64,000 nt of DNA from positions 2,847,001 through 2,911,000 of the forward strand of contig CP075895.1 in the NCBI GenBank assembly GCA_018604165.1, written 5' to 3'. The position numbers were made by a program, and so were the translations under genes. The notes below the pieces were generated by a model that searched no databases, was not told the origin of the DNA, and worked only from the letters and a program-made list of their open reading frames with translations. Of this stretch, positions 1 through 64,000 are shown piece by piece (position 1 is the first letter of the stretch; every line of letters begins with the position of its first letter). The DNA comes from Chitinophagaceae bacterium LGM1. GTDB lineage: Bacteria; Bacteroidota; Bacteroidia; Chitinophagales; Chitinophagaceae.

Positions 1-142
1 TACCATCTGCTTCCAACACACCCGAAGCAAATACCATTTCGGTAACGTCTTTTATGACTGGCTGTGTAGTTTCTGTTTTTTTACCACAAGACAGCATGGT
101 AAATAGTGGCAGTAGTAACGCTGCTTTAATAATATTTTTCAT
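1..142 (-). CDS. RND efflux periplasmic adaptor (HlyD/MFP family), N-terminal part only
   Basis: Only the first 47 codons lie in the window; the gene continues past base 1. Reading leftwards from the ATG at 142 gives a lipoprotein signal peptide (MKNIIKAALLLPLFTMLSCG) with a lipobox ending at Cys19, then a short linker and the stretch VTEMVFASGVLEADG, typical of the start of an RND membrane-fusion protein. Its ATG overlaps the TGA of the TolC-like gene upstream (ATGA overlap), so the two are translationally coupled. In this family the adaptor bridges an inner-membrane RND pump and an outer-membrane TolC channel; the pump gene is presumably outside the window. Too little is visible to predict a substrate. 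Confidence 0.8.
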   Translation of the reverse strand, partial: MKNIIKAALLLPLFTMLSCGKKTETTQPVIKDVTEMVFASGVLEADG

Positions 143-1461
143 CTTATACTATTATAAATCTTGATTTTTGAATTTGTATGGTGGTGATTTGAAACAGCAG
201 ACACATGGTTGTATCGGCTATTTACCATAGTAGTGTAGCTGTTCAGTAACACATCTAAAGACAATATGCCTGCTTTGTAACTCTCTAAGTTTTTACGGTA
301 CGTGTCTGCCCGTAGCATATATATCTGTTGCTGATTAATGGCAGATGTTTTTGTTTTTTCAGCCTCAATCTTTAGTTGTTCAAAATCGAGTGTTGCCTGC
401 AATCTGCTATGGTTGGTATTTTGTTGCGCCAGTTTGTATTCATACTTAGCTTTAGTTGTCTGGCTGATGGTGCTGGCATTGGGTATCTGCCATACAGCTT
501 TAAGCCCTATATAGTTGCTGTTTATCCATTTTACATTCTTATCAAACAGACTGAATTGCGTATTGAATTGCTGGTCAGTATTAGAGCCGAAAGCTGATAT
601 TGTGGGCAACATTGTTGTTTTTATTTGCCTGTAGTTTGCCAAAGCATATTTTTCTTTAAGTGCCGATTGTGAAAGGCTTAGATCATTGAAGGTGGGCTGT
701 ATGATATTTAGCGGCCTGTCAACATCCATTTCATACGAAAGTAAAATGCTGTCGTCTTCGGGTATATCGCACAGGATTTTCAAAGCCTTATATTGCTGCA
801 TAATCATGTATTCTATCTGTGTAACAGACTCGTGTGTGGTAACTTTATTTACAAGTGCGTCATTTACGTCCTGTCGCTTTGCAATGCCTTGTTCATATTT
901 GCTTGATACTATATTATAGATAGTGTCAGCTGCAGACAGGTTTTGACGCGTGTACATGAGTTGGGATTGCAGGTTGATAATATTGTAATACGAAGCAGCA
1001 ATATTTTCCTGCAATGTTTTTTTCGACAATTTGTTGTCAACTGTCGTCATGGCGATGTTGATTTTTGCTAATCGAAGGTTTTGCCAACCTGCGGCATTCA
1101 GCAGCTTTACATCTGCATACTGGTTTAAGTTGTTGGTATATTGTATCCCGGTTTGTACCTCTCTGAATGTACCGGGTTGGCCACCAAAAGTTTCTGCTGG
1201 GAAAAGACTTACTGGCAGTGTGGTGTTATTGGTAACATTCAGTGAAACATTGGCATTGAAGTCTGGAATGCCCAGTATTGCAGCCAGTTTCGTCTGCTTT
1301 GCTTGCAAGTACTTTATATCGTTTGATGCTAATACTGTGCTTCTGGCATCTGTATAAGCAAGCAATGAATCGAGCGACATGATATTTTTTTGCGCTAGTG
1401 CTGTATATGAAAAACATGATAACAGCATTATCAATATTATGTTATAAATAAAAGGTCTCAT
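139..1461 (-). CDS. TolC-family outer membrane efflux protein
   Basis: This is a 440-residue protein with a signal peptide at residues 1-24 (MRPFIYNIILIML...ALAQ) followed by a long, mostly helical body. The repeated architecture includes a central stretch (SKYEQGIAKRQDVNDALVNK) and a C-terminal counterpart (SYKAGILSLDVLLNSYTTMV), which are the two pseudo-repeats typical of outer membrane efflux proteins. The length matches the family. It overlaps the DUF2147 gene upstream by 4 bp and the adaptor gene downstream by 4 bp, giving the order DUF2147, OMP, adaptor. The inferred role is the outer-membrane exit duct of a tripartite pump; no substrate can be predicted. Confidence 0.9.
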   Translation of the reverse strand: MRPFIYNIILIMLLSCFSYTALAQKNIMSLDSLLAYTDARSTVLASNDIKYLQAKQTKLAAILGIPDFNANVSLNVTNNTTLPVSLFPAETFGGQPGTFREVQTGIQYTNNLNQYADVKLLNAAGWQNLRLAKINIAMTTVDNKLSKKTLQENIAASYYNIINLQSQLMYTRQNLSAADTIYNIVSSKYEQGIAKRQDVNDALVNKVTTHESVTQIEYMIMQQYKALKILCDIPEDDSILLSYEMDVDRPLNIIQPTFNDLSLSQSALKEKYALANYRQIKTTMLPTISAFGSNTDQQFNTQFSLFDKNVKWINSNYIGLKAVWQIPNASTISQTTKAKYEYKLAQQNTNHSRLQATLDFEQLKIEAEKTKTSAINQQQIYMLRADTYRKNLESYKAGILSLDVLLNSYTTMVNSRYNHVSAVSNHHHTNSKIKIYNSIR

Positions 1462-1811
1462 TGTATACGGGATATGTACATTGTTTTTGTCAAAAGCAGT
1501 TTTCTTACAGTTATCTTTATCTTGTCAGGACTAATCTGTGTCAATGTAGCATTCAGTTCTATATTAGCATCGGGCGGGTGCATAGTGCCTTTGTATTGTT
1601 TTTTATCGGCATCATAGACCAGCTTTTTCAATACTACTTTTTGTTTATTGTCTGCATCTCTTCCATAGTATGCGCCATCTTTGGCATAGTATATTTCTAT
1701 TTTAATATTCTCCTTGCCATCATCTTTCCACAATCCGGTTATTGTTTTTTCCTGTCCTGATGCGTAGTACTGTAAGCCAATTAGCAGCATACTTGTCAAT
1801 TGCTTTATCAT
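1458..1811 (-). CDS. DUF2147-like small secreted protein
   Basis: This 117-residue protein has an N-terminal signal peptide (MIKQLTSMLLIGLQYYASGQ). The body begins ITGLWKDDGKENIKIEIY and continues with GAYYGRD, both characteristic of the DUF2147 family, whose members are small periplasmic or exported beta-barrel-like proteins of unknown biochemical role. A motif of the type PPDANIELNA follows. It is the first gene of the efflux operon: its stop overlaps the start of the TolC-like gene. The link with efflux is seen only as gene order; function is not known. Confidence 0.8.
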   Translation of the reverse strand: MIKQLTSMLLIGLQYYASGQEKTITGLWKDDGKENIKIEIYYAKDGAYYGRDADNKQKVVLKKLVYDADKKQYKGTMHPPDANIELNATLTQISPDKIKITVRKLLLTKTMYISRIQ

Positions 1812-1920
1812 ACATTGTCAGTTTTATTGTACAAAAATCAGGAGTATTTTTTTGAGAGAGAAAATATTGAGATGAATGCCGTAAGAACTGCGATTAATGG
1901 TATAGTAGGTTTTACAAACC

Positions 1921-1949
1921 AAAAAAGAGCGCAGAAAGAATTCTGCGCT
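1921..1949 (-). terminator. Intrinsic terminator, minus strand
   Basis: A 9-bp perfect stem AGCGCAGAA/TTCTGCGCT (1928-1936 and 1941-1949) closes an AGAA loop. On the minus strand it is followed by a run of six T (A-run at 1921-1926). It lies about 250 bp downstream of the LytTR gene and upstream of the efflux operon, so it probably separates the two units. Confidence 0.75.
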
Positions 1950-2196
1950 TGAAACACTCATGCAAAAAAATCACCCCTAATTTAAAATGTATGAGCATTT
2001 GTTTTGTTTGATAACGCTTTGTTACAGCATTGTCAAACATACACCTGAACTACTATGAGCATAAATGAGCGCAATGGAGCGTATTGGTTGCATCTTGAAA
2101 GAAGCCACATTCTCATTTATGAGTTAAAAGTATTGTGCCAAGTTTAGAGTGTATAAAATATGAGATAAATGCAATGAAAACTGCGAAGTATGACAA

Positions 2197-2889
2197 TCAG
2201 GGTTTGTAGCGTTTCCCGAATTCTTCAACATAAGTTTTGCCTATAGAAACTTCTCTTTCTGGTAGATAAATGGTGTTGTTGCGAACAGATAAGATGCGAT
2301 GAAATGGCACTATAAAACTTCTATGTACGCGCACAAAGTCACTATCAGGAAGTTTATCAAGCATGTCTTTCATTGTCATGCGTGCAACGATGGTTTTTCG
2401 GTTACTGACAAATATTTTCAGATAGTCTGCCAATCCTTCTATATACAATATATCTGTCAGGTACAATTTTATTAAACTATAATCTGCCCTAATAAATATG
2501 TAATTGTCTTCTGTATGCCCGGATTTGAGGGTGTATTGATAAAACTCTTTTGCTTTGATAACTGCTTTTTCAAAACGCGGAAAGTTGATAGGCTTCAACA
2601 AATAATCTATTGCATTCAGTTCATAGCTCTCTACTGCATAGCTACTAAAAGCTGTGGTGAAGATGACCATTATATTTTTGGGCAAGCTTTTCACAAGGCT
2701 GATGCCCGACATGGCAGGCATTTGTATGTCAACAAATACAAGGTCTGTAGGATTGCTTTTCAGGTGTTCCAACGCCTCAGTAGGTCTGGTGAATGTTTTT
2801 TGCAGGGTTATAAAATCTTTTTTAGCGCAGTATGCTTGAATAAGCTTCAGTGCCAGTGGCTCATCATCTATGGCTATTGCTTTTATCAT
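2197..2889 (-). CDS. LytTR-family response regulator
   Basis: This 230-residue protein has a receiver domain at about residues 1-120, with the acidic pair D8/D9, the phospho-acceptor D54 in VFVDIQMP and K99 in YLLKP. A LytTR DNA-binding domain follows at about 135-228 (VRVHRSFIVPFHRILSVRNN, ending EVSIGKTYVEEF). The start codon overlaps the stop of the adjacent histidine kinase, so the two form a classical LytS/LytTR pair. Family members bind direct repeats upstream of target genes; the target is not visible here, although the adjacent efflux operon is a natural candidate. Confidence 0.93.
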   Translation of the reverse strand: MIKAIAIDDEPLALKLIQAYCAKKDFITLQKTFTRPTEALEHLKSNPTDLVFVDIQMPAMSGISLVKSLPKNIMVIFTTAFSSYAVESYELNAIDYLLKPINFPRFEKAVIKAKEFYQYTLKSGHTEDNYIFIRADYSLIKLYLTDILYIEGLADYLKIFVSNRKTIVARMTMKDMLDKLPDSDFVRVHRSFIVPFHRILSVRNNTIYLPEREVSIGKTYVEEFGKRYKP

Positions 2890-3911
2890 GATAACTGTAT
2901 GTGGAGTGAAACAGTAAATGAAGTAGCCCCATCTTCAATCTGTAATTGATGATGATTGGGGTATAGCATCTGCAATCTGCTGCGTGTATTTTCAATGCCT
3001 AATCCACTACTTTCGGTAGTAGTAGTTTGTACTTGTACTTTATTGTTCTGCACAAGTAGGTGTATGTCATCTTCTTTTACCTCTATATTAATATTTATTA
3101 GACTGTCTTCTTCTGCATTTACACCATGCTTGAAGGCATTTTCAATAAATGGTTGGATGAGCATTGGGGCTATTTGTTGTTCGTTGACAGTACCTGTAAC
3201 TGTAAAATTCAACTTAACTGCATCATCCAGTCGTACTTTTTGTAAGTCTATATAATTGTGTATGTATTGTATTTCATCTTCAAGCGGCACAAAATCATTT
3301 TGAGTATCCTTCATCGTATAGCGCATCATTTCAGATAATTTCTGCACCATTTCTGCCGTTGCGGGAGATTTTTCGATAGCTGTAACATAAATACTATTCA
3401 ATGTGTTAAACAAGAAATGCGGATTTATTTGCGACTTGAGTGATGATAGTTGTGCAGATAGTTTTTCTTTTTCCGCCTGCTTCAGTTGGTTGTTCAAAGC
3501 GAGCGAAATGGAAGTAATAAACGAAACCATTAGCATCAAAAAGCCATTAGCGCGAACAATAGGCCCAATCTGTGATATAAGTGGGAATTCTTTCTCTAAT
3601 CTATCAGGATTCACGTTGAATATATAAAACACAAGCCCTGCTAATAGTATTGCGGCTATGGCTGTAGAGATAAAAATGATAGCATAGCGGCCATATTTTT
3701 TCTTTAACAGGTATTTTGGAATGAATATGTAGTAATTGAGATAGAACAAAGAAATTAAAACTAAGCTTTGTACTATGATGGGCATGTATGGGATATGATG
3801 TGCATCCTTACTTACTGATTTCAATACTTGAAATACAGATAAATATGGCACTAACAGTAACAGCACCCATGCTATAATGTGTACAGATATAGTTGAAATC
3901 CTATTTTTCAT
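2886..3911 (-). CDS. LytS/YehU-type membrane sensor histidine kinase
   Basis: This 341-residue protein has four predicted membrane helices at about 8-28, 42-65, 76-98 and 120-140, with no large periplasmic domain. A His_kinase region follows with phospho-acceptor H165 in SQINPHFLFNTLNSIY. The ATP-binding part is C-terminal, with an N-box (PFIENAFKHGV) and a G-box (SGLGIENTRSRLQMLY). It is followed directly by the LytTR regulator with a 4-bp overlap. The predicted role is to autophosphorylate at H165 and pass phosphate to D54 of its partner. The signal sensed is unknown. Confidence 0.93.
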   Translation of the reverse strand: MKNRISTISVHIIAWVLLLLVPYLSVFQVLKSVSKDAHHIPYMPIIVQSLVLISLFYLNYYIFIPKYLLKKKYGRYAIIFISTAIAAILLAGLVFYIFNVNPDRLEKEFPLISQIGPIVRANGFLMLMVSFITSISLALNNQLKQAEKEKLSAQLSSLKSQINPHFLFNTLNSIYVTAIEKSPATAEMVQKLSEMMRYTMKDTQNDFVPLEDEIQYIHNYIDLQKVRLDDAVKLNFTVTGTVNEQQIAPMLIQPFIENAFKHGVNAEEDSLININIEVKEDDIHLLVQNNKVQVQTTTTESSGLGIENTRSRLQMLYPNHHQLQIEDGATSFTVSLHIQLS

Positions 3912-4167
3912 ACTTGTGTTGCAATACTAATTTACAATCTGCAAATTGTATATTATTCTCCTTCCGGCAAAATACCTACATCGCTGCATTCAGTGTATTG
4001 TTCGCAATTGTTAGACTTTATTAAACTTATGCTTATAGGCTAGGGAATCATTAGAATAGTTAAGTATTCACATATTGGGAATATGTTTCAATACGAACTT
4101 TTATTACGCACTAGTGAGGGATAATAAATTGTGAGTTCTTTTGCTATATAATATATCTCGTCGGGAA

Positions 4168-4314
4168 TCGAACCAATTAATATTCATTATCAGCATTTTA
4201 CAAATAACAATAAAAACTCGACGGAAAAGTCGAACCCCTGAAAACCTTCTACTGTAGCGGTTTTCAGGAGTTTATGATTTTTTGGTGTGGAGTCTACGGA
4301 ACGAGTGTCGAACC
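4168..4314 (-). repeat. Three tRNA-3'-end-like TCGAACC fragments (possible att scars)
   Basis: TCGAACC, the complement of the tRNA T-loop GGTTCGA, occurs at 4168-4174, 4230-4236 and 4308-4314. The first and third share flanks (TCGAACCAATTAA and TCGAACCAGTTAA). None has a matching 5' T-stem, anticodon arm or D arm, so none is a whole tRNA. Partial tRNA 3' ends like these are commonly left by repeated site-specific integration. Confidence 0.35.
4237..4283 (+). terminator. Hairpin with downstream T-run
   Basis: A 10-bp perfect stem CCTGAAAACC/GGTTTTCAGG (4237-4246 and 4259-4268) closes a 12-nt loop and is followed by TTTTTT at 4278-4283. The T-run starts 9 nt after the stem, so it may be a weak terminator or another RNA structure. 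No gene lies just upstream on the plus strand. Confidence 0.4.
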
Positions 4315-4464
4315 AGTTAAATGAATTTTTCTGTTGTATTTACCCATTGAAAGACAGTTTGGGCTTCGCTTTAAGTGGTTTACAATGAACTATTTCTCAA
4401 ACTCTTATAAAATCTAAAATATTAGAAAGCTGATTATTATATATAATATAAGTGATTTAAACCT

Positions 4465-4499
4465 AAAGCTAAAGGAGCCAATAAGGCTCCTTTAGCTTT
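4465..4499 (+). terminator. Strong intrinsic terminator, probably bidirectional
   Basis: A 15-bp perfect stem AAAGCTAAAGGAGCC/GGCTCCTTTAGCTTT (4465-4479 and 4485-4499) closes an AATAA loop and runs into further T. No coding gene is close on either side, so the transcript it ends is unidentified; it may be a leftover from a displaced gene or a small RNA. Confidence 0.75.
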
Positions 4500-4591
4500 T
4501 TAATTCGTAGACCATTACTATTGTAAATCATCTAAAGTGTATAGTTATTTTAGGACTTAACAATTTTCTTGCTAGCAGAACTGTAGTAATT

Positions 4592-4682
4592 TGTAGCATT
4601 TTACATAAATAATTAAAAATAAGAAAGATAGGACTAATACAAGATATTTTCATTGTAGCAGTTTTGTAGCAAGAATGTAGCA
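4592..4682 (+). repeat. TGTAGCA repeat cluster (left)
   Basis: TGTAGCA occurs at 4592, 4654, 4665 and 4676; the last three are spaced exactly 11 bp. The block ATTGTAGCAG-N2-TTGTAGCAA recurs at 61622-61642 near the other end of the accessory region. Regularly spaced short direct repeats of this kind fit recombinase arm sites or a regulator's binding sites. Confidence 0.6.
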
Positions 4683-4717
4683 AACTCAAGATTAAGGAAA
4701 CTATATTAAGTAAATAA

Positions 4718-5509
4718 TTGACTGTGTCTGAAATTAATCAATATCTAACTCGACTTTCTAAACAATTAATGCTTGCAGATGCTCAAATCAAAAGAATTGA
4801 AATCTCCATCTCATATTTACGTTCAAAACTTTGGTCAGTCTTTCAAGATAAACTGGAAAGTGTTTTCGTTTATGGCTCATATGACAGGCAAACCATAATA
4901 CCTGTTGATGCGGATATGGACGTTGATGTTATGGTACTATTTAAACAAAACAAATGGAAACCAGATACCTATCTGAAACAAATTAGTGATTTCTGTATAA
5001 AACATTATTCTACCTCAGTTGTATATCGTGACCGACCATCTATCACTATTGAATTAGACCATATAAAGTTTGAGATTATACCTGCTTATAATTCAGAGGA
5101 TCAAGTGAAAATACCTGCTAAAAAAGGTGACGAGGTTATTTGGATTTCTACATCCCCCCAAGATTTTAAAAACGCAGTACTAACTAAAGACAAAAACAAT
5201 AACAAATTTATTTTACCAAGTATTCGGCTATATAAATACTGGAACTTACTCAATAATAAGCCATTCTTACCTTATGAAATAGAAAAGTATATAGTTGAAA
5301 AAACATATTATTTCATATTTTCTACACCTTCGTTAGAGGAATATTTTTTAGCTATTGCGAACGATTTACAAAGCATCGCTAAAAACGACAAACAAAAGGA
5401 ATCTGTGAAATTGCTTCAGGAAAAAATCAAGGATTTACAACAGATTGTTCAAAATAATGTAACACAATTCGATGCAAATTTTTCAGCATATCTGCCACAA
5501 CTAATTTAA
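4718..5509 (+). CDS. SMODS-type nucleotidyltransferase (CD-NTase-like)
   Basis: This 263-residue protein has the nucleotidyltransferase signature GSYDRQTIIPVDADMDVDVMV, with G53-S54 and an acidic cluster D66, D68, D70. A third acidic strand follows in IKFEIIPAY. This fits the SMODS/CD-NTase fold that makes cyclic oligonucleotides in CBASS immunity. The first codon is TTG at 4718; GTG at 4724 is an alternative and there is no clear ribosome-binding site. It converges on the S-4TM gene with an 8-bp gap. It is shorter than many CD-NTases (about 300-400 aa) and lacks a visible C-terminal extension. It may be a second synthase or a diverged homologue. Confidence 0.75.
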   Translation: MTVSEINQYLTRLSKQLMLADAQIKRIEISISYLRSKLWSVFQDKLESVFVYGSYDRQTIIPVDADMDVDVMVLFKQNKWKPDTYLKQISDFCIKHYSTSVVYRDRPSITIELDHIKFEIIPAYNSEDQVKIPAKKGDEVIWISTSPQDFKNAVLTKDKNNNKFILPSIRLYKYWNLLNNKPFLPYEIEKYIVEKTYYFIFSTPSLEEYFLAIANDLQSIAKNDKQKESVKLLQEKIKDLQQIVQNNVTQFDANFSAYLPQLI

Positions 5510-5517
5510 CTACTCAA

Positions 5518-6426
5518 TTAACTTTTTAATAAAGATTGTGCTTCCTCAACTAGTATTTCACTTGAACGATTCATTAGTTCTTCCTGGCTATCTCTGAACA
5601 GCTTATAATAAGTATCGAGTATTAGTGGGCTTTTACTTCTATGTTCGAATATTTCATCTTGCAAACGTCTAGAATTACCTTCAATCATTTCTTTAGACAG
5701 GTTACCGCTTAAAGCTTCGTTCCATACTTGTTTGGAGAAAGCAACTAACTCATTGAGTCTTTTCGCCGCCTCATTGTTATCATTATATTGCTTAATACAA
5801 AACTGAAAAAATGGAATGAGCCCACTTGCTATCAAAGTAACTTGAACCAGAGTTAAATTTGCAATTAGACCAGCTATCATAATCACTGTAAATACAATCG
5901 AACCAGTATACATCAAAAACGTTGAGTACCGTTCTCTAAGTTTCGAATCCCACCAGCAATTAGTACGCTGGCAAAGTATTCTCGCAATGTGCATTGGAAG
6001 TTTCCCTACTTCAGACGAATACCAATTTCTAATTCTCTCTACATTGGTTTTTACTTTTATATGCGCATTATAATACTGGAGTACTTCTTCAACAGCAATA
6101 TCGTCGACTGTTTTCAAAGGAGATACGGGTATTTTTAAAACATCACAGTCAAATAACTCTTGAATTTTTGCGGCTTTTATCCTCTTTCGTTTGATAACAG
6201 GTTCAATAAATGTTATGTCTGCAATGAACGATAGCACTCCAAATATTGCTGATATAACTGAAAGGTATGGCCTGATTAGAGCAACAGAAGACAAGAGAAC
6301 TGGCAGGAAAACTGTGAGAACTATTTGACTAAGGTGCCATCTTTTAGCTGAGGAGTACAACTCTCTTTGAGCTGCTAAACGTTCCAGTTGCTTCTGTGTA
6401 TTTTGATCTGTTGGAATTTGGTTCAT
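5518..6426 (-). CDS. S-4TM family membrane effector of CBASS
   Basis: This 302-residue protein has two pairs of membrane helices, at about 30-75 (LSQIVLTVFLPVLLSSVALI, then VISAIFGVLSFIADITFIEP) and 170-215 (GSIVFTVIMIAGLIANLTLV, then TLIASGLIPFFQFCI). Soluble helical regions separate them. This arrangement and the N-terminal QLERLAAQRELYSSAKRW stretch match the SMODS-associated S-4TM family, predicted pore-forming effectors triggered by cyclic nucleotides. The gene directly follows the CD-NTase at 6426-7304 with a 1-bp overlap, the usual synthase-effector order. The expected outcome on phage infection is membrane disruption and abortive infection; this is known for the family, not tested here. 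Confidence 0.8.
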   Translation of the reverse strand: MNQIPTDQNTQKQLERLAAQRELYSSAKRWHLSQIVLTVFLPVLLSSVALIRPYLSVISAIFGVLSFIADITFIEPVIKRKRIKAAKIQELFDCDVLKIPVSPLKTVDDIAVEEVLQYYNAHIKVKTNVERIRNWYSSEVGKLPMHIARILCQRTNCWWDSKLRERYSTFLMYTGSIVFTVIMIAGLIANLTLVQVTLIASGLIPFFQFCIKQYNDNNEAAKRLNELVAFSKQVWNEALSGNLSKEMIEGNSRRLQDEIFEHRSKSPLILDTYYKLFRDSQEELMNRSSEILVEEAQSLLKS

Positions 6427-7304
6427 TATCTGCTCGGAAATTCATAATTATAAAAAAGATTCCACCAATAAAAACAATCGTCAATATTCTTTTCCCGGTT
6501 ATCATAGGCCTTCTCCACTCTCGAATACGCCGTTGACAATTTGGATAAAGCATCTTGTCTTTTTACATCCGTAGTACAGGCTCTAACATATCCTGATACA
6601 CCCATTGGATCTTGTATACTCGCAAGGTTATTTTCATAGAGGAGTTTGATTACATGCCGAATATCAATATCATAGACTATTGACGACTCACTTTCAGCAT
6701 ATTTTGTCGTTCTCAACTCAAGATAGAATGAATTAATAGGTACATTATTATGAAACTTCCAAGCTTTAATTAAACGTATTAGGGGTTTAAGCTTGTAATT
6801 AAGCCTTTCGTCTTCCCTTTTCACATATGCATTATGGGCGTCAGGACTAGACTGCATCCATGAACCATCAAAGTTCGGAATATCATAGTATCCTTTGCTA
6901 CCAACAGGCGTATTTATTAATCCATTAAAAGTGCTAGGTGTCACTTCTAGCGTTTCAGAAGCATAAGTGCCAAAAGGAATTTTGACAGCCGGCGTATTAA
7001 CCGCAATACCATTAGTACTCCAAAAGGTACTTTCGAGCGCCTCTCTAACTTTACGTAATGTATACCCCGAGTCATAAGAAACATTTTTAACTGGGATCAC
7101 AGCAAAATAGTCAGTATCGCTGTAATGTCTTACTCCTGTACCATTTCCAAATGAGCCTGTCTCAAAAAAATTATAACAACCGAAATTATTTTCTAAACAT
7201 GACTTGACAGAATCTTTATGTGATTTTGCCTTGTTTTGTTCTGTAGCAGAAGGTGCCAGCCATGAGAGGAAAGTATCAAATGCTTGTTCCAGTGTTTTCG
7301 CCAT
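6426..7304 (-). CDS. CD-NTase (SMODS) cyclic oligonucleotide synthase
   Basis: This 292-residue protein has the catalytic motif G50-S51 followed by D63-T-D65 (GSFGNGTGVRHYSDTDYF), and a third acidic position E120 in TLEVTPS. C-terminal helices resembling an OAS/PAP-like core follow (LIRLIKAWKFHNN). The length suits the SMODS group. It is the first gene of a two-gene unit with the S-4TM effector, so it is the probable cognate synthase: it would convert nucleotides into a cyclic signal during infection. No Cap2/Cap3 or HORMA/TRIP13 genes are seen, which would make this a minimal (type I) CBASS. Confidence 0.85.
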   Translation of the reverse strand: MAKTLEQAFDTFLSWLAPSATEQNKAKSHKDSVKSCLENNFGCYNFFETGSFGNGTGVRHYSDTDYFAVIPVKNVSYDSGYTLRKVREALESTFWSTNGIAVNTPAVKIPFGTYASETLEVTPSTFNGLINTPVGSKGYYDIPNFDGSWMQSSPDAHNAYVKREDERLNYKLKPLIRLIKAWKFHNNVPINSFYLELRTTKYAESESSIVYDIDIRHVIKLLYENNLASIQDPMGVSGYVRACTTDVKRQDALSKLSTAYSRVEKAYDNREKNIDDCFYWWNLFYNYEFPSR

Positions 7305-7459
7305 TGTTGATTAGTGTTTACAACTTTTTTGAATAAATCTACATATAATATGTAGTTAACAAATTACACAAAAAACAAGTAATTCTAAAGTCAGAATTGT
7401 TCAAGTCTATTTATTGCTAACCAAATTTTATTAGGATTCATAGGAACGACAGATACGTA

Positions 7460-8383
7460 TTAATTTTCTTTGTGGAAAATCCTTAAATAATTGGTCTGAA
7501 GTTTTGTGATTGGCTCAAAAATTTCAAAGAGTAATAATTGACCATTTGTAAGTTGGTTAAACCCGATTTGCCAAGTGTCGAATTTTTCACGATTTATTTT
7601 ATCTGTAATTTTGCTTATTGTTAGTGGCTTGCCATCAGCAATATCAATAGCTTTGAAATGATTGCCATCAAATCTCCAGTCTGAAACAGACAACTTAACA
7701 GATGAATAATGAATTTTACCGTCTTGCTGTAATTGCGGATCAAAAATTAGTGATACAAATAAGTGCAATATGGTTGGCTCTGATTTATTGTTTATGAAAA
7801 CAGGCGATACAGAAAAAGCTATGTATTTCTTCCCTTGCATTGATACAATAACACCTTTCGTAACGAATTGACGTAATTGGTCAATTAAACTGTAATAGCT
7901 ATCCATCCTGACTTTACGTAGTTCAGGGTTTTCATATAGCCCGTTTATTAAATCAAAAATCCAATACACTTTATGAATAATTGCCACGCCGCCAATCCCG
8001 TTGTCTAATCTGTGGACTTTCCTATTGCGCAGTTTCCGCATATTATGAATACGCTCCTTATCTTCTGTTTCAAAATAATTGTTCACAAAGAACCAGTCTA
8101 TGAGCTTTTCAAAACTTTCCTTAGAACGTTGGCCATGTATTTCTTTCCATCGTGTCGATAGTGCTTTATCCAGTAAAAAGATTGCCTGAGTAATAGCAAT
8201 CTCAATAAATGAATATTCATAATAACTATGTAGTAATAGTTTCTGTGCCTGCAATCCTCCTTCCTTTATTTCATCAGCTACCTCATCTTTGAAAAATACT
8301 GGCTCTAAGATATTGTCATGGAAGGATTGTAATGTTGTAATTACCTCAAAGCCTTGCCATATATCATCTTTTATCAATTCCAT
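7460..8383 (-). CDS. HEPN-like protein, possible RNase effector
   Basis: The N-terminal half of this 307-residue protein is all-helical and contains RNRKVH at residues 119-124 (R-X4-H), the active-site pattern of HEPN ribonucleases and toxins. The preceding helix reads KERIHNMRKL. The C-terminal half is predicted beta-rich and was not recognised. The gene lies on its own, 155 bp upstream of the CD-NTase and divergent from the two-gene unit that starts at 8516. A TGCTACA site (8434-8440) occurs in the divergent promoter region. It may be a stand-alone defence gene or an accessory of either neighbour. The HEPN call rests on one motif and helical context. Confidence 0.5.
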   Translation of the reverse strand: MELIKDDIWQGFEVITTLQSFHDNILEPVFFKDEVADEIKEGGLQAQKLLLHSYYEYSFIEIAITQAIFLLDKALSTRWKEIHGQRSKESFEKLIDWFFVNNYFETEDKERIHNMRKLRNRKVHRLDNGIGGVAIIHKVYWIFDLINGLYENPELRKVRMDSYYSLIDQLRQFVTKGVIVSMQGKKYIAFSVSPVFINNKSEPTILHLFVSLIFDPQLQQDGKIHYSSVKLSVSDWRFDGNHFKAIDIADGKPLTISKITDKINREKFDTWQIGFNQLTNGQLLLFEIFEPITKLQTNYLRIFHKEN

Positions 8384-8515
8384 ATTTAAAAATAGTAATT
8401 AGATACAGAGGTATGCTGTGATTTTATTCTCATTGCTACAAGTCATAAGAATTTGTATAACATCTATAAATATTGCCATATATTTGAGCGTTGAACAGAC
8501 TTTATAGATTCACCC

Positions 8516-10396
8516 ATGAGTAACGCTCCCTCTGCATATATCCGCGAAGCTACTAAGGCCAAATCATTAGTCTTGATGTCTAATCCTGATAATTCGAATG
8601 AATTACTTACATCAGGATTTTTGAAGGACTCAATTGATGCAAAGAATTATATTATCAATACCGAATCAGGGGTATTTGTTGATGCTATGATTGAAGTAAT
8701 ACAAGCTGATCTAAATGAAGTATTCCCACTAAAAGTTGCTGAAGGTTTAAAATTGACCTCTAAATATGAAGAATGGCTTAAAACTCATTATAATGATAAT
8801 CAATTCAGGAGTTTTGATTTTATCCTTAAACCATTCAGCATCGGTTTTTTAGTCAACCTCTATAATGAAAAACACGATGATATAATTACTTTTTATAAAC
8901 ACTGGCTTAATGAAGACTCCTTAACACTTTACCGTTTTGATGAATATTTTTTTGATTCACTCCCTCTTTTACAAATAGGCATAGAAGAAATATGCAGCGT
9001 ATTACTTGCAGAAAGCCACCATTCAGAAGGGCATACACAACACGAAAAAACAAAGTTCGTTTTGAAGCTTGCCTCGACAAACTTTGAGCGTGCCCTCGAA
9101 TTATATCATTATGGAAAATCAAATAAGCTGGATTCCAATGCCCCATTATTTGCTCTGTTATTAGCCGGTTTATATAATAATGGCTTTGAGGATGCTTTAG
9201 CAGATGCCAAGGCTTACTTTGGCAGCAATCAAAGTATAACCCTTATTTTCCTTGGTGCTATAACTGCCAAATCATCTGATTTAGTTGACTATACAATTAA
9301 CCTGTCAACAAGTATAGATTTAACGAACCCAGAAGCAGTAAACGCCTATGTTTTTACGTTACATAAAATATTAATGGTGAAAATTGAACAACATCAGGTT
9401 GATGCGATTTTCAATGTGTTTTTCCATTTACTATCTCAAAAGATTGATTTAATTTCCAATAACGTCTTAGGCACTTTATCTCAGCTCATTAAAGGTTATG
9501 AACAGCAACGATGTGATTTGTTGGTTAAAGGTATATTACAGCAACTAATTAACATCAATGCACTCAAGCATTATTTTACGACTTTTGAAAACCCAACTTA
9601 CTTTTTTGAACTTTTGGAATATAGCTGCGTAGCGTTAAGACACAGGGTCAACGTCAAAGTATTCGAAAGCGGCTTTGAGCATTTTATAAATAAAAACTAT
9701 ACAGGAACGGAACAATATATGCTCCGGTTTCTGACTCATGACAATATGAATGTCAGGATTGGGATACTTAAACTTTGGATAAGTACAAGACGTCGTGGGC
9801 ATCAGCTAAACCTTACCTTGCTTGAAACAGAAATAGAGCAACTTAGGGCAGCAGAAGCCATGATTGCATTTCCTTTTGGGCTTGAAGAAATATTGCCTAA
9901 CCTCTTATCTCTTCGATTATCGCCGTTTGCAAATGTTAAAGTATACCTGCAAGGATCACTATCTATGCTTGTTTTAGAGGCTTATCATGAGTATGCGATG
10001 GAGTTGATTGAAAAAAACATTACTGACTCTAGCGAGGATAAACAATTTATTAAACCCATAAAAAACGCACTCCTTACCTATAACAAAATGCGAAAGCGAA
10101 AGAAGGAAGTAAAGGATTTAGACCCCAGAGCAAATGAAAAAAGTGCTTTACAACAGTATTATAAACTTGAAGGGGAAAATCATGCGAAGGCAATAAATGA
10201 GGTTAACAAGGACGAAAACACATTTCTTTCCCATGTAAAGCAGATAAACATAGTTAGGGGAAACGCCTGGAAGATTGAAGGAAGAGATATTTCTCCGCTC
10301 GGCAGGTATGAATCATCGTTTGCAATAGATATGAGAATGTATAAGAACCCTGACCAGTTTGAAATGAAAATGAATTTTCCACAAGCCCAATTTTAG
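8516..10396 (+). CDS. Large helical protein, first gene of a two-gene unit
   Basis: This 626-residue cytoplasmic protein has no signal peptide, membrane helix or recognisable catalytic motif. Leucine-rich amphipathic helices run through most of its length, suggesting an alpha-solenoid (HEAT/TPR-like) scaffold. The C-terminal 110 residues are more charged (KMRKRKKEVKDLD...) and end in a beta-like segment. Its TAG is immediately followed by the ATG of the nuclease gene, with no spacing, so the two are very likely co-translated. Its position in a defence island and partnership with a predicted nuclease suggest a sensor or regulator role (inference). I do not recognise the family. Confidence 0.7.
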   Translation: MSNAPSAYIREATKAKSLVLMSNPDNSNELLTSGFLKDSIDAKNYIINTESGVFVDAMIEVIQADLNEVFPLKVAEGLKLTSKYEEWLKTHYNDNQFRSFDFILKPFSIGFLVNLYNEKHDDIITFYKHWLNEDSLTLYRFDEYFFDSLPLLQIGIEEICSVLLAESHHSEGHTQHEKTKFVLKLASTNFERALELYHYGKSNKLDSNAPLFALLLAGLYNNGFEDALADAKAYFGSNQSITLIFLGAITAKSSDLVDYTINLSTSIDLTNPEAVNAYVFTLHKILMVKIEQHQVDAIFNVFFHLLSQKIDLISNNVLGTLSQLIKGYEQQRCDLLVKGILQQLININALKHYFTTFENPTYFFELLEYSCVALRHRVNVKVFESGFEHFINKNYTGTEQYMLRFLTHDNMNVRIGILKLWISTRRRGHQLNLTLLETEIEQLRAAEAMIAFPFGLEEILPNLLSLRLSPFANVKVYLQGSLSMLVLEAYHEYAMELIEKNITDSSEDKQFIKPIKNALLTYNKMRKRKKEVKDLDPRANEKSALQQYYKLEGENHAKAINEVNKDENTFLSHVKQINIVRGNAWKIEGRDISPLGRYESSFAIDMRMYKNPDQFEMKMNFPQAQF

Positions 10397-12151
10397 ATGG
10401 AAATAAAAAATATCATAGTTAAAGAGTACTTGGAATCATTGACGGAAAAAGATGAGCTCAACAGGATATTCCCTTTACTTTTAGAATCCCTGAATTTTCA
10501 GATTTTATCAAAACCTACTGAGTATTTAGGCTTACAGGAATATGGTAAGGATATTGTAGCTATTGGCATAGATGAAGATGGCATTAAAAAGCGATTTTAT
10601 TTTGAATTGAAAGGCGGTGCTGACCGCAACATTACTGATGAGAATTTCTATGGAAAGGATGGCATATACGATTCGCTGATTCAGGCAACCTACGATAAAT
10701 TTATTTCGGCCTACCCTAAATTTGATAAACTACCGCTGAAGATTGTTATTGTCCATAATGGTGTTATCAAAGGCTCTGTACAGTCAACTTTAGAGAATTT
10801 CTTTATCCAACAGTCTAATGGTACGGACAACAAGACATACGACAGGTGGGACATTTCTAAGCTGACACTTCTTTTTTCTGAGCATTTGTTCAACCCTTAT
10901 TTGCTTGTCAACAAAGAAAACACACGGTTATTTAACAGAATCCTGATTAATCTGGATAGTTACGAAGGTGTATCACCGGATTTTGTTGAACTTATTCAAT
11001 CTGTTTTGAGTAAGGGGAAATGGAAACCTGCAAAAAAATCTTTGAGCAGGCAGTGGAAACTTGCTTTTGAAACCATTAAGTTACTCTCATTCATTATTTA
11101 TACGGAATCCAAAGAATACAACAATCTTGATATTGCAAAACGCTATCTCTCTCAGCTCATACTTCAATTCTGGCATTGGATATTGGTGCATAAAGCAGAG
11201 CACGACAAATATGTGAGAAGTTATTTTGATATCGTTTTGAAATTTTACTGCAATGTGATGGAAGAATATTTCAAAAGGGTATTACCCATCGCCTTGATGC
11301 CTAACGGTATATTTTCAGAAGAAGCCGGAAGGTATGAACAGGTTGGGTATACCATGCGCACATTTGATGTATTGAATTACTTTCTTCTATTCGTACAAAT
11401 GGATAAGGCATTAAACAGCCCTGTAGATGCCAGTCAAGTTAGAAGTATCCTCGTCGAAGTTCTTAACAGGAATAATGTATCCTCAAGGCCATTATTGGAT
11501 ATACATTCATCACCAATTGCGAGTGTATTGCTTATGTTTGTTGAGCATAATGATGTAGCATCAGCCAGAAGTTATATCCGAAATATATCTACCAATTTAA
11601 AGTGGGGAAAGGAATCCTATAATCGTCTCCCCGATGCTAACAACAGTGTGGAAAACGTAATAAGGCTCATAGTTAACCAAGAGAAATCAGTCTATTATAT
11701 TGATAGTACATCCCTGCTTATACCTGTCCTACTAGAGTTCACAGCTATATTTGACTTAGAAGAAGAATATGTTGCGTTAAGGGATTTTGTATTAAAATAT
11801 AAGATTGACTTAGGCTTATTTGTTCCTCATCATGGTAAAAATTCTGAATCAAAAGCCCTTATTCAAGATACTAAGCACGATTTGGAAGAACAGTTATTTT
11901 CAAAATCATTTTATGATGGATATCAATCAGAGCTTAGGTTAGTAGACGACCAGCTTCATAATGCATTTCAAAATATTCCATTGCCATTTGCGGAGTTCAA
12001 ACAGAAAATCATTGACCGTATATCTGAATTTGAGTATGATTACCGCACGGATGCATGTGGTTATGGATTTCTGAGAGAACTTGCACACATATTTTACCAA
12101 ACGCCATACTTTCCGGATAAATGGCGCAATTTTCTAAAGCCGGCAGAATAA
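10397..12151 (+). CDS. PD-(D/E)XK nuclease-like protein, second gene of the unit
   Basis: The N-terminal ~110 residues of this 584-residue protein look like an Mrr-type restriction endonuclease fold: E30 in the first helix, YGKD (D52) at the start of the second strand, and YFELKGG with E70-x-K72 in the next. These match the E...D...ExK active-site order. The remaining ~470 residues are helical and unrecognised, and could sense or bind a partner. The gene follows the helical protein with zero spacing and ends just before the convergent XRE gene. The predicted activity is cleavage of DNA (or RNA) upon activation; function and target are inferred. Confidence 0.7.
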   Translation: MEIKNIIVKEYLESLTEKDELNRIFPLLLESLNFQILSKPTEYLGLQEYGKDIVAIGIDEDGIKKRFYFELKGGADRNITDENFYGKDGIYDSLIQATYDKFISAYPKFDKLPLKIVIVHNGVIKGSVQSTLENFFIQQSNGTDNKTYDRWDISKLTLLFSEHLFNPYLLVNKENTRLFNRILINLDSYEGVSPDFVELIQSVLSKGKWKPAKKSLSRQWKLAFETIKLLSFIIYTESKEYNNLDIAKRYLSQLILQFWHWILVHKAEHDKYVRSYFDIVLKFYCNVMEEYFKRVLPIALMPNGIFSEEAGRYEQVGYTMRTFDVLNYFLLFVQMDKALNSPVDASQVRSILVEVLNRNNVSSRPLLDIHSSPIASVLLMFVEHNDVASARSYIRNISTNLKWGKESYNRLPDANNSVENVIRLIVNQEKSVYYIDSTSLLIPVLLEFTAIFDLEEEYVALRDFVLKYKIDLGLFVPHHGKNSESKALIQDTKHDLEEQLFSKSFYDGYQSELRLVDDQLHNAFQNIPLPFAEFKQKIIDRISEFEYDYRTDACGYGFLRELAHIFYQTPYFPDKWRNFLKPAE

Positions 12152-12155
12152 AAGA

Positions 12156-12623
12156 TTACTTCTTTTCACCATTGAGTAAATTGAGTATAAGCTCATTTTG
12201 AGAGGTAAGTTTTTTAAGTAGCTCATTATTTTCTGCTACTAAAGAGGGCTCAAGTGATTGCATTTTTTTGTAAAGTTCATGATGTTCGTTTTCGATTTTC
12301 TTTTTTTCTTCCAAGAGTAAAATGTATCGATGTTCTAGGTCAGTTATATCATGTTTATGATACAGTTGATTGCTGGTAAAATGGCTATCTGTTATTTTCT
12401 CTGAATGACCGGCTGTATCATGTGTCGGCTGGTTATAACTTTTGTACACCTCTAAATCAATAGAAAAACCTTTACTGACAGCATCTAAGAATTTATCACT
12501 TACTAGTTTTTCGCCTTTTTCTATACGACTCACAGTCGTTTGCGAACGTAGAATACGTTTGGCAAATTCCTCTTGATTAAGCCCCGTACTCCCCCTGAAT
12601 TTCTTTAAATCGAAAACCTTCAT
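12156..12623 (-). CDS. XRE-family transcriptional regulator with C-terminal coiled coil
   Basis: This 155-residue protein has a Cro/CI-type helix-turn-helix at about residues 5-55 (STGLNQEEFAKRILRSQTTVSRIEKGE). A linker follows, then a long heptad-rich coiled coil at about 95-152 that could mediate dimerisation. It is transcribed away from the small HTH gene and primase operon, with a 174-bp shared intergenic region containing two inverted-repeat pairs. This is a typical phage-like lysis/lysogeny or element-copy switch layout. The likely role is repression of the plus-strand replication operon and itself. Its stop lies 4 bp from the convergent nuclease gene. Confidence 0.85.
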   Translation of the reverse strand: MKVFDLKKFRGSTGLNQEEFAKRILRSQTTVSRIEKGEKLVSDKFLDAVSKGFSIDLEVYKSYNQPTHDTAGHSEKITDSHFTSNQLYHKHDITDLEHRYILLLEEKKKIENEHHELYKKMQSLEPSLVAENNELLKKLTSQNELILNLLNGEKK

Positions 12624-12645
12624 TGAATATATAACTGAACTACAG

Positions 12646-12781
12646 CGTTTAATAAATATCTTTTCATGGTTTATTATGCCTTTTTATTACTTTTGCATAA
12701 ATTAAACGTTATCAAATGTACAATATTTTAGACACATAAGCAAGGATTAGCATACAAAAGACGGGATTTTAGGCATAATAA
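12646..12781. promoter_or_regulatory. Divergent operator/promoter region between XRE and the replication operon
   Basis: Two inverted-repeat pairs are present: CGTTTAATAAAT (12646-12657) with ATAAATTAAACG (12697-12708, one mismatch), and TTATTATGCC (12671-12680) with GGCATAATAA (12772-12781, perfect). Between them TACTTTTG at 12688-12695 matches the Bacteroidota -7 consensus TAnnTTTG for rightward transcription. The XRE protein is the obvious ligand. Confidence 0.55.
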
Positions 12782-12797
12782 GGAATAATTAATGTAA

Positions 12798-13043
12798 ATG
12801 GAACTTAATAAAACCTACCGATATAAACTCAAAGAGTGGCTCTCTACCTATAGTACACAGCGTAAGCGACTAACAATAAACAAGTTAGTCAAAGAAAGCG
12901 GACAGAGTAAGTATACAATAAAACGAGTCATGTATATGAAGAAAGATGACACAAGTTATGTTCGTCGCGAAACAATCGAAGCTATATGTAAGATATTGAA
13001 TAAAGACACTACCGATTTTGAATACCCTACAATTAAAAAGTAA
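12798..13043 (+). CDS. Small helix-turn-helix protein
   Basis: This is an 81-residue basic protein. Residues 24-50 (LTINKLVKESGQSKYTIKRVM) look like a helix-turn-helix of the Cro/XRE or excisionase class, and a second helical segment (ETIEAICKILNKDTTDF) resembles the last helices of an XRE domain. It opens the replication operon and overlaps the next gene by one base (TAATG). It may be an antirepressor, Cro-like protein or initiator helper; the exact role is not evident. The A-rich stretch before the ATG is typical for this phylum, which does not depend on Shine-Dalgarno pairing. Confidence 0.7.
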   Translation: MELNKTYRYKLKEWLSTYSTQRKRLTINKLVKESGQSKYTIKRVMYMKKDDTSYVRRETIEAICKILNKDTTDFEYPTIKK

Positions 13044-13318
13044 TGAATTCCAATATGGAGCAAGTGCTGGAATTATACCATTCCCTTTCCGCACTGCAAC
13101 CAAGATACGAGGAGCTATACCTTGCCTTGGAAGAACAATACCAGTCATGCCAATGCTATGCTTGCAAGGTACGCATGATTACATTCAGTATGGAACTGAC
13201 TAGTTTAAACTCAAATGTCAGGAATTTGGAAGCACAATTACTGCCTTCCATCACAAGCATACTTGACAGGCTATCAGTTAAATACAAAGTCAGTAATGGG
13301 CATATTGTCATCCTATAG
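13043..13318 (+). CDS. Small CxxC-containing hypothetical protein
   Basis: This 91-residue helical protein has a central cluster of cysteines (SCQCYACKV, residues 32-40). A single CxxC is not enough for a zinc finger unless the protein dimerises. Two long helices flank it. The start codon overlaps the preceding stop (TAATG), so it is translationally coupled to the HTH gene, and the primase-helicase gene starts 75 bp downstream. I do not recognise a family; an accessory role in replication of the element is suggested only by position. Confidence 0.6.
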   Translation: MNSNMEQVLELYHSLSALQPRYEELYLALEEQYQSCQCYACKVRMITFSMELTSLNSNVRNLEAQLLPSITSILDRLSVKYKVSNGHIVIL

Positions 13319-13393
13319 GATACATCATTTGTAACAATTTTAATTACCCGACGATAGGCATACCTGTCGTATGCTTCACTTTTTCAGGTAATA

Positions 13394-15706
13394 ATGGCTA
13401 ATAATCCAACAGCAGACACTAAGCGTTTCTTTGAGGAACGAATGGCATTACTTGGCATTAGTAGTGATATGGTGGAGATTGATTTGTATACGGATAGCTT
13501 TACAAACACCGAATATCATAGCTTGCCTAACACAAAAAAGAAATATAGGATTTTTGAAGCAAATGATAAAGGCATAGGCATCTTACTATATTCTATAAAA
13601 AAAGAAGTACAATGGTTCAGAAGCATAGAAGGGAAGCAGAAAACAAGAGAGTACCGACAAACCAGGTTGTTATACCCTAAAACAAGGAAAGACAATGCTG
13701 TACAGAAATACGATATACCTAAGGGGCAAAAGACACTGCCTTTTTTCCCGCCATTATTACTCGATTACTTTGAATCAGGCGAAACATTAGATACATTATA
13801 TCTGACTGAAGGGCATTTTAAGGCGTATAAAGCGACCATGCATGGCATTTACTGCATTGGGTTACCCTCAATTACTTGCCTCAGAGACAAGGAAGGGTTC
13901 ATGCATGAAGATATTATTGCACTAATCAAGAGATGTCAGGTACAGAGATTGATATGGCTACACGATGGCGACTGTCGCAATATTACAGCCAAAGAAATTA
14001 ACAGTCTTATTGACCTTTCTACAAGGCCTTACACTTTTTACAAAAGTGTGGAGTCCTTTCATGACCTGATGAGCAAGGAAGGTATCAGGCTGTATTTTGC
14101 TCATATAAACTCTTCAGAACTTACAGGAAGCCCCAAAGGCATTGATGATTTACTTTGTTTACTAAATGCTACAGAACAAGAGGAAGCTGCTAAGGAGTTC
14201 AATGATTTCAGGGTACAAAAAGCAGGTATATTTAACGGCATATACCTTACAAGGATTGAAATTACACGCTCAACACGATTGGTGTATCAGTATTTTATGC
14301 TGGATAGTGTGGACGATTTTTATCATTTTCATTTAGAACAACGTGCAGAACTCAAAGAAACTCCTTTCAAATTCTTTGGTACTACTTATCAATATGACCA
14401 TAGCTCGCAAAAATGTGCTATTGTAACTCCTAAAAGTGCTGCCAATTATTTCAGGGTAGGAGATACCTATTACCAATATGTAGAAATACCAGATCAGTGG
14501 AATACGATTATAAAAACTTTTGAACGCAGGGAACGTAAAACCATATTAGAAGATAACGGCAAAGAAATCTTTGAGCATATACGTAAATACACCTCATTTT
14601 GTAATGTACCGAGCCATACAGATTATCAACAAGTGATTCATAATTGCTATAACCTATATCATCCTTTTGACTGGCAACAAGATGAAGCAGATATAGCTTG
14701 TCCTCATACACTGGGGTTTATCAAGCATATTTTTGGTACAGAGCAAGTACTGTTAGATAAGAATGATACTGATAGTGCTATTGAACGTTGGGAGATAGGG
14801 CTTGACTATTTACAATTATTATATCAAAAGCCTCAGCAGGTGCTTCCCATACTATGTTTAATCAGTAAAGAGCGGCAAACAGGTAAAACAACTTTCGGGG
14901 ACTGGCTGAAGGAACTATACAAGGAAAATATGGCTATTGTGGGGAATGCTGACTTGAAAAGTGAATTTAACGCCCATTGGATAAGCAAGCTGATTGTAAT
15001 GGTAGATGAGACCAAGGTTGACCAGGAAGTGGTGGTAGAAAGATTAAAAGCATTGTCAACGGCCAAGTCCGCTATTTGGAACAGTAAAGGTAAAGACCAG
15101 AAAAGCATACCTACTTTTGCAAAATTCATACTAATCTCTAACAGAGAAGAAGATTTTATCCGTATCGACAAACACGAAATCCGGTTTTGGGTTATTCGTG
15201 TGCCTACATTGACTGAAGAAACACTTGATGTGAGACTGCTACGTAAAATGGTGGATGAAATTCCCAATTTCTTGCATTACCTCAACACTCGTCAAATTAA
15301 AGCACCTGAAAAAGAAAGACATTGGTTTGAAAGCAGGTTATTGGTTACGGACGCACTGCAATCTATAGTTGCTCATAGTAAAATTACAGTTGAGAAGCAG
15401 ATTGAGATAGCGTTAACCGAATTGTTTGAGTCAAGCGGTGAATATGTAATAACAATGCCGCTAACTGACATGGCAGCACTCGTAAAGCAACAAAACAACA
15501 AAAGCTACGTAAGTGAAGTTTTGAAGCGAATGGGGTATAAATCATCTGAATATCCATCTTCAAAATACTTTCCACGTATTAGTGAAAGGCGGGAGTCAAA
15601 TGGCGAAATACACCTATGTTGCGAATATGTAAAGTTCAAAGGCAGGTATTATACTTTTCAACGAAAAGATTTTACAGCTTCTCCCGAAGAAAAATTAGAA
15701 GATTAA
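13394..15706 (+). CDS. TOPRIM-like primase / SF3-type helicase replication protein
   Basis: This 770-residue protein has a TOPRIM-like region at about 130-230: E139 in LYLTEGHFKAY and D191-G-D193 in LIWLHDGDC. The C-terminal half carries a D5/SF3-like ATPase: a degenerate Walker A KERQTGKTTF (G497, K498, T499), a Walker B LIVMVDET (D538, E539), and a sensor strand KFILISNRE. The arrangement is that of phage and plasmid primase-helicases which open the origin and prime replication. It is the last gene of the HTH operon and converges on the RHS operon with a 39-bp gap. It is probably the element's own replication protein. Confidence 0.8.
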   Translation: MANNPTADTKRFFEERMALLGISSDMVEIDLYTDSFTNTEYHSLPNTKKKYRIFEANDKGIGILLYSIKKEVQWFRSIEGKQKTREYRQTRLLYPKTRKDNAVQKYDIPKGQKTLPFFPPLLLDYFESGETLDTLYLTEGHFKAYKATMHGIYCIGLPSITCLRDKEGFMHEDIIALIKRCQVQRLIWLHDGDCRNITAKEINSLIDLSTRPYTFYKSVESFHDLMSKEGIRLYFAHINSSELTGSPKGIDDLLCLLNATEQEEAAKEFNDFRVQKAGIFNGIYLTRIEITRSTRLVYQYFMLDSVDDFYHFHLEQRAELKETPFKFFGTTYQYDHSSQKCAIVTPKSAANYFRVGDTYYQYVEIPDQWNTIIKTFERRERKTILEDNGKEIFEHIRKYTSFCNVPSHTDYQQVIHNCYNLYHPFDWQQDEADIACPHTLGFIKHIFGTEQVLLDKNDTDSAIERWEIGLDYLQLLYQKPQQVLPILCLISKERQTGKTTFGDWLKELYKENMAIVGNADLKSEFNAHWISKLIVMVDETKVDQEVVVERLKALSTAKSAIWNSKGKDQKSIPTFAKFILISNREEDFIRIDKHEIRFWVIRVPTLTEETLDVRLLRKMVDEIPNFLHYLNTRQIKAPEKERHWFESRLLVTDALQSIVAHSKITVEKQIEIALTELFESSGEYVITMPLTDMAALVKQQNNKSYVSEVLKRMGYKSSEYPSSKYFPRISERRESNGEIHLCCEYVKFKGRYYTFQRKDFTASPEEKLED

Positions 15707-15745
15707 CTTCTACATGCAATTTCTGTAAGCAAATAATAAACTGCA

Positions 15746-16447
15746 TTATTCTTTTAGTAAATTATATTTAATGCGTTCCAATTCAATACTCTGAATTAGA
15801 CTTATTTTGCTACTTTCAGTAATAGACTTTAAATACTCAGCATAGGGAGTATAGGTACGTCCGAATGAATCTAATACAATTGGCACATGGGTATGAAGAT
15901 AGTCGTCGCGACGGTGTAACGATAATTGACCTCCATAATTATGTACATAATAGCCACAAGAATATATTAGTATGGCATAAAGTACTTCTTTCTCTTCTAC
16001 AAAGTTTTTTATCTTAATTTTACTAATTGCCTTAAGGCTCTGTTCACTATAATCTAGCTTCCGATCCAACATTGAGGACAATAACGTTGTTGCATTTATC
16101 AATATTTTGCTGACATCACTATCCTCATCTAACCACCCTTCTAAATTTAAGGCCCTTACCTGAAGAATGTCTTCGTCACTAAAGGAATTAAACTCATTCA
16201 GTGACTTCCAAAGTCCGCCTTTGCCATCTTCATTAACTAACATAACTCTTCCGTCTTTAAAAAGGTATATACTTGCAAAATATTTATCAGAAAGTTGCTC
16301 ATTCAACTCAGGCTTGTCTTGCAGTAACATATCATTTACCTGCTTTTTTGAGAGTTCCTTCACTTCAATTTTACCCATAGTTTGTGCATTTATTGATAGC
16401 CCTAGTAGTAGTGCAAAAAATAACAAAGTTGTGCTCTTTATATTCAT
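15746..16447 (-). CDS. Exported protein, candidate immunity partner of the RHS toxin tip
   Basis: This 233-residue protein has a clear signal peptide (MNIKSTTLLFFALLLGLSIN, then AQ), so it is predicted to reach the periplasm. The mature part is mixed alpha/beta with no recognised domain. Its start codon overlaps the stop of the 3184-aa RHS gene, and it is the last gene of the operon: exactly where the immunity gene of a polymorphic toxin normally sits. A periplasmic location is unusual for an inhibitor of a nuclease. It could block the toxin before export, or be a short secreted accessory rather than an immunity protein. Confidence 0.6.
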   Translation of the reverse strand: MNIKSTTLLFFALLLGLSINAQTMGKIEVKELSKKQVNDMLLQDKPELNEQLSDKYFASIYLFKDGRVMLVNEDGKGGLWKSLNEFNSFSDEDILQVRALNLEGWLDEDSDVSKILINATTLLSSMLDRKLDYSEQSLKAISKIKIKNFVEEKEVLYAILIYSCGYYVHNYGGQLSLHRRDDYLHTHVPIVLDSFGRTYTPYAEYLKSITESSKISLIQSIELERIKYNLLKE

Positions 16448-19400
16448 TATTCAACAATTTCTGGATCCTGTGTATCAATAGATTCTGTTCTGACATTTGG
16501 ACTTAAATGATACGGTTTCCCTAAGTCAAATACTTTTATTGCTGGCGTAACATTAATTGGAGTTGCCCTACCCACTCTTGGATTATTTAACGGAATAGGA
16601 GGGGTAAACCTAATTGAGCCATCATCTGTTTCTTCAAATGAAAGCACTTGATATAACTGAATTTGCTTTTTATTGGCGTAATTTATTACATCGGGTGCAA
16701 TAAAGGTATTTGCGGTAGTAATAAATGTCATTGTACCTCTGCCAGCTTGCTTTGCACCCATTGATTGACTCACAGCATCTAGCTCTCCTTGTATTTGGTA
16801 TCTGTTATAAGAAAGTCCTATCACTCCATCTACTGCTTTCACCTCAAAGAAAGAACTCTCAGGGTATGTCATAGTAGAAGTGCCATAAGGTATTCCGCAC
16901 CAAGTTTCAATTTTGGTTTCATTAATACCTCTTACTCCATCTGGTATTACTTCACTAGATTTGCCATAGGTTTTTGCTTTCCTTTCTGACGATGTATATC
17001 TTTTTGTATTTTCACTCAGTCCTTGAGATCTCAAACTTACCCCTTCAAACATTTTCCCTGCTTGTCTATTAAAATTAATACCTCCACCAGTTGCTCCTGC
17101 TGCTCTAGCTTTATCTCTTAACAGATGGGTTGTCAATGCTCTTGGCGAATCTAATAAAACATCATTATTCCATATTGGATTGCCTCCAAACATCAAGTAC
17201 GGACTTATCGAAGGATTGGGTTTAGGATCTAAGTTCCACCTAATGGCTAATCTAGGATCTAATTCTCCAAATAATGCAGTATTGTGATTAAACGCGCCTT
17301 TAATATCATCGTCTCTCCTTTGTCCATTGTAAGACATTTTATACACAGTATCCGCCACCTCATTATGCCATTCCTTCATCCGTTGCCCAAAAGGGTAATA
17401 TCCCTGTGCGCTGCTTACATCTGGCAGATAATAGTCGTAGCTCGTAGCACTGCCACCAGGGTTGTGCCCTGTCTTTCTGTCGAGCACCGTAGATAATACA
17501 TTGCCCAAGTGATCTGTCAGTTCATAATGCCTATAGCTCAATAACCTAGATAATGCCAGGTCGCCCGTATAGCTATTACCATAGGGTTCTTTCTGTGTAC
17601 TATCTATCAGGTCATTGTATCGGTTCTCGTACCATACTGCTTTGCGACTCAGCCCTTTCAGCGGTGTGATGGTCGTATTGTTATTATAGGTCTGCCGGTA
17701 TATACTGTCTTTGTAAGTTTGCACACCCAGCCTGCTGCTGCCATATATGTGGTGTTCCGATAAATTCGTAGTATCTACTACCGGGCCGAAGGTATATATA
17801 TTTACTACGTCCATCGGTGGCAACCCTACATCATTCGACCATGAATTTGTCAGCCGTGCGTTGTGATAGTCAAATGCTATCAGGTCTTCTGTGTTTGCCA
17901 GTAGGGTATCCAGCATCAGTACATCCGTTGCATTGGCAATCCAATCGCCCAATACCGCATCCGCATCGGCACGGTACACAACCTGCATCCTATCGCTCAG
18001 GGTTGTATTATTGGTCATCCAAGTGGCAGTAGGTGTCCAGCCATCCAGAAAATCCAACACCTGCGGTTGCGATGCACTGCCATGTACCAGGTTCTGCAAC
18101 TGTACCGTAAAGGTGCTGGCAGCACTGCGCAGATTAGTAGACTCATAGATAACATCATCCTGCATGATGGCATGGTAAAATGCCCTTGTCGGTGCATCAA
18201 ATTCGGGGGCTGTAAGCATCGTTTGCAGCGCACCTAGTACGGCAGACTCCTGGCTGTTCTGTTTCATCCAGTTGTACAGCGTATTGGCATTCTGGCTATG
18301 CACCATCGTGCGTGTAGCATCAACACCCAGGTTCGTCCACATCTGATCCAAATCGGGTGAAGGTATTTCTGCATCAAAATGCTCCAGCAGCTTTTTGCCT
18401 TCAGTAGTTTGTGTAAGCACTTCATCTACTATATTCGCTGCCTCTGTAGGGGCTGCCATCAGTGCATTGGTGTACAACTGTGGCGATGGGGCATTGCCAT
18501 CATATACCTGCAAATCATTCAGATAATCCGCTGCGGTAGTACCCGTTAGTATGTTACTGTATAAGGCAGGGCTGTTGTTGAAATAAAAACTGGCTGGTTT
18601 ATCTGTCTGCACATCTACCCATCCACCCGAAACATCAACAGCCAAATCTGCAAAACCCTTTACATAACTACCTGTAGCTGCTACTGCATTCACAAATTTC
18701 GGGAAGTGGGTGTGGGTATGCACACCCGAGTTTGCCTCAGCTATCAGCGATATTTTTGCAAAGATGGTATTAAACTTATACGTTGCCAGTATATTGCCGC
18801 TTGCATCTCTTACGTAATATTCACCACGATGGTCTTCACTACCACCTGTCAGGCTGGTAACCATAGCTTTTCTTACACGGTTACCCTGCCCGTCATACTC
18901 ATACCATAATTTACGTTTGGGGGTAGAATTTAAAAAATCTACACTGCGCAGCTTACCATACAAATTCCACTCCATCTTCAGGTTCGCTTGGTTATCCTGT
19001 AGCAGATTACCAATAGCATCGTAGCTGTAATTACCAGCTACCTGTCCTTTCTGAAAATCTACACCGCCAGTTACATTATTTACTTTATCATCTGCAAATG
19101 TCAGCCTGTTATTACCGGTTGCATAATTGTATTGTATGCTGTCAATCTTCGCAGGTGCTGTTGCACCGCTGTAGCGAGTAAGCCATTTCAGGTTGCCATC
19201 CATATCGTATTGGTAATGGTTGGCAAATTTTCCTGTTGCGGCCGCTGTCAGGTTCGGTTCGTTGATGCTTTCATAAGCCGTCTTCACCAACCTTTGTGCC
19301 TGATCGTACACATATGATGCACGCATATTGTCATTTGCTCCGCCACTGTTTGACACGCCTCTGATAGCTGTGGTTGTACGTGCTATATTACCGTTGTACA

Positions 19401-22400
19401 TCCCCCTGTCTGGGCTGGTAAGATTCAATCCTTTTGCTGTATTATCAATAGACCTGTAATCATCTTTAAAGTAATCTATCGTATGTGCTACCGCATCCCT
19501 GGCATAGGTTAAGTCGCCGACTGCTCCATCCGGCATCATTTGCTTATCAGTACGCAACACATCTCCGTTCATTTCCTTTAGCCAACCCTGTATAGTGTAT
19601 GCGTAATCCAGACTTTGTATTTGATTATTACCAACTTTCACATTTGCCAACGGGCCATGTTTATAATACACATAGCTTGCATCCCTGTTCCATATCAAAC
19701 CATCATTGCTAGTCTCTGCCAGTGTGATGCGATTATCAGCATCATAATCATAACGTTGGTAGAACTGGTCAGGCCGCCCCCTATTGTAGCTTATCATGTT
19801 GACCTTACCACTTATCTGGTCATAATCATAATCTACCCTTTTGTATTGCTGTTTAGCCTGCTGCATAGCAGGGGAGTTATAAGACACGGTTTTTACATTA
19901 CCGACAGCATCATAGCTGTAATAAGTAACGAAGTGCGGCGTTGGGTCAGATGTATTGTTGTAATCAGCAGCTTTTGATAAATAATACGTTACCGTACTCA
20001 CCCTGCTGTATAGGTTTTCCTGTGTACTAAGATGTTCGCCTGAAATATTACCAAGATTGGTTTTCATCGTATCGTACGTTGTGACAACAACATCATATCT
20101 CGTCCTGGTCTTTATGTACTTGGTAAGTGTATCAGAGGGATAGTTTTCATCATTATAAGAATACGTGACATAGGCAGGCGGTGCGGCATTCGGGTCTGTC
20201 AACACTACTTCCCCTGTTTCTCTAGGTCTGCTCAATTCATCATACAATGTATAGCTGAACTTACCCTGCGGCTTTTGCTTGTCATTCTGCGAAAATGCCA
20301 TTCTACCCGCAGCATCATAGAAGAAATTAGTAATGCCTGCATCGGGGGTCTGCTGTTTACGCAACAGGTTACGGGAGTCATAGTTGTAATAGGTTACTTT
20401 TGTATGCGCTGCATTACCCGAGCCGTCCACTCCCTGCGGCGGTACTGTACGTTGCAGGTTACCGTTCAAATCATAGTAATACAACGTTATCATATTCTTC
20501 GAGTTCTTCGCGCATAGTATCAATGTATCTTTTGTATTATCCAGAATATGCCTGTACATTTTATTGCTGTGGCTGACAACCGAAGAGTCAAAATAGAACG
20601 CATATCTGGCTTTACCAGCCCATATAGCTTCCTGTAAAATGTTGTATTCACAGTCTACGCTGTCCAGGCAGTTTTGGGAACCTGGTTTATTGTATAATAC
20701 TACATCCTGTATGCGCTGCCCGTAGCCTAGTGGGAAGTTGGCATAACCACGGCAGGCTATCACTTCTGACATGCTACCATACCGCATATAAGCAGTAAAA
20801 CGATACAGGCTGTCTGTACCCGGCCCTATCCTAACAGAGTCCAGAACTAATGTATTAATATCGAATGGTGCATTAGCAGGCGGTTCTAAGTAGAGGTTGT
20901 ATAAATTATTACTTCCGTCAAAATACCTGTACCAGTGTACATTATTTGCTTTCCTGTATATTTTCAGATTAGCACCATACGCCTGTGTATTGCTATTAGC
21001 TGTTAAAAACAATTTACTGCTACCCAACGCACTATTCACCTGTCCTAATATCAGGTTCATCCTTACCGTACCGGGATGTGTGCTTTGCGTAGAAGTACAT
21101 ACATACAAATCGCGCATATTATCGCCACAAGAAGGGTCATCATAGCGAAGTGCTTTTGATGAAAAACCTGACAGCCTGCTCTTCAGGTTATAGGTTTCAA
21201 GTGAATCACGAATATCTATTCTGGACTTACCCTCTAAACCATATACATAAGACAAATAGTTTTGCTTTCCTGTCGTAATGTAATCAGCAGTCCTGAACAA
21301 TGCAGCATCCTGCCATACAGATGAATTAGAGCAGGTTCCGATGTAGTTATTTGATGCGGCAATCATGTCAGCATGTGCCAGTGGGCTTGCATAGGTTCCG
21401 GTATATGTAAAAATACTGTCAGTAGAATGTACTGCTTTCCCGTTATATACGACTGCAAGGTCTTTACTAAAACTACCATATGTAGTAATGTGAGGTGAAG
21501 GTGAGCAAGCCGTGTTTCTAAACACCCGCATGGCATCTGTCGGCAAATAATGTACCGAAGCACCTGCATATATACCCATTGTAATCAGGTCATTACGATA
21601 ACGAAGTACCGAATCAAAGGGAACCACACTAAAGTCAAGGGCAATATGTGTAACCGCTGTCGCAGCATATTTAAAACGTAAATCAATCAAACTCCTGGTA
21701 GTGTATCGTCCTACCCTGTCAACCAGGGTATCTGCCAATACATCGTTGTTGGTCATCTGATACCTGATAAAACCAAGATGATGCGGAATTTCTACTGAGT
21801 CACTTACTGCACATCCGCGCATCAGGTTGATGTACTCATCATAAGTATAGTTTTTCTTCAGATGGTAGTTCAGGTAGTTAGTAAGTGTAATATCGAAAAA
21901 AGGATGGTTATCTGCATCATCATAATTATAAACTCCCTTATCCGCTTTATACGACTTGACCGCGTTTTTGATGTCTATACAATGCAGACAAGCCAATGGC
22001 ATCTTGCCTGGTGAAGGTACCATTACCGGGATGTCTTTAGACCATACATAATAACGTCTTGCTACGGTCGTATTACCATTCATATAATAATCTGCAACAG
22101 CCGTGTACTTTGCTGCATAGCCGTTATGCATACCATCGTCATCGTTGAGGCAGGTTACAGCATTTACAGTTAAACTGGTTGCACCATCCATATAAGGTGC
22201 ATTGGTTGATTTACGTTTGAAGTACAGGTATATACTGTTGGTAGTATTAGGTTTGGTTATTTTCAGCTTTACATACTTCAGGAAGAATGTACTTGAGTAT
22301 TGAATTGTATCAAGATAACCTTCTACCCATACAGGGTCATTAAGGTTGGTTAAAGATAATTTGGCAGCAATTTCATTTTCATATTTATTGGTTGCACTCA

Positions 22401-25400
22401 GATATACCGTCTGAACGCCGCCACCTGCATAAGCCGCAGATGTAGCGGCTGTTATTACACCACTACGTGACAGAAAATCCTTTAAACCTGTATACAATTC
22501 CGGACGACCGCAATCATAGGGAAGTTCTTCCTCTCCTTTATCGGTATTATATGCAGCCAGAAAACTATTACACAAATCTCCAACTGACACATTTACATCT
22601 GTGATGGCTGTCTTCACAACCAATGGCGTCAATTCACTGCCCTGACCAATATAATATAATAACCTGTTGCGGATCATAGTTAATGTATCCTGGCTCAGGG
22701 TGCAATTAATGAGTTTACGCATAATGGCATCTACATTACCTTGTGCCAGCGAGTCATTCACTTTATTAATCAGGGAGTCGGTAATATTGGTTGGCGGTGG
22801 GTTAAAACCAGATGAGTTATAATTGGGATCCATCGCATTATTAAAGATTGTCTTCAACCACGACGGCATCTCTATATTGCTGGCTATATCACTGCTGTTA
22901 TTACTGAATAAACGGGGGAATATTGCCGGCTCAATTAATGTCATCCTTGCCGTCGTGCAGGGGCTGCACGTAGCCGCAGTACTATCTAATGCTTTTTGTA
23001 ATATATAGGAACGGTTACCTAAGTACAGGCTTTTCAGAGCGTCAAAATATTGTTGTTTTACTGTCGAGTCAACAAATGTATTATTGGCAATTTCATTGAA
23101 ATATAGGAACTTGGCATTGTGCTGTACTTCCTGCCCGTTTCCCGCTGCGCAATAAGCCTGTTCTAATGCTATACGATCAATTCGTTTCTCAGTCGCATTT
23201 TTCATATGTGCCAGTTTATCCTTGATCTGGGGCTTATTAGAAGAGCTTGCTTTGTAGTATAGCGGGTCATTGGCTATAATTGAATCCAATAGGAAACGGT
23301 TACCCTGAACTGCCTGCTTTTGTGTCTGAAAGCTATTCAGTTCTTCAATATAACGACCATCATCGCAGAATGCCAGTTTGCAATATTCAGGGTGTAATGG
23401 CAATAAAGCCATGGCAATCTCATCATTGAATACATAAATGAATGTGTCTACAGGCAGGCTTTTAATATTGGTGTATGTCCTGCCGTCTTTGACTACGCTT
23501 GTTGGCATCGTAATACAATCATCCTGATACCGGAACCTCAAACAGGACGGCAATAACACGTTGTTGGATAAAAACGAACTCACACATGGCGGATTTGTTG
23601 TATTACATATCTGTTGCGATGTAAAAATAGAGTTTTGATTGATTGCCATAGGAATACGTGGCCTTGTCAGCCAAACTCCTGAAGAATCGTAACACACGGT
23701 ATCCATAAAAAAACTGCCATTAGCCGTTTTTGCATACATACCGTATTTCGCATCCGGGTAGAGTTCCTGCATCATCTTGTATTTCTTACCGGCACAGGAG
23801 TCTTGCACCACACTATTTCCACACGGCAGGCTGGCATTTTCAACACTGGAACGGATAAAAGAATTTTCATTGGGTGAACAATTAGCCTGCTCCAATGCAA
23901 GTACACCCTGCCGTACACGGCTATTAACTTCGTTCCTGTTAAACAGCAGGCGCTTATCTACTGAATGATTCCCTTTTATCAAAGATGCAGATGTGACAGG
24001 CGAACTGTAATAGTCAAATCCAGCGGGTAGGGTGGTAACCACCGAGTCATATCCTAATATACCCGTCGTTTTGGATATACGTGCTATACCGCACTCATCC
24101 GTTGCACTGAAATCATATGCTGCCCTTGCCAGTACATGGATGTTGCATCCAAGATTATAAGCCGGTATTTTAGCTTTGTATTGAATACTATGCGGGCCGT
24201 TCAATTCAACATAAAATTTCTTATTGATGGAAATTTCGTCTGCTGTTATTTTTTGCTGCACACCATGTAATATGTCAAAACAATAATCATTGTTGTTGGT
24301 GCCGTTAATCATCTCAATGGGTGAATTAAGCGTATCAGGATAACCAATCAAACCAGTAATTACAGGCTTACCTGCCGGATTGTGAATGGCAAAACTGCTT
24401 TGCAGATTGGGGTCTGTCGTTACTTTCTTTGGAAAATAGGATGCGACACCTGCTTCATTCTTGAAATAAAAATCCAGTTCCCCTTCTGTAGCTTGGGTAT
24501 ACTCATAACGTGTGCCATGTTTCGTCCATAACTGGTGGTCATAACCTGCACCACCCTGCCATATCAGTTTATTGTCAGGTGAGTGTATAGATTGTATAAT
24601 AGGGTAGCCTTTTGCATCAGGTACGAATTTCTGTGCACCGGCCATGTCCGTATTGGCAGAAGAATAGTATTTACCAGCTAATGAACTGTTGAGTAGTGGT
24701 GGTATCGAATCAGGCAAGTTACAGCCTATCTGGTCGTAGTCAGACTGCAAATATGGTCTTGAACTACCAACCCGGACAATATCATCCCTGTAGCCCAGGT
24801 AAGCCTGTTGAAATGGGCTTGGTAAGGTCTGAATAGACGGCCTGCCTTCATAATCATACGCTTTGTCTACACCAATAACATAGGCGCTGTCCGTATTGAT
24901 TTTTGTCTGTGTCTGCCTGCCACGTAAAGAACCGTCAAAATAGTTAATGACATGCTTATACTTACCTTCTTCCGCAAAACTAATAGTGTATTGCCAATTG
25001 AGCTTATCACCCATATGCGGTGCAGGTATCAGGTAGGCATGTCCTACATCATTAGATGCGAATGTACCAGCGTCAGGTGCTGACCATGCACCGTATATTG
25101 CATCCTTATAGGTTTTTCCGTAATCGGGACGTACCGTTCTGATACGAAATACGACAGCACCGCCTTCATAGACCAATGGTATATAATATTCATTCTTCTT
25201 TAACCGTATGCGTGTACTGTTTTTTCTGAAATCATAAGGTATATTACCATTAAATGAACCGGACTGAAAATAGTGTGAACCGCTATGTGTAGAGATGTCA
25301 TACCTGTAATCATCCACATACGCCCATTCCAATTCATACTCCATAGGTTGAATGACATTCGTAAGAGTCATGCTCGTACCCCATTTCAAATACAGGCTGT

Positions 25401-26001
25401 TATTGTTATTGGTCAGGTAGGAAACTGCATACACAGGTATGCTGCCAGGGTTATCGTACCTGTCCATAGATATACCGGCTTCTACATAAAAATTACGGGG
25501 CAGGTTATTGCGTGGTACACTAACAGGTGTGGTGCCGCTGATGTCTTCTACATTTGTCACAGAAGCTACAACAGAATGATAACCAGAGAATTTATGTACG
25601 TATCTATCTGTATATGGCTTTAACGAGTCAGGGTCATAGCTGAACTCCAGCACTACAGACTTACTTGTTGTTGTACCACCAGGATACACTTTACAGCTCA
25701 AACTCAGGCTAACCCTGTATTTATACGCTGTTGTGATGACAGCTGTATCATTGCGAACACCTACTGCCACGTAATCCGACGTGCTTTTAAAATAACCGTT
25801 AGAAGGGGTAGGCCCAGTTAGCGAACTATATAATATGTCCTCAACAGCAGGCATCGCATACGGATAGGTAGTGCCGCTTGATGCAATGACAGAGCTATTC
25901 ACACGCTGTAATTTCAGATTCGGGTCAAGGCTGAAATGTTGCGCTACTGCCATCCGGCATGTTGCTATCGTTAAGAGTGATAATAATAGTTTCCTGTACA
26001 T
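16447..26001 (-). CDS. Giant secreted RHS/YD-repeat protein with PD-ExK nuclease-like C-terminal tip
   Basis: This 3184-residue protein has a signal peptide (MYRKLLLSLLTIATCRMAVA). Residues ~20-1830 form a large cysteine-containing N-terminal region unlike classical Rhs N-termini. YD repeats run from about 1835 (YYYDLNGNLQRT, FFYDAAGRMAFSQ). Between SGNILATYKF (~2400) and HHIYGSSRLG (~2750) a ~335-residue mainly helical block interrupts the repeats. The RHS core follows (LTDHLGNVLSTV, ~2830; YLMFGGNPIWNNDV, ~2935). The variable ~240-residue C-terminus contains IPDG (~3020) and FFEVKAVDG (~3050), a PD...ExK arrangement typical of REase-fold toxins. RHS shells encapsulate and auto-cleave such tips in known systems. 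It is the seventh gene of an eight-gene export operon. Confidence 0.85.
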   Translation of the reverse strand: MYRKLLLSLLTIATCRMAVAQHFSLDPNLKLQRVNSSVIASSGTTYPYAMPAVEDILYSSLTGPTPSNGYFKSTSDYVAVGVRNDTAVITTAYKYRVSLSLSCKVYPGGTTTSKSVVLEFSYDPDSLKPYTDRYVHKFSGYHSVVASVTNVEDISGTTPVSVPRNNLPRNFYVEAGISMDRYDNPGSIPVYAVSYLTNNNNSLYLKWGTSMTLTNVIQPMEYELEWAYVDDYRYDISTHSGSHYFQSGSFNGNIPYDFRKNSTRIRLKKNEYYIPLVYEGGAVVFRIRTVRPDYGKTYKDAIYGAWSAPDAGTFASNDVGHAYLIPAPHMGDKLNWQYTISFAEEGKYKHVINYFDGSLRGRQTQTKINTDSAYVIGVDKAYDYEGRPSIQTLPSPFQQAYLGYRDDIVRVGSSRPYLQSDYDQIGCNLPDSIPPLLNSSLAGKYYSSANTDMAGAQKFVPDAKGYPIIQSIHSPDNKLIWQGGAGYDHQLWTKHGTRYEYTQATEGELDFYFKNEAGVASYFPKKVTTDPNLQSSFAIHNPAGKPVITGLIGYPDTLNSPIEMINGTNNNDYCFDILHGVQQKITADEISINKKFYVELNGPHSIQYKAKIPAYNLGCNIHVLARAAYDFSATDECGIARISKTTGILGYDSVVTTLPAGFDYYSSPVTSASLIKGNHSVDKRLLFNRNEVNSRVRQGVLALEQANCSPNENSFIRSSVENASLPCGNSVVQDSCAGKKYKMMQELYPDAKYGMYAKTANGSFFMDTVCYDSSGVWLTRPRIPMAINQNSIFTSQQICNTTNPPCVSSFLSNNVLLPSCLRFRYQDDCITMPTSVVKDGRTYTNIKSLPVDTFIYVFNDEIAMALLPLHPEYCKLAFCDDGRYIEELNSFQTQKQAVQGNRFLLDSIIANDPLYYKASSSNKPQIKDKLAHMKNATEKRIDRIALEQAYCAAGNGQEVQHNAKFLYFNEIANNTFVDSTVKQQYFDALKSLYLGNRSYILQKALDSTAATCSPCTTARMTLIEPAIFPRLFSNNSSDIASNIEMPSWLKTIFNNAMDPNYNSSGFNPPPTNITDSLINKVNDSLAQGNVDAIMRKLINCTLSQDTLTMIRNRLLYYIGQGSELTPLVVKTAITDVNVSVGDLCNSFLAAYNTDKGEEELPYDCGRPELYTGLKDFLSRSGVITAATSAAYAGGGVQTVYLSATNKYENEIAAKLSLTNLNDPVWVEGYLDTIQYSSTFFLKYVKLKITKPNTTNSIYLYFKRKSTNAPYMDGATSLTVNAVTCLNDDDGMHNGYAAKYTAVADYYMNGNTTVARRYYVWSKDIPVMVPSPGKMPLACLHCIDIKNAVKSYKADKGVYNYDDADNHPFFDITLTNYLNYHLKKNYTYDEYINLMRGCAVSDSVEIPHHLGFIRYQMTNNDVLADTLVDRVGRYTTRSLIDLRFKYAATAVTHIALDFSVVPFDSVLRYRNDLITMGIYAGASVHYLPTDAMRVFRNTACSPSPHITTYGSFSKDLAVVYNGKAVHSTDSIFTYTGTYASPLAHADMIAASNNYIGTCSNSSVWQDAALFRTADYITTGKQNYLSYVYGLEGKSRIDIRDSLETYNLKSRLSGFSSKALRYDDPSCGDNMRDLYVCTSTQSTHPGTVRMNLILGQVNSALGSSKLFLTANSNTQAYGANLKIYRKANNVHWYRYFDGSNNLYNLYLEPPANAPFDINTLVLDSVRIGPGTDSLYRFTAYMRYGSMSEVIACRGYANFPLGYGQRIQDVVLYNKPGSQNCLDSVDCEYNILQEAIWAGKARYAFYFDSSVVSHSNKMYRHILDNTKDTLILCAKNSKNMITLYYYDLNGNLQRTVPPQGVDGSGNAAHTKVTYYNYDSRNLLRKQQTPDAGITNFFYDAAGRMAFSQNDKQKPQGKFSYTLYDELSRPRETGEVVLTDPNAAPPAYVTYSYNDENYPSDTLTKYIKTRTRYDVVVTTYDTMKTNLGNISGEHLSTQENLYSRVSTVTYYLSKAADYNNTSDPTPHFVTYYSYDAVGNVKTVSYNSPAMQQAKQQYKRVDYDYDQISGKVNMISYNRGRPDQFYQRYDYDADNRITLAETSNDGLIWNRDASYVYYKHGPLANVKVGNNQIQSLDYAYTIQGWLKEMNGDVLRTDKQMMPDGAVGDLTYARDAVAHTIDYFKDDYRSIDNTAKGLNLTSPDRGMYNGNIARTTTAIRGVSNSGGANDNMRASYVYDQAQRLVKTAYESINEPNLTAAATGKFANHYQYDMDGNLKWLTRYSGATAPAKIDSIQYNYATGNNRLTFADDKVNNVTGGVDFQKGQVAGNYSYDAIGNLLQDNQANLKMEWNLYGKLRSVDFLNSTPKRKLWYEYDGQGNRVRKAMVTSLTGGSEDHRGEYYVRDASGNILATYKFNTIFAKISLIAEANSGVHTHTHFPKFVNAVAATGSYVKGFADLAVDVSGGWVDVQTDKPASFYFNNSPALYSNILTGTTAADYLNDLQVYDGNAPSPQLYTNALMAAPTEAANIVDEVLTQTTEGKKLLEHFDAEIPSPDLDQMWTNLGVDATRTMVHSQNANTLYNWMKQNSQESAVLGALQTMLTAPEFDAPTRAFYHAIMQDDVIYESTNLRSAASTFTVQLQNLVHGSASQPQVLDFLDGWTPTATWMTNNTTLSDRMQVVYRADADAVLGDWIANATDVLMLDTLLANTEDLIAFDYHNARLTNSWSNDVGLPPMDVVNIYTFGPVVDTTNLSEHHIYGSSRLGVQTYKDSIYRQTYNNNTTITPLKGLSRKAVWYENRYNDLIDSTQKEPYGNSYTGDLALSRLLSYRHYELTDHLGNVLSTVLDRKTGHNPGGSATSYDYYLPDVSSAQGYYPFGQRMKEWHNEVADTVYKMSYNGQRRDDDIKGAFNHNTALFGELDPRLAIRWNLDPKPNPSISPYLMFGGNPIWNNDVLLDSPRALTTHLLRDKARAAGATGGGINFNRQAGKMFEGVSLRSQGLSENTKRYTSSERKAKTYGKSSEVIPDGVRGINETKIETWCGIPYGTSTMTYPESSFFEVKAVDGVIGLSYNRYQIQGELDAVSQSMGAKQAGRGTMTFITTANTFIAPDVINYANKKQIQLYQVLSFEETDDGSIRFTPPIPLNNPRVGRATPINVTPAIKVFDLGKPYHLSPNVRTESIDTQDPEIVE

Positions 26002-26013
26002 GGTACGTACATT

Positions 26014-26724
26014 TTATTTGGTTAATGTATTAAGTTTAAATCCGGCAAAACGGCCTGTCAGTACAATAGTTTTATCAGCCTGTACTTTATAAAACCGTTG
26101 ATGGTCCATCGCACGATTGTCAAAAACATAGTTAAACTGCATCATCTCATACACCTGTTCTGTTTGTTGATTATCTGTACCATTCATTTTACTGATGATC
26201 TTAACAGCGCGCACCAGTAAACTAGCTTTATCTACATCCAATACTGACGTCATATCATATGGTGCACCTAATGTCAGTTCTATTTTATAATTACCCTGTC
26301 CTGTCTTTGATAACTTAATCTGTCCGTACTTCTTTATGATGGAATCAGGAAATGCAATGACACCTGAAGTACCATTAGTTTCGATGCCCATTTGCTTTCT
26401 GAATTCGTCCGCATCGAATATGATAGCACTGCGTTCTTTAAAATCGAGTTTACAATAATACCCTTTGCGAACTGAGGAGATATAATAATTATTACTATCC
26501 AGATAGTCACTGCCTTGCTGGTATAATCTGCCGTTGATGCAATCAAGAATTTTGCCTGTCGGTACATATCGCTTACAAACCTTATACTCATAGCTAATGG
26601 GTTTATTTGCATTGGCATCGCGTACTTTTTTTAGTAACGCATAGGCATCGCCTTGCGCCTGAACGCTTGCTACCTGCATAGCCATAGCAGTGAATAGCAA
26701 CATCCTTTTATTACTTATATTCAT
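26014..26724 (-). CDS. Periplasmic LolA-like protein between the two RHS genes
   Basis: This 236-residue protein has a signal peptide (MNISNKRMLLFTAMAMQVAS, then VQA). The mature part begins with DAYALLKKVRDANA and continues as a predicted antiparallel beta sheet with long strands (ISYEYKVCKRYV, KIELTLGAPYDM, VRAVKIISKMNG). This pattern resembles the LolA/LppX/outer-membrane-carrier fold, which handles lipidated or hydrophobic cargo. The gene is tightly packed between the 3184-aa and 2080-aa RHS genes (12 bp and 1 bp apart), so it probably helps export or surface attachment of one of them. The fold assignment is tentative. Confidence 0.55.
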   Translation of the reverse strand: MNISNKRMLLFTAMAMQVASVQAQGDAYALLKKVRDANANKPISYEYKVCKRYVPTGKILDCINGRLYQQGSDYLDSNNYYISSVRKGYYCKLDFKERSAIIFDADEFRKQMGIETNGTSGVIAFPDSIIKKYGQIKLSKTGQGNYKIELTLGAPYDMTSVLDVDKASLLVRAVKIISKMNGTDNQQTEQVYEMMQFNYVFDNRAMDHQRFYKVQADKTIVLTGRFAGFKLNTLTK

Positions 26725-26725
26725 C

Positions 26726-29700
26726 CTATTGTTTTGTATTTGAACGCCTGCTTTCGCTTACTGTTTGAACACCCCTGTCTGTTTCCTTTTTCACACGTAC
26801 CAATAAGCCTTCCTGATCATATTCATAGAAAGTGGCAAAATTGTTTTCGTCCAGCAAGGCAGACAGCTTAAATGAAACAGGGTCATAGACGTATGATTTC
26901 ATATTGGCATCCAATGGTATCATTCTAATGTCATCAAAGTATGCACCTGACGGCAGTGTAATATCCATGCTATTCATGCCAGAGGTGATATACTCTGCCT
27001 TATACCAACCATCCACACTGCCTGTTTTTAATATAAACGGATAAGTAGTAAAATAAGAGGCTGTAGATGTACTATATGCAAAACCAATTCCGCTCAATAC
27101 GTTTGCAGCAGTTCCTGATACAGGTTTAAACCAGAAGCTGATGACGTATTTGCGATTCTCATCAAGGCAGAAACGTTCTGCATTTATCAGATTATTATAC
27201 ACGCTTGTTTTTTCGCCGGCTCTTGCCCTGCTTCCGATATGAAATGTTCTCGCGGATGCGAAACGAACCGAATAATTACCACTATGCGCCGCTGCTGAAG
27301 TAATAGAGTCACCATTATTAACCAACGCGTACTGGCGATAGTCCTGTCGGTACCTTCCGTTACGAACTTTAACCGGTGCCATATCAAGCCCTTGAAATGA
27401 TTGTGAAAAAGGTGTTTTATAATAATAACTGTTCCTGTACAGGAAATACAGGTGTTTAGGCACTAGCATACTATAATCTTCCAACCCCTCGTAGAAGAAA
27501 CTACGTTGTTGCACATTATTAGCCACTGCAGTCGGTAACGATTTATTATAACCATATTGTACAGCCGTGCGTTTACCCGTGAGGGTTGAAGCAGGAAACT
27601 GTTGATTACCCCCACCAGCTGGACGGCTCACTGTAGCGTCCAATTCCTCCAGTATATTGCCGAACACATCATATTTGGTAACCTCGTGTATTTTTTTCCA
27701 GTAAGGGGCTTCCGCACCTACCGTGTTTAATATCGTGTACTTATTGGCCGCAGCATTGGCGTTTAACCAGAAAGGATGTGCTTTGATAGAATATGCGCCG
27801 TCCGTTTTTACATTATTTACATAACCCCTGTTTTCTATGTACGTATACTCCCTCACAGGGCGAAAATTACCTCTATGCCCTAATACATATCTGTTAAATA
27901 CATACTTATTCAGGCTATCTATATCAGAGGGCAATAAATTAGGTTTATAAAAACCTGCCGGCTGTGCTAAATAGGTTGCTGTATCTGTAGCAATCTTACC
28001 GAAAGGAGTTGCCTTATCAGAATATTCCTGCACATTAACCCCTAACACTTTATTGAATGCATTGCTGGCTGATGTACCGCCAAGAATATCATTAATACTG
28101 CTGGTGTAGGGGTTTTGTGCCAGTTGGGTTTGCTGTACGGTTTTATCCAGCATATTCCTGCGTGCTGACCGTAGTATTTTTACAGTTACATCTTTCACAT
28201 AGTTACCACCGCTTAACCCTCCCGGCCATAAAGATGCGCCGCTGCTGTTTTTAGATGCCCTTAAAGCAACCCAGATTGTATTTGCAGGGATAGCAGGGGC
28301 AGGTACAAACTGATTGTGCGTATAGGTAATCGTATGTATCCAATAAGGTGACATGTAGGGGTTCATATATTCGTAATCAGGTGCTGAATTAATAACTGAT
28401 AACGGATTATATATCTCCATGACCCATGCTTTTAACTGATACGTTGTATTGTCAATACCTGCTTTATACGTCAGCATCACTTCATCACCCGGCAGAAATT
28501 TATTTGGATTCAGGTGAAGTTTACCATAATATGAGTCCGTGTCAATAATCAGTGAGTCAGATTTTTCTTCATAGCCAACATGCGTATAAGCAGGCCCCAT
28601 CTTATCATACGCCCAATATGCGGGATATTTCAAATCGTATATGTCCGTATTGTATTCATTGTTGGTTTTGGACAACAACACGCCGCCTGTCTCACTATCA
28701 TAAATCATATTATCTGTTCTTTGAACAATGCCGTTATCCATCCGTTCAACAGATTGTAATATTCCATAACGTTGTACTACTTTGGTTGTTACCATCGAAC
28801 GAAAAGTCTCTGATTCTTCTTTTTCAGGGAAAAAAGCCGTTGGGACAGGCACGGGAAATATGCCGAATAAAACGACATTCAGGTTCATACTGATATTACG
28901 TTTATAAGTACGGTTGTACCTCTCACGGGTATCAACAGTAAAATCTGTTTCAACACCCAATGTCAGGCTATCAATACTATAGTTATTCATAGAACCTCTG
29001 GCACGTTTCAATGCCAATACACGATTGCTCAGTTTGCCGTCACTCTGTTGGCGGTATTTGTAGTGTACATAAGACACCTCTTCAGGTTTGGTGACACTTC
29101 CATCCGTCTTAATAACCGTATTACTGATACTTTTGGGTTTACCATGCATATCATTAAACCTCAGTACATAGCCCTGAAATACTTTTATTTCAGTTGATTT
29201 TTTACTGAACCCATTATGCTTGTTAGGTGCAGGTGCTTCCTTATCCGTGTATTCGACTTCGATGGGGTAGTCTTTGGCAGTATAAAAACTATAGTCTTCA
29301 TACGACTGCGATGAGCGGCCTTGTGAAGCATGTATACTGGTCACCCTGACATTACTGTAACCGACAACGGGTGGTGGAAAGAATGATTCACCGAATGGTT
29401 GCTCTTGGAAAAATTCTATTTTCGGCAGTAACCTTCCGGCTTCAGCCGTATAGGGTACAGGCATTCTGAACGGGTTTTCATCTCCGCCTACGCCCGGTTC
29501 ATAACTGGCCACGCCACTACTAATTGTACCATATTTTGAATCATAAGCTGTATAGCTATAGTTCTTTCCATAGTCTGCATCTTCATTGGTATTACTATTA
29601 CTGATGGCTTTCCACGAGTCCGATAAACTCAGTTGTTTAACACGGATGCCGCCACCTTTTTTATTCAATCCAGGGCGATGCAGGCGAACAAAACACTTAT

Positions 29701-32700
29701 CAATTTTTATATCCCTGCCAAGACGTTTTTTCTCGATAAACCTGACAATGGGATTTTGATTAATAGAACCTAATTCTTTAGCAGCATCCAGTAATGCTTT
29801 CCCTATTTTTATTCCTCCTTCATCTCCTGTCAGGTAGCCCGGATAAATAACATGTGGCAGATAATAACGCCCGTTATTAATGCCATATATAGTTGCCGGG
29901 TGCAGCAGTGACGGGTGGTCTCCCGGATGTTCTTTTTTGACTTTGATATAACAATAGCTGGTATCATCACTGCATTTACCTATTGCTTCTACATAGGCAT
30001 ATCCCTTGACATGTTCGTATTTGCCTGACCCTGAAATATCCAATGCAAAACTGTAGTACAGCACATCAGTACCTTCCAGATAGTTGTCTTTCATACTCAG
30101 GTTAGGTTTTTCTTTGGCAGGCACACGTTTGAAATACATATAGTCATTGACCCTGTTCAAATCTTCATATAACTTGGATTGGTTGTCCTTTTTTGTTGAA
30201 TTACCGACACCTTCAATGCTAAACATCTGCATCGTGCGTTTTTGTTGGATAAACGCATAGTCGTCACTTTCATATACGATGTGTACGTTACCGCCCGAAG
30301 GAAGTTTAATATCTGTCAAGTTCCAGGGTGCTTTGTCAGCATCTAATCCTGAGCCATCCTGTTCTGTATAAGGATATTCAAAAGTGGTGAGCTTTGTATT
30401 CTTAGTATGGTCTTTATAATTTCCCCACCTGTCTTTATCTGCAAAATGATAATCCGGGTTTGAGTTTGCATAACTGAACTCATAAGGACTGAGCAGGTTT
30501 TTATCCGATTTGCCGTAACGAATGTAAATACGCTTCAGTGTGAGTTTACCGGATGTGTATGGATTATCACTGTTCGGTATTTTTTTGCATAAACTGTAAT
30601 CATAGTCAAATATGACTGTTTTAACAGGCACAGCATTCGTCGTGTTAATATAACGATCATGCTTGTTAAACAATTTTATAGAGTCTAGCTTATAGGAGTA
30701 TCCTTCGTCTGACAAGGCAGTACTCAAGTTGCTGCGGTCAAAACTGTATTTATTGGAACCACTGTTATACACTTTATTGGTGACACCCCTGCCATCTGTT
30801 CTTTTAGAGACATAAAACTCTGCGATATAGTTCTTTGACTCTATCGCACGTACATGCCATTGCTGACGAGAGCCAATCATATAGCTACCTTTATCGTCCT
30901 GGTTGTCTGACCAAAACCCCGGGCTATATTGTGCTGAGTCGCCAGGATACGGTGTGCGCCAGCGGAAATCATCATCCCATAGGGTGTAATTCATTTTCAC
31001 CCAACCACCCAAGTCATCATCTGTCGGACCATCACCCACTACGTCTACGTAATCCGTTGCTAATACAGATGTCAATAAATAACTGTGTGCATAAGCCGGT
31101 GTAGTTGTAGAACTGTAAAAATTCTCTCTGCCTTTGCTGTTATTTTTACTATCATCCCCATTGTCGAATTTCACCAAGCCGTTTTCGATATTGGCACCGC
31201 TGTTATTTACGCTGAATGTGACTTCCCTACTCAGGTTATTCATAGCAGGCAGGCCATAAATATATCGCCTGCCATCCGGTAATGTCTGGGTAAACTCACT
31301 GATATGGGAGCCTTGCGCCCTGTCTGCTTTCCCAGCATCGTAACGGTCTTGGGCGGTTACGTTCGGTTGCCAGAAATTTGCTCCGGCACCGGATGTACCA
31401 TAGGCATCATAATAATGGACTTTAGCATCTTGTGCAATATCCGCAACTGAAGCTTCTTCAGCAGTTAGATAGGTAATCAGATTAGCCCTCGTAGTACGGT
31501 CAACAACACCGTTTTGCCAGTATACGTGCGCGTTGCCATACTTATTAGGTAATGTTCCCGCTGCGGATTGGTTTTTACCTTTCAGGTTATACATGTTTTC
31601 AGCGAGGTAGACTGGCGCATCACCTGATACATTCGGCACCTCACGGTTATTATACGTGAGCTCGCCCCCTTGTTTGAAAAATAGCTTTTCATACGCTGAA
31701 GCCTGCTCATTACCACGAAAACTCAGCCGTTTCCAAGGCCCTGAATTAGCTTCATTATCCATCAAACAGATGTCGGAGCCTGCCTCGAACAAGTTACCGA
31801 TACCTGCTTCCGCCAATACAGACCTGATATTACTTTTGGGCGATTTTACTTCCGGGTCATAGATACTGCCTATGTCATTCCGGAACGGTCGAAAGACACC
31901 TCCTGTACCTTGTCCGCAAACAGAGTACACATCATAAGTCATTGATGCAAGCGGCAGGTGTTCCATCGTTTTATTATATCTGCCGTCTTTATCCCTGCTG
32001 AAATCCTGAATACCTGTCGGAGGGGCATTTTCTGCATACAAATAGCCATACCCCGGCCTTGCTCCGTCCTCTTCGTATTTCATGGTACTCTTCTGAATAC
32101 TCATATAACCATTCGGAAACGTATAGAATAATTCACCACCGACACGCGCCTGGAATTCAAATGAATTCAAGGAACTTGGATTTGTTACAACGGGTACATA
32201 GTTTTGTAATCCGATAGGTATATTGCCGCTGTAAGACGCTTGCATCTTGTTGTAGCTACCATTCACCCCGAATGCAATGTCCTTCATGCCGCTTCTGGAA
32301 TTAAAACCTGTACTTCCTGATACACTGACACCCCCACCTATATCTGAAGTCACGGAAGCCGGGGTACAAAAGCCTGCATTCAGGTCTATATCCGCACCGG
32401 CTTGTGAACCGACGCCCATACTAACGCCGGCATTGAAAAAAGGCATGGACATAGAGGCATCCACGCTCATGCCGACACTGGTACCTTTGTAATTATTGAA
32501 CTGTACATAGTTTTTAAACCCCAAGGACAATTTGGTATCAAAACCACCTATTTCAAAACCGATACTGATACCTGTACCTACTTTGAAGTTTTTTTCTTCT
32601 TTGATATGCAATTCCTTATCAATGGTCTCTCCATTAAAATCATCGGGCATACCGCGCACTGCACGGTTGATTTCCCCTACGTTGATATTCCAGCCAAGAC

Positions 32701-32968
32701 CTACCCAGCTTGCTTCCTGTTCAATGCCCGGGCCACTGTGGTAGCTGATATTTACAGGATAGCCCTCGATATCCATTAACGGGATATTGTAGTTAAAATC
32801 ACCCGTAAACATATCTACCATTTCGGTAGTGCCAACCGGTTCAAAGCTCTGTACTTCGGGTTGAGACGGCCCTGTCGTGAGCGCATAAGTATACAGCGGA
32901 AAGCCCAGTTGGTATACGAGTGATACCATCAATGTCTTTGCTGTGAGCCGCAGGAAGGTCTTTTTCAT
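26726..32968 (-). CDS. Large secreted RHS-like/TcB-like protein without toxin tip
   Basis: This 2080-residue protein has a signal peptide (MKKTFLRLTAKTLMVSLVYQ...). The N-terminal ~150 residues (VDMFTGDFNYNIPLMDIEGY and SYHSGPGIEQEASWVGLGW) resemble the SpvB/TcB-like start of RHS-family shells. A glycine-rich beta region follows. Isolated YD-type repeats appear near the end (FATFYEYDQEGLLVRVKKE). The protein stops shortly after, with no RHS core and no variable toxin domain. Next to a larger RHS with a toxin tip, it could be the second half of a two-protein cocoon, as TcB is to TcC in Tc toxins; this is inference. It starts 5 bp after the stop of the lipoprotein gene. Confidence 0.8.
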   Translation of the reverse strand: MKKTFLRLTAKTLMVSLVYQLGFPLYTYALTTGPSQPEVQSFEPVGTTEMVDMFTGDFNYNIPLMDIEGYPVNISYHSGPGIEQEASWVGLGWNINVGEINRAVRGMPDDFNGETIDKELHIKEEKNFKVGTGISIGFEIGGFDTKLSLGFKNYVQFNNYKGTSVGMSVDASMSMPFFNAGVSMGVGSQAGADIDLNAGFCTPASVTSDIGGGVSVSGSTGFNSRSGMKDIAFGVNGSYNKMQASYSGNIPIGLQNYVPVVTNPSSLNSFEFQARVGGELFYTFPNGYMSIQKSTMKYEEDGARPGYGYLYAENAPPTGIQDFSRDKDGRYNKTMEHLPLASMTYDVYSVCGQGTGGVFRPFRNDIGSIYDPEVKSPKSNIRSVLAEAGIGNLFEAGSDICLMDNEANSGPWKRLSFRGNEQASAYEKLFFKQGGELTYNNREVPNVSGDAPVYLAENMYNLKGKNQSAAGTLPNKYGNAHVYWQNGVVDRTTRANLITYLTAEEASVADIAQDAKVHYYDAYGTSGAGANFWQPNVTAQDRYDAGKADRAQGSHISEFTQTLPDGRRYIYGLPAMNNLSREVTFSVNNSGANIENGLVKFDNGDDSKNNSKGRENFYSSTTTPAYAHSYLLTSVLATDYVDVVGDGPTDDDLGGWVKMNYTLWDDDFRWRTPYPGDSAQYSPGFWSDNQDDKGSYMIGSRQQWHVRAIESKNYIAEFYVSKRTDGRGVTNKVYNSGSNKYSFDRSNLSTALSDEGYSYKLDSIKLFNKHDRYINTTNAVPVKTVIFDYDYSLCKKIPNSDNPYTSGKLTLKRIYIRYGKSDKNLLSPYEFSYANSNPDYHFADKDRWGNYKDHTKNTKLTTFEYPYTEQDGSGLDADKAPWNLTDIKLPSGGNVHIVYESDDYAFIQQKRTMQMFSIEGVGNSTKKDNQSKLYEDLNRVNDYMYFKRVPAKEKPNLSMKDNYLEGTDVLYYSFALDISGSGKYEHVKGYAYVEAIGKCSDDTSYCYIKVKKEHPGDHPSLLHPATIYGINNGRYYLPHVIYPGYLTGDEGGIKIGKALLDAAKELGSINQNPIVRFIEKKRLGRDIKIDKCFVRLHRPGLNKKGGGIRVKQLSLSDSWKAISNSNTNEDADYGKNYSYTAYDSKYGTISSGVASYEPGVGGDENPFRMPVPYTAEAGRLLPKIEFFQEQPFGESFFPPPVVGYSNVRVTSIHASQGRSSQSYEDYSFYTAKDYPIEVEYTDKEAPAPNKHNGFSKKSTEIKVFQGYVLRFNDMHGKPKSISNTVIKTDGSVTKPEEVSYVHYKYRQQSDGKLSNRVLALKRARGSMNNYSIDSLTLGVETDFTVDTRERYNRTYKRNISMNLNVVLFGIFPVPVPTAFFPEKEESETFRSMVTTKVVQRYGILQSVERMDNGIVQRTDNMIYDSETGGVLLSKTNNEYNTDIYDLKYPAYWAYDKMGPAYTHVGYEEKSDSLIIDTDSYYGKLHLNPNKFLPGDEVMLTYKAGIDNTTYQLKAWVMEIYNPLSVINSAPDYEYMNPYMSPYWIHTITYTHNQFVPAPAIPANTIWVALRASKNSSGASLWPGGLSGGNYVKDVTVKILRSARRNMLDKTVQQTQLAQNPYTSSINDILGGTSASNAFNKVLGVNVQEYSDKATPFGKIATDTATYLAQPAGFYKPNLLPSDIDSLNKYVFNRYVLGHRGNFRPVREYTYIENRGYVNNVKTDGAYSIKAHPFWLNANAAANKYTILNTVGAEAPYWKKIHEVTKYDVFGNILEELDATVSRPAGGGNQQFPASTLTGKRTAVQYGYNKSLPTAVANNVQQRSFFYEGLEDYSMLVPKHLYFLYRNSYYYKTPFSQSFQGLDMAPVKVRNGRYRQDYRQYALVNNGDSITSAAAHSGNYSVRFASARTFHIGSRARAGEKTSVYNNLINAERFCLDENRKYVISFWFKPVSGTAANVLSGIGFAYSTSTASYFTTYPFILKTGSVDGWYKAEYITSGMNSMDITLPSGAYFDDIRMIPLDANMKSYVYDPVSFKLSALLDENNFATFYEYDQEGLLVRVKKETDRGVQTVSESRRSNTKQ

Positions 32969-32972
32969 ATAC

Positions 32973-33590
32973 TTAATTCGTTTTTACTTTTTTTCGTGAT
33001 AATGATAATAGTTCAGATTGGCTAAAACCTATCTTTAGTAATGGAGACTGTGTATATCGGTCATTGAACACCAACTGCACATCACCTGTTGTGCAAGGGT
33101 TAGCAAAACCAACTACAATTGTATTATAAGGAGATAACCCGTAGTTGTCCTCATATACATAAGTTGCCGGGTTGTATATTGTACCACCTTCATGCAAGCT
33201 GATATCCTGTGACGCCCTTTGTTGGTAGTACATGACTTCCTCTTCTGCCATCGCATTCTGTGCTATCCTTTCATTGATGCTTGCTGGTGCATTGGCCATT
33301 TGTTTAAGTTGTATCAAAAAAAACATATACCCGTTTATATCTGCTAGCCTTTTCTGATAAGCTGTATCAATACCTTGCTCCAGTTCTTTATAAAATTGCC
33401 TGCAAGCCATGTAAGCCGGCGGAGCAAGCTGTATGCTGTATTCCCACTTGCCAGCCCTGATTGTTTTTACATACCCGTTATCTTCGTCTTCCATATATTC
33501 CATATAACTACTGGGTGTCATCTCATTACAGGAGTTACACAGGCACAAGAGCATACATGCCGTTATCAACAGCTTAGTTACCTTTTTCAT
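32973..33590 (-). CDS. Lipoprotein of the RHS operon
   Basis: This 205-residue protein begins with a lipoprotein signal peptide, MKKVTKLLITACMLLCLCNSC, whose lipobox LCNSC gives Cys21 as the lipidated residue. Lipoproteins lacking retention signals commonly reach the outer membrane or surface in Bacteroidota. The mature part is helical in the middle (ACRQFYKELEQGIDTAYQKR) and beta-like towards the end. No family is recognised. Its start overlaps the Skp-like gene by 17 bp and it directly precedes the 2080-aa RHS gene, suggesting an anchoring or docking role in RHS display. Confidence 0.7.
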   Translation of the reverse strand: MKKVTKLLITACMLLCLCNSCNEMTPSSYMEYMEDEDNGYVKTIRAGKWEYSIQLAPPAYMACRQFYKELEQGIDTAYQKRLADINGYMFFLIQLKQMANAPASINERIAQNAMAEEEVMYYQQRASQDISLHEGGTIYNPATYVYEDNYGLSPYNTIVVGFANPCTTGDVQLVFNDRYTQSPLLKIGFSQSELLSLSRKKVKTN

Positions 33591-34080
33591 ATTTATTATT
33601 CAGGTACTTAATTAAATCTTCTGTCAGGTCTATGCTTTTATCACCGTATAACACTGTTCCCGCACCGTTCGCACCAACAAGCAATTGCAGTCCTCGTTCT
33701 TTGCCATATGTTTCCAATAAGGGGTTTAACCGTTCCCATATCTTTTCATTGATCGCACGGTTTGATTGCTCATAGTATTGCTTAAATGCATACTGTGCAT
33801 ACATTATCTGCGTATCCAATGCCGGGGAAGGTTGGTTATTAGCCATTTTTTTCAGCATCTTCAGGCTATCCGTAACTGCTTTTATCCGATTAAGGTCACC
33901 TGCTGTCTGTTGTTCCAGGTCTTTTTTCATCTGATATGCATTGACCACCTTACTGATGTCTATATATGCTACCGGCGTAGGTTTTAGCAATAACCAGCAA
34001 AAGCCCACACATAATAAAAAGGTGACTAGCGCAAATACAATAAATAATCTCTTAGGCCATTTTAATACTACTTGGTTCAT
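33574..34080 (-). CDS. Skp/OmpH-like periplasmic chaperone
   Basis: This 168-residue protein has an N-terminal hydrophobic segment (LFIVFALVTFLLCVGFCWLL) that is either a signal anchor or signal peptide. A region typical of OmpH/Skp proteins follows: YIDISKVVNAYQMKKDLEQQ at the start of the mature part, a long central coiled-coil arm, and a C-terminal half reading KERGLQLLVGANGAGTVLYG. Skp chaperones escort unfolded outer-membrane proteins across the periplasm as trimeric cages. Here it lies between the fibronectin-like protein and the lipoprotein with 4-bp and 17-bp overlaps. A dedicated copy inside this operon suggests it services the barrel or the giant RHS proteins. Confidence 0.75.
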   Translation of the reverse strand: MNQVVLKWPKRLFIVFALVTFLLCVGFCWLLLKPTPVAYIDISKVVNAYQMKKDLEQQTAGDLNRIKAVTDSLKMLKKMANNQPSPALDTQIMYAQYAFKQYYEQSNRAINEKIWERLNPLLETYGKERGLQLLVGANGAGTVLYGDKSIDLTEDLIKYLNNKYEKGN

Positions 34081-35219
34081 TCAACAAAAAGGGGGTTTAA
34101 ATATTTAAAAGGGATAATGAACGTTTTTTGATCCTTATTGGCTAATTGCAAAAAATAATGCTTGCCATGTGACAACCTGACTTTTTCATACAGTGGAATA
34201 ACAAAGAAATTATCCCCGTTATGCATTCCTATTAACGGTTGGGGGATTTTCGTTTCTTTATTATTTTCATCCATTATCTTAACTGACAGGCTATCATTCA
34301 TCTTGTCTGATACATATTTCAGTCTCAACTCACCGATACCAGTGATACGTGTCTCGCCGTAATGGCCTGCAAAATCATAGTAGGACTGTACAGCATTGTA
34401 TTCTTTGAGTAAACTGTCTTCTACGATTATAAACCGCCATACTTCCGCGCCGCCTAATAATATCCCTTTGTAATAAGCATCGACTGTCCAGACGTATGGC
34501 TGATAGACTATCAACGGCTTGGCAGTAGGTGGATAAATAAGACCAGTTGCGGTTACCTGCTTATCTTCAAAGATTGGGTTATTACGATTGATGGCATTTT
34601 CATTGTTCTGCCCTTTTTTAAGTTCAGCCACTCTTAACCGATATGTCAACTGACTGGCAAACGGATAATTGACTGCCCAATTCAGCATAGGATTGTATTC
34701 TGCAATTTTGGCATCGTTCTCCGGGGATACCAGATTAATCAAAAACAGGTCACTGACAGTTTGATAGATACACTCATCAATTACATCATCCAACGGGTTT
34801 TCCAACTGGTTGGTAACAGGTGTCACACTGACACAATACTCATACGTACCCTGAGGCAGTTTCCCGTATTCAAAGAAAAGTTCCTTTAGTGCATTATCTG
34901 AAAATACCCAGTTAAGCTCCCTGGCTTTGTCTATTGACATCCGATTAGTCCCGGGACTCAAACTTGTCCTGTAAGTATAAGATGCGCGTAACGTTGAATG
35001 CCGGTATAACAATGTACCTTTTACCATGACATCCTGACTTTTTCCTGTATTGTTCAGTATGTCGTAGTTTAATACATTAGATGGTCTTAACTCTACACCA
35101 TCCAGTAATGCGAGATTGACGATCAAAGCTGATTGGCCATAACCCTTGTACAGGGAAACTAACAGGATGCTCATGGTTATCAGGATTATCCTTCGACTCG
35201 TTTGTCTGATAAGTATCAT
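34077..35219 (-). CDS. Exported beta-sandwich (fibronectin-like) protein of the RHS operon
   Basis: This 380-residue protein has a signal peptide ending near residue 29 (LVSLYKGYGQ). The body has Ig/fibronectin-like strand patterns: a segment of the type LINLVSPENDAKIAEYNPML followed by YRLRVAELKKGQ and PYVWTVDAYYKG. These are common in surface and secretion-associated proteins of Bacteroidota. Its start lies 7 bp after the stop of the outer-membrane barrel gene, and it overlaps the Skp-like gene by 4 bp. It may be a periplasmic or surface scaffold for the export machinery. No enzyme motif is visible. Confidence 0.65.
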   Translation of the reverse strand: MILIRQTSRRIILITMSILLVSLYKGYGQSALIVNLALLDGVELRPSNVLNYDILNNTGKSQDVMVKGTLLYRHSTLRASYTYRTSLSPGTNRMSIDKARELNWVFSDNALKELFFEYGKLPQGTYEYCVSVTPVTNQLENPLDDVIDECIYQTVSDLFLINLVSPENDAKIAEYNPMLNWAVNYPFASQLTYRLRVAELKKGQNNENAINRNNPIFEDKQVTATGLIYPPTAKPLIVYQPYVWTVDAYYKGILLGGAEVWRFIIVEDSLLKEYNAVQSYYDFAGHYGETRITGIGELRLKYVSDKMNDSLSVKIMDENNKETKIPQPLIGMHNGDNFFVIPLYEKVRLSHGKHYFLQLANKDQKTFIIPFKYLNPLFVE

Positions 35220-35226
35220 AGTATTT

Positions 35227-38046
35227 TCAGATTTTTTTCGTTTTTATCTGCCAGTTGAGCCCAATCTGCCCGTTCCATAATCGCTGACGCAGGGCTATTT
35301 CAGTAGCTTTCAGCATACTATATCTGGCCTGAATGAATATTTTAGTTGATATACGCTTGACGGCATAAGATGTACCTGCACTAATACTGTAACGTTGTAT
35401 CCCGTAAGCTGCGACGGACACGTCCTGACCGGCGTTTATCGTATGAACAGGGCTTAATGTCATGTTCATGGATATACCCACCATATAAGCCTGTGTATAA
35501 TACAAATCGTCTGTTAAGGAAAACATGGGTTGCTTGATCCATCCGAGGCTACCTGATAATGTATACTTCAAGGTTGTATACATATACATCGTCTGTACAC
35601 TCTCACTGAGATATTGCATGGTGTCGACACTGCTGTTATTTCGGTTGTAACTTACCATGAATCGGTGTTGTGTTGCACCTCTTTTTATTTGGTAACTGCT
35701 TCTTGCAAGCCATACTTCCCCGGTAAGCGGTCTTTGCTGTGTTGTAAGGGTATCATCGTATCTTCTGAATGTTGTAAATGGCTTATAAGAAAGATACAAA
35801 GACGGGTACTGTTTCCAGCGTGTCTGTGCATCGAATCCCCAACGAACGCTATAGGCTGTATTGGCGAAATTCTGCTGCTGTATATAGTTCAACTGCACAC
35901 CTGCCGTCAGCATTGATTTTAGCAACATCTTCTTTCCGGTAAGTGCATAACGTTCAATAGCTGCCCGCATATAGGGCATGGCATTATTTTCAAAGTTACG
36001 TCCAACATGCTCCCATTCGCCTGTAAGGTTCGCAGCTATTCGGGGCATATCATATCGAAGCGATGTTTTAATGGCAGCATGATCCATGCTCAATGCATCT
36101 TTGCGCGTTGATGGTTTATACGACAATGCAGCTTCTGTCTCAAGGGTCAGAAATTGAGCCACTGCGCCCTCATGACTGAAAGAAAAAATATGTACCGGTT
36201 GGTTGAAAACAGGTAAGGCTATATCTGTCTTCTTAAACCTGCTATCTTCCAGTATCTGCCGCGTGGGTGTATACGTGTAATAAATAATGCCAATCTTTTG
36301 TTTGTGTACGCGCTTGAAATCCACACGCGCCATATAAGTATTATATCTGTCTACCTGTCCTGCTCTGGAAATATATTCAGTTTTACCGGCACTCAGACTG
36401 ACAGTTCCCATGCCAAGATTATACCCTACAGTGCCGCCTTTGAGTGCTTGCCCTGACATGGTATAACGTGACTCATAACTGTTTAATATGCCAATATCCA
36501 AACGCGTAAGCCCAGCCAGCAACCTGGAATTAGACGACTCAGGCAAAATATGCCGTGCTGCATTTGCCAACTGCATACTACTTGCCTGCGGGTCATCAGC
36601 TACATTGCTTACTTTACTGTAAGACATTTTATTTTCAAAATAATCTTGCTCATTGTATTGTGCCAGTTTACGCTGATAAATCGTTGCTTGTTTTTCGAGT
36701 TCCTCCACCTGCCGGTATTGCTTAAGTATATCTTCCCGTTTTGCACGAAGTGCTTCTGTGCTACTATCTGAACCGCTTGCCGTTTGTCCGTCCGTTTTTC
36801 CAAACTTTGTAAGTTGTTCCGGCGTCAAACCATATTGCCTGCGTACAGCATCCAAAACAATGGCTTTTTCACTTTGTATTTTTGACAACGCAGCCTGTCC
36901 TATATATTTAGCACTACCTGATTTTGACTGTACCTGTTCGTAACTGCTTTTATAACCCGAAACCGTTTGTTCCAGTTTCTTCTTTTGCTTTTCCGCATCA
37001 TAGCGGATACGGAAATAGCCAGCTTTGGCTTGCCTGTTTTTGTCTTGTGTAGTGTAATACCCTTCTATCGTTACCGGTATCTTCAGTATTTCCGTATTGA
37101 TACTTCCGCGATATTCACTGTAATTGTTATCCTGAGCCGAAGCCGGTTCCTGCCCATTACTGAAATTACCCACCATTTCCAGATTCGCTTCCGTTTCTGT
37201 TTCTTTACGCTGTCCGGCTTTCATTCTGCGGAACTGGGAACTTACAGAGCCACTACTACTTACGTCTGTTTGCATAAAAGATGCAGGGTTGCTTTGTAAT
37301 AATTCACTTTCCTGCAACACATTTGCCTGCATTAGTTTTTTCTCTTGCTGTTCATAATAACCCATGAACCAACCCTGGTAATACAAGGCATTGTAAATCC
37401 TGTTGTCTTTTTTGATAATTGAACTGGTGACACCTGATAAGCGTGACGCCCGTTTATTAGTCATACCAGCCGCGTCACGAATTTTTTTATTATCGAATCG
37501 TACAGGGGATATATTTTTTGCCTGTCTAACCAGCTTCTCAGATTTTTTATCGGCTGTTAATGGGCTGTTCAGGTTCTGCTTTAATGCTGAATAAGGCGGC
37601 AACACACTATCAACACTATGAAAATACCTGTCCTTATATAATAGGTGTGTTTTATCTTGTATTGTTATTACAGTGGCATAATCACCGGAAGGTAATTGAT
37701 TAAACTTTTTTACAGCTTCCAGAAATGAGTAATCAACTATATATACAACAGCATTTCTTTCGAGGTTCAGCAATAGACGATGGATACCTTTTTTAAGTGC
37801 TATATTATCGAACGCAATATCATATATGCAAATACTGTCTTTCCCCCTATATTGATAGCATTGCAGTCGAATGACCGTCTGTAGTGTTTTTTGAACGGAA
37901 TAACTGAGGGGCTGTAATAAATACTTATTTTCTGTGAGTAACGGGTCAAGTGAAAAACGTACTGTACTATCCAGCTTTTGCGCCGAACACAAGTTACTTA
38001 CAAGCGTAAGTACAAACAACATACAAAAAGCCCTTACAGCCTTCAT
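35227..38046 (-). CDS. Outer-membrane beta-barrel protein, first gene of the RHS operon
   Basis: This 939-residue protein has a signal peptide (MKAVRAFCMLFVLTLVSNLC, then SA). The N-terminal ~330 residues are a mixed periplasmic region. A charged helical/coiled-coil segment lies at about 350-480 (YDAEKQKKKLEQTV, LRAKREDILKQYRQVEELEK). The C-terminal ~450 residues show alternating-residue beta strands with aromatic ends, as in a transmembrane barrel of 16 or more strands, finishing in IGLNWQIKTKKI. It is the promoter-proximal gene of the operon that continues to the giant RHS proteins, so it is the natural candidate for the outer-membrane export pore. I do not recognise a named secretion family. 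Confidence 0.7.
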   Translation of the reverse strand: MKAVRAFCMLFVLTLVSNLCSAQKLDSTVRFSLDPLLTENKYLLQPLSYSVQKTLQTVIRLQCYQYRGKDSICIYDIAFDNIALKKGIHRLLLNLERNAVVYIVDYSFLEAVKKFNQLPSGDYATVITIQDKTHLLYKDRYFHSVDSVLPPYSALKQNLNSPLTADKKSEKLVRQAKNISPVRFDNKKIRDAAGMTNKRASRLSGVTSSIIKKDNRIYNALYYQGWFMGYYEQQEKKLMQANVLQESELLQSNPASFMQTDVSSSGSVSSQFRRMKAGQRKETETEANLEMVGNFSNGQEPASAQDNNYSEYRGSINTEILKIPVTIEGYYTTQDKNRQAKAGYFRIRYDAEKQKKKLEQTVSGYKSSYEQVQSKSGSAKYIGQAALSKIQSEKAIVLDAVRRQYGLTPEQLTKFGKTDGQTASGSDSSTEALRAKREDILKQYRQVEELEKQATIYQRKLAQYNEQDYFENKMSYSKVSNVADDPQASSMQLANAARHILPESSNSRLLAGLTRLDIGILNSYESRYTMSGQALKGGTVGYNLGMGTVSLSAGKTEYISRAGQVDRYNTYMARVDFKRVHKQKIGIIYYTYTPTRQILEDSRFKKTDIALPVFNQPVHIFSFSHEGAVAQFLTLETEAALSYKPSTRKDALSMDHAAIKTSLRYDMPRIAANLTGEWEHVGRNFENNAMPYMRAAIERYALTGKKMLLKSMLTAGVQLNYIQQQNFANTAYSVRWGFDAQTRWKQYPSLYLSYKPFTTFRRYDDTLTTQQRPLTGEVWLARSSYQIKRGATQHRFMVSYNRNNSSVDTMQYLSESVQTMYMYTTLKYTLSGSLGWIKQPMFSLTDDLYYTQAYMVGISMNMTLSPVHTINAGQDVSVAAYGIQRYSISAGTSYAVKRISTKIFIQARYSMLKATEIALRQRLWNGQIGLNWQIKTKKI

Positions 38047-38170
38047 TGGCTAACAGTTATTAGAACGCAATAAATAATTACGTCACTACCAATTCTAATA
38101 ATAAAGTGTTGTTATAAATGAGGTGATACTCACTTTATGAACTACAGTTTATTGTGATACAGGTTAACGG

Positions 38171-38247
38171 TTTGTTTGTAGTATGTTTGTTTGTACCTAA
38201 AGGATATTACAAATAGAACTATTGTTTTTCTTTTTTACAATATCCTT
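38171..38247 (-). promoter_or_regulatory. Repeats upstream of the RHS operon
   Basis: The 350-bp gap at 38047-38396 holds a 10-bp direct repeat TTTGTTTGTA at 38171-38180 and 38186-38195 (15-bp period). It also holds a 9-bp inverted repeat AAGGATATT (38200-38208) with AATATCCTT (38239-38247). They lie 125-200 bp upstream of the RHS operon start and could be operator sites or part of a leader structure. No coding gene is seen in the gap. Confidence 0.4.
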
Positions 38248-38396
38248 AACAATAATTTTCGGATATATTTTATGACAATTTGAAACATGCGTTTCATTTT
38301 TTTGACAAGTATAAACTATTGGTTAAAACACTATGATGTTTGCAAAACAATATTTTACGCGCATTCATATCAACTAAGCTATTGCAGCACCTCTGT

Positions 38397-38615
38397 TTAT
38401 CGCTGGTTTCTCATTGTCACACGGATACCGTCATCTTTATTAATATCCCTGACACCTTTTTCATACAACCATCGTTTGAAACCATCTGCATCATCAGCTA
38501 TAAAATGAACAATCTGTCCGTTTTTCAGTGATACGATAAACGTATCAATACTGAATAAAAATGCTGACAGTTCAGATGCCTGGTATGGAAATGTGGGGTA
38601 ATGATTTGTTTTCAT
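38397..38615 (-). CDS. Small conserved-looking protein divergent from XRE gene
   Basis: This is a 72-residue protein. The central part (DTFIVSLKNGQIVHFIADDADGFKRWLYEKGVRDI) has the look of small Bacteroidota proteins that sit beside XRE regulators in mobile elements: two short beta strands with a polar turn, then a helix. It is transcribed divergently from the XRE gene, sharing a 144-bp region that contains a CTTGTA/TACAAG operator. No enzymatic motif is present. It could be a partner or antagonist of the XRE protein, by position only. Confidence 0.6.
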   Translation of the reverse strand: MKTNHYPTFPYQASELSAFLFSIDTFIVSLKNGQIVHFIADDADGFKRWLYEKGVRDINKDDGIRVTMRNQR

Positions 38616-38681
38616 GATAATATACTTCGGTTTGCTGTATGCGAAGTAATATATTATTACCTACAGCCGCTATAATAAACG

Positions 38682-38708
38682 CTTGTATCTTACAAGCAAC
38701 AGCTTGTA
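38682..38708. promoter_or_regulatory. Operator between XRE gene and divergent small gene
   Basis: There is a perfect inverted repeat CTTGTA-TCT-TACAAG at 38682-38696 and a third half-site CTTGTA at 38703-38708, giving half-sites spaced 9 and 12 bp. It lies 50-80 bp before the XRE start codon, a typical place for autoregulation. Confidence 0.6.
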
Positions 38709-38759
38709 TTTTACCATTTACCATAAATTTGTACCTTACTCTGCATTAAATGTCAATCC

Positions 38760-39116
38760 ATGCAACATATCGGGAGAAATATCAGCAGGCTTAGAAATTT
38801 TAAAGGGATTAAACAGTTAGACATGGCTCAACGTCTGCATATGACACAACAGAATTACTCCCTGATTGAAAACGCTGAAACAATCGACGATGACATGTTA
38901 AGCCTGATCGCAGGTATCCTTGATTTCCCGGAAGACCTCATCAGGGAATTAGATACCGCAGGGTCTCAAAGTATTTTTAATTCCGGCAGTATAACAGAAA
39001 GTGTATTCTACCAGAACAACCCTGTTGATAAAATCATAGAACTGTATGAACGGTTGCTTGAAGTGGAACGAAAACATAATGAACAGCTAGTACAGTTATT
39101 ACAATCGAAAAAATAA
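38760..39116 (+). CDS. XRE-family regulator
   Basis: This 118-residue protein has an HTH at about residues 5-60 (ISRLRNFKGIKQLDMAQRLHMTQQNYSLIENAE). A C-terminal helix reads DKIIELYERLLEVERKHNEQ. The domain layout, with a short HTH and a C-terminal dimerisation helix, is common for regulators in Bacteroidota mobile elements. It is convergent with the long minus-strand operon, sharing a 13-bp-stem terminator. It is the only plus-strand gene between 15.7 and 62.6 kb and probably controls itself and the divergent small gene through the operator just upstream. Confidence 0.85.
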   Translation: MQHIGRNISRLRNFKGIKQLDMAQRLHMTQQNYSLIENAETIDDDMLSLIAGILDFPEDLIRELDTAGSQSIFNSGSITESVFYQNNPVDKIIELYERLLEVERKHNEQLVQLLQSKK

Positions 39117-39129
39117 TACTGATACATAC

Positions 39130-39160
39130 AACGGGGATAAACATTTTGTTTATCCCCGTT
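39130..39160. terminator. Bidirectional terminator between convergent genes
   Basis: A 13-bp perfect stem AACGGGGATAAAC/GTTTATCCCCGTT (39130-39142 and 39148-39160) closes an ATTTT loop. It lies between the ends of the XRE gene and the 22-kb minus-strand operon. T-runs beside the stem are weak, but the position between convergent stops is typical. Confidence 0.75.
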
Positions 39161-39175
39161 ATGCTTATATCAATA

Positions 39176-41002
39176 TCATAGCTTTGTTTGTAAAGATGTA
39201 ATATTCATTTCCCCCGGCGGCGCAAATCTGCCTTGTGCATAGGCAACGCCATCCTCGACCCGTATCAGTACATCCACATCATGTGCATAGGTTTGCCCAC
39301 CCCTGAACTTTCCGTCCTTTGTCGCATGAAATATACCTATCACAGAAGTGGGTTTACTTGATTTTATCAGTTGTTTGAATGCCTGCTCATCCAGGCCGGC
39401 ATCACTGACACTATCAATAAACAAATACTGATAGGACTTGATGTACGGCGGCAACTTATCCGCAAAGTCCAGCCCTGGCACATCCGCATGATTGCGCACT
39501 ACTTTATCTTTTAATGTAAGCCCATGTCCTTCTTCAAAAGCACAATACAAGACCTTTCCATGATTTGTTAGCTCTTTTGCCAGGTCAATAGCAACCGTAG
39601 ATTTACCCTGTTTGGGTTTACCGTATATCATTGCCGAGAAGCCCGGTTCAGGGTCTCCGAGCAGTTGCTTGTATTTACCTTTCAGCCCCATTGTCCTGAA
39701 CTGCTTACTGACCAGTTCCTTAGCAGATATAATACGTACATCTGCTGCGACCGCAGTATTCATACCAACTTCATCTGTTCCATTCAGGCTGTTTTTAGCA
39801 ATAGTATTCTTATGCGGCTGCCGACCGGCTTTTTTCAGACGCATATCCATCAATTCTGTTTCCATATCATAGGGTGATGTCCCAGCTAATGCTTTTCCGC
39901 GGGCAACCCTTGCCGGGTTGCGCAACAGACTCATAGTAAGTAAGCCGGTATGCACCAGTTTATGTGCGATGGCTTTACAAAGGCTCGGTGCTACCGTATC
40001 GCCAAATGCCCTGTCGAACTCATCATCACCGAGGTTTTTCACTTTCTCTTCCATCAGTTTGTAAATAACAGCGTTTTGCGCTTTGTTAAATCCATCCAAT
40101 CCTTCGTCACAAGCACATCCGAACACAGACAATTCTCCTATGCCACTCAAGCTATAGCTATTTACATCCACCTTATCATTTTCTTTGTTGAGGTAAGCAG
40201 TTAAAGCCGTCTTGGCATTGCGTAGTTCTTTAACATAACGGTCACCTTTCAGCCGACCTTCAGCTTCAGCTTTTTCAATACGGTGCAATAGTTTTTCCGC
40301 CCTTTCCTGCATACCCTCTTTCCCTGATATGTTGATATATTCTATCAGGATACCTACACTTATTGAACGTTCCACGCTATGAGCTATCTCATCATATACC
40401 CGTAAGCGGGCATCAGGTATCATCAGGTGAAGGCTGCCCGTTTCCGCAGCTTTATCCACTGCCACACGTATGCCGGCATTCATGGCAGCTATCTCTGTCT
40501 GGTATGGCGACCCCTTCATCACTTTTCTTTCTACAATAGCCTTGTTGAATGCGCGCCATATTGCCAGCAACTGCTCATAGGTTTTCTCTTTGTCATGCAG
40601 GCTTAGGTATTTTTTTGCCAACGCAATATCAGAAGGTATATGTGCCACCTGAACCGCTTTATGCTTTGCTACGGATTTTTTCTCAGGTTGAGGCTTTGGG
40701 GCTTTTTTTACCACTTTTGCAGCGGTTTGTTGTGCAGGTTTTGATGGTTTCTTAGACTGCTTATCCGGTGGTGCTTTCTTAACAGTTATTTTTTTCTGTT
40801 TGCTTTCTCTGCTGTTCAGATTTTGCAAGAACAAATCGAACGTCTCGCGTATCTCAGGGCTTTTGTTCAGGCTCTGCGGTTCTTTTCCATTCTTTGTCAC
40901 CTTATTGATAAACCGGTAAGTAGCTTCAAAATCCGCATCTGAACGGATAATATCCATATAATGATTAATCTGCTGAAAATAGTTGGTACTGTTTAATTTC
41001 AT
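39176..41002 (-). CDS. RecA/RadA-like ATPase with basic N-terminal linker
   Basis: The C-terminal ~180 residues of this 608-residue protein form a RecA-fold ATPase: Walker A IYGKPKQGKSTVA at about 459-471, a Walker B-like strand YLFIDSVSDA at about 523-532, then VIGIFHATKDGKFRGGQ. The N-terminal region contains a Lys/Pro-rich disordered tract (~70-115: KKAPPDKQSKKPSKPAQQ), resembling DNA-binding tails. The middle is helical and not recognised. It is the last gene of the long operon, after the 2159-aa polyvalent protein. It may act in DNA replication/recombination or, less likely, in genome packaging. It is not an FtsK/HerA or terminase ATPase by motif. Confidence 0.75.
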   Translation of the reverse strand: MKLNSTNYFQQINHYMDIIRSDADFEATYRFINKVTKNGKEPQSLNKSPEIRETFDLFLQNLNSRESKQKKITVKKAPPDKQSKKPSKPAQQTAAKVVKKAPKPQPEKKSVAKHKAVQVAHIPSDIALAKKYLSLHDKEKTYEQLLAIWRAFNKAIVERKVMKGSPYQTEIAAMNAGIRVAVDKAAETGSLHLMIPDARLRVYDEIAHSVERSISVGILIEYINISGKEGMQERAEKLLHRIEKAEAEGRLKGDRYVKELRNAKTALTAYLNKENDKVDVNSYSLSGIGELSVFGCACDEGLDGFNKAQNAVIYKLMEEKVKNLGDDEFDRAFGDTVAPSLCKAIAHKLVHTGLLTMSLLRNPARVARGKALAGTSPYDMETELMDMRLKKAGRQPHKNTIAKNSLNGTDEVGMNTAVAADVRIISAKELVSKQFRTMGLKGKYKQLLGDPEPGFSAMIYGKPKQGKSTVAIDLAKELTNHGKVLYCAFEEGHGLTLKDKVVRNHADVPGLDFADKLPPYIKSYQYLFIDSVSDAGLDEQAFKQLIKSSKPTSVIGIFHATKDGKFRGGQTYAHDVDVLIRVEDGVAYAQGRFAPPGEMNITSLQTKL

Positions 41003-41022
41003 ATCTGAACTGTTTTGTTGCT

Positions 41023-44000
41023 TTATGCTGTTAATCTTAATTTAAGACGTAGTGTGAGTTTGAGAGCCTCTGCTTCCAGTTGGAGTAATTCCAAGTCTTC
41101 ATCAGGAAGCTCCTTTTCATCTCCCGGTGGCCGTATGGGTTTTCGGTTACGGTATGCGGTTGTTTGTTTTTCCATCTGGTTGAATTGATAGCGGCTGACC
41201 ATCACGGAACAAGTATGTCTGTCTTGAATAATCCGGACAAAATCTTCAATGGCATGTAATGGTAGTTGTGCTACCATCCTGTCTGCCACCCGGTTGAAAT
41301 TATTACCCTCCACCAATACCAGTAAATCCTTATCGAGATAAATATCGCCGGCTACTTTGCGTGACATAGGCACGATGATTTTGTAATTATCTGGTTGCCG
41401 GACAAAACCTATACCGGTAGTCGTTACAATGGAATGCCCGGTAGTTATTGATTTGATAAGTGACAAGGCTTTGATAACCGGTATGCTGACCTTATCTTGA
41501 ACTTGCTCATCCATTATCCAGTTATCCGGCAGCAGAATACCTTTTTCTATCTTCCCGTCAATGGTCGTATAATTTACGAGCTTACCTCTGAAATCGCTGA
41601 ATGCTTGCAGAAGATTGCCGGTTACAATATGGCGCGTCTTTCTGTCTGCATTGTTTTGCTGAATATACGTCCCCCAGTTTTGCAGTATCTGTTCCTGCGT
41701 CAGCTTCGGTAATTCAGCACTGGCACCTATAATCTTGTCAATATCATCAAAGGACGCCGGCATGGCAAAGTATTTATTGCTGTTGGCGAGTGCAAAGCGC
41801 AACTTGATTTTAGATGGCAGGAAAGGATTTTTACGTTTCCAGTCAATGACAAAGCCTAAAAATACAGTCGGCACATATTCCGAATAACCGCTGCCATTAT
41901 TAACAGGGAAGCTCAGGTTGCGCCCGATATAAAAAAATCGGAACAGTTTTTCTAAGTAAAATTTTCTGGCAGTTGCTTTTTCATGCAGTTGCTTCAGTGC
42001 TTTCACATGTGCTTCTTCCAATTGCTGTGTCCTGTCATGGTAATAAGCTGTACGTTCGACATCCGTTTTAAGCCGCTGAAACTTCTTTTCTAAAGGGATG
42101 CGTTTATGCAGTTCACTATAACGTTCAGACAATTCTTTTTCTTCAATATCAGCCGCCATAGCTGTTTCCTCATTATAGTCACGGATAATATCCTGTCGGA
42201 TCTTATCGGCATCTTCACCCTGCAATGCTTCTTTGAGCAGGTTATCCAGTTCAGTTGCAGTAAAAGGTTTGCGTAGCACATTCGCCTGTACAGTTTCCAA
42301 TATGCTGTCCTCACTGAATACACTACCTGAACCGCTGCCCATTTTCACAATTTTACTATTGACCGTTTCCGCCTCAAGGTTCATCGCTTCCATTTCCAGG
42401 TCGTATTCCCCGATTTGTTGCATATAGGCTACATAGTCATTATATCGTTCTGTTATCTCTGCATAAAACTCCTGCTGCATTTTTACAGACAATACCGCCA
42501 CACGCCCGCTTACTTTATGCGCAGCATTCTCCAGCAATTGTGTTTCGCCCCCGTCACTGTCGGTGGTATTTTTTAAGCGCAATGGGTCGTCCAGCATCCT
42601 GTTGACAGCGGGGTTTTCGAGCAGGTATTCTTTGACAACGCGGTCGCCATATTTATTTAAAAAATCAGGTACGTCCAATATTTTCGAGGACTGCTTCTGG
42701 TTAGAAGCCGTGTTGGCATCCAGTGATTTTAACTTTTTCTGGAGCATCATCATCAGGCGCAGTTCTGCCGGTATGGCAGAAGTCATATAATCATATATCG
42801 GCTTGAGCAATTGTCCTGTGCGGTTGATACGGCCACGCTTCTGCACCTCTGTATTAATATCGAGTTCTGCCTGCAAGACAATCATGACCCGCTGCCTTAC
42901 CATATCCCTGGTCACTTTAGAGGTGGCAATCGCATGTGCTGACGCACCCGTACTGCCGCTCTGGTTAATCAGTAACACATCTACTTCATTATTATTGAAC
43001 TCCCGGAAGGCATCATTGGTATTGAGTTTCTTACGCAAAGCCACCATCGCTTTATGCATAACGCTGCCTGCCTGTTTGCGTTTACCACTGCTGTTATCAG
43101 GGAGTATATCATATAAAGGGTTATCCGCTTCCAACCATTGCAATTCGTATTTTCGTCCCGTTACTTCTGCCACCGTATATCCGGCAGCTTTTATTTTCTG
43201 TATCACCACATCAATCGGAGAAATAGAAATGCCGGTCGCTATTTCTTCAATACGTTTTCGGATATCATTATAAACAGCCTGTGCTTCAGGAGGAAGTTCG
43301 GTAATCTCAAAAGCCTTGTATAAGGCACTTCCATTTACATCTTTTTCTGTATATCGCATCACACCATCCAACCCCCTACGTAAGACTTCCGAAAAATCAG
43401 GTACAATCACAGAGCCGTCGCTAACGGGCAGGCCTTTTTCATCCGTCATGTCTTCGAGAAAGCTACCCATAGTGGAAGAAAACGCAATGACAGGCTTCTT
43501 ACCTTCCTTGAGCCTTTCAATGGCTCGTTCTGCTACGGCAGTAGCTTTAATAGAGAACAACATCTGGTTGATAATATTAAATACCTTGCTGAAATAGGGT
43601 GTATTATCAACGCCTGCTTTACCCGTACCTTCCCGCATGTCCACTCCTTTGCCTTCCGCAACGGCTATCGTATCCAGTTCTTCTACGATGCTGTCAATAT
43701 AATCTTTCTGAAAGCTGATGATGTCTCGGATAATACCGGTAATATTATCGGCAATGGCAGCGTGTTCCTGTGCCTGCTCCTGTAAACTAATATAATTAAC
43801 TTCTACGCCTTCAAAGCTGCGTTCTCTTCGTATCATCTGTCCTTCAGCCACCAGTTGCGAGGACAATACTTCCTGTAAAGCTACTCCGCCGCGTTGTATG
43901 GCATCCACCAACTGGTCGCGGCTCATATTACAATCCGATATGGCTGTCTTGGCCGCATAAATGGGCATATTGTCAGGGCGTTTTGCAAACGTAGCGGACA

Positions 44001-47000
44001 GGTATACTACTCCCCTGGCTTGTGCAATAACACCTTGTAAAAAATTACCGGTGTTGGATGTGCCGCTGCTGTTATGTGACTCATCCATGATAAATAAGGT
44101 ATCCCGTGCTATTGATTGCAGAAAGGATGGCTTTTCAGGTTTCTTTTCCGGGCTGTTGAACTGGCTATAAGTCGCTACAGCAAAGTCAAATCCAGCAGGC
44201 AATTCACCCTTTTGCATGATGGCTGCCTGTTCGTTATAGGGCAATGCCTGGTAAATGATTTGGCCATCTTCATCTTTGATGTCCGTTTTACTCTCCCTAC
44301 CGTTGACGATAAAAGGTCGCAGATGTCCTGAACCGATTGCGTAGAGGTCACGGTACAAATCCGAAAACAGGTTAGCTTTTTCTGTAAGGAATACCGGCTT
44401 CATGCCCTGATGGCAACTGTACCGTATCATTGCGGCGGCTACACGACCTTTACCGATACCTGTCTGGTCACCGATAATCATGCCTTGCCCCCTGGCTTCC
44501 ACATTATAGATAGCCATCATGACAGCATCAGTTTGTTCTGCCGATAAGGCTTTGCATAAAGCAGTCTTGGTAGCGTAACCCAAACGGTCACGAACAAAGT
44601 TATCCGTATCACCACCTACAGCTTCCTTAATAACAGCCAATGCCTCATGAGTTTCAAAAGCCATGCTGTCCGGCACTTGCGTATCTAATACAATACAGGC
44701 ATTCGATGAGGGCTGGTACGGTGCGCCTAACCCCTCTTTATCTTTCACCTCCCGTTCACTCACGTAATGCAATATGCTGTCCAGTTCACTGTGAGCAAGT
44801 TTTGTCAATGCATCTGTATGATAACGTGCATCCTCTATACATACAGGGTTATAACCTGCATCCTGTAATAGAGCTATTCGTGCAAATAATAAAGCCCTGG
44901 ATGAACCTGCAATAAAATATTTGAACACTTTATTTTCTGCCATCTTGATAATGCCGATGTTGCAAGCCTTAGCCAATGCTTCTGCATCTTCATTGAATGC
45001 GACAAAAGTTTCAGGGGTTTCAAATAAATACAATGCATTATTATCCCGCAACTTATGTTCTTTGAATTGTTCAAATAATGTATCGTGGTCTACTATTGTT
45101 TCGTCTTCCTCTCCCTGTAAAGTTTCTTTCTGAGGTAATGGAAATAATGGTTGTATACCCTTGCATACCTGTAGAAATGTATCGAATGGCAATATTGACA
45201 ATGGCTGTGCTGAACCATTCAACCGGTTACCACTGTGTACAATGGTTTTCAGGTAGGTAATCTTTGCATCCTGCTTTAGCTTCATAGCGGGATAATCTGC
45301 CAATACACCCTCGCTTATAACAATATCCATCGCCATGGCTAAACGAATATTATAGCTGTGGATGATTTGCAGGCATCGCTTTCTGAATGCCACTGCGGAT
45401 AATTGATTAGATCCGGTATGCGTATACGGGTTCGCAGGATGGGGTTGGTATATATCAGCCCCGGACAAGGTATTGAACAAGAGTACATACTCCGTTTTAT
45501 AAGGCAGCTCATAGGCATATTCTTTTTGCATTTGTTGCCGATAATACTGTTCTTCAGCTTGTAAAAACTGTTCCAAGGTCATTTCCCATAGCTGCGTTGC
45601 AGTTAGGCCTGTATCCACCCTTGTTACCGGATGAGAAGCTTTGGCATTATCTGTTAATATAAAACGTACACCCATCGCACGAAACAGGACAGTCAGCTTT
45701 GTAACTTCTTCTTCATCGAGTGTAATATATCCCACATATATACCCTCGCATAAGAAAGTAGTAAGCGTTATATCGGGTAAGAGGTGTTTGATAAAACCTG
45801 TATCCTTTCCATAGACTTCATAATAATCTGCGTTTCGAAGGAATACGATAGCATGATTGTAAAAATCTAAAAGCGGTACATAGTATCCGGCATAGGCCAT
45901 TGCGTACTGATTGTCTTCTGTGCCGCTATCACCCAAAGGCTTTGCACGCAGGGCTTGTAATAATCGTTGTGCTTCACTGTTCATGAAATCATTTATATTT
46001 TGATGTATTGCTGAAGTAGTAGTGTTTGTTGTAGCATCCTGATAAAGGGCTGGTTGCATAGCCTCTCTGACTCGTTGAAACAACGCGTCAAAACTGTTTG
46101 TTACGGTATCTTTCTGTTGGTCGTAACCAGGTGCGGCCCCACCTGGTTTTTCTTTGCGTCCGCTGATAAGTATCAGGCGTGTATTGAAGCCGGTACCTTG
46201 CCTTGTATACAATTGCTTCCCGTTTAACTGTATGACTGCCGCGACATGATAATGGTGATAGAGATAATTAAAAAACAACCTGTTTTTCCCTGCCTTTATG
46301 CGCCCTTTATGGTCCCAGCCTGTATGACCACCTATAATGATAGCCGCCTTGCCACTGCCTGCCATGGTATCCAAAGCATAAATGGCCATCAGGTGTTCCA
46401 AACTTTGGATGGGATAGCCGCTGATGGATACAGGCGTATCAAGTTGCCCGAAAGGCGGGTTGGTAAGCACTGCCATAAAATGGTGACGGACATCAAAAAA
46501 GGGCATAGCTGCATCACGATTCCATACACCTGCAAAACCCTGACCTGAAAGATTTTTACGACGCAGCGCATCTACCTCATTTACATATACACGCTGCGGA
46601 TCGGCAGCCACCGTGAGCAAGCCATTGCCAGCAGAAGGCTCAAAAGCATAACCCCCTTTTTGATGCAGTTGGTCTATACCGCAAAAGACGCCCATCAGGT
46701 ATCCGATAGGGGCGGGTGTGCTGTATTGCTGGAGCAAAATACTTTGTGAGCTACGGTGGGATAAGTTCACCTGGTCATGATAGAGTGTAACCAAACGGTT
46801 GAATTTTTCCGCAACTGTCCATGCAGGCATGTGAGCAATCCTTCTGGCTGTATTCACAATGGCGAGTTCCGTTAATTCTTTTATCGTGTGTTGATCTGAT
46901 ATCTCTATCTCTGCCGCCCGTTTTTCCAGGCTGCGTTTGTTTTGTTTGCTTCTATGCTGTAAATCCTGTTCTACAGTTTGCACAAATAAACCATGATTAT

Positions 47001-47502
47001 CAGTCCCGTGTTCCAGACCAGACATACCTTCATCAGCAAAAGAATAATGCCGCTCTGTTGTTACGATGACATGATCCAGTAATTCAATTTGCAGATATTG
47101 GCAGGCATCACGCAGCTTTCGGGTCATTTCTTTGTCCGCATCGGAAGGGCTTGCCTGCCCGGATGGATGATTGTGCGCCACGATTATCGCCGTGGACAGA
47201 CATTTGAGAGCAGCACCCAGTATGATACGTGTATCAGCCATGGTAGCTTGTATCGTCCCTTTCGTATGGCGGTAATAACCTATGATTTCTTTGGCTGCAT
47301 TCAGGTAGAGTACAATAAAGTACTCCTGCATTTCTATTTCACCATGTTGAAAAATACTGCGGATAAACACGGCGACATCATGGCTGCTGTAAATAGTCCC
47401 TAAAAAAGGTTTTTGATGACGCGTATAGCGTATGTTTAACTCAGGGACACCTGCCGGTGCTACTGAACCGAGTACAATGGCAGGCTGAGATGTATATACC
47501 AT
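41023..47502 (-). CDS. Polyvalent RadC-methyltransferase-helicase protein (DarB-like)
   Basis: This 2159-residue protein has three parts. The first is a RadC/JAB domain at ~30-160 with HNHPSG (H110, H112), D123 and E60. The second is an N6-adenine-type methyltransferase at ~260-450 with FEPSAGNG (~287) and LTNPPFG (~349). The third is a superfamily 2 helicase of the strawberry-notch class at ~980-1600, with GDQTGIGKGR (~1014), MDESHNSSG (~1139) and QKRGRINRTGQ (~1554). The methyltransferase-helicase order resembles phage P1 DarB, which is packaged in the virion and protects incoming DNA from restriction. Such large multi-domain proteins are called polyvalent proteins in phages and conjugative elements. 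By analogy it would enter with the DNA; that is inference. Confidence 0.88.
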   Translation of the reverse strand: MVYTSQPAIVLGSVAPAGVPELNIRYTRHQKPFLGTIYSSHDVAVFIRSIFQHGEIEMQEYFIVLYLNAAKEIIGYYRHTKGTIQATMADTRIILGAALKCLSTAIIVAHNHPSGQASPSDADKEMTRKLRDACQYLQIELLDHVIVTTERHYSFADEGMSGLEHGTDNHGLFVQTVEQDLQHRSKQNKRSLEKRAAEIEISDQHTIKELTELAIVNTARRIAHMPAWTVAEKFNRLVTLYHDQVNLSHRSSQSILLQQYSTPAPIGYLMGVFCGIDQLHQKGGYAFEPSAGNGLLTVAADPQRVYVNEVDALRRKNLSGQGFAGVWNRDAAMPFFDVRHHFMAVLTNPPFGQLDTPVSISGYPIQSLEHLMAIYALDTMAGSGKAAIIIGGHTGWDHKGRIKAGKNRLFFNYLYHHYHVAAVIQLNGKQLYTRQGTGFNTRLILISGRKEKPGGAAPGYDQQKDTVTNSFDALFQRVREAMQPALYQDATTNTTTSAIHQNINDFMNSEAQRLLQALRAKPLGDSGTEDNQYAMAYAGYYVPLLDFYNHAIVFLRNADYYEVYGKDTGFIKHLLPDITLTTFLCEGIYVGYITLDEEEVTKLTVLFRAMGVRFILTDNAKASHPVTRVDTGLTATQLWEMTLEQFLQAEEQYYRQQMQKEYAYELPYKTEYVLLFNTLSGADIYQPHPANPYTHTGSNQLSAVAFRKRCLQIIHSYNIRLAMAMDIVISEGVLADYPAMKLKQDAKITYLKTIVHSGNRLNGSAQPLSILPFDTFLQVCKGIQPLFPLPQKETLQGEEDETIVDHDTLFEQFKEHKLRDNNALYLFETPETFVAFNEDAEALAKACNIGIIKMAENKVFKYFIAGSSRALLFARIALLQDAGYNPVCIEDARYHTDALTKLAHSELDSILHYVSEREVKDKEGLGAPYQPSSNACIVLDTQVPDSMAFETHEALAVIKEAVGGDTDNFVRDRLGYATKTALCKALSAEQTDAVMMAIYNVEARGQGMIIGDQTGIGKGRVAAAMIRYSCHQGMKPVFLTEKANLFSDLYRDLYAIGSGHLRPFIVNGRESKTDIKDEDGQIIYQALPYNEQAAIMQKGELPAGFDFAVATYSQFNSPEKKPEKPSFLQSIARDTLFIMDESHNSSGTSNTGNFLQGVIAQARGVVYLSATFAKRPDNMPIYAAKTAISDCNMSRDQLVDAIQRGGVALQEVLSSQLVAEGQMIRRERSFEGVEVNYISLQEQAQEHAAIADNITGIIRDIISFQKDYIDSIVEELDTIAVAEGKGVDMREGTGKAGVDNTPYFSKVFNIINQMLFSIKATAVAERAIERLKEGKKPVIAFSSTMGSFLEDMTDEKGLPVSDGSVIVPDFSEVLRRGLDGVMRYTEKDVNGSALYKAFEITELPPEAQAVYNDIRKRIEEIATGISISPIDVVIQKIKAAGYTVAEVTGRKYELQWLEADNPLYDILPDNSSGKRKQAGSVMHKAMVALRKKLNTNDAFREFNNNEVDVLLINQSGSTGASAHAIATSKVTRDMVRQRVMIVLQAELDINTEVQKRGRINRTGQLLKPIYDYMTSAIPAELRLMMMLQKKLKSLDANTASNQKQSSKILDVPDFLNKYGDRVVKEYLLENPAVNRMLDDPLRLKNTTDSDGGETQLLENAAHKVSGRVAVLSVKMQQEFYAEITERYNDYVAYMQQIGEYDLEMEAMNLEAETVNSKIVKMGSGSGSVFSEDSILETVQANVLRKPFTATELDNLLKEALQGEDADKIRQDIIRDYNEETAMAADIEEKELSERYSELHKRIPLEKKFQRLKTDVERTAYYHDRTQQLEEAHVKALKQLHEKATARKFYLEKLFRFFYIGRNLSFPVNNGSGYSEYVPTVFLGFVIDWKRKNPFLPSKIKLRFALANSNKYFAMPASFDDIDKIIGASAELPKLTQEQILQNWGTYIQQNNADRKTRHIVTGNLLQAFSDFRGKLVNYTTIDGKIEKGILLPDNWIMDEQVQDKVSIPVIKALSLIKSITTGHSIVTTTGIGFVRQPDNYKIIVPMSRKVAGDIYLDKDLLVLVEGNNFNRVADRMVAQLPLHAIEDFVRIIQDRHTCSVMVSRYQFNQMEKQTTAYRNRKPIRPPGDEKELPDEDLELLQLEAEALKLTLRLKLRLTA

Positions 47503-47534
47503 AAAGGCTGTATAATGGTTATATGCTTAGTTGT

Positions 47535-48200
47535 TTATACGGCGGAGAAGAAAAAAAAAGCCAGTATGGTGGCTATTCCCGTTGCCGCTTCACCTACATT
47601 GTCGGGGTCTTCTTTGACAGCAGTAATGACTTCAGTGGTTTTGTCTTTCAGGGCTTTTACAAATTGATCCGTTGTAAATACCAGGCTTCGGATAGCAACA
47701 GGCGTGCTGCTCCATACATATTGTTTAAATTCAGCCATTGTAATTTTTCCATCCCTGACCTTGTTGATGGCCGGGTTCTGTTTGGCAATCAACGATGCGG
47801 GGAGTTTACGACTGGCAAACACATAGCCATCACCCCGACCCATGGCAGACGGGAAAAATGTAACGAGGTACACATCAAAATAGCTGTGCATTTTACCGCG
47901 ATAGGGTGCGAAGTATTTTTTTACCCACTCAAGCTGTTGCAGGTGATTGTATTGCAAAACCGTTTTCGGCGCGCCGGGAAAACCCGAGGCTTTTGTCCAT
48001 TGCAACAGCCCCGCAGCAATCAGCCTTCCATACTGTATATTTTCAGCACGGGCGTTCATCCTGCTTTCTGCATACATGACCTGCATCAGCCAGTTAGGGT
48101 TTATACCCAACCAGTCTGCGATCTCCGTTACTTTTTTTTCAAATGCCGGACGTATACCCACAGGTATGTTGGGATGGTCAATATGAATGAGTTGCGTCAT
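47535..48200 (-). CDS. Lytic transglycosylase-like protein with C-terminal membrane anchor
   Basis: This 221-residue protein has a lysozyme-like fold in residues ~15-150, with a catalytic-type glutamate in VMYAESRMNARAEN and the downstream GLLQWT motif (AAGLLQWTKASGFPG), as in SLT and phage transglycosylases. A hydrophobic C-terminal segment (TGIATILAFFFFSAV) follows and could anchor it in a membrane. There is no signal peptide. Soluble exolysins of phages are not usually tail-anchored, so a virion-internal membrane or inner-membrane location is plausible. It lies 33 bp upstream of the polyvalent gene, in the same operon as a second transglycosylase. Confidence 0.75.
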   Translation of the reverse strand: MTQLIHIDHPNIPVGIRPAFEKKVTEIADWLGINPNWLMQVMYAESRMNARAENIQYGRLIAAGLLQWTKASGFPGAPKTVLQYNHLQQLEWVKKYFAPYRGKMHSYFDVYLVTFFPSAMGRGDGYVFASRKLPASLIAKQNPAINKVRDGKITMAEFKQYVWSSTPVAIRSLVFTTDQFVKALKDKTTEVITAVKEDPDNVGEAATGIATILAFFFFSAV

Positions 48201-48216
48201 TTTTTACTATTCTTTG

Positions 48217-48789
48217 TTATATAATCACCAAACGGCTGTGTGCAGGGATAAGCCCTTTCTGCCATACGATATGTGCATATTCAACCGAGTCATTGCCGCC
48301 TTTGATAAATGATGGTCTGCGTGCGTGCACAATAATCCACTTCGGCATATGCGCTAGCCAAAAAGATTTTCGTTTCAATGAACCGAGAAAATTCAGCCGC
48401 AACAACATACCTACATATCCACCCGGCCTGACCTCTGATAAGGCTTTTTGTATAAACGCGATGGCTACACTAAATGGTGGATTAGTAAAAACGGCATCAA
48501 ATTTCCCCGGGCTCTCCCATTGCAGGTAATCTTTTTTGATAGCTGCCCTGCTATCCATGCGAATATCCAATGTGGATACAGTACAATTACCGATGGATGA
48601 TAAGTACGAAGGGTAGGGCATGGGGGTAGTGCGGTCGCCACCTGCTGAAGGATCAAGGATTTGCGCTTCAGATAAACAGAATTTCGGCTCGAGTAAACGA
48701 AATACTGCAAAAAAATCTGCCACCGTGTGCAAAGGCGTTACATAATAGTCGTTATCATTTCTGATAGCAGTACGGTTTGTAGAACTCAT
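48217..48789 (-). CDS. Small DNA adenine methyltransferase-like protein
   Basis: This 190-residue protein has ILDPSAGGD (SAM-binding loop) and VFTNPPFS (DPPY-like catalytic motif IV with NPPF) in the order of N6-adenine methyltransferases. A later stretch, LLRLNFLGSLKRKSFW, is typical of compact phage Dam-like enzymes. The N-terminus reads NDNDYYVTP, also seen in such phage methylases. It lacks a recognisable target-recognition domain. It sits between the two transglycosylase genes and could modify element DNA against restriction, complementing the giant protein. Confidence 0.75.
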   Translation of the reverse strand: MSSTNRTAIRNDNDYYVTPLHTVADFFAVFRLLEPKFCLSEAQILDPSAGGDRTTPMPYPSYLSSIGNCTVSTLDIRMDSRAAIKKDYLQWESPGKFDAVFTNPPFSVAIAFIQKALSEVRPGGYVGMLLRLNFLGSLKRKSFWLAHMPKWIIVHARRPSFIKGGNDSVEYAHIVWQKGLIPAHSRLVII

Positions 48790-48804
48790 CTTCTAATAGT
48801 TGAT

Positions 48805-49524
48805 TCAGACCAGCCTGTATTTGTTGTTAAATAATAAATCAAAAGCACCTCCCTGTCCGCAGAATTTCAGGATATGTCTGCTAGTCTCCCGTTTTTTCGA
48901 TACGGATAGCCTTGACTGATGTATCATATTTACCAGGCTGTCTGTATCTGCAACCGGTATTTTATAAAATGAATGGTTAGGGCCTGTATTATACGCACTC
49001 ATAATTTTATCCAGTCTTACAACGTCCCCGTCAATAAACTTGGGATGCTGACAGAGAAACTGTAAATACAATGACCCCATCAACACATTGAATTCCGCAC
49101 CTTTTGCTGTAGCTGATTTAGCAAGTGCAAAAGCTGCATCAGGCTGTACTTTGCCACCCTTACCGAAAGCCGGAAAAGATTGCTGAATTATGGGTATGGC
49201 TTTGGCAATGATTGCCGCCGGTGCAGCCCATTTTTTTCCGTCTGCATACATAGTACCTTGCAGGTAATCCAGGCAGGCAGCCACTGTCATTTTTCCTACC
49301 TGCATCAAGCCGACATAGGATGTATTGGTTGTCTTTTGGTTACCGCCGCTTTCTACAGCAGCTTTGGCAACTAATAAGGCCAGCGGCAATCCAGTAACAT
49401 CAGCCGCCTGTATGAAATAAGGCAGCCAGTTGTTTTTGATACGCCCAAAGAAACGTACCATATCCGTTTGAGTGAACGGGTTAGGCAAATGAATGGAAGG
49501 AAAAGATTGCGTTCTTAAAATCAT
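48805..49524 (-). CDS. SLT-type lytic transglycosylase
   Basis: This 239-residue protein shows the three family motifs of lytic transglycosylases: catalytic Glu in AKAAVESGGNQ, GLMQV (YVGLMQVGKMT), and AYNTG (IMSAYNTGPNHS). These cleave the glycan strands of peptidoglycan with formation of 1,6-anhydro ends. No signal peptide is present, so it would depend on the particle, a holin or lysis for access to the wall. It follows the methylase gene by 15 bp in transcription order (methylase downstream). A virion-borne role in local wall opening during genome entry fits the neighbours. Confidence 0.82.
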   Translation of the reverse strand: MILRTQSFPSIHLPNPFTQTDMVRFFGRIKNNWLPYFIQAADVTGLPLALLVAKAAVESGGNQKTTNTSYVGLMQVGKMTVAACLDYLQGTMYADGKKWAAPAAIIAKAIPIIQQSFPAFGKGGKVQPDAAFALAKSATAKGAEFNVLMGSLYLQFLCQHPKFIDGDVVRLDKIMSAYNTGPNHSFYKIPVADTDSLVNMIHQSRLSVSKKRETSRHILKFCGQGGAFDLLFNNKYRLV

Positions 49525-49577
49525 GTTCTACAAGATGGTTGTGTTCCGACAGCCAGGCCGATAGTGCACCCACGGGC

Positions 49578-50603
49578 TTACCTGCCGCTTTTCTTTTGAG
49601 TAGGAGCGGGTTGTCTTGCTACTATAGGTTGCTGTTTTACTGGTTTTTGCCTCACGGACGTTTTAACGACCGGCTTGCGTAAAACTGCTTTCCCCGTAAT
49701 GATTTGTTTATACAGCCCTTCTGATACTTCAGACAGACCGTATCTTTTACGGATGGCAGCTAATGTGGCAGTACCGAAATAACCGGTAGCTGACACACCG
49801 ATGCGGCGTTGCAATTCTTTCACATAGATATTGCTGCTACCCATGCGCAAAGGGAAATAGCGTACCGGGCGTGCTACAGCGGGACTAACTGTTTTCATGT
49901 TTGAAACAGGCACAGGTTGTGTGACCCGCATACCCGGTTTAGATGATATGATTGGTTGATTTCGCATAGATGGTTTTTGAGTGGTCTTCAGCAGGGGTTT
50001 ATGAGCAGACTGCTTAGCGGATGGATCTGCGTATGCTTTAATACTGTGTTTGTTGCGCGCGGTATTGTCAAAACGGTTTTGTTTGGAGTTATATGCCCCG
50101 GGTCTGTATGCTACAGACATATTGCCAGGCAATGCATTGGAAGTATTGCCGGGATGATAACCTTGTTGCTTACCACTTACATATAGCGGTTCAGTATTGG
50201 TGTAGACAGTATCATCATTACTTGCTTCGCCATCCTCTTCGCTGCCGCTATTACGATAGGTATCCTGCTCTTCCGTACCATAGCCGGTATCATAAAACGC
50301 CTGTTCGTTGTTCACCGGTAAATCACGCTCTTCATCTTCCGTTATCTCTCGCAAGGCATCTGTATCACGCTCCGTATTTTTACGCTGTGGTGAGGTTGAC
50401 CGTGTATAAGATGGTGCAGGCATAGGATTAATCTGTCCCGGTGCTATTGGCTCCTTCGTTTCCAATGTTACATTACCTGCTGCCTCAGCACCAGGCGTGG
50501 CAGGTGCGGCATTTGCTTTCTTTTTCACACCTGCTATCAATAACAATACACCCGCACCGATACCCACCGGGAGCAGCCATCCGTTTTTATTTTGTTCTTT
50601 CAT
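49578..50603 (-). CDS. Membrane-anchored protein with C-terminal peptidoglycan-binding domain
   Basis: This 341-residue protein has a membrane helix at about residues 10-26 (LLPVGIGAGVLLLIAGV) followed by a basic KKK. A long low-complexity, Pro/Ser/Asn-rich spacer runs from about 30 to 245. A PG_binding_1-like domain follows at ~245-300 (FPLRMGSSNIYVKELQRRIG, TGYFGTATLAAIRKRYG), then a basic tail rich in Lys/Gln. It resembles a spike or rod tethered in a membrane and reaching for peptidoglycan. It overlaps the preceding gene by 4 bp. A paralogue with two such domains lies at 52865-53542. Confidence 0.72.
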   Translation of the reverse strand: MKEQNKNGWLLPVGIGAGVLLLIAGVKKKANAAPATPGAEAAGNVTLETKEPIAPGQINPMPAPSYTRSTSPQRKNTERDTDALREITEDEERDLPVNNEQAFYDTGYGTEEQDTYRNSGSEEDGEASNDDTVYTNTEPLYVSGKQQGYHPGNTSNALPGNMSVAYRPGAYNSKQNRFDNTARNKHSIKAYADPSAKQSAHKPLLKTTQKPSMRNQPIISSKPGMRVTQPVPVSNMKTVSPAVARPVRYFPLRMGSSNIYVKELQRRIGVSATGYFGTATLAAIRKRYGLSEVSEGLYKQIITGKAVLRKPVVKTSVRQKPVKQQPIVARQPAPTQKKSGR

Positions 50604-51235
50604 CTGTCGACCTGTATCGTTTGTGAATAATAAATATGCGCATGAGGGTTTTTGAAATACACCCGTTGCTCCAGTATTTTACGGCTGAATATCCATAGCC
50701 ATCTGCGTTTGCGCCTGCGGAATACAACCTGCGTCATGGTATCCCGACTACTGATATACAGCACCTGCCTGTCACCTGATGCGTACCCTGATACATCATA
50801 GTATGCATCCCTGTAATTAAATACCCGGAACTGCAATGTATCAAGCGGTATTGCTGGTGTCGTTATTCCTTTAGGGGCGATAGCAATACTATCCTTCAGT
50901 TGGGCAAAAATTCTTTGTTGTACACCGAAAGCCACAGTAGATGCGGATTGTACCACACGCGGCCTGATCCCTGACTGCCGGACTTCAGCAAGTATTGATG
51001 GGAATAAATTAAAAAATTCTTTTTGCCTTAGTTGCAATACCCCTGTTTGTGAAGCAATACGGCCATTAGACAGCAGGATTTTTTCCTGGCTTTGCTGTAA
51101 CAATTCCTGGTTGCGGTTCATCCGTGTTATCTCCTGCTGGAAAGAGCGTGTTTGCCATATCAGCAGTATCACGATGGTGAGTAATAGCAGGCACCATGTT
51201 ATCGGGAATTTGAAAAGGCGGAATAGTTTTATCAT
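50600..51235 (-). CDS. Single-pass membrane protein
   Basis: This 211-residue protein has an N-terminal membrane helix (FPITWCLLLLTIVILLIWQ), a short coiled-coil-like region (QEITRMNRNQELLQQSQEK), and a C-terminal beta-rich part. Near the end lies a basic cluster (FRRRKRRWLWIF). The start at 51235 places a 170-bp overlap with the upstream 132-aa gene, so one of the two may be shorter than drawn; the membrane helix here favours this start. The stop overlaps the next gene. The family is not recognised; it resembles the many one-helix proteins of this operon. Confidence 0.6.
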   Translation of the reverse strand: MIKLFRLFKFPITWCLLLLTIVILLIWQTRSFQQEITRMNRNQELLQQSQEKILLSNGRIASQTGVLQLRQKEFFNLFPSILAEVRQSGIRPRVVQSASTVAFGVQQRIFAQLKDSIAIAPKGITTPAIPLDTLQFRVFNYRDAYYDVSGYASGDRQVLYISSRDTMTQVVFRRRKRRWLWIFSRKILEQRVYFKNPHAHIYYSQTIQVDR

Positions 51236-51464
51236 TGTTTGTTTTTTGAAATGAATAGGTTGTTAAAAAAATATAGAGCATAACACCGGCTATACGTATC
51301 ATAGCTTGTTGCCGTAACGTGAATCCAAGAGCAGCAATCAATTCAAAATGCTCGTTAATCAGCAAGCTGCAACTATACAAAGCGGTCATCAACACCCATC
51401 GCCATACATAGATACGAGGGGTAGCTGCTGTGAGCCTGCGGATAAGCGGTGTATACAATTTCAT
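51066..51464 (-). CDS. Small two-helix membrane protein, possible holin-like
   Basis: This 132-residue protein has hydrophobic segments at about 20-37 and 53-70 (WVLMTALYSCSLLI and IRIAGVMLYIFLTTYSF) separated by a polar loop. A polar, proline-rich tail follows. Two-helix topology with a charged tail is compatible with a phage holin, but no family motif confirms that. The last 170 bp overlap the next gene in another frame, which is unusually long; the tail may be spurious or the downstream start later. It follows a 13-bp hairpin that separates it from the spike-like gene. Confidence 0.5.
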   Translation of the reverse strand: MKLYTPLIRRLTAATPRIYVWRWVLMTALYSCSLLINEHFELIAALGFTLRQQAMIRIAGVMLYIFLTTYSFQKTNNDKTIPPFQIPDNMVPAITHHRDTADMANTLFPAGDNTDEPQPGIVTAKPGKNPAV

Positions 51465-51479
51465 ACAATATCATTGAAA

Positions 51480-51519
51480 CAGCAGGCAGGGTAAGATTAT
51501 ATACCGACCCTGCCTGCTG
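51480..51519 (-). other. 13-bp intra-operon hairpin
   Basis: A perfect 13-bp stem CAGCAGGCAGGGT/ACCCTGCCTGCTG (51480-51492 and 51507-51519) closes a 14-nt loop between the stop of the spike-like gene (51525) and the start of the next (51464). On the minus strand the stem is followed by only three T, so it may attenuate, stabilise or process the transcript rather than end it. Confidence 0.6.
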
Positions 51520-51524
51520 AAAAA

Positions 51525-52379
51525 TTAACTCACCGGTACACCGGGCTTAAGACGATAGTCGACGATGATTTTTTCTGGGTATCCTTCGGTAAATCCGCCT
51601 GCGAGCACGATACCATTCGGTAAGCCCGCATTGTTATACCTATAATCCATCATGTGTTCCAGGCGCAGCCCGTTACGATATACTTTGATACTGGCGGTAT
51701 CAATCTGGGATATAGCGTAGCTCAGGTTCACATGGTCACCGCTGACCAGGTCACGGAATACTTCTGTTAATTCGTTTGTCTGTCCGACTGTTCCGGCAGA
51801 CTTGGGCACCCATTGGTTATTGACACTATCCCAGGCCAACACAACACCAGAGCCTTTCAGGGCTTCCTGATTAACTACATCTAATGAAACAGCCACATCT
51901 TCCAGCGCATCCAGGTTACGTGGTATACTATCCAGCAATACTTGTGACAGCGTTGCACTCAACGGGCTCTGCGGCGTACCATTGCCTGAGAATATGATTT
52001 GTTCCGTGTTTTGTGTAACGGTCGCCAGTAAGGCTGTCAGATCGACCGGATAGGTCGTTCCATCTGATTCAGTAATAATCAGACGATATACGCCGGTACT
52101 GGGATTTTCCAATCTCGCATCCGCCACGTTAATATCTGTCTGGCTGAAATTCAGTGGTGTAGATACCACCTGCTGGTTACCATCTTCGGGGGTATACTTT
52201 ACCACAAGGTGGCCGTTTACTACTTCAACCGAATTCAGCCTCGTAATGGTCTCCGTTGCTTTGACGACAGCATCAATACCTGCGTACTGCAATTCGCCAT
52301 TGCCATCAGAAAGCGGCACGTATTTATTACCCGGTGCTTTCTGGATTTGTTTGTCTAATCTGATTCTTGTTTCTGCCAT
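51525..52379 (-). CDS. Spike/fibre-like protein
   Basis: This 284-residue protein is soluble, with no signal peptide. The C-terminal part (ASIKVYRNGLRLEHMMDYRY, then GYPEKIIVDYRL) matches the strand pattern often found at the ends of phage tail-fibre and spike proteins (a 'V-x-x-NG-x-x-x...DY' module that closes with 'D-x-I-x-V-x-Y'). The N-terminal region is repetitive beta (VEVVNGHLVVKYTPEDG, STGVYRLIITESDGTTYPVD). It lies next to a second small protein with the same type of end module (52424-52810). It is likely a receptor-binding component of the particle. No tail genes accompany it. Confidence 0.6.
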   Translation of the reverse strand: MAETRIRLDKQIQKAPGNKYVPLSDGNGELQYAGIDAVVKATETITRLNSVEVVNGHLVVKYTPEDGNQQVVSTPLNFSQTDINVADARLENPSTGVYRLIITESDGTTYPVDLTALLATVTQNTEQIIFSGNGTPQSPLSATLSQVLLDSIPRNLDALEDVAVSLDVVNQEALKGSGVVLAWDSVNNQWVPKSAGTVGQTNELTEVFRDLVSGDHVNLSYAISQIDTASIKVYRNGLRLEHMMDYRYNNAGLPNGIVLAGGFTEGYPEKIIVDYRLKPGVPVS

Positions 52380-52423
52380 TGCTGAAATTGATTTTTAATT
52401 GTTATGAAAAATTGACCGGTCAC

Positions 52424-52810
52424 TTAATATGTATATATGCATTGCAGGCTATCCTGCGCGTTAAACGTGAAAGGGAACAGCAGTCTGTTACCATTCACCT
52501 GATAGTTTGTATGCAGGCTTTGTACAATGCCATTCAACATAACCATCAGCACGGGCGAAGCCGGGACGTATTGTAACAAAACAGAAGACTGACCATGCAC
52601 CTGCGCAAATGTTTCTGTATGCCAGTTCTGCGGATATATCGTTGCTCCGCTTCCGTTTATTTCACGGAAGCTGGAGAGGTTAAAAACATCCTCATGTCGC
52701 GGCAGCCATATCTCATCATTGACCGCATCACCCAGAAGGTGCAGGATTTCAAGCAGTGTAAAATCCTTGTATTGACCATTGCGTTGTGAGCGGAGTGAAA
52801 AAACAGACAT
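52424..52810 (-). CDS. Small protein with fibre-like C-terminal module
   Basis: This 128-residue protein ends with PVLMVMLNGIVQSLHTNYQV, then FPFTFNAQDSLQCIYTY: the same strand/turn plan as the end of the 284-aa spike-like protein and many phage fibre tips ('hNGhxQ...Y.h...h.F...D.h...Y'). The N-terminal half (MSVFSLRSQRNGQYKDFTLLE) is not recognised. It is separated by 44 bp from the spike-like gene and 54 bp from the peptidoglycan-binding membrane gene. It may be a second receptor-binding tip or a connector between spike and capsid. Confidence 0.55.
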   Translation of the reverse strand: MSVFSLRSQRNGQYKDFTLLEILHLLGDAVNDEIWLPRHEDVFNLSSFREINGSGATIYPQNWHTETFAQVHGQSSVLLQYVPASPVLMVMLNGIVQSLHTNYQVNGNRLLFPFTFNAQDSLQCIYTY

Positions 52811-52864
52811 CTTTTTATTATTTATCCTGCGTATTGTTTGTCAAATGAGCGTATGGTATAGGCG

Positions 52865-53542
52865 TCAGTATTGGGTCGTTGGTTTTTTTTGTAAGTACTT
52901 ATTGAGGCTTGCCGTACTTATCCATGCACGCCCTGTTTTTTTCAATAAGGCGGTTTCTGTATGTGTCCCGAAATCACTATCTGCTATCGGCTCGCCTCTT
53001 TTGGCAATACGCTTGTCTTTAAAGCCCAACCATTGCTGCAACCGGTATACATCCTTTCCCTTGCTCCCTTTCTTTAATACCGTGGTTGTAACGGTGTGGC
53101 TAACAGGCGAAACAAAAGGCTTTTGTCCTGGTTGCATGATGTTACGGTACTGTACTTCGCTCACTGTACTGATACGATATTGTCTGATAAGTGCCGCTTC
53201 CGTCCCATTGCCGAAAATGCCGTCAGCCGTTATACCTAATTTTTGCTGTATAGCTTTTATCCGCTGCCCCCTCATACCTTTACGAAGCGGAAAAGATTCA
53301 TTTACATTAGTCGCAGGTACTTGCGCTGCTGCACTGGCTGTCTGCCTGGCTGGGGGTACCATAGTGGTATCATCAACGATAACTGCTTCCTTGACAGGTG
53401 GCTGCACCACCATAGCAGCCGCCACACGTTTTGGCTGCAACAGGTATTGCAAACCGAAATAAGCAGCAGCAGCATAGACGATATACAGTACCGTATTATC
53501 TTTTTTTTCTGCTGCTTTTTCTTCAGTTATGATCGTATCCAA
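52865..53542 (-). CDS. Membrane protein with two peptidoglycan-binding domains
   Basis: This 225-residue protein has a membrane helix at about 18-35 (VLYIVYAAAAYFGLQYLL). Two PG_binding_1-type repeats follow: PLRKGMRGQRIKAIQQKLG...DGIFGNGTEAAL at ~87-130, and LKKGSKGKDVYRLQQWLG...DSDFGTHTETAL at ~150-205. The first also has the 'GxxVxxLQxxLG' pattern. Two such domains on a membrane anchor suggest a link between a membrane and the murein layer. It is related in plan to the 341-aa protein at 49578-50603. Confidence 0.75.
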   Translation of the reverse strand: MDTIITEEKAAEKKDNTVLYIVYAAAAYFGLQYLLQPKRVAAAMVVQPPVKEAVIVDDTTMVPPARQTASAAAQVPATNVNESFPLRKGMRGQRIKAIQQKLGITADGIFGNGTEAALIRQYRISTVSEVQYRNIMQPGQKPFVSPVSHTVTTTVLKKGSKGKDVYRLQQWLGFKDKRIAKRGEPIADSDFGTHTETALLKKTGRAWISTASLNKYLQKKPTTQY

Positions 53543-53584
53543 TCCTTAGTATTTTAAATGCGGTTTGTTTTTGTAACTATATAT

Positions 53585-54121
53585 TTATATAAACCGTATC
53601 GCTACCCCTTTGCGGGCATAGTTTTTATTAATGGATTGCTTCTGCCCCGTATTCAGGTTGGACACAATCGTTTGTATCAGGTCTTTGGGGCCTCCATCCG
53701 GCAAGATGCCGAACCAGGTCTCCTGCCGCCTTCCATAGTATTTGTATAGTAGGGCAAAGTCTGCATCATTGCCTACATAAGTCATGCAATACCTGGCATC
53801 TTCATGCGCATCACCAACTGCACTATATTGTGTATCCCTGTAAATGCGCTCCGCCAGTTGCGCCCAAAAACCTGCCGGCCTTGTAGGCTTCTGTTTCTTC
53901 GGCACTTCATTGACATAGCGTTCAATAGCTTCCTGTGATTGCTTTTCACTTCTGACCTGCTCGTCCGATTTCTTCAACTGCAAAGCCTGTGCTATTTCAT
54001 CGGCTGTCTGACCCGCACCCTTGATTATTTTTGATGCGAGGTAAACCGCTCCACCCGCCAGCAATATCATCGGCAGATTTTGAAGCAACTGTTCTTGTAG
54101 TTTAGAACCACTTCCCTGCAT
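53585..54121 (-). CDS. Membrane-anchored protein of the cassette
   Basis: This 178-residue protein has a hydrophobic helix near the N-terminus (LPMILLAGGAVYLASKIIKG, ~14-33) followed by a charged helical linker (ALQLKKSDEQVRSEKQSQEAI). The C-terminal globular part contains RFIYRDTQYS-like strands and a DFALLYKYYGRRQETWF segment; no enzyme motif was recognised. Glycine/alanine-rich short helices followed by basic residues recur in this operon and are typical of proteins of an internal viral membrane. It ends 42 bp before the start of the gene with two peptidoglycan-binding domains. Confidence 0.6.
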   Translation of the reverse strand: MQGSGSKLQEQLLQNLPMILLAGGAVYLASKIIKGAGQTADEIAQALQLKKSDEQVRSEKQSQEAIERYVNEVPKKQKPTRPAGFWAQLAERIYRDTQYSAVGDAHEDARYCMTYVGNDADFALLYKYYGRRQETWFGILPDGGPKDLIQTIVSNLNTGQKQSINKNYARKGVAIRFI

Positions 54122-54337
54122 CTACAGAAAAGTTTTAATCATGTTTCGGTTGGCAGGTGTTTGCAACTTGCGTGCCGCAGATTGCATTTCTTTCAACGAA
54201 AAATGCTGTACGAAACTCTGAATGGCTTCCTGCATAGCTGCCGCTTCTTCTTTACTGTCCGCTCCGACACGTATGGTAATATCAACTTGTTGTTGTTGCC
54301 TTGTTGTCGTTTTTGTATTCAGTATGGGTAATTTCAT
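54122..54337 (-). CDS. Very small helical protein
   Basis: This 71-residue protein starts inside the end of the 301-aa gene (56-bp overlap) and stops directly before the 178-aa membrane protein gene. The N-terminal segment is polar (TKTTTRQQQQVDITIRVGAD); the rest is a helical hairpin (SKEEAAAMQEAIQSFVQHFS). There is no hydrophobic segment. Clean spacing with the next gene and a compact amphipathic composition support it as real; no family is recognised. Confidence 0.5.
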   Translation of the reverse strand: MKLPILNTKTTTRQQQQVDITIRVGADSKEEAAAMQEAIQSFVQHFSLKEMQSAARKLQTPANRNMIKTFL

Positions 54338-55187
54338 TATTTGCTGTTATTTGGTTAAGTATTTGCTGAATGAGTGTTTTGTCTTTTTGTATTTCCACAA
54401 AAAGCAGGTAGAGGGTAGCTATTTCCTGCTGGCTCAGCTCTTCAGCCATATAGTCCCGCAGCATCCCTATCATCTGCTCCCGCTCATCTTTCGGCTCCTG
54501 TGCAGGTTCGTTCGTGAGGCTTGTTGCAGTACCCAACGCGGGTGCTGCTGCCGCCTCTTTCTCTTCTGTTCCTGCCAGCATACTGAGTATACCTGCACCA
54601 CCGAAAAATTTGGATATACCAGGCAAAGCCATACCGAGGATACGCATATAACTCTCTGTTGTTTCCTTGGCAGCAATGTCATGCTTCAGGTCAGCGTTGC
54701 GTGTCTCCAGTTCGGCAATCTGGTGTTGCATTTTCTGGTTTTCTTCCCGCAGCCGTTCATATTCTTCCCGTTGGCGCATTTCGGTCAGCCGCTTCTCCAC
54801 CAGGTTATTGACGTCCGCTTCACCCAACCCCTGAAAACCCGATTGCGGCGAGGGTATTTGTATCATGCGAACGGACGGTTCATCCTCACGTAGTAACTTA
54901 CCAACCGCAAACGTGTGCTCAAAGAGTTTTTCACTTGTCTCACTATTATGCCAGGTGACGGTAATACTGTCCGGCTGGCATACTTGGTAACGCCCGCAGA
55001 TAACCGTTGTAAAAGCTGTCAAAGATGTTTTATCCTTGCTCTCTGCAATCTTTTTACCCAGCTTATTGTACACAGCTGTAAAGGCAATCTGCTTATCGGA
55101 TAGGTTTTTCTCTCCTTTGAGCATTTTGACTACTTCACGGTTTTTATCAAAGAGCGCGCGCAGTTCCGGGAAATCACTTTGTGCCAT
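54282..55187 (-). CDS. Coiled-coil protein with central hydrophobic segment
   Basis: This 301-residue protein has an N-terminal mixed domain (~1-110). A heptad-rich coiled coil follows at ~130-190 (TEMRQREEYERLREENQKMQ and HQIAELETRNADLKHDI). Next comes a weakly hydrophobic glycine-rich segment (LGMALPGISKFFGGAGILSM, ~200-220) and a charged C-terminal helix. The arrangement resembles structural scaffolds or injection-tube proteins that dip into a membrane, but no family is recognised. It overlaps the 71-aa gene by 56 bp. Confidence 0.6.
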   Translation of the reverse strand: MAQSDFPELRALFDKNREVVKMLKGEKNLSDKQIAFTAVYNKLGKKIAESKDKTSLTAFTTVICGRYQVCQPDSITVTWHNSETSEKLFEHTFAVGKLLREDEPSVRMIQIPSPQSGFQGLGEADVNNLVEKRLTEMRQREEYERLREENQKMQHQIAELETRNADLKHDIAAKETTESYMRILGMALPGISKFFGGAGILSMLAGTEEKEAAAAPALGTATSLTNEPAQEPKDEREQMIGMLRDYMAEELSQQEIATLYLLFVEIQKDKTLIQQILNQITANNEITHTEYKNDNKATTTS

Positions 55188-55216
55188 GCTGTTGTTCTTA
55201 TTCGTTGAATTGTGTT

Positions 55217-55561
55217 TTATTTAACCAGTACCTGATAAAACAATGCCTGGCAGACATTACCTGTAAAAGATGCCGGTAACTCTATTTTTATCTTTCCGCT
55301 GAACTCCTCCATCGTATCATTGGTATGGGTTTCCAGCAAGGTAACATGCGTGTCACTGGTAATACGTGTTCCGACAGGCAGTTCATAGGCATTGACTAAA
55401 TACCAATATTGATTATATGCATCAAACTCCATGCTGTTGACCAGCACTTGCCCGTTATTGTCAGCAATACGTCGCACCACAACAGGCAACATCCTGGCAT
55501 ATGTAATTTCCATCCCTCTGCGCCGCATCTGCCGCTCTGCATAATCTTCTATATTAATCAT
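55217..55561 (-). CDS. Small beta-rich structural candidate
   Basis: This 114-residue protein has an N-terminal helix (DYAERQMRRRGMEITYARML) and then beta strands ending in SGKIKIELPASFTGNVCQALFYQVLVK. It overlaps the start of the capsid-like protein gene C (55554-55985) by 8 bp. The strand pattern and position fit a minor capsid or penton-like component, though it does not share the PN...EG-Y landmarks of its neighbours. No family is recognised. Confidence 0.55.
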   Translation of the reverse strand: MINIEDYAERQMRRRGMEITYARMLPVVVRRIADNNGQVLVNSMEFDAYNQYWYLVNAYELPVGTRITSDTHVTLLETHTNDTMEEFSGKIKIELPASFTGNVCQALFYQVLVK

Positions 55562-55985
55562 CCGATAAGGCTTTGAGGTAAATAGTTACGATGTAATTAC
55601 TCCACTTGTCCGTTATTGTCCCGTCTGCACGCTGGTAATCGGTTCCTGTAAAAACTTTATTTTCATAATGGCCGCTCAGCAGGCTACCGGGTATAATATC
55701 TATCTCTGTGTCCAGGTAGGCATCACTGGCTTCTGCACGGTTGTCAAAAGAGACATCTACATGACCCATGTGATAACTCCGGTTATTAAATTCCAGCGAC
55801 AGGTAACCGATTGCAGGCAGGTACGTATCCGCACTCATTAAATGCACACCCACTGAATGCACGACTTTCACACCCACCACACGGCGAATATGCCCTGGCA
55901 AGACCGTATAGATGTTCACCGGCGTTAGCGGCTGGCGAACTATCAATTGTATCGGATGGTGTATGACCCTTGTGCTGCCTGTCAT
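55554..55985 (-). CDS. Capsid-like beta-rich protein C
   Basis: This 143-residue protein is soluble and almost all beta. It shares landmarks with the neighbouring 154-aa and 195-aa proteins: a 'V-x-G-V-x-V' strand (VVGVKVVHS) where they have KGI-x-V/L-S; IGYLSLEFNNR matching GATLGFRLNN and GSTFGFRVN; LLSGHYEN matching SIEGRYTD and LEGIYTD; and a closing strand YIVTIYLK matching YDVVINIWL. It overlaps the 195-aa gene by one base. The shared order of landmarks suggests remote paralogy. A single jelly-roll capsid-type fold is the leading guess (inference). Confidence 0.55.
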   Translation of the reverse strand: MTGSTRVIHHPIQLIVRQPLTPVNIYTVLPGHIRRVVGVKVVHSVGVHLMSADTYLPAIGYLSLEFNNRSYHMGHVDVSFDNRAEASDAYLDTEIDIIPGSLLSGHYENKVFTGTDYQRADGTITDKWSNYIVTIYLKALSDD

Positions 55986-56572
55986 TATTTTGATAAATAC
56001 ATGGTTATTCTTACATCATAGGGATAATATACCTGTACAGGATTGGAAGGATCTGGTGACCCTGCTGCTCCACCGCTACTCAACCCGCCTCCGCCAGTGA
56101 ACACCCCGGTATTATCCGAAATCAAAATGGCATCCGCTATGACAGGGCTGTATGAAACAATGTCTTTACCCGACACAAATGTTTTCTTTATATTCACTTC
56201 TGCGGGTGGTATGACACCACCACCTGGGCTGTAACTGGTATTGCCCAGTAAAGCCTGTAACGCACTATCGGTATATATACCTTCCAGCTTGGAAGCCTGT
56301 AACGGGACAGGGGCTTCAAAGAACATCATACGCTGATTAGGCGGCACGTCATTACCGAATACCAGCAGGTGCGCTTCATGACTCTCATCCAGTATTTTTT
56401 TCTCGTTTACCCGAAAACCAAATGTGCTGCCAAACAATGCACTTTCATACCCTATCGACAATGCGATACCTTTCAGCAACGTATAGTCTTTATGGCTTTC
56501 TGCATTGAAGTATACACGCTGCCCCTTGTGGCTGATACGCAGGCTTACCTGTTGATACCTGAATCCCCTCAT
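55985..56572 (-). CDS. Capsid-like beta-rich protein B
   Basis: This 195-residue protein is clearly related to the 154-aa protein just upstream. LRISHKGQRVYFNAES matches LRVSGAGETIRFNAVC; KGIALSI matches KGIFVSL; GSTFGFRVNEKKILDESHEA matches GATLGFRLNNVEVLDDGHEV; PNQRMMFFEAP matches PNSKFFLFPEK; LEGIYTD matches IEGRYTD; and YPYDVRITMYL matches FPYDVVINIWL. A glycine/serine-rich insertion (GGGGLSSGGAAGS) near the end is specific to this copy. No signal or membrane segment is present. Tandem related capsid proteins are common in tailless icosahedral viruses. Confidence 0.65.
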   Translation of the reverse strand: MRGFRYQQVSLRISHKGQRVYFNAESHKDYTLLKGIALSIGYESALFGSTFGFRVNEKKILDESHEAHLLVFGNDVPPNQRMMFFEAPVPLQASKLEGIYTDSALQALLGNTSYSPGGGVIPPAEVNIKKTFVSGKDIVSYSPVIADAILISDNTGVFTGGGGLSSGGAAGSPDPSNPVQVYYPYDVRITMYLSK

Positions 56573-56582
56573 CGTTGCATCT

Positions 56583-57047
56583 TTAATCGTTCGTAAGCCA
56601 GATATTGATGACTACATCATAAGGAAATACAACACCGAAAGGATTGGTTGTGTACCCGGCAAGGGTTTTGAAATTGACTTTGCCCGGGTCGTAGACACCA
56701 CTATCCTCTCCGTTATCCACCAGTAAAGGATATTTACTACCGTCTGTATAACGTCCTTCAATACTGCCGCCGGCTGCTTCTATTTTTTCGGGAAACAGAA
56801 AAAACTTGCTGTTAGGTGCTACGCTATTATTTGCAGTGAGGTTTTTCACCTCATGCCCGTCATCCAATACTTCCACATTATTTAACCTGAAACCCAGGGT
56901 TGCACCCTGTACAGCTTTGTCCTGCGGAAGCGATACAAAAATACCTTTGATGTTGCGAAAACCACGGTCGCAAACGGCATTGAAACGAATGGTTTCCCCT
57001 GCACCTGATACCCGCAGGCGAATACGATGAAATTTATTATTCTTCAC
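56583..57047 (-). CDS. Capsid-like beta-rich protein A
   Basis: This is a 154-residue all-beta protein with no signal or membrane segment. It aligns across its length with the 195-aa protein downstream (see the landmarks listed there) and, more loosely, with the 236-aa protein upstream: APNSKFFLFP with IPNTSLEVFN, and SIEGRYTD with LVEGTYVLD. It lies 10 bp upstream of the 195-aa gene and 23 bp downstream of the 236-aa gene. Size, beta content and tandem paralogy fit a single jelly-roll capsid or penton-base protein; the fold is not demonstrated. Confidence 0.65.
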   Translation of the reverse strand: MKNNKFHRIRLRVSGAGETIRFNAVCDRGFRNIKGIFVSLPQDKAVQGATLGFRLNNVEVLDDGHEVKNLTANNSVAPNSKFFLFPEKIEAAGGSIEGRYTDGSKYPLLVDNGEDSGVYDPGKVNFKTLAGYTTNPFGVVFPYDVVINIWLTND

Positions 57048-57070
57048 TGGCTGGCGATGTGTGATAAACC

Positions 57071-57781
57071 CTATGCTTTTACAACAGTTGTTCCGATAAG
57101 TACTACTTTCAGATAAGCGTTCTGCGGCGCGTTAGTTCCCCATTCCAGGTTAAACTCAATGGTTTGCTGGTCACGTATCAACTTCGGATTATCCAATACA
57201 TAAGTGCCTTCTACGAGTTTGTTATTCCCTTTGGTATTGAATACTTCCAATGAAGTATTGGGAATAAGCACTGCACCATTGGCTTTAAATTCAAACTCAC
57301 CGTTACGGATGAAATCAGGCGTGATAGAGAAGTTAACATTGAGTGGCGAACCCGCCCCCTGATCGGAAACACCATACATCAGGCGGATGGCATGTAATAA
57401 AAAGAAAGCCCCTTTCTCCAGTTTCGCTGAACTGATATTGGTGTAGCCCACTGTTTTATTATCATCATCGCGAAGCATTTTTACCACTTTGCTGTTGGTA
57501 ATGTCTTTTACCGCATAATAGCTTATATCAACTGATTGCAACGATTTGCTGGCCAGACCTTTCTGAATATCACGCGGCAATAAATTGATGCGGCTTTCAA
57601 AATCACCCCGGCTGCCGCGTGCATTTTTCCCTGCACCTTGTTTGGCTATCTCTTTAGTCTTCCTGAAAAAACGGGCTTTTTCTTCTGCCGGTGCCTGCTC
57701 TACCGCACCGAGAAATTCTGCTTCATTCATTGCACCGAGCAGGTTGTACTCACTCTCGTTGATTTGACCTAATGTAAACAT
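57071..57781 (-). CDS. Candidate major capsid protein (236 aa, beta-rich)
   Basis: The N-terminal ~60 residues of this 236-residue protein are helical and charged (FLGAVEQAPAEEKARFFRKT), followed by a basic GKNARGSRGDFESRIN stretch. The remaining ~170 residues form a beta domain with GEFEFKANGAVLIPNTSLEV, KLVEGTYVLDN and the closing strand NAYLKVVLIGTTV. The beta domain shares PNT/S...F and EG-x-Y landmarks with the next three genes. It heads this group, is the largest of the four and has no membrane segment, as expected for a coat protein. I do not recognise a named capsid family; the call is inference from context. Confidence 0.5.
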   Translation of the reverse strand: MFTLGQINESEYNLLGAMNEAEFLGAVEQAPAEEKARFFRKTKEIAKQGAGKNARGSRGDFESRINLLPRDIQKGLASKSLQSVDISYYAVKDITNSKVVKMLRDDDNKTVGYTNISSAKLEKGAFFLLHAIRLMYGVSDQGAGSPLNVNFSITPDFIRNGEFEFKANGAVLIPNTSLEVFNTKGNNKLVEGTYVLDNPKLIRDQQTIEFNLEWGTNAPQNAYLKVVLIGTTVVKA

Positions 57782-57886
57782 GTTATCTTGTTTTATGCTT
57801 GTTTATATCCCTTTCCAGGCACAAGCGGTTAATAATGATTGTATTGTTACCGTAAAATGCAGTAAGGCATCAGCGTTGATAAACCC

Positions 57887-58516
57887 TTATAAAATTTCTA
57901 TATCGTCCTGACCGTATAGCTGGTCATGGTATGCTTCTGCCTCGCCTTGCAATGTTTCTTCTTCATTACCATATAAGGGTTCATCGGCACCACGCATATA
58001 ATTGACTTGTTGCGGATACACGCTCTCAGGCTCACCCATATAGGCAGGTGCATCTATATAATATCCTGATTGCCCGGCTGGCGGCTGCACATCACCGAGG
58101 TCGGGAAAGCCCATGCCTGATATGGGTGTCCGCTCATGGTATAGCCAGCGGTCATTGTTGGATACGGCTGCAACGGGTGTCAAACCTAATCCGTCACCGG
58201 CAAGGAAAGTAGCAGTCGGCATCAGTGTTTTGGCTGTTTTGTATGCACCCGCAATCGCTGCACCCTGAAGGATATTCTTCAGCATGGGTTGTTCCACTTT
58301 GGTAGCACCATACATAGCTCCCGCAGATACCGCTAGCGGCGGTAACATTTTTTTAAGCCCCTTTTGTGATGCATCCGCGGGGTCAATTTTAAGCATTTTG
58401 TTAGCCATGTTGATCGCCAGGTTGCCGATAACAAAACCGGCAACATTTTCAATCATGGGCTGTACCTGCTTCAGCACATCCTTCACGCCTGGTTTTGCAG
58501 TTGATGTATTTACCAT
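57887..58516 (-). CDS. Glycine/alanine-rich membrane protein
   Basis: The first half of this 209-residue protein is a series of small-residue helices (VAGFVIGNLAINMANKMLK, LPPLAVSAGAMYGATKVEQ, ILQGAAIAGAYKTAKTLMP), typical of proteins embedded in or lining a membrane. The second half is acidic and polar, with PPAGQSGYYIDAPAYMGEPE and an acidic tail. There is a 105-bp gap before the candidate capsid gene and 31 bp to the transglutaminase-like gene upstream. It resembles internal-membrane proteins of PRD1/PM2-type viruses in composition, not in recognisable sequence. Confidence 0.6.
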   Translation of the reverse strand: MVNTSTAKPGVKDVLKQVQPMIENVAGFVIGNLAINMANKMLKIDPADASQKGLKKMLPPLAVSAGAMYGATKVEQPMLKNILQGAAIAGAYKTAKTLMPTATFLAGDGLGLTPVAAVSNNDRWLYHERTPISGMGFPDLGDVQPPAGQSGYYIDAPAYMGEPESVYPQQVNYMRGADEPLYGNEEETLQGEAEAYHDQLYGQDDIEIL

Positions 58517-58547
58517 TGTACTTGTATTTATTGGGTTAAGAAATTAT

Positions 58548-60485
58548 TTATGCCAGTTGAAATATCTTTGTATGGGTCAACGGATGCCTGCTGCTAACTC
58601 CTTCGATATGGCCGCTTAACGGCCTGTTGACGGAAGGTGTTTCTCTTGCTGCCTTATCGGTATCGCTATCCAGTAATTTGTATACACCATATGCCAGTGC
58701 ACCTCCTAATGCAATACCCAGTATGGGATTGTTTTGTGCAAATTTGACCGCACCCGTAGCGATGTTGCCCAAACCATCTATGGCATCTTCTCCTGTTACC
58801 TCATCTGTGTTATCCGGATAAATCTGCCCTGTTACAACTGCATCATCGGGTTCATTAAAAACTACACCGTCATCTTCGGTTGCTTCCCCTTCTGTAGCAG
58901 ATATATCAATGGCTTCATCTTTTTTTACCAACCCGGTTTCACGCATGATACTTACTACCGCGGTAATCAGTGGTGTGGCAGAAGCTACGGCTGCTGCTAC
59001 CGGCACTGCACCTAATGCACCTAAGCCATTTAGCCTTCCCTGCCTGCTACTCAGTATCGCTTTTCGCAGGTTATCTTTCTTGCCGCCAACTTTTTCAAAC
59101 AGTCTTTCGACTTTTACAAGGGCTTTTTTCGTGCGCTCAATGACTGCCGGATTAATCCCTTTAGCCCTTGCCTGCTCCGGTGTAGCATATGCCCATTTCA
59201 ACCTGCTGGACATTTTACCGACATTCAGTTTCAATGCCAGCAGAAAACCGTTACGCGCTGCAATCGTTGCGGGGTTAAACCGCACCAAGCCCTTGCCTGT
59301 TTTTTTTAATCCCTGTCCGACTTTTTTGAAAAACGCTTTCTTTTTGGCTTTGGGCTGACGTGCCTGTTTTTTTTGAGTCCGCTGTTTTTGAGTCCGCTTC
59401 ACCCGACCCAGGTATATATCATTGTCCTCACCGGCGAGTATATCATCATCACCGTATAATTCATCATCACTCAACACCCCATCCAGGTTACCGAAGCCAT
59501 TCAACTGATCCAGTAATGCTTCATTGGCCATCAATTGTCCCAGTGCCTGCTCCCGCTTATCGGTAAACCAATATTGGATAGCATAATCCAGCATTTTTAG
59601 CAGTTCTTCGTGGTTATAACCTGCAACAAAAGAAGTAACCGGGTTTTCTGCAATGGCTTGCCTGGTAGCCAGCAGATAACGGTAAAGACCCTGCTCCAGT
59701 GCAGGGTCTCTTACCAACCCCTGTAAATATGTTTCGCCATCCAGGATACCCAACCCTTGTAAATCCACGCCGAATAGGGCTGCATGTAGTGCCGTATTAT
59801 TAGCAGCAGCAAGCTGCATTGCGTTCATTACTATTCTGCCGGTATCGTTTGCGGATGGCGAATGATTTTCTACGCCGCTTAATACAGCGATTTTTATTCC
59901 GTTTAAACTCATGGTATAATCCATCTTTTGCATAAAGGGCTTTTCATAGTTAAATTGCCCGAGCACGGCATCAACCGTATAATATGTTGCGCTGTCCGCT
60001 ATGGGTACAATTACATAGATATGCTGCCAGTGCGGCTGCGAATACCTTGTTATACGAAAACGATGTGGTATGCCAAGGTTACATAAAAGGGACGAACAGA
60101 AAATAGAGAAGCAATCACAGTCAATGCCTGTCAGGCGGTCATGCCATGCCCTTGCAGGACGGCGTAACTCTTCCAAACCCTGCGCATCCAGTTTATACTG
60201 GATATTATAATATAGAAACTCCCAAATATTTCGCAGGGTATCTTCCAAACGGCCTGCTTTCAATTTCTCCGCTATGGCTTTTGTATCATTGATATATTTC
60301 CAGACAACTGCTTCAATGACTTTCAACGTATCCTCGACTTCACCATTATCCATGACGATGGTATCCCTTACGTCAGCACCGCTGAACAGATGGTTGTATT
60401 GCGCACCATCGGTTCGCAATACGCGCTGCCCACTGCTGATTTCCGGGTCAGGATGATAATCCCTGTCAAAAATTTTCATCGTCAT
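58548..60485 (-). CDS. Transglutaminase-like protein with basic linker and membrane helices
   Basis: This 645-residue protein has a transglutaminase-like cysteine-peptidase fold at ~85-185: catalytic-type C123 in GIDCDCFSIF, H155 in HWQHIYVIV and D172 in TVDAVLG, with GIPHRFR in the expected place. A helical region follows (~230-350), then a strongly basic tract at ~370-400 (TQKQRTQKKQARQPKAKKKA). Two hydrophobic segments lie near the end (VPVAAAVASATPLITAVVSI, ILGIALGGALAYGVYKLL). It overlaps the LEA-like gene by 4 bp. It could crosslink or process particle proteins, or bind DNA through its basic tract while sitting in a membrane. The reaction is not known. Confidence 0.75.
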   Translation of the reverse strand: MTMKIFDRDYHPDPEISSGQRVLRTDGAQYNHLFSGADVRDTIVMDNGEVEDTLKVIEAVVWKYINDTKAIAEKLKAGRLEDTLRNIWEFLYYNIQYKLDAQGLEELRRPARAWHDRLTGIDCDCFSIFCSSLLCNLGIPHRFRITRYSQPHWQHIYVIVPIADSATYYTVDAVLGQFNYEKPFMQKMDYTMSLNGIKIAVLSGVENHSPSANDTGRIVMNAMQLAAANNTALHAALFGVDLQGLGILDGETYLQGLVRDPALEQGLYRYLLATRQAIAENPVTSFVAGYNHEELLKMLDYAIQYWFTDKREQALGQLMANEALLDQLNGFGNLDGVLSDDELYGDDDILAGEDNDIYLGRVKRTQKQRTQKKQARQPKAKKKAFFKKVGQGLKKTGKGLVRFNPATIAARNGFLLALKLNVGKMSSRLKWAYATPEQARAKGINPAVIERTKKALVKVERLFEKVGGKKDNLRKAILSSRQGRLNGLGALGAVPVAAAVASATPLITAVVSIMRETGLVKKDEAIDISATEGEATEDDGVVFNEPDDAVVTGQIYPDNTDEVTGEDAIDGLGNIATGAVKFAQNNPILGIALGGALAYGVYKLLDSDTDKAARETPSVNRPLSGHIEGVSSRHPLTHTKIFQLA

Positions 60486-61012
60486 GTATTAATAATCGTT
60501 TTCGGTGTTTCAACGGTCATGCCATCCGCTTGCATAATAACTGACATCGCAATAGGTTGAGTGAAAGATTGTAGCAACCCTTTGGTGCCACCCTTACTGA
60601 ACAGGTTGATGATGCCTGTAATATTTTTAATGCCCATAAGCGGCAATATGGTATTCCAGCTAAGCGGTAGTGTGAGCTCTCCAACTTCGCTCTGGCTGTT
60701 TCTGCCTATAGGAAAGCTTCGGTTACTGGCCGGGCTTTCCGCTATCATACCTCCTTTTGTGTTCCACAAACGGACAACCGGGTTGATAATAGTCACAGAT
60801 ACGGAAGATGGATTGTTTACTTTCGCTGTCGCGGCAATCTCTATCCCTGATAAATTCACCTTGTGAATGCGCACCTTCGACAAGGACACAGACACATTGG
60901 CTGCCAGCTTGTTAAGTTGTAACAAACGGACGGCTATTGCCGCAGCACCGATACCCAATCCAATTTTTAGCACGTTGTGCATTTGCTTATCGCTTCTTCC
61001 TGCATTTGACAA
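60482..61012 (-). CDS. Membrane-anchored LEA14/WHy-like beta-sandwich protein
   Basis: This 176-residue protein has an N-terminal hydrophobic helix (IGLGIGAAAIAVRLLQL). A domain follows whose strand sequence, KVRIHKVNLSGIEIAATAKV, NPSSVSVTIINPVVRLWN and EVGELTLPLSW, fits the LEA_2 (WHy) beta-sandwich, with the usual 'V-x-N-P' after the second strand. The N-terminus overlaps the 81-aa gene by 26 bp. Such a protein on a membrane could line the inside of an enveloped particle; the role is inferred. Confidence 0.7.
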   Translation of the reverse strand: MSNAGRSDKQMHNVLKIGLGIGAAAIAVRLLQLNKLAANVSVSLSKVRIHKVNLSGIEIAATAKVNNPSSVSVTIINPVVRLWNTKGGMIAESPASNRSFPIGRNSQSEVGELTLPLSWNTILPLMGIKNITGIINLFSKGGTKGLLQSFTQPIAMSVIMQADGMTVETPKTIINT

Positions 61013-61232
61013 ACAGATAATCCAACCCTTTCTTTGTGCAGTAACCTACCACGGCACTTATAAATGCATAAGCAACAACTGCCATGCTGCCGTCTATTGT
61101 TAAACTGTTAAGTAATAGCTTAGGCATAGCTTGCGCTTTATATACACCACCTATTGTACCGGATGCTACCGTCCATAGCGTAGTCACTTCTCCCCCCGGC
61201 CATTCATTGTTATTTTGAGATTGATAATCCAT
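60987..61232 (-). CDS. Small membrane protein, first gene of the long operon
   Basis: This 81-residue protein has two moderately hydrophobic stretches (LWTVASGTIGGVY and MAVVAYAFISAVVGYCT) and a strongly basic C-terminus (KCRKKR). It is the first gene of the ~22-kb minus-strand operon and starts 69 bp downstream of the five-copy 10-bp operator array at 61301-61350. Topology and the basic tail would suit a holin or a virion membrane protein, but no family is recognised. Confidence 0.6.
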   Translation of the reverse strand: MDYQSQNNNEWPGGEVTTLWTVASGTIGGVYKAQAMPKLLLNSLTIDGSMAVVAYAFISAVVGYCTKKGLDYLFVKCRKKR

Positions 61233-61300
61233 CTTTTATAATGCGGCACGGCATGTATTGTCCGTGGTAATGCAAAGATTACAACAGGTTTATAGCCGGC

Positions 61301-61350
61301 TGATGCACTTTGATGCCTAACGATGTCTAATGATGCCCATTGATGTACTT
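61301..61350 (-). promoter_or_regulatory. Phased operator array upstream of the cassette operon
   Basis: Five consecutive 10-bp units run without gaps: TGATGC(ACTT), TGATGC(CTAA), CGATGT(CTAA), TGATGC(CCAT), TGATGT(ACTT). In the direction of transcription the core is GCATCA. The 10-bp period places every core on the same face of the helix. The same array, with the same orientation relative to its gene, is at 62454-62499. The nearest units share CATCAATGGGCATCA. Confidence 0.8.
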
Positions 61351-61452
61351 CTGTGCTTATTGCAGTTCATGGATTCCTGAATAGGATTTTTATTGTAGAA
61401 ATAAAACGGATACATTAATTTACATCCTTTCATAGTGATAGGGTTTATAGGG

Positions 61453-61479
61453 GCCTGGCTTGTTTAAGCCGGGCTTTTT
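61453..61479 (+). terminator. Intrinsic terminator, plus strand
   Basis: A 9-bp stem GCCTGGCTT/AAGCCGGGC (61453-61461 and 61466-61474, one G-T pair) closes a GTTT loop and is followed by TTTTT. No gene lies upstream on the plus strand within 200 bp; a short untranslated RNA from about 61351 is possible. Confidence 0.7.
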
Positions 61480-61552
61480 ATTGCAGGTTATGTAAGTAAA
61501 AATCTGCGTTTGTATGTTCCTGTTTTATGTTGTAATATTTTGCAGGGATTGT

Positions 61553-61778
61553 TGTAGCATGAGGACTATCCGCATCAATGCCAATACAGGCTGATGTTAC
61601 AGGTCATTTTTATGGTAATTTATTGTAGCAGGCTTGTAGCAAAATGGAAGCATTTGTATATATATGTTTGCTACAATCTGATGTGCCAATTAAAAATAAG
61701 GCGAGGTTACAACATGGCTGTATTCCTTTATAGTCGCTAATTTCATGGCTATTTGCTCGTCTTGCTACAAATGCTACA
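61553..61778. repeat. TGTAGCA repeat cluster (right), direct and inverted copies
   Basis: TGTAGCA is at 61553, 61624 and 61635 (the last two 11 bp apart); the complement TGCTACA is at 61669, 61763 and 61772. TTGTAGCAAA (61634-61643) and TTTGCTACAA (61667-61676) form a perfect 10-bp inverted repeat. The block at 61622-61642 closely matches 4652-4672. The 61351-62007 gap holds these repeats and two terminators but no gene. Confidence 0.6.
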
Positions 61779-61866
61779 GGATTTCAGGTGCTGTGGAATT
61801 TGCATTGCAGTATAAGTATTATGATAAATTATTCAGGCATTTTACGAATCGTGAAAGACATACAAT

Positions 61867-61898
61867 AAAAAAATAACCCGCCAAAGATGACGGGTTAT
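61867..61898 (-). terminator. Intrinsic terminator, minus strand
   Basis: An 8-bp stem ATAACCCG/CGGGTTAT (61873-61880 and 61891-61898) closes a 10-nt loop. Seven T follow on the minus strand (A-run 61867-61873). It lies about 110 bp downstream of the DUF4248 gene and probably ends its transcript. Confidence 0.75.
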
Positions 61899-62007
61899 GT
61901 ATTCTTATCTATGCCGGACGGTTATGGTATTGGCACGGGAGGGAAGATTATCAGTGCCTTGAGGCCATCACAACTATATTGATTGTGCCGGGTCATAGTA
62001 TCCACCT

Positions 62008-62214
62008 TTAAGGCTCGCCCAGCACATCTACAATTCTGGCAACTTCTGCTTTGGTTAAGTGCCGCCTGTGCAGTATCGCTATTCTTACTGCTGTACCCTG
62101 CGGGCTTAAATCCAATAGACGGCGGAAACTTAAACAGGCACTTTTCGGGCTGTGGCTGTCAGGAAAATAAAGAGATACTAATTCTTTTCGGGAGTACGGT
62201 TTTAATTCAAACAT
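62008..62214 (-). CDS. DUF4248 family small protein
   Basis: This 68-residue protein starts FELKPYSRKELVSLYFPDSH, continues with SACLSFRRLLDL and ends HLTKAEVARIVDVLGEP. This matches the DUF4248 family of Bacteroidota ('Y-x-x-x-E-L-x-x-L-Y-x-P...A...L', closing 'T-x-x-x-V-x-x-I-V-x-x-L-G-E-P'), common in their mobile and phage-like elements, with unknown function. A predicted HTH-like fold would suit a regulator. It has its own terminator. It is a plausible candidate for a protein binding the nearby operator arrays, but nothing proves that. Confidence 0.8.
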   Translation of the reverse strand: MFELKPYSRKELVSLYFPDSHSPKSACLSFRRLLDLSPQGTAVRIAILHRRHLTKAEVARIVDVLGEP

Positions 62215-62453
62215 GTATATCGGGTATTATTTCCGGCAAATGTATTGCCTGTTTTTTCTCTTGGATAGAACTGTACAAAACATTAGACGACTTTTTTAGC
62301 ACATAACTGGATAAACAGTAATGTCGATACATAAAGATGCAATTTTACAACGTAACCATGTTTTTATTTACAACCATTTTACAATATTAATACGTTTTGT
62401 TACGACAATATGTTGGTTTGTTACAAAATCGATAACAGGTATTGTACCCAAAA

Positions 62454-62499
62454 GCATCAATGGGCATCACTAAGCATCATTAAGCATCAATAGGCATCA
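62454..62499 (+). promoter_or_regulatory. Phased operator array upstream of the right-hand operon
   Basis: GCATCA occurs at 62454, 62464, 62474, 62484 and 62494: five perfect cores with an exact 10-bp period. It lies about 105 bp upstream of the small gene at 62604, in the same orientation relative to transcription as the array at 61301-61350. The rest of the 62215-62603 gap shows no gene; TCGGTTCGACGG follows the array at 62500. Confidence 0.8.
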
Positions 62500-62603
62500 T
62501 CGGTTCGACGGATTTCGGGAACATTGCTATCTGTTTGGATGCAATGAGACACAAATTATGTGTTACGCCATCATCTGATTAAACATTTTTACCTGCCTGA
62601 TAC

Positions 62604-62915
62604 ATGTTAAGGGATAAATCGTTGCGCGAGGCAATCGCCATTGAAAGAGAAGAAGAAAATACAACTGATATTTTCATTCATCGCGTAAGCATTGATGAAC
62701 TGCGAACCATTTGGGACGACAAAAACAGACAGTATACCGATGAGGAGCTGTACCGGATACGGGAATGGCTCTATGTAATAGCTGGAGCGGCGGTACATGT
62801 GATGGAAAATACCCCGGCTGCTACACTTGAACAAATGGTAGCTTCTGATAAAAGGAAGTATAGTCGCAAGGGAAAACTCGTATTTACTTCCTCAGACATA
62901 AGCAATAATGCCTGA
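62604..62915 (+). CDS. Small acidic hypothetical protein before the recombinase
   Basis: This 103-residue soluble protein contains RTIWDDKNRQYTDEELYRIREWLYVIAG, a helical segment common to small Bacteroidota mobile-element proteins ('YTDEEL...IRE.LY.iA'). A basic patch follows near the C-terminus (DKRKYSRKGKL). It starts at the ATG at 62604, 105 bp after the phased array. The serine recombinase gene begins 134 bp downstream. It might be a recombination directionality factor or a regulator, judged by position only. Confidence 0.65.
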   Translation: MLRDKSLREAIAIEREEENTTDIFIHRVSIDELRTIWDDKNRQYTDEELYRIREWLYVIAGAAVHVMENTPAATLEQMVASDKRKYSRKGKLVFTSSDISNNA

Positions 62916-62954
62916 TCGTACTTTCTATTTGAAGACCGGGTAATTTTATAAATT

Positions 62955-62967
62955 ATTGATTATCAAT
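62955..62967. promoter_or_regulatory. Palindrome before the recombinase gene
   Basis: ATTGAT-T-ATCAAT is a perfect 13-bp palindrome located 83 bp before the recombinase start codon, followed by TTTTGTATCTTTAC, which partly matches the Bacteroidota -7 element. It is a likely operator or promoter-associated site. Confidence 0.45.
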
Positions 62968-63049
62968 ATTTTGTATCTTTACAGTGATAAGGATTACAAT
63001 ATTATTGTACCTAAATAACATTCAAAAACCTAGTCATAATCAGCATAAG

Positions 63050-64000
63050 ATGAAAAAAAGAAGGGCTATATTATATATACGTGTGAGCACGGATGAACAG
63101 GCTGAGAAAGGACACAGCCTGGCACATCAGGATGACTCTCTACGTAAATACTGCGCTATGCATAACATAGAGGTGGTTGCTTTTTTTAAGGAAGACTATT
63201 CTGCCAAAACATTTGACCGCCCTCAGTTTACCAAGCTGTTGGAATTTCAACGCAAGAATAGAGGTATGGCAGATTTACTCTTGTTCCTGAAATGGGACAG
63301 GTTCTCCCGTAATGCTCCGGAAGCGTATGGCATGATTGCTAAATTACATAAGCTGGGCCTTGAGCCGCAGGCAATTGAGCAACCGCTGAATATGGAAATA
63401 CCTGAACAGAAATTCTTATTGGCTCTTTACCTCACGGCTCCTGAAGTAGAAAATGACAGGCGGTCATTGAATATATTGGCAGGTGTACGCAAGGCTATGA
63501 AGGAAGGCCGTTATATGGGTTCTGCACCTTATGGCTATAAACACGGACGCACCGAGAACAATAAACCTACCATTGTACCATCAAAGGAAAAGAAAATGGT
63601 GTTGCAGTCCTTTGAAATGATGGCAACGGGTTTATACCAGATTGAAGAACTGCGCCGTATGCTGCATAAAAAAGGGATGCCTTTAGGGCGTACCCGTTTC
63701 TGGTATATGATGCGTAACCCTACGTATATGGGAAAGGTTTTTGTGGCTGCTTATAAACAAGAGCCTGCTTGTCTGGTAAAAGGTGTACATGAAGCGATTG
63801 TACCTGAATCTCTATTTTATGAAGTACAAGATATATTAGATGGCAGGAAAAAGAAAGAACAACTTGTTACCATTTGTCAAAAAGAGGAGTTACCCCTGCG
63901 TGGATTTTTACAATGTGCAAGGTGCGGCAAACTATTGACCGGCAGTGCCTCAAAAGGCAGAAACGCGAGGTATTATTATTATCACTGTAAAGCAGGATGC
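63050..64000 (+). CDS. Large serine recombinase (integrase), C-terminus cut by window end
   Basis: The first 317 codons are in the window and remain open at base 64000. The resolvase domain at ~1-150 begins MKKRRAILYIRVSTDEQAEK with catalytic Ser13, and has LKWDRFSRNA with the conserved Arg residues. The recombinase domain follows (GVRKAMKEGRYMGSAPYGYK, YMMRNPTYMGKVF). A zinc-ribbon begins at the end (LQCARCGKLLTGSAS, then YYYYHCKAGC). These features define large serine integrases that recombine attP with attB without a host factor. One element end is expected near this gene, either just upstream or beyond the window. Confidence 0.9.
   Translation, partial: MKKRRAILYIRVSTDEQAEKGHSLAHQDDSLRKYCAMHNIEVVAFFKEDYSAKTFDRPQFTKLLEFQRKNRGMADLLLFLKWDRFSRNAPEAYGMIAKLHKLGLEPQAIEQPLNMEIPEQKFLLALYLTAPEVENDRRSLNILAGVRKAMKEGRYMGSAPYGYKHGRTENNKPTIVPSKEKKMVLQSFEMMATGLYQIEELRRMLHKKGMPLGRTRFWYMMRNPTYMGKVFVAAYKQEPACLVKGVHEAIVPESLFYEVQDILDGRKKKEQLVTICQKEELPLRGFLQCARCGKLLTGSASKGRNARYYYYHCKAGC

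What the first reader, a model, noticed from the sequence alone, without database searches (positions are those of the whole stretch)
47535..61232. Operon of membrane proteins, murein enzymes and spikes with no tail, portal, terminase or conjugation gene
About twenty consecutive minus-strand genes include at least seven with one or two membrane helices, two lytic transglycosylases, two peptidoglycan-binding membrane proteins and two fibre-like proteins. The set fits an internal-membrane tailless virus (PRD1/PM2-like in logic), yet no sequence resembles known members. A missing packaging ATPase is a gap in the hypothesis, although not every tailless phage has one.
Basis: partly seen in the sequence, partly recalled or inferred. 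Interest (0 to 1): 0.85.

Follow-up and report, generated by a model that had tools for sequence, protein, structure and literature searches.

The report
Hidden tailless virus family in Bacteroidota
A 60-kilobase piece of DNA inserted in this bacterium looks like a dormant tailless virus of a kind not found in our searches, with a predicted coat protein shaped like those of lipid-containing archaeal and PRD1-type viruses, and relatives in many environmental Bacteroidota.

The parts
4287..64000 (.). Integrated element; it runs on past the window to coordinate 64,570 (60,284 bp in all). Left attachment core GTGGAG at 4,287; right core GTGGAA at 64,571 (L003:571).
   Evidence: Empty site in congener IBVUCB1: L133 12295-12405 matches window 4163-4272 (74% over 112) and L133 12419 on matches 64571 on (88% over 464)
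4718..8383 (.). Cargo: two SMODS nucleotidyltransferases and an S_4TM effector (CBASS-like), plus a 307-aa protein without match
   Evidence: Pfam SMODS 4e-27 and 1.8e-10, S_4TM 1.7e-79; no match in the IBVUCB1 stretch compared
8516..12151 (+). Two large unknown genes (626 and 584 aa), probable cargo
   Evidence: No Pfam match at E 0.01; no match in the IBVUCB1 stretch compared
12156..12623 (-). HTH_3 regulator, possible repressor
   Evidence: Pfam 1.8e-8; 85% identical in IBVUCB1
12798..13318 (+). HTH_26 (Cro/C1) regulator, 81 aa, and a 91-aa conserved protein
   Evidence: Pfam 9.8e-7; 91% and 85% identical in IBVUCB1; no Pfam match for the 91-aa protein
13394..15706 (+). Primase/helicase-like protein, 770 aa: replication (inferred)
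   Evidence: DUF5906 5.6e-18; phrog_1156 DNA primase 5e-9; 91.5% identical in IBVUCB1
15746..38046 (-). Cluster that I read as Rhs/YD-repeat-like (3184, 2080, 939, 380, 236, 233, 205, 168 aa), probable cargo
   Evidence: Named by eye and recall from translations; Pfam gave no Rhs match, only OmpH-like 1e-10; partly 63-75% identical DNA in IBVUCB1
39176..41002 (-). RadA/Sms-like P-loop ATPase, 608 aa, core gene
   Evidence: PDB sequence hit RadA 2.5e-4; phrog_6891 3.5e-28; next to the polyvalent gene in 9 of 9 regions printed
41023..47502 (-). Polyvalent protein, 2159 aa: RadC, MutS_I, strawberry-notch helicase; a methylase part is read by eye
   Evidence: Pfam RadC 6.6e-36, AAA_34 6.2e-23, Helicase_C_4 3.5e-19, MutS_I 1.3e-6
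47535..48200 (-). Lytic enzyme with a C-terminal membrane helix
   Evidence: SLT 0.0084; phrog_196 1.7e-17; helix 202-220
48217..48789 (-). DNA methyltransferase-like
   Evidence: phrog_799 2.4e-42
48805..49524 (-). Lytic transglycosylase
   Evidence: SLT 5.5e-7
49578..50603 (-). Membrane-anchored peptidoglycan-binding-like protein
   Evidence: PG_binding_1 0.043, below cut-off; helix 8-26
50600..51235 (-). DUF6549 protein, one N-terminal helix: spanin-like (inferred)
   Evidence: PF20186 4.3e-37; phrog_14010, unknown function, 5.9e-19
51066..51464 (-). Two-helix protein: holin candidate (inferred)
   Evidence: Two hydrophobic segments just under threshold
51525..52379 (-). Fibre or receptor-binding candidate
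   Evidence: phrog_15100 virion structural protein 7.9e-5
52424..52810 (-). Second fibre candidate
   Evidence: Only weak PHROG matches
52865..53542 (-). Peptidoglycan-binding membrane-protein candidate
   Evidence: PG_binding_1 1.2e-4, just below cut-off; phrog_2649 endolysin 3.6e-7; homologues in 72 of 88 sources
53585..54121 (-). Protein with one N-terminal helix
   Evidence: Helix 17-33
54122..55561 (-). Core proteins of 71, 301 (coiled coil) and 114 aa
   Evidence: Found in 78, 84 and 82 of 88 sources
55554..55985 (-). 143-aa protein; a minor capsid role is inferred
   Evidence: Position in the module; relatives by profile in 12 of 88 sources
55985..56572 (-). Paralogue of the 154-aa jelly-roll protein
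   Evidence: Same profile family as 56,583-57,047
56583..57047 (-). Second jelly-roll-like protein, penton or minor capsid candidate
   Evidence: AlphaFold pLDDT 82.6; PDB rows mixed: PHM 8.7, HHIV-2 8.2, SPV1 7.7
57071..57781 (-). Major capsid protein candidate: helical N-terminus plus single eight-strand sandwich
57887..58516 (-). Glycine-rich hydrophobic protein, probable membrane component
   Evidence: Weak hydrophobic segment; relatives by profile in 13 of 88 sources; similar-sized genes at this place in L011-L013
58548..60485 (-). Transglutaminase-like membrane protein, core gene
   Evidence: DUF553 0.0017, below cut-off; helix 496-514; in 86 of 88 sources
60482..61012 (-). LEA-like protein with N-terminal helix, core gene
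   Evidence: In 79 of 88 sources; LEA_2 0.057 in a relative, below cut-off
60987..61232 (-). Small membrane protein, first gene of the module
   Evidence: Helix 44-62; phrog_10143 minor coat protein 0.0077, weak
61301..61346 (-). 10-bp-period GCATCA repeats, left cluster (operator or iterons, inferred)
   Evidence: 4 of 10 window matches; 0.45 expected in shuffles
62008..62214 (-). DUF4248 small protein, regulator-like (inferred)
   Evidence: Pfam 1.3e-9
62454..62499 (+). 10-bp-period GCATCA repeats, right cluster, opposite orientation
   Evidence: 4 of 10 window matches
63050..64000 (+). Large serine recombinase, ends at coordinate 64,645 outside the window (531 aa)
   Evidence: Resolvase 1e-23, Recombinase 3.2e-9

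Best explanation
The module is the morphogenesis and lysis operon of a temperate, tailless, probably membrane-containing dsDNA virus integrated at window 4,287-64,570. Shown by computation: site-specific insertion beside a large serine recombinase; one conserved set of genes with lytic enzymes, without tail, portal or terminase found; a coat-protein candidate whose predicted fold matches vertical jelly-roll capsid proteins best; homologous modules in many Bacteroidota, including on a circular plasmid. Inferred: the 57,071-57,781 protein forms the icosahedral lattice, with the 154- and 195-aa jelly-roll proteins as pentons or minor capsid proteins; LEA-like, transglutaminase-like, glycine-rich and peptidoglycan-binding membrane proteins build a lipid-lined vertex that pierces the envelope with its murein enzymes; fibres bind the host; the polyvalent RadC/helicase protein enters with the DNA to protect it; holin, endolysin and spanin-like proteins release progeny. 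How the genome is packaged is unknown; the RadA-like ATPase is the only conserved motor candidate seen.
Confidence: 0.72

Rival explanations
1. A non-viral integrative element that moves DNA through its own envelope-spanning apparatus, a new kind of conjugation; the jelly-roll proteins form a surface structure.
For: Polyvalent proteins are best represented in conjugative contexts (up to 40% of those collected in one context, up to 35% in phages; PMC5512222, passages; that the 40% context is conjugative is my reading of the title and text seen); many membrane and peptidoglycan-binding-like proteins; few relatives in virus collections.
Against: No relaxase, coupling protein or VirB4-type ATPase by Pfam in 45 element proteins; pPP10 typed non-mobilizable; capsid-like fold; holin and interchangeable endolysins in relatives.
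Confidence: 0.1
2. A gene-transfer agent or capsid-forming satellite: particles are made but carry host DNA or depend on a helper.
For: Holin of the GTA_holin_3TM family in a relative; no full replication set seen beyond a primase/helicase-like protein.
Against: Recombinase, attachment sites and primase travel with the module; circular replicon pPP10 has its own replication and ParA/ParB genes.
Confidence: 0.1
3. A decayed or domesticated prophage that no longer makes particles.
For: One G304 copy has a broken coat frame; non-structural cargo fills much of the element.
Against: 23 of 23 genes compared are open frames with dN/dS below 0.43; closely similar copies sit at different sites (tRNA-Val in IBVUCB1, another site here).
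Confidence: 0.05
4. A tailed-phage tail and host-penetration cassette whose head genes lie elsewhere.
For: phrog_196 'baseplate hub' match of the 47,535-48,200 enzyme (1.7e-17) and a sub-threshold tail-fiber match.
Against: The phrog_196 match covers profile 384-523 of 536 only; no tape measure, sheath, portal or terminase found; the stretches fetched of six virus-collection contigs with the module show no tail genes by eye.
Confidence: 0.03

Closest known systems
Portogloboviridae (Sulfolobus polyhedral virus 1, SPV1)
   Different: SPV1 infects archaea and, from recall, has a 20-kb genome; 10% identity only; here about 48-64 kb, integrase, lysis enzymes, bacterial hosts.
Helvetiavirae / realm Singelaviria (SH1, HHIV-2, HCIV-1, P23-77)
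   Different: They have a duplicated coat gene and an FtsK-HerA ATPase (PMC8812541, passages); here one coat gene as a rule (tandem copies in L028 and L142) and no such ATPase found; genomes 16-19 kb in Simuloviridae.
Double jelly-roll phages (PRD1, PM2, Bam35 and relatives)
   Different: Double jelly-roll coat and, in most, a packaging ATPase there (PMC8812541, passages); filamentous and tailless prophages of marine Vibrio are below 16 kb (PMC11630473, start of abstract).
Finnlakeviridae (FLiP)
   Same: Bacteroidota hosts; FLiP penton among Foldseek hits (1.3e-3); lacks a packaging ATPase.
   Different: ssDNA, double jelly-roll coat, up to 17 kb in related contigs (PMC5894146, passages).
Charybdis elements
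   Same: Mobile element with predicted capsid-like proteins and no hallmark genes (PMC12324425, abstract).
   Different: About 4.6 kb, marine, archaeal host, double Greek key.

Membership tests
Portogloboviridae / SPV1-like | Single vertical jelly-roll coat protein | tested here: inconclusive
Portogloboviridae / SPV1-like | Sequence homology of the coat protein | tested here: not met
   PDB sequence search up to E 10 gave one hit only, a four-helix bundle (0.61); 10% identity in the structural alignment
Portogloboviridae / SPV1-like | No packaging ATPase | tested here: met
   No FtsK/HerA/A32-type family in 45 element proteins by Pfam; the conserved ATPase is RadA-like; a very divergent motor could be missed
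Helvetiavirae (Singelaviria) | FtsK-HerA superfamily packaging ATPase | tested here: not met
   None by Pfam (45 proteins) or PHROG (29 proteins); a very divergent one could be missed
Helvetiavirae (Singelaviria) | Two single-jelly-roll coat proteins | tested here: inconclusive
   A second jelly-roll-like protein exists but its PDB rows are mixed
Bamfordvirae (PRD1/PM2 type) | Double jelly-roll coat protein | tested here: not met
   One sandwich in the 236-residue model; other module proteins were not modelled, bar one
Tailed phages (Caudoviricetes) | Large terminase, portal, HK97 coat, tail genes | tested here: not met
   None in 45 proteins by Pfam above cut-off; in 29 by PHROG only phrog_196 on a lytic enzyme and sub-threshold names
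Conjugative elements | Relaxase and type IV secretion ATPases | tested here: not met
   None by Pfam in 45 proteins; pPP10 typed non-mobilizable
Temperate viruses in general | Site-specific integration with recombinase and attachment sites | tested here: met
   Recombinase, empty site and core
Tailless membrane viruses in general | Icosahedral virion with internal lipid membrane | not testable with these tools
   Needs particles

The most novel reading that the evidence does not exclude
These elements are the first bacterial lineage of SPV1-like, single vertical jelly-roll viruses: large (about 48-64 kb), temperate, without an FtsK/HerA motor, packaging their genome with a RadA/Sms-family ATPase, delivering a 2,159-residue polyvalent protein from the virion, and carrying defence islands between Bacteroidota. 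Their occasional tandem coat paralogues would show, in living lineages, the duplication step proposed for the origin of two-coat helvetiaviruses.
Probability: 0.28. Interest if true: 0.94.

Novelty: new variant of a known kind. Interest (0 to 1): 0.86.

Why it matters
If true, a virus group present in at least 150 loci of public genomes, nearly all Bacteroidota among the 80 fetched, has escaped notice because its proteins match no phage record searched. It would link bacterial viruses to the single jelly-roll realm, give a test bed for how a genome of some 50-60 kb is packaged without a known motor, and reveal a vehicle for CBASS-like and other cargo. Several hosts are cultured isolates, so the idea can be tested directly.

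Tried and rejected
Constant genome size as evidence of headful packaging: dropped once ends were set. Window 60.3 kb; IBVUCB1 about 64 kb if its left repeats mark the end, which I did not verify; G304 units 48-54 kb apart; pPP10 53.2 kb.

Left end at the Rhs-like cluster (about 16 kb): rejected, as the primase and regulators further left are 85% identical DNA in IBVUCB1 and the empty site puts the end at 4,287.

RNA families: none in the window at gathering score. ARAGORN called no gene in the window, L003 or L005. That the insertion site is the 3' end of ssrA is my reading of its T-arm from recall; that the stretch is conserved in congeners is shown (7 of the 9 other same-genus genomes match it strongly).

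Scans that gave little: viral contigs with the window protein alone, no relative, with the alignment, two. Exact k-mer search for ends in G304 was inconclusive. No terminal repeat in G306. HDT and PHM rows (10 of 50) are non-viral; five more rows are other viral proteins.

The coat tree (87 rows) has very long branches (L095, L006) and is used only to show where relatives occur; one row is a Saccharospirillaceae MAG (L039), which I suspect to be a binning error. Rows under 180 aa were dropped from it. Prevalence is low in an even draw: 3 of 395 Bacteroidota genomes, own included; 3 of 296 by single protein, own included.

Of the 82 loci, 11 lack one or more of the five genes: 9 because the contig ends, L065 borderline, L060 with broken frames.

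Literature: eight searches listed no paper that I recognised as describing this module. Three listings were capped at 15 of 28, 25 and 106 papers. PMC12629997 was looked at in passages and does not bear on it. Subscription papers and most preprints are not in the library.
Full report
WHAT IS THERE. The window is G000:C1:2847001-2911000 of a 3.32-Mb genome in one contig; a genome that the tool places in the same genus has a contig of the length of NFUW01000001.1, Chitinophagaceae bacterium IBVUCB1, so I call that organism a congener. The 21 minus-strand ORFs from 61,232 to 47,535 exist as described. Few match a known family: Pfam gives DUF6549 (4.3e-37) and SLT (5.5e-7) above cut-off and sub-threshold peptidoglycan-binding, transglutaminase and methylase hits; PHROGs add endolysin, methyltransferase, a virion structural and a baseplate-hub match, the last on a lytic enzyme. 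Downstream genes are a polyvalent RadC/MutS_I/strawberry-notch protein and a P-loop ATPase.

THE ELEMENT. Similarity to the IBVUCB1 copy runs from the recombinase through the structural module, polyvalent gene, ATPase and, in patches, the Rhs-like cluster to a primase and regulators. IBVUCB1 carries its copy at tRNA-Val, but its site corresponding to the window's is empty of it: L133 12295-12405 matches window 4163-4272 (74% over 112 bases) and L133 12419 on matches 64571 on (88% over 464). Aligning left end, right end and empty site leaves a shared GTGGA core at 4,287 and 64,571. The two inner arms read CCGTAGA and TCTACGG, an inverted repeat around the core as expected of serine integrases (expectation recalled). 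A second genome (G312, contig length equal to that of L018's record) holds a related element across the same right border. So the element spans 60,284 bp. From recall of its T-arm I take the site to be the 3' end of ssrA; ARAGORN did not call it.

RELATIVES. One plasmid, pPP10 of Persicobacter psychrovividus (53,207 bp, circular, typed non-mobilizable), carries coat, small jelly-roll, coiled-coil, transglutaminase-like, polyvalent and ATPase genes beside replication and ParA/ParB genes. A five-sequence alignment of the coat candidate found 150 relatives among 213 pattern matches in a collection of 84,980 species genomes; the best 80 were fetched, plus two virus-collection contigs. Of these 82 loci, 82 hold the coat gene, 82 the small jelly-roll gene, 80 the transglutaminase-like, 78 the coiled-coil and 74 the LEA-like gene; 71 hold all five in the order LEA, transglutaminase, coat, jelly-roll, coiled coil. 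Of the 11 misses I judge 9 to be contig ends; L065 is borderline and L060 has broken frames. The polyvalent gene was found in 12 of 12 genomes or records that I chose, though 31-42 kb away in G303 and G304; the ATPase lies next to it in 9 of 9 regions printed. A scan with the transglutaminase-like family found seven virus-collection contigs, two of them already known; six carry the coat gene and the seventh (L138) ends 135 bp after the transglutaminase-like ORF. The stretches fetched of them show no tail genes by eye. Among the 80 named records nearly all are labelled Bacteroidota: Chitinophagales, Cytophagales, Flavobacteriales, Bacteroidales; one is a Saccharospirillaceae MAG and a few are labelled only 'bacterium'. 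In an even draw of the phylum 3 of 395 genomes, own included, have the coat gene. None of 50,697 phage records matches the coat or the transglutaminase-like protein; two plasmid records match the coat, both Persicobacter.

LYSIS AND LYSOGENY. The murein enzymes near the peptidoglycan-binding gene differ between relatives: SLT in the window, amidase and glucosaminidase in G306, GH108 in G049. A G304 element encodes a GTA_holin_3TM protein (5.1e-12), an HTH_3 regulator and a tyrosine recombinase; its genome holds several units in a row, 48-54 kb apart. In the window, two HTH regulators, a DUF4248 protein and two clusters of 10-bp-period GCATCA repeats flanking it (10 matches against 0.45 expected, 8 of them in the two clusters) are candidate switch elements.

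HOW IT MOST LIKELY WORKS. Shown by computation: integration, conserved module, capsid-like predicted fold, selection. Inferred from families: on induction the recombinase excises the element, the primase starts replication, the structural operon is expressed, coat and small jelly-roll proteins assemble around a membrane patch studded with the LEA-like, transglutaminase-like and peptidoglycan-binding proteins, DNA and the polyvalent protein enter, and holin, endolysin and a spanin-like DUF6549 protein lyse the cell. On infection fibres bind, murein enzymes open the wall and the polyvalent protein protects the incoming DNA; proteins of that kind are described for phages and conjugative elements (PMC5512222, passages). 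The motor is the open point. The ATPase profile matches RadA (2.5e-4) and no FtsK or HerA chain was listed. SPV1 and FLiP are reported to lack a packaging ATPase and to represent early states (PMC8812541, passages), but DJR viruses without one have small genomes (PMC5894146, passages); at about 48-64 kb the absence is surprising, so either the RadA-like protein does the work, or DNA condenses with assembly, or a motor was missed.

COMPARISON AND NOVELTY. It works like a tailless membrane phage (inferred); it is not filed under PRD1/PM2-type families (single sandwich), nor under the helvetiaviruses (no FtsK/HerA ATPase found), and membership in the SPV1 group cannot be settled by a fold match. 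Eight literature searches listed no description that I recognised (three listings capped). I rate it a new variant of a known kind, tailless jelly-roll viruses, with a real chance of being a higher-rank novelty.

Noticed in passing
window 4718-7304: Two SMODS nucleotidyltransferases and an S_4TM effector: a CBASS-like defence set carried inside the element.
   Followed up: partly
window 15746-38046: A cluster of giant proteins (3184 and 2080 aa) that I read as Rhs/YD-repeat-like, without Pfam support, travels with the element and is present, more diverged, in IBVUCB1.
   Followed up: partly
window 61301-61346 and 62454-62499: Two oppositely oriented clusters of 10-bp-period GCATCA repeats flank a DUF4248 gene.
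   Followed up: partly
L005 and window 4286-4684: About 400 bp at the element's left end resemble a stretch 9.1-9.5 kb left of the window, and stretches in IBVUCB1, one of them 12 kb left of the empty site; perhaps scars or ends of other insertions.
   Followed up: no
L100-L107 (G304, CP058703.1): Several related elements stand in a row with different cargo; one coat frame is broken.
   Followed up: partly
L028 10007-11376 and L142 2715-4186: Two tandem coat paralogues; in L025 (11286-12089) the small jelly-roll protein appears as a 267-aa double.
   Followed up: no
NZ_AP025293.1 421313-421756: A second Persicobacter replicon of 1.07 Mb has a coat homologue with no annotated feature under it.
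   Followed up: no
window 39176-41002: The N-terminal half of the RadA-like ATPase seems to hold a repeated segment of unknown function (read by eye).
   Followed up: no
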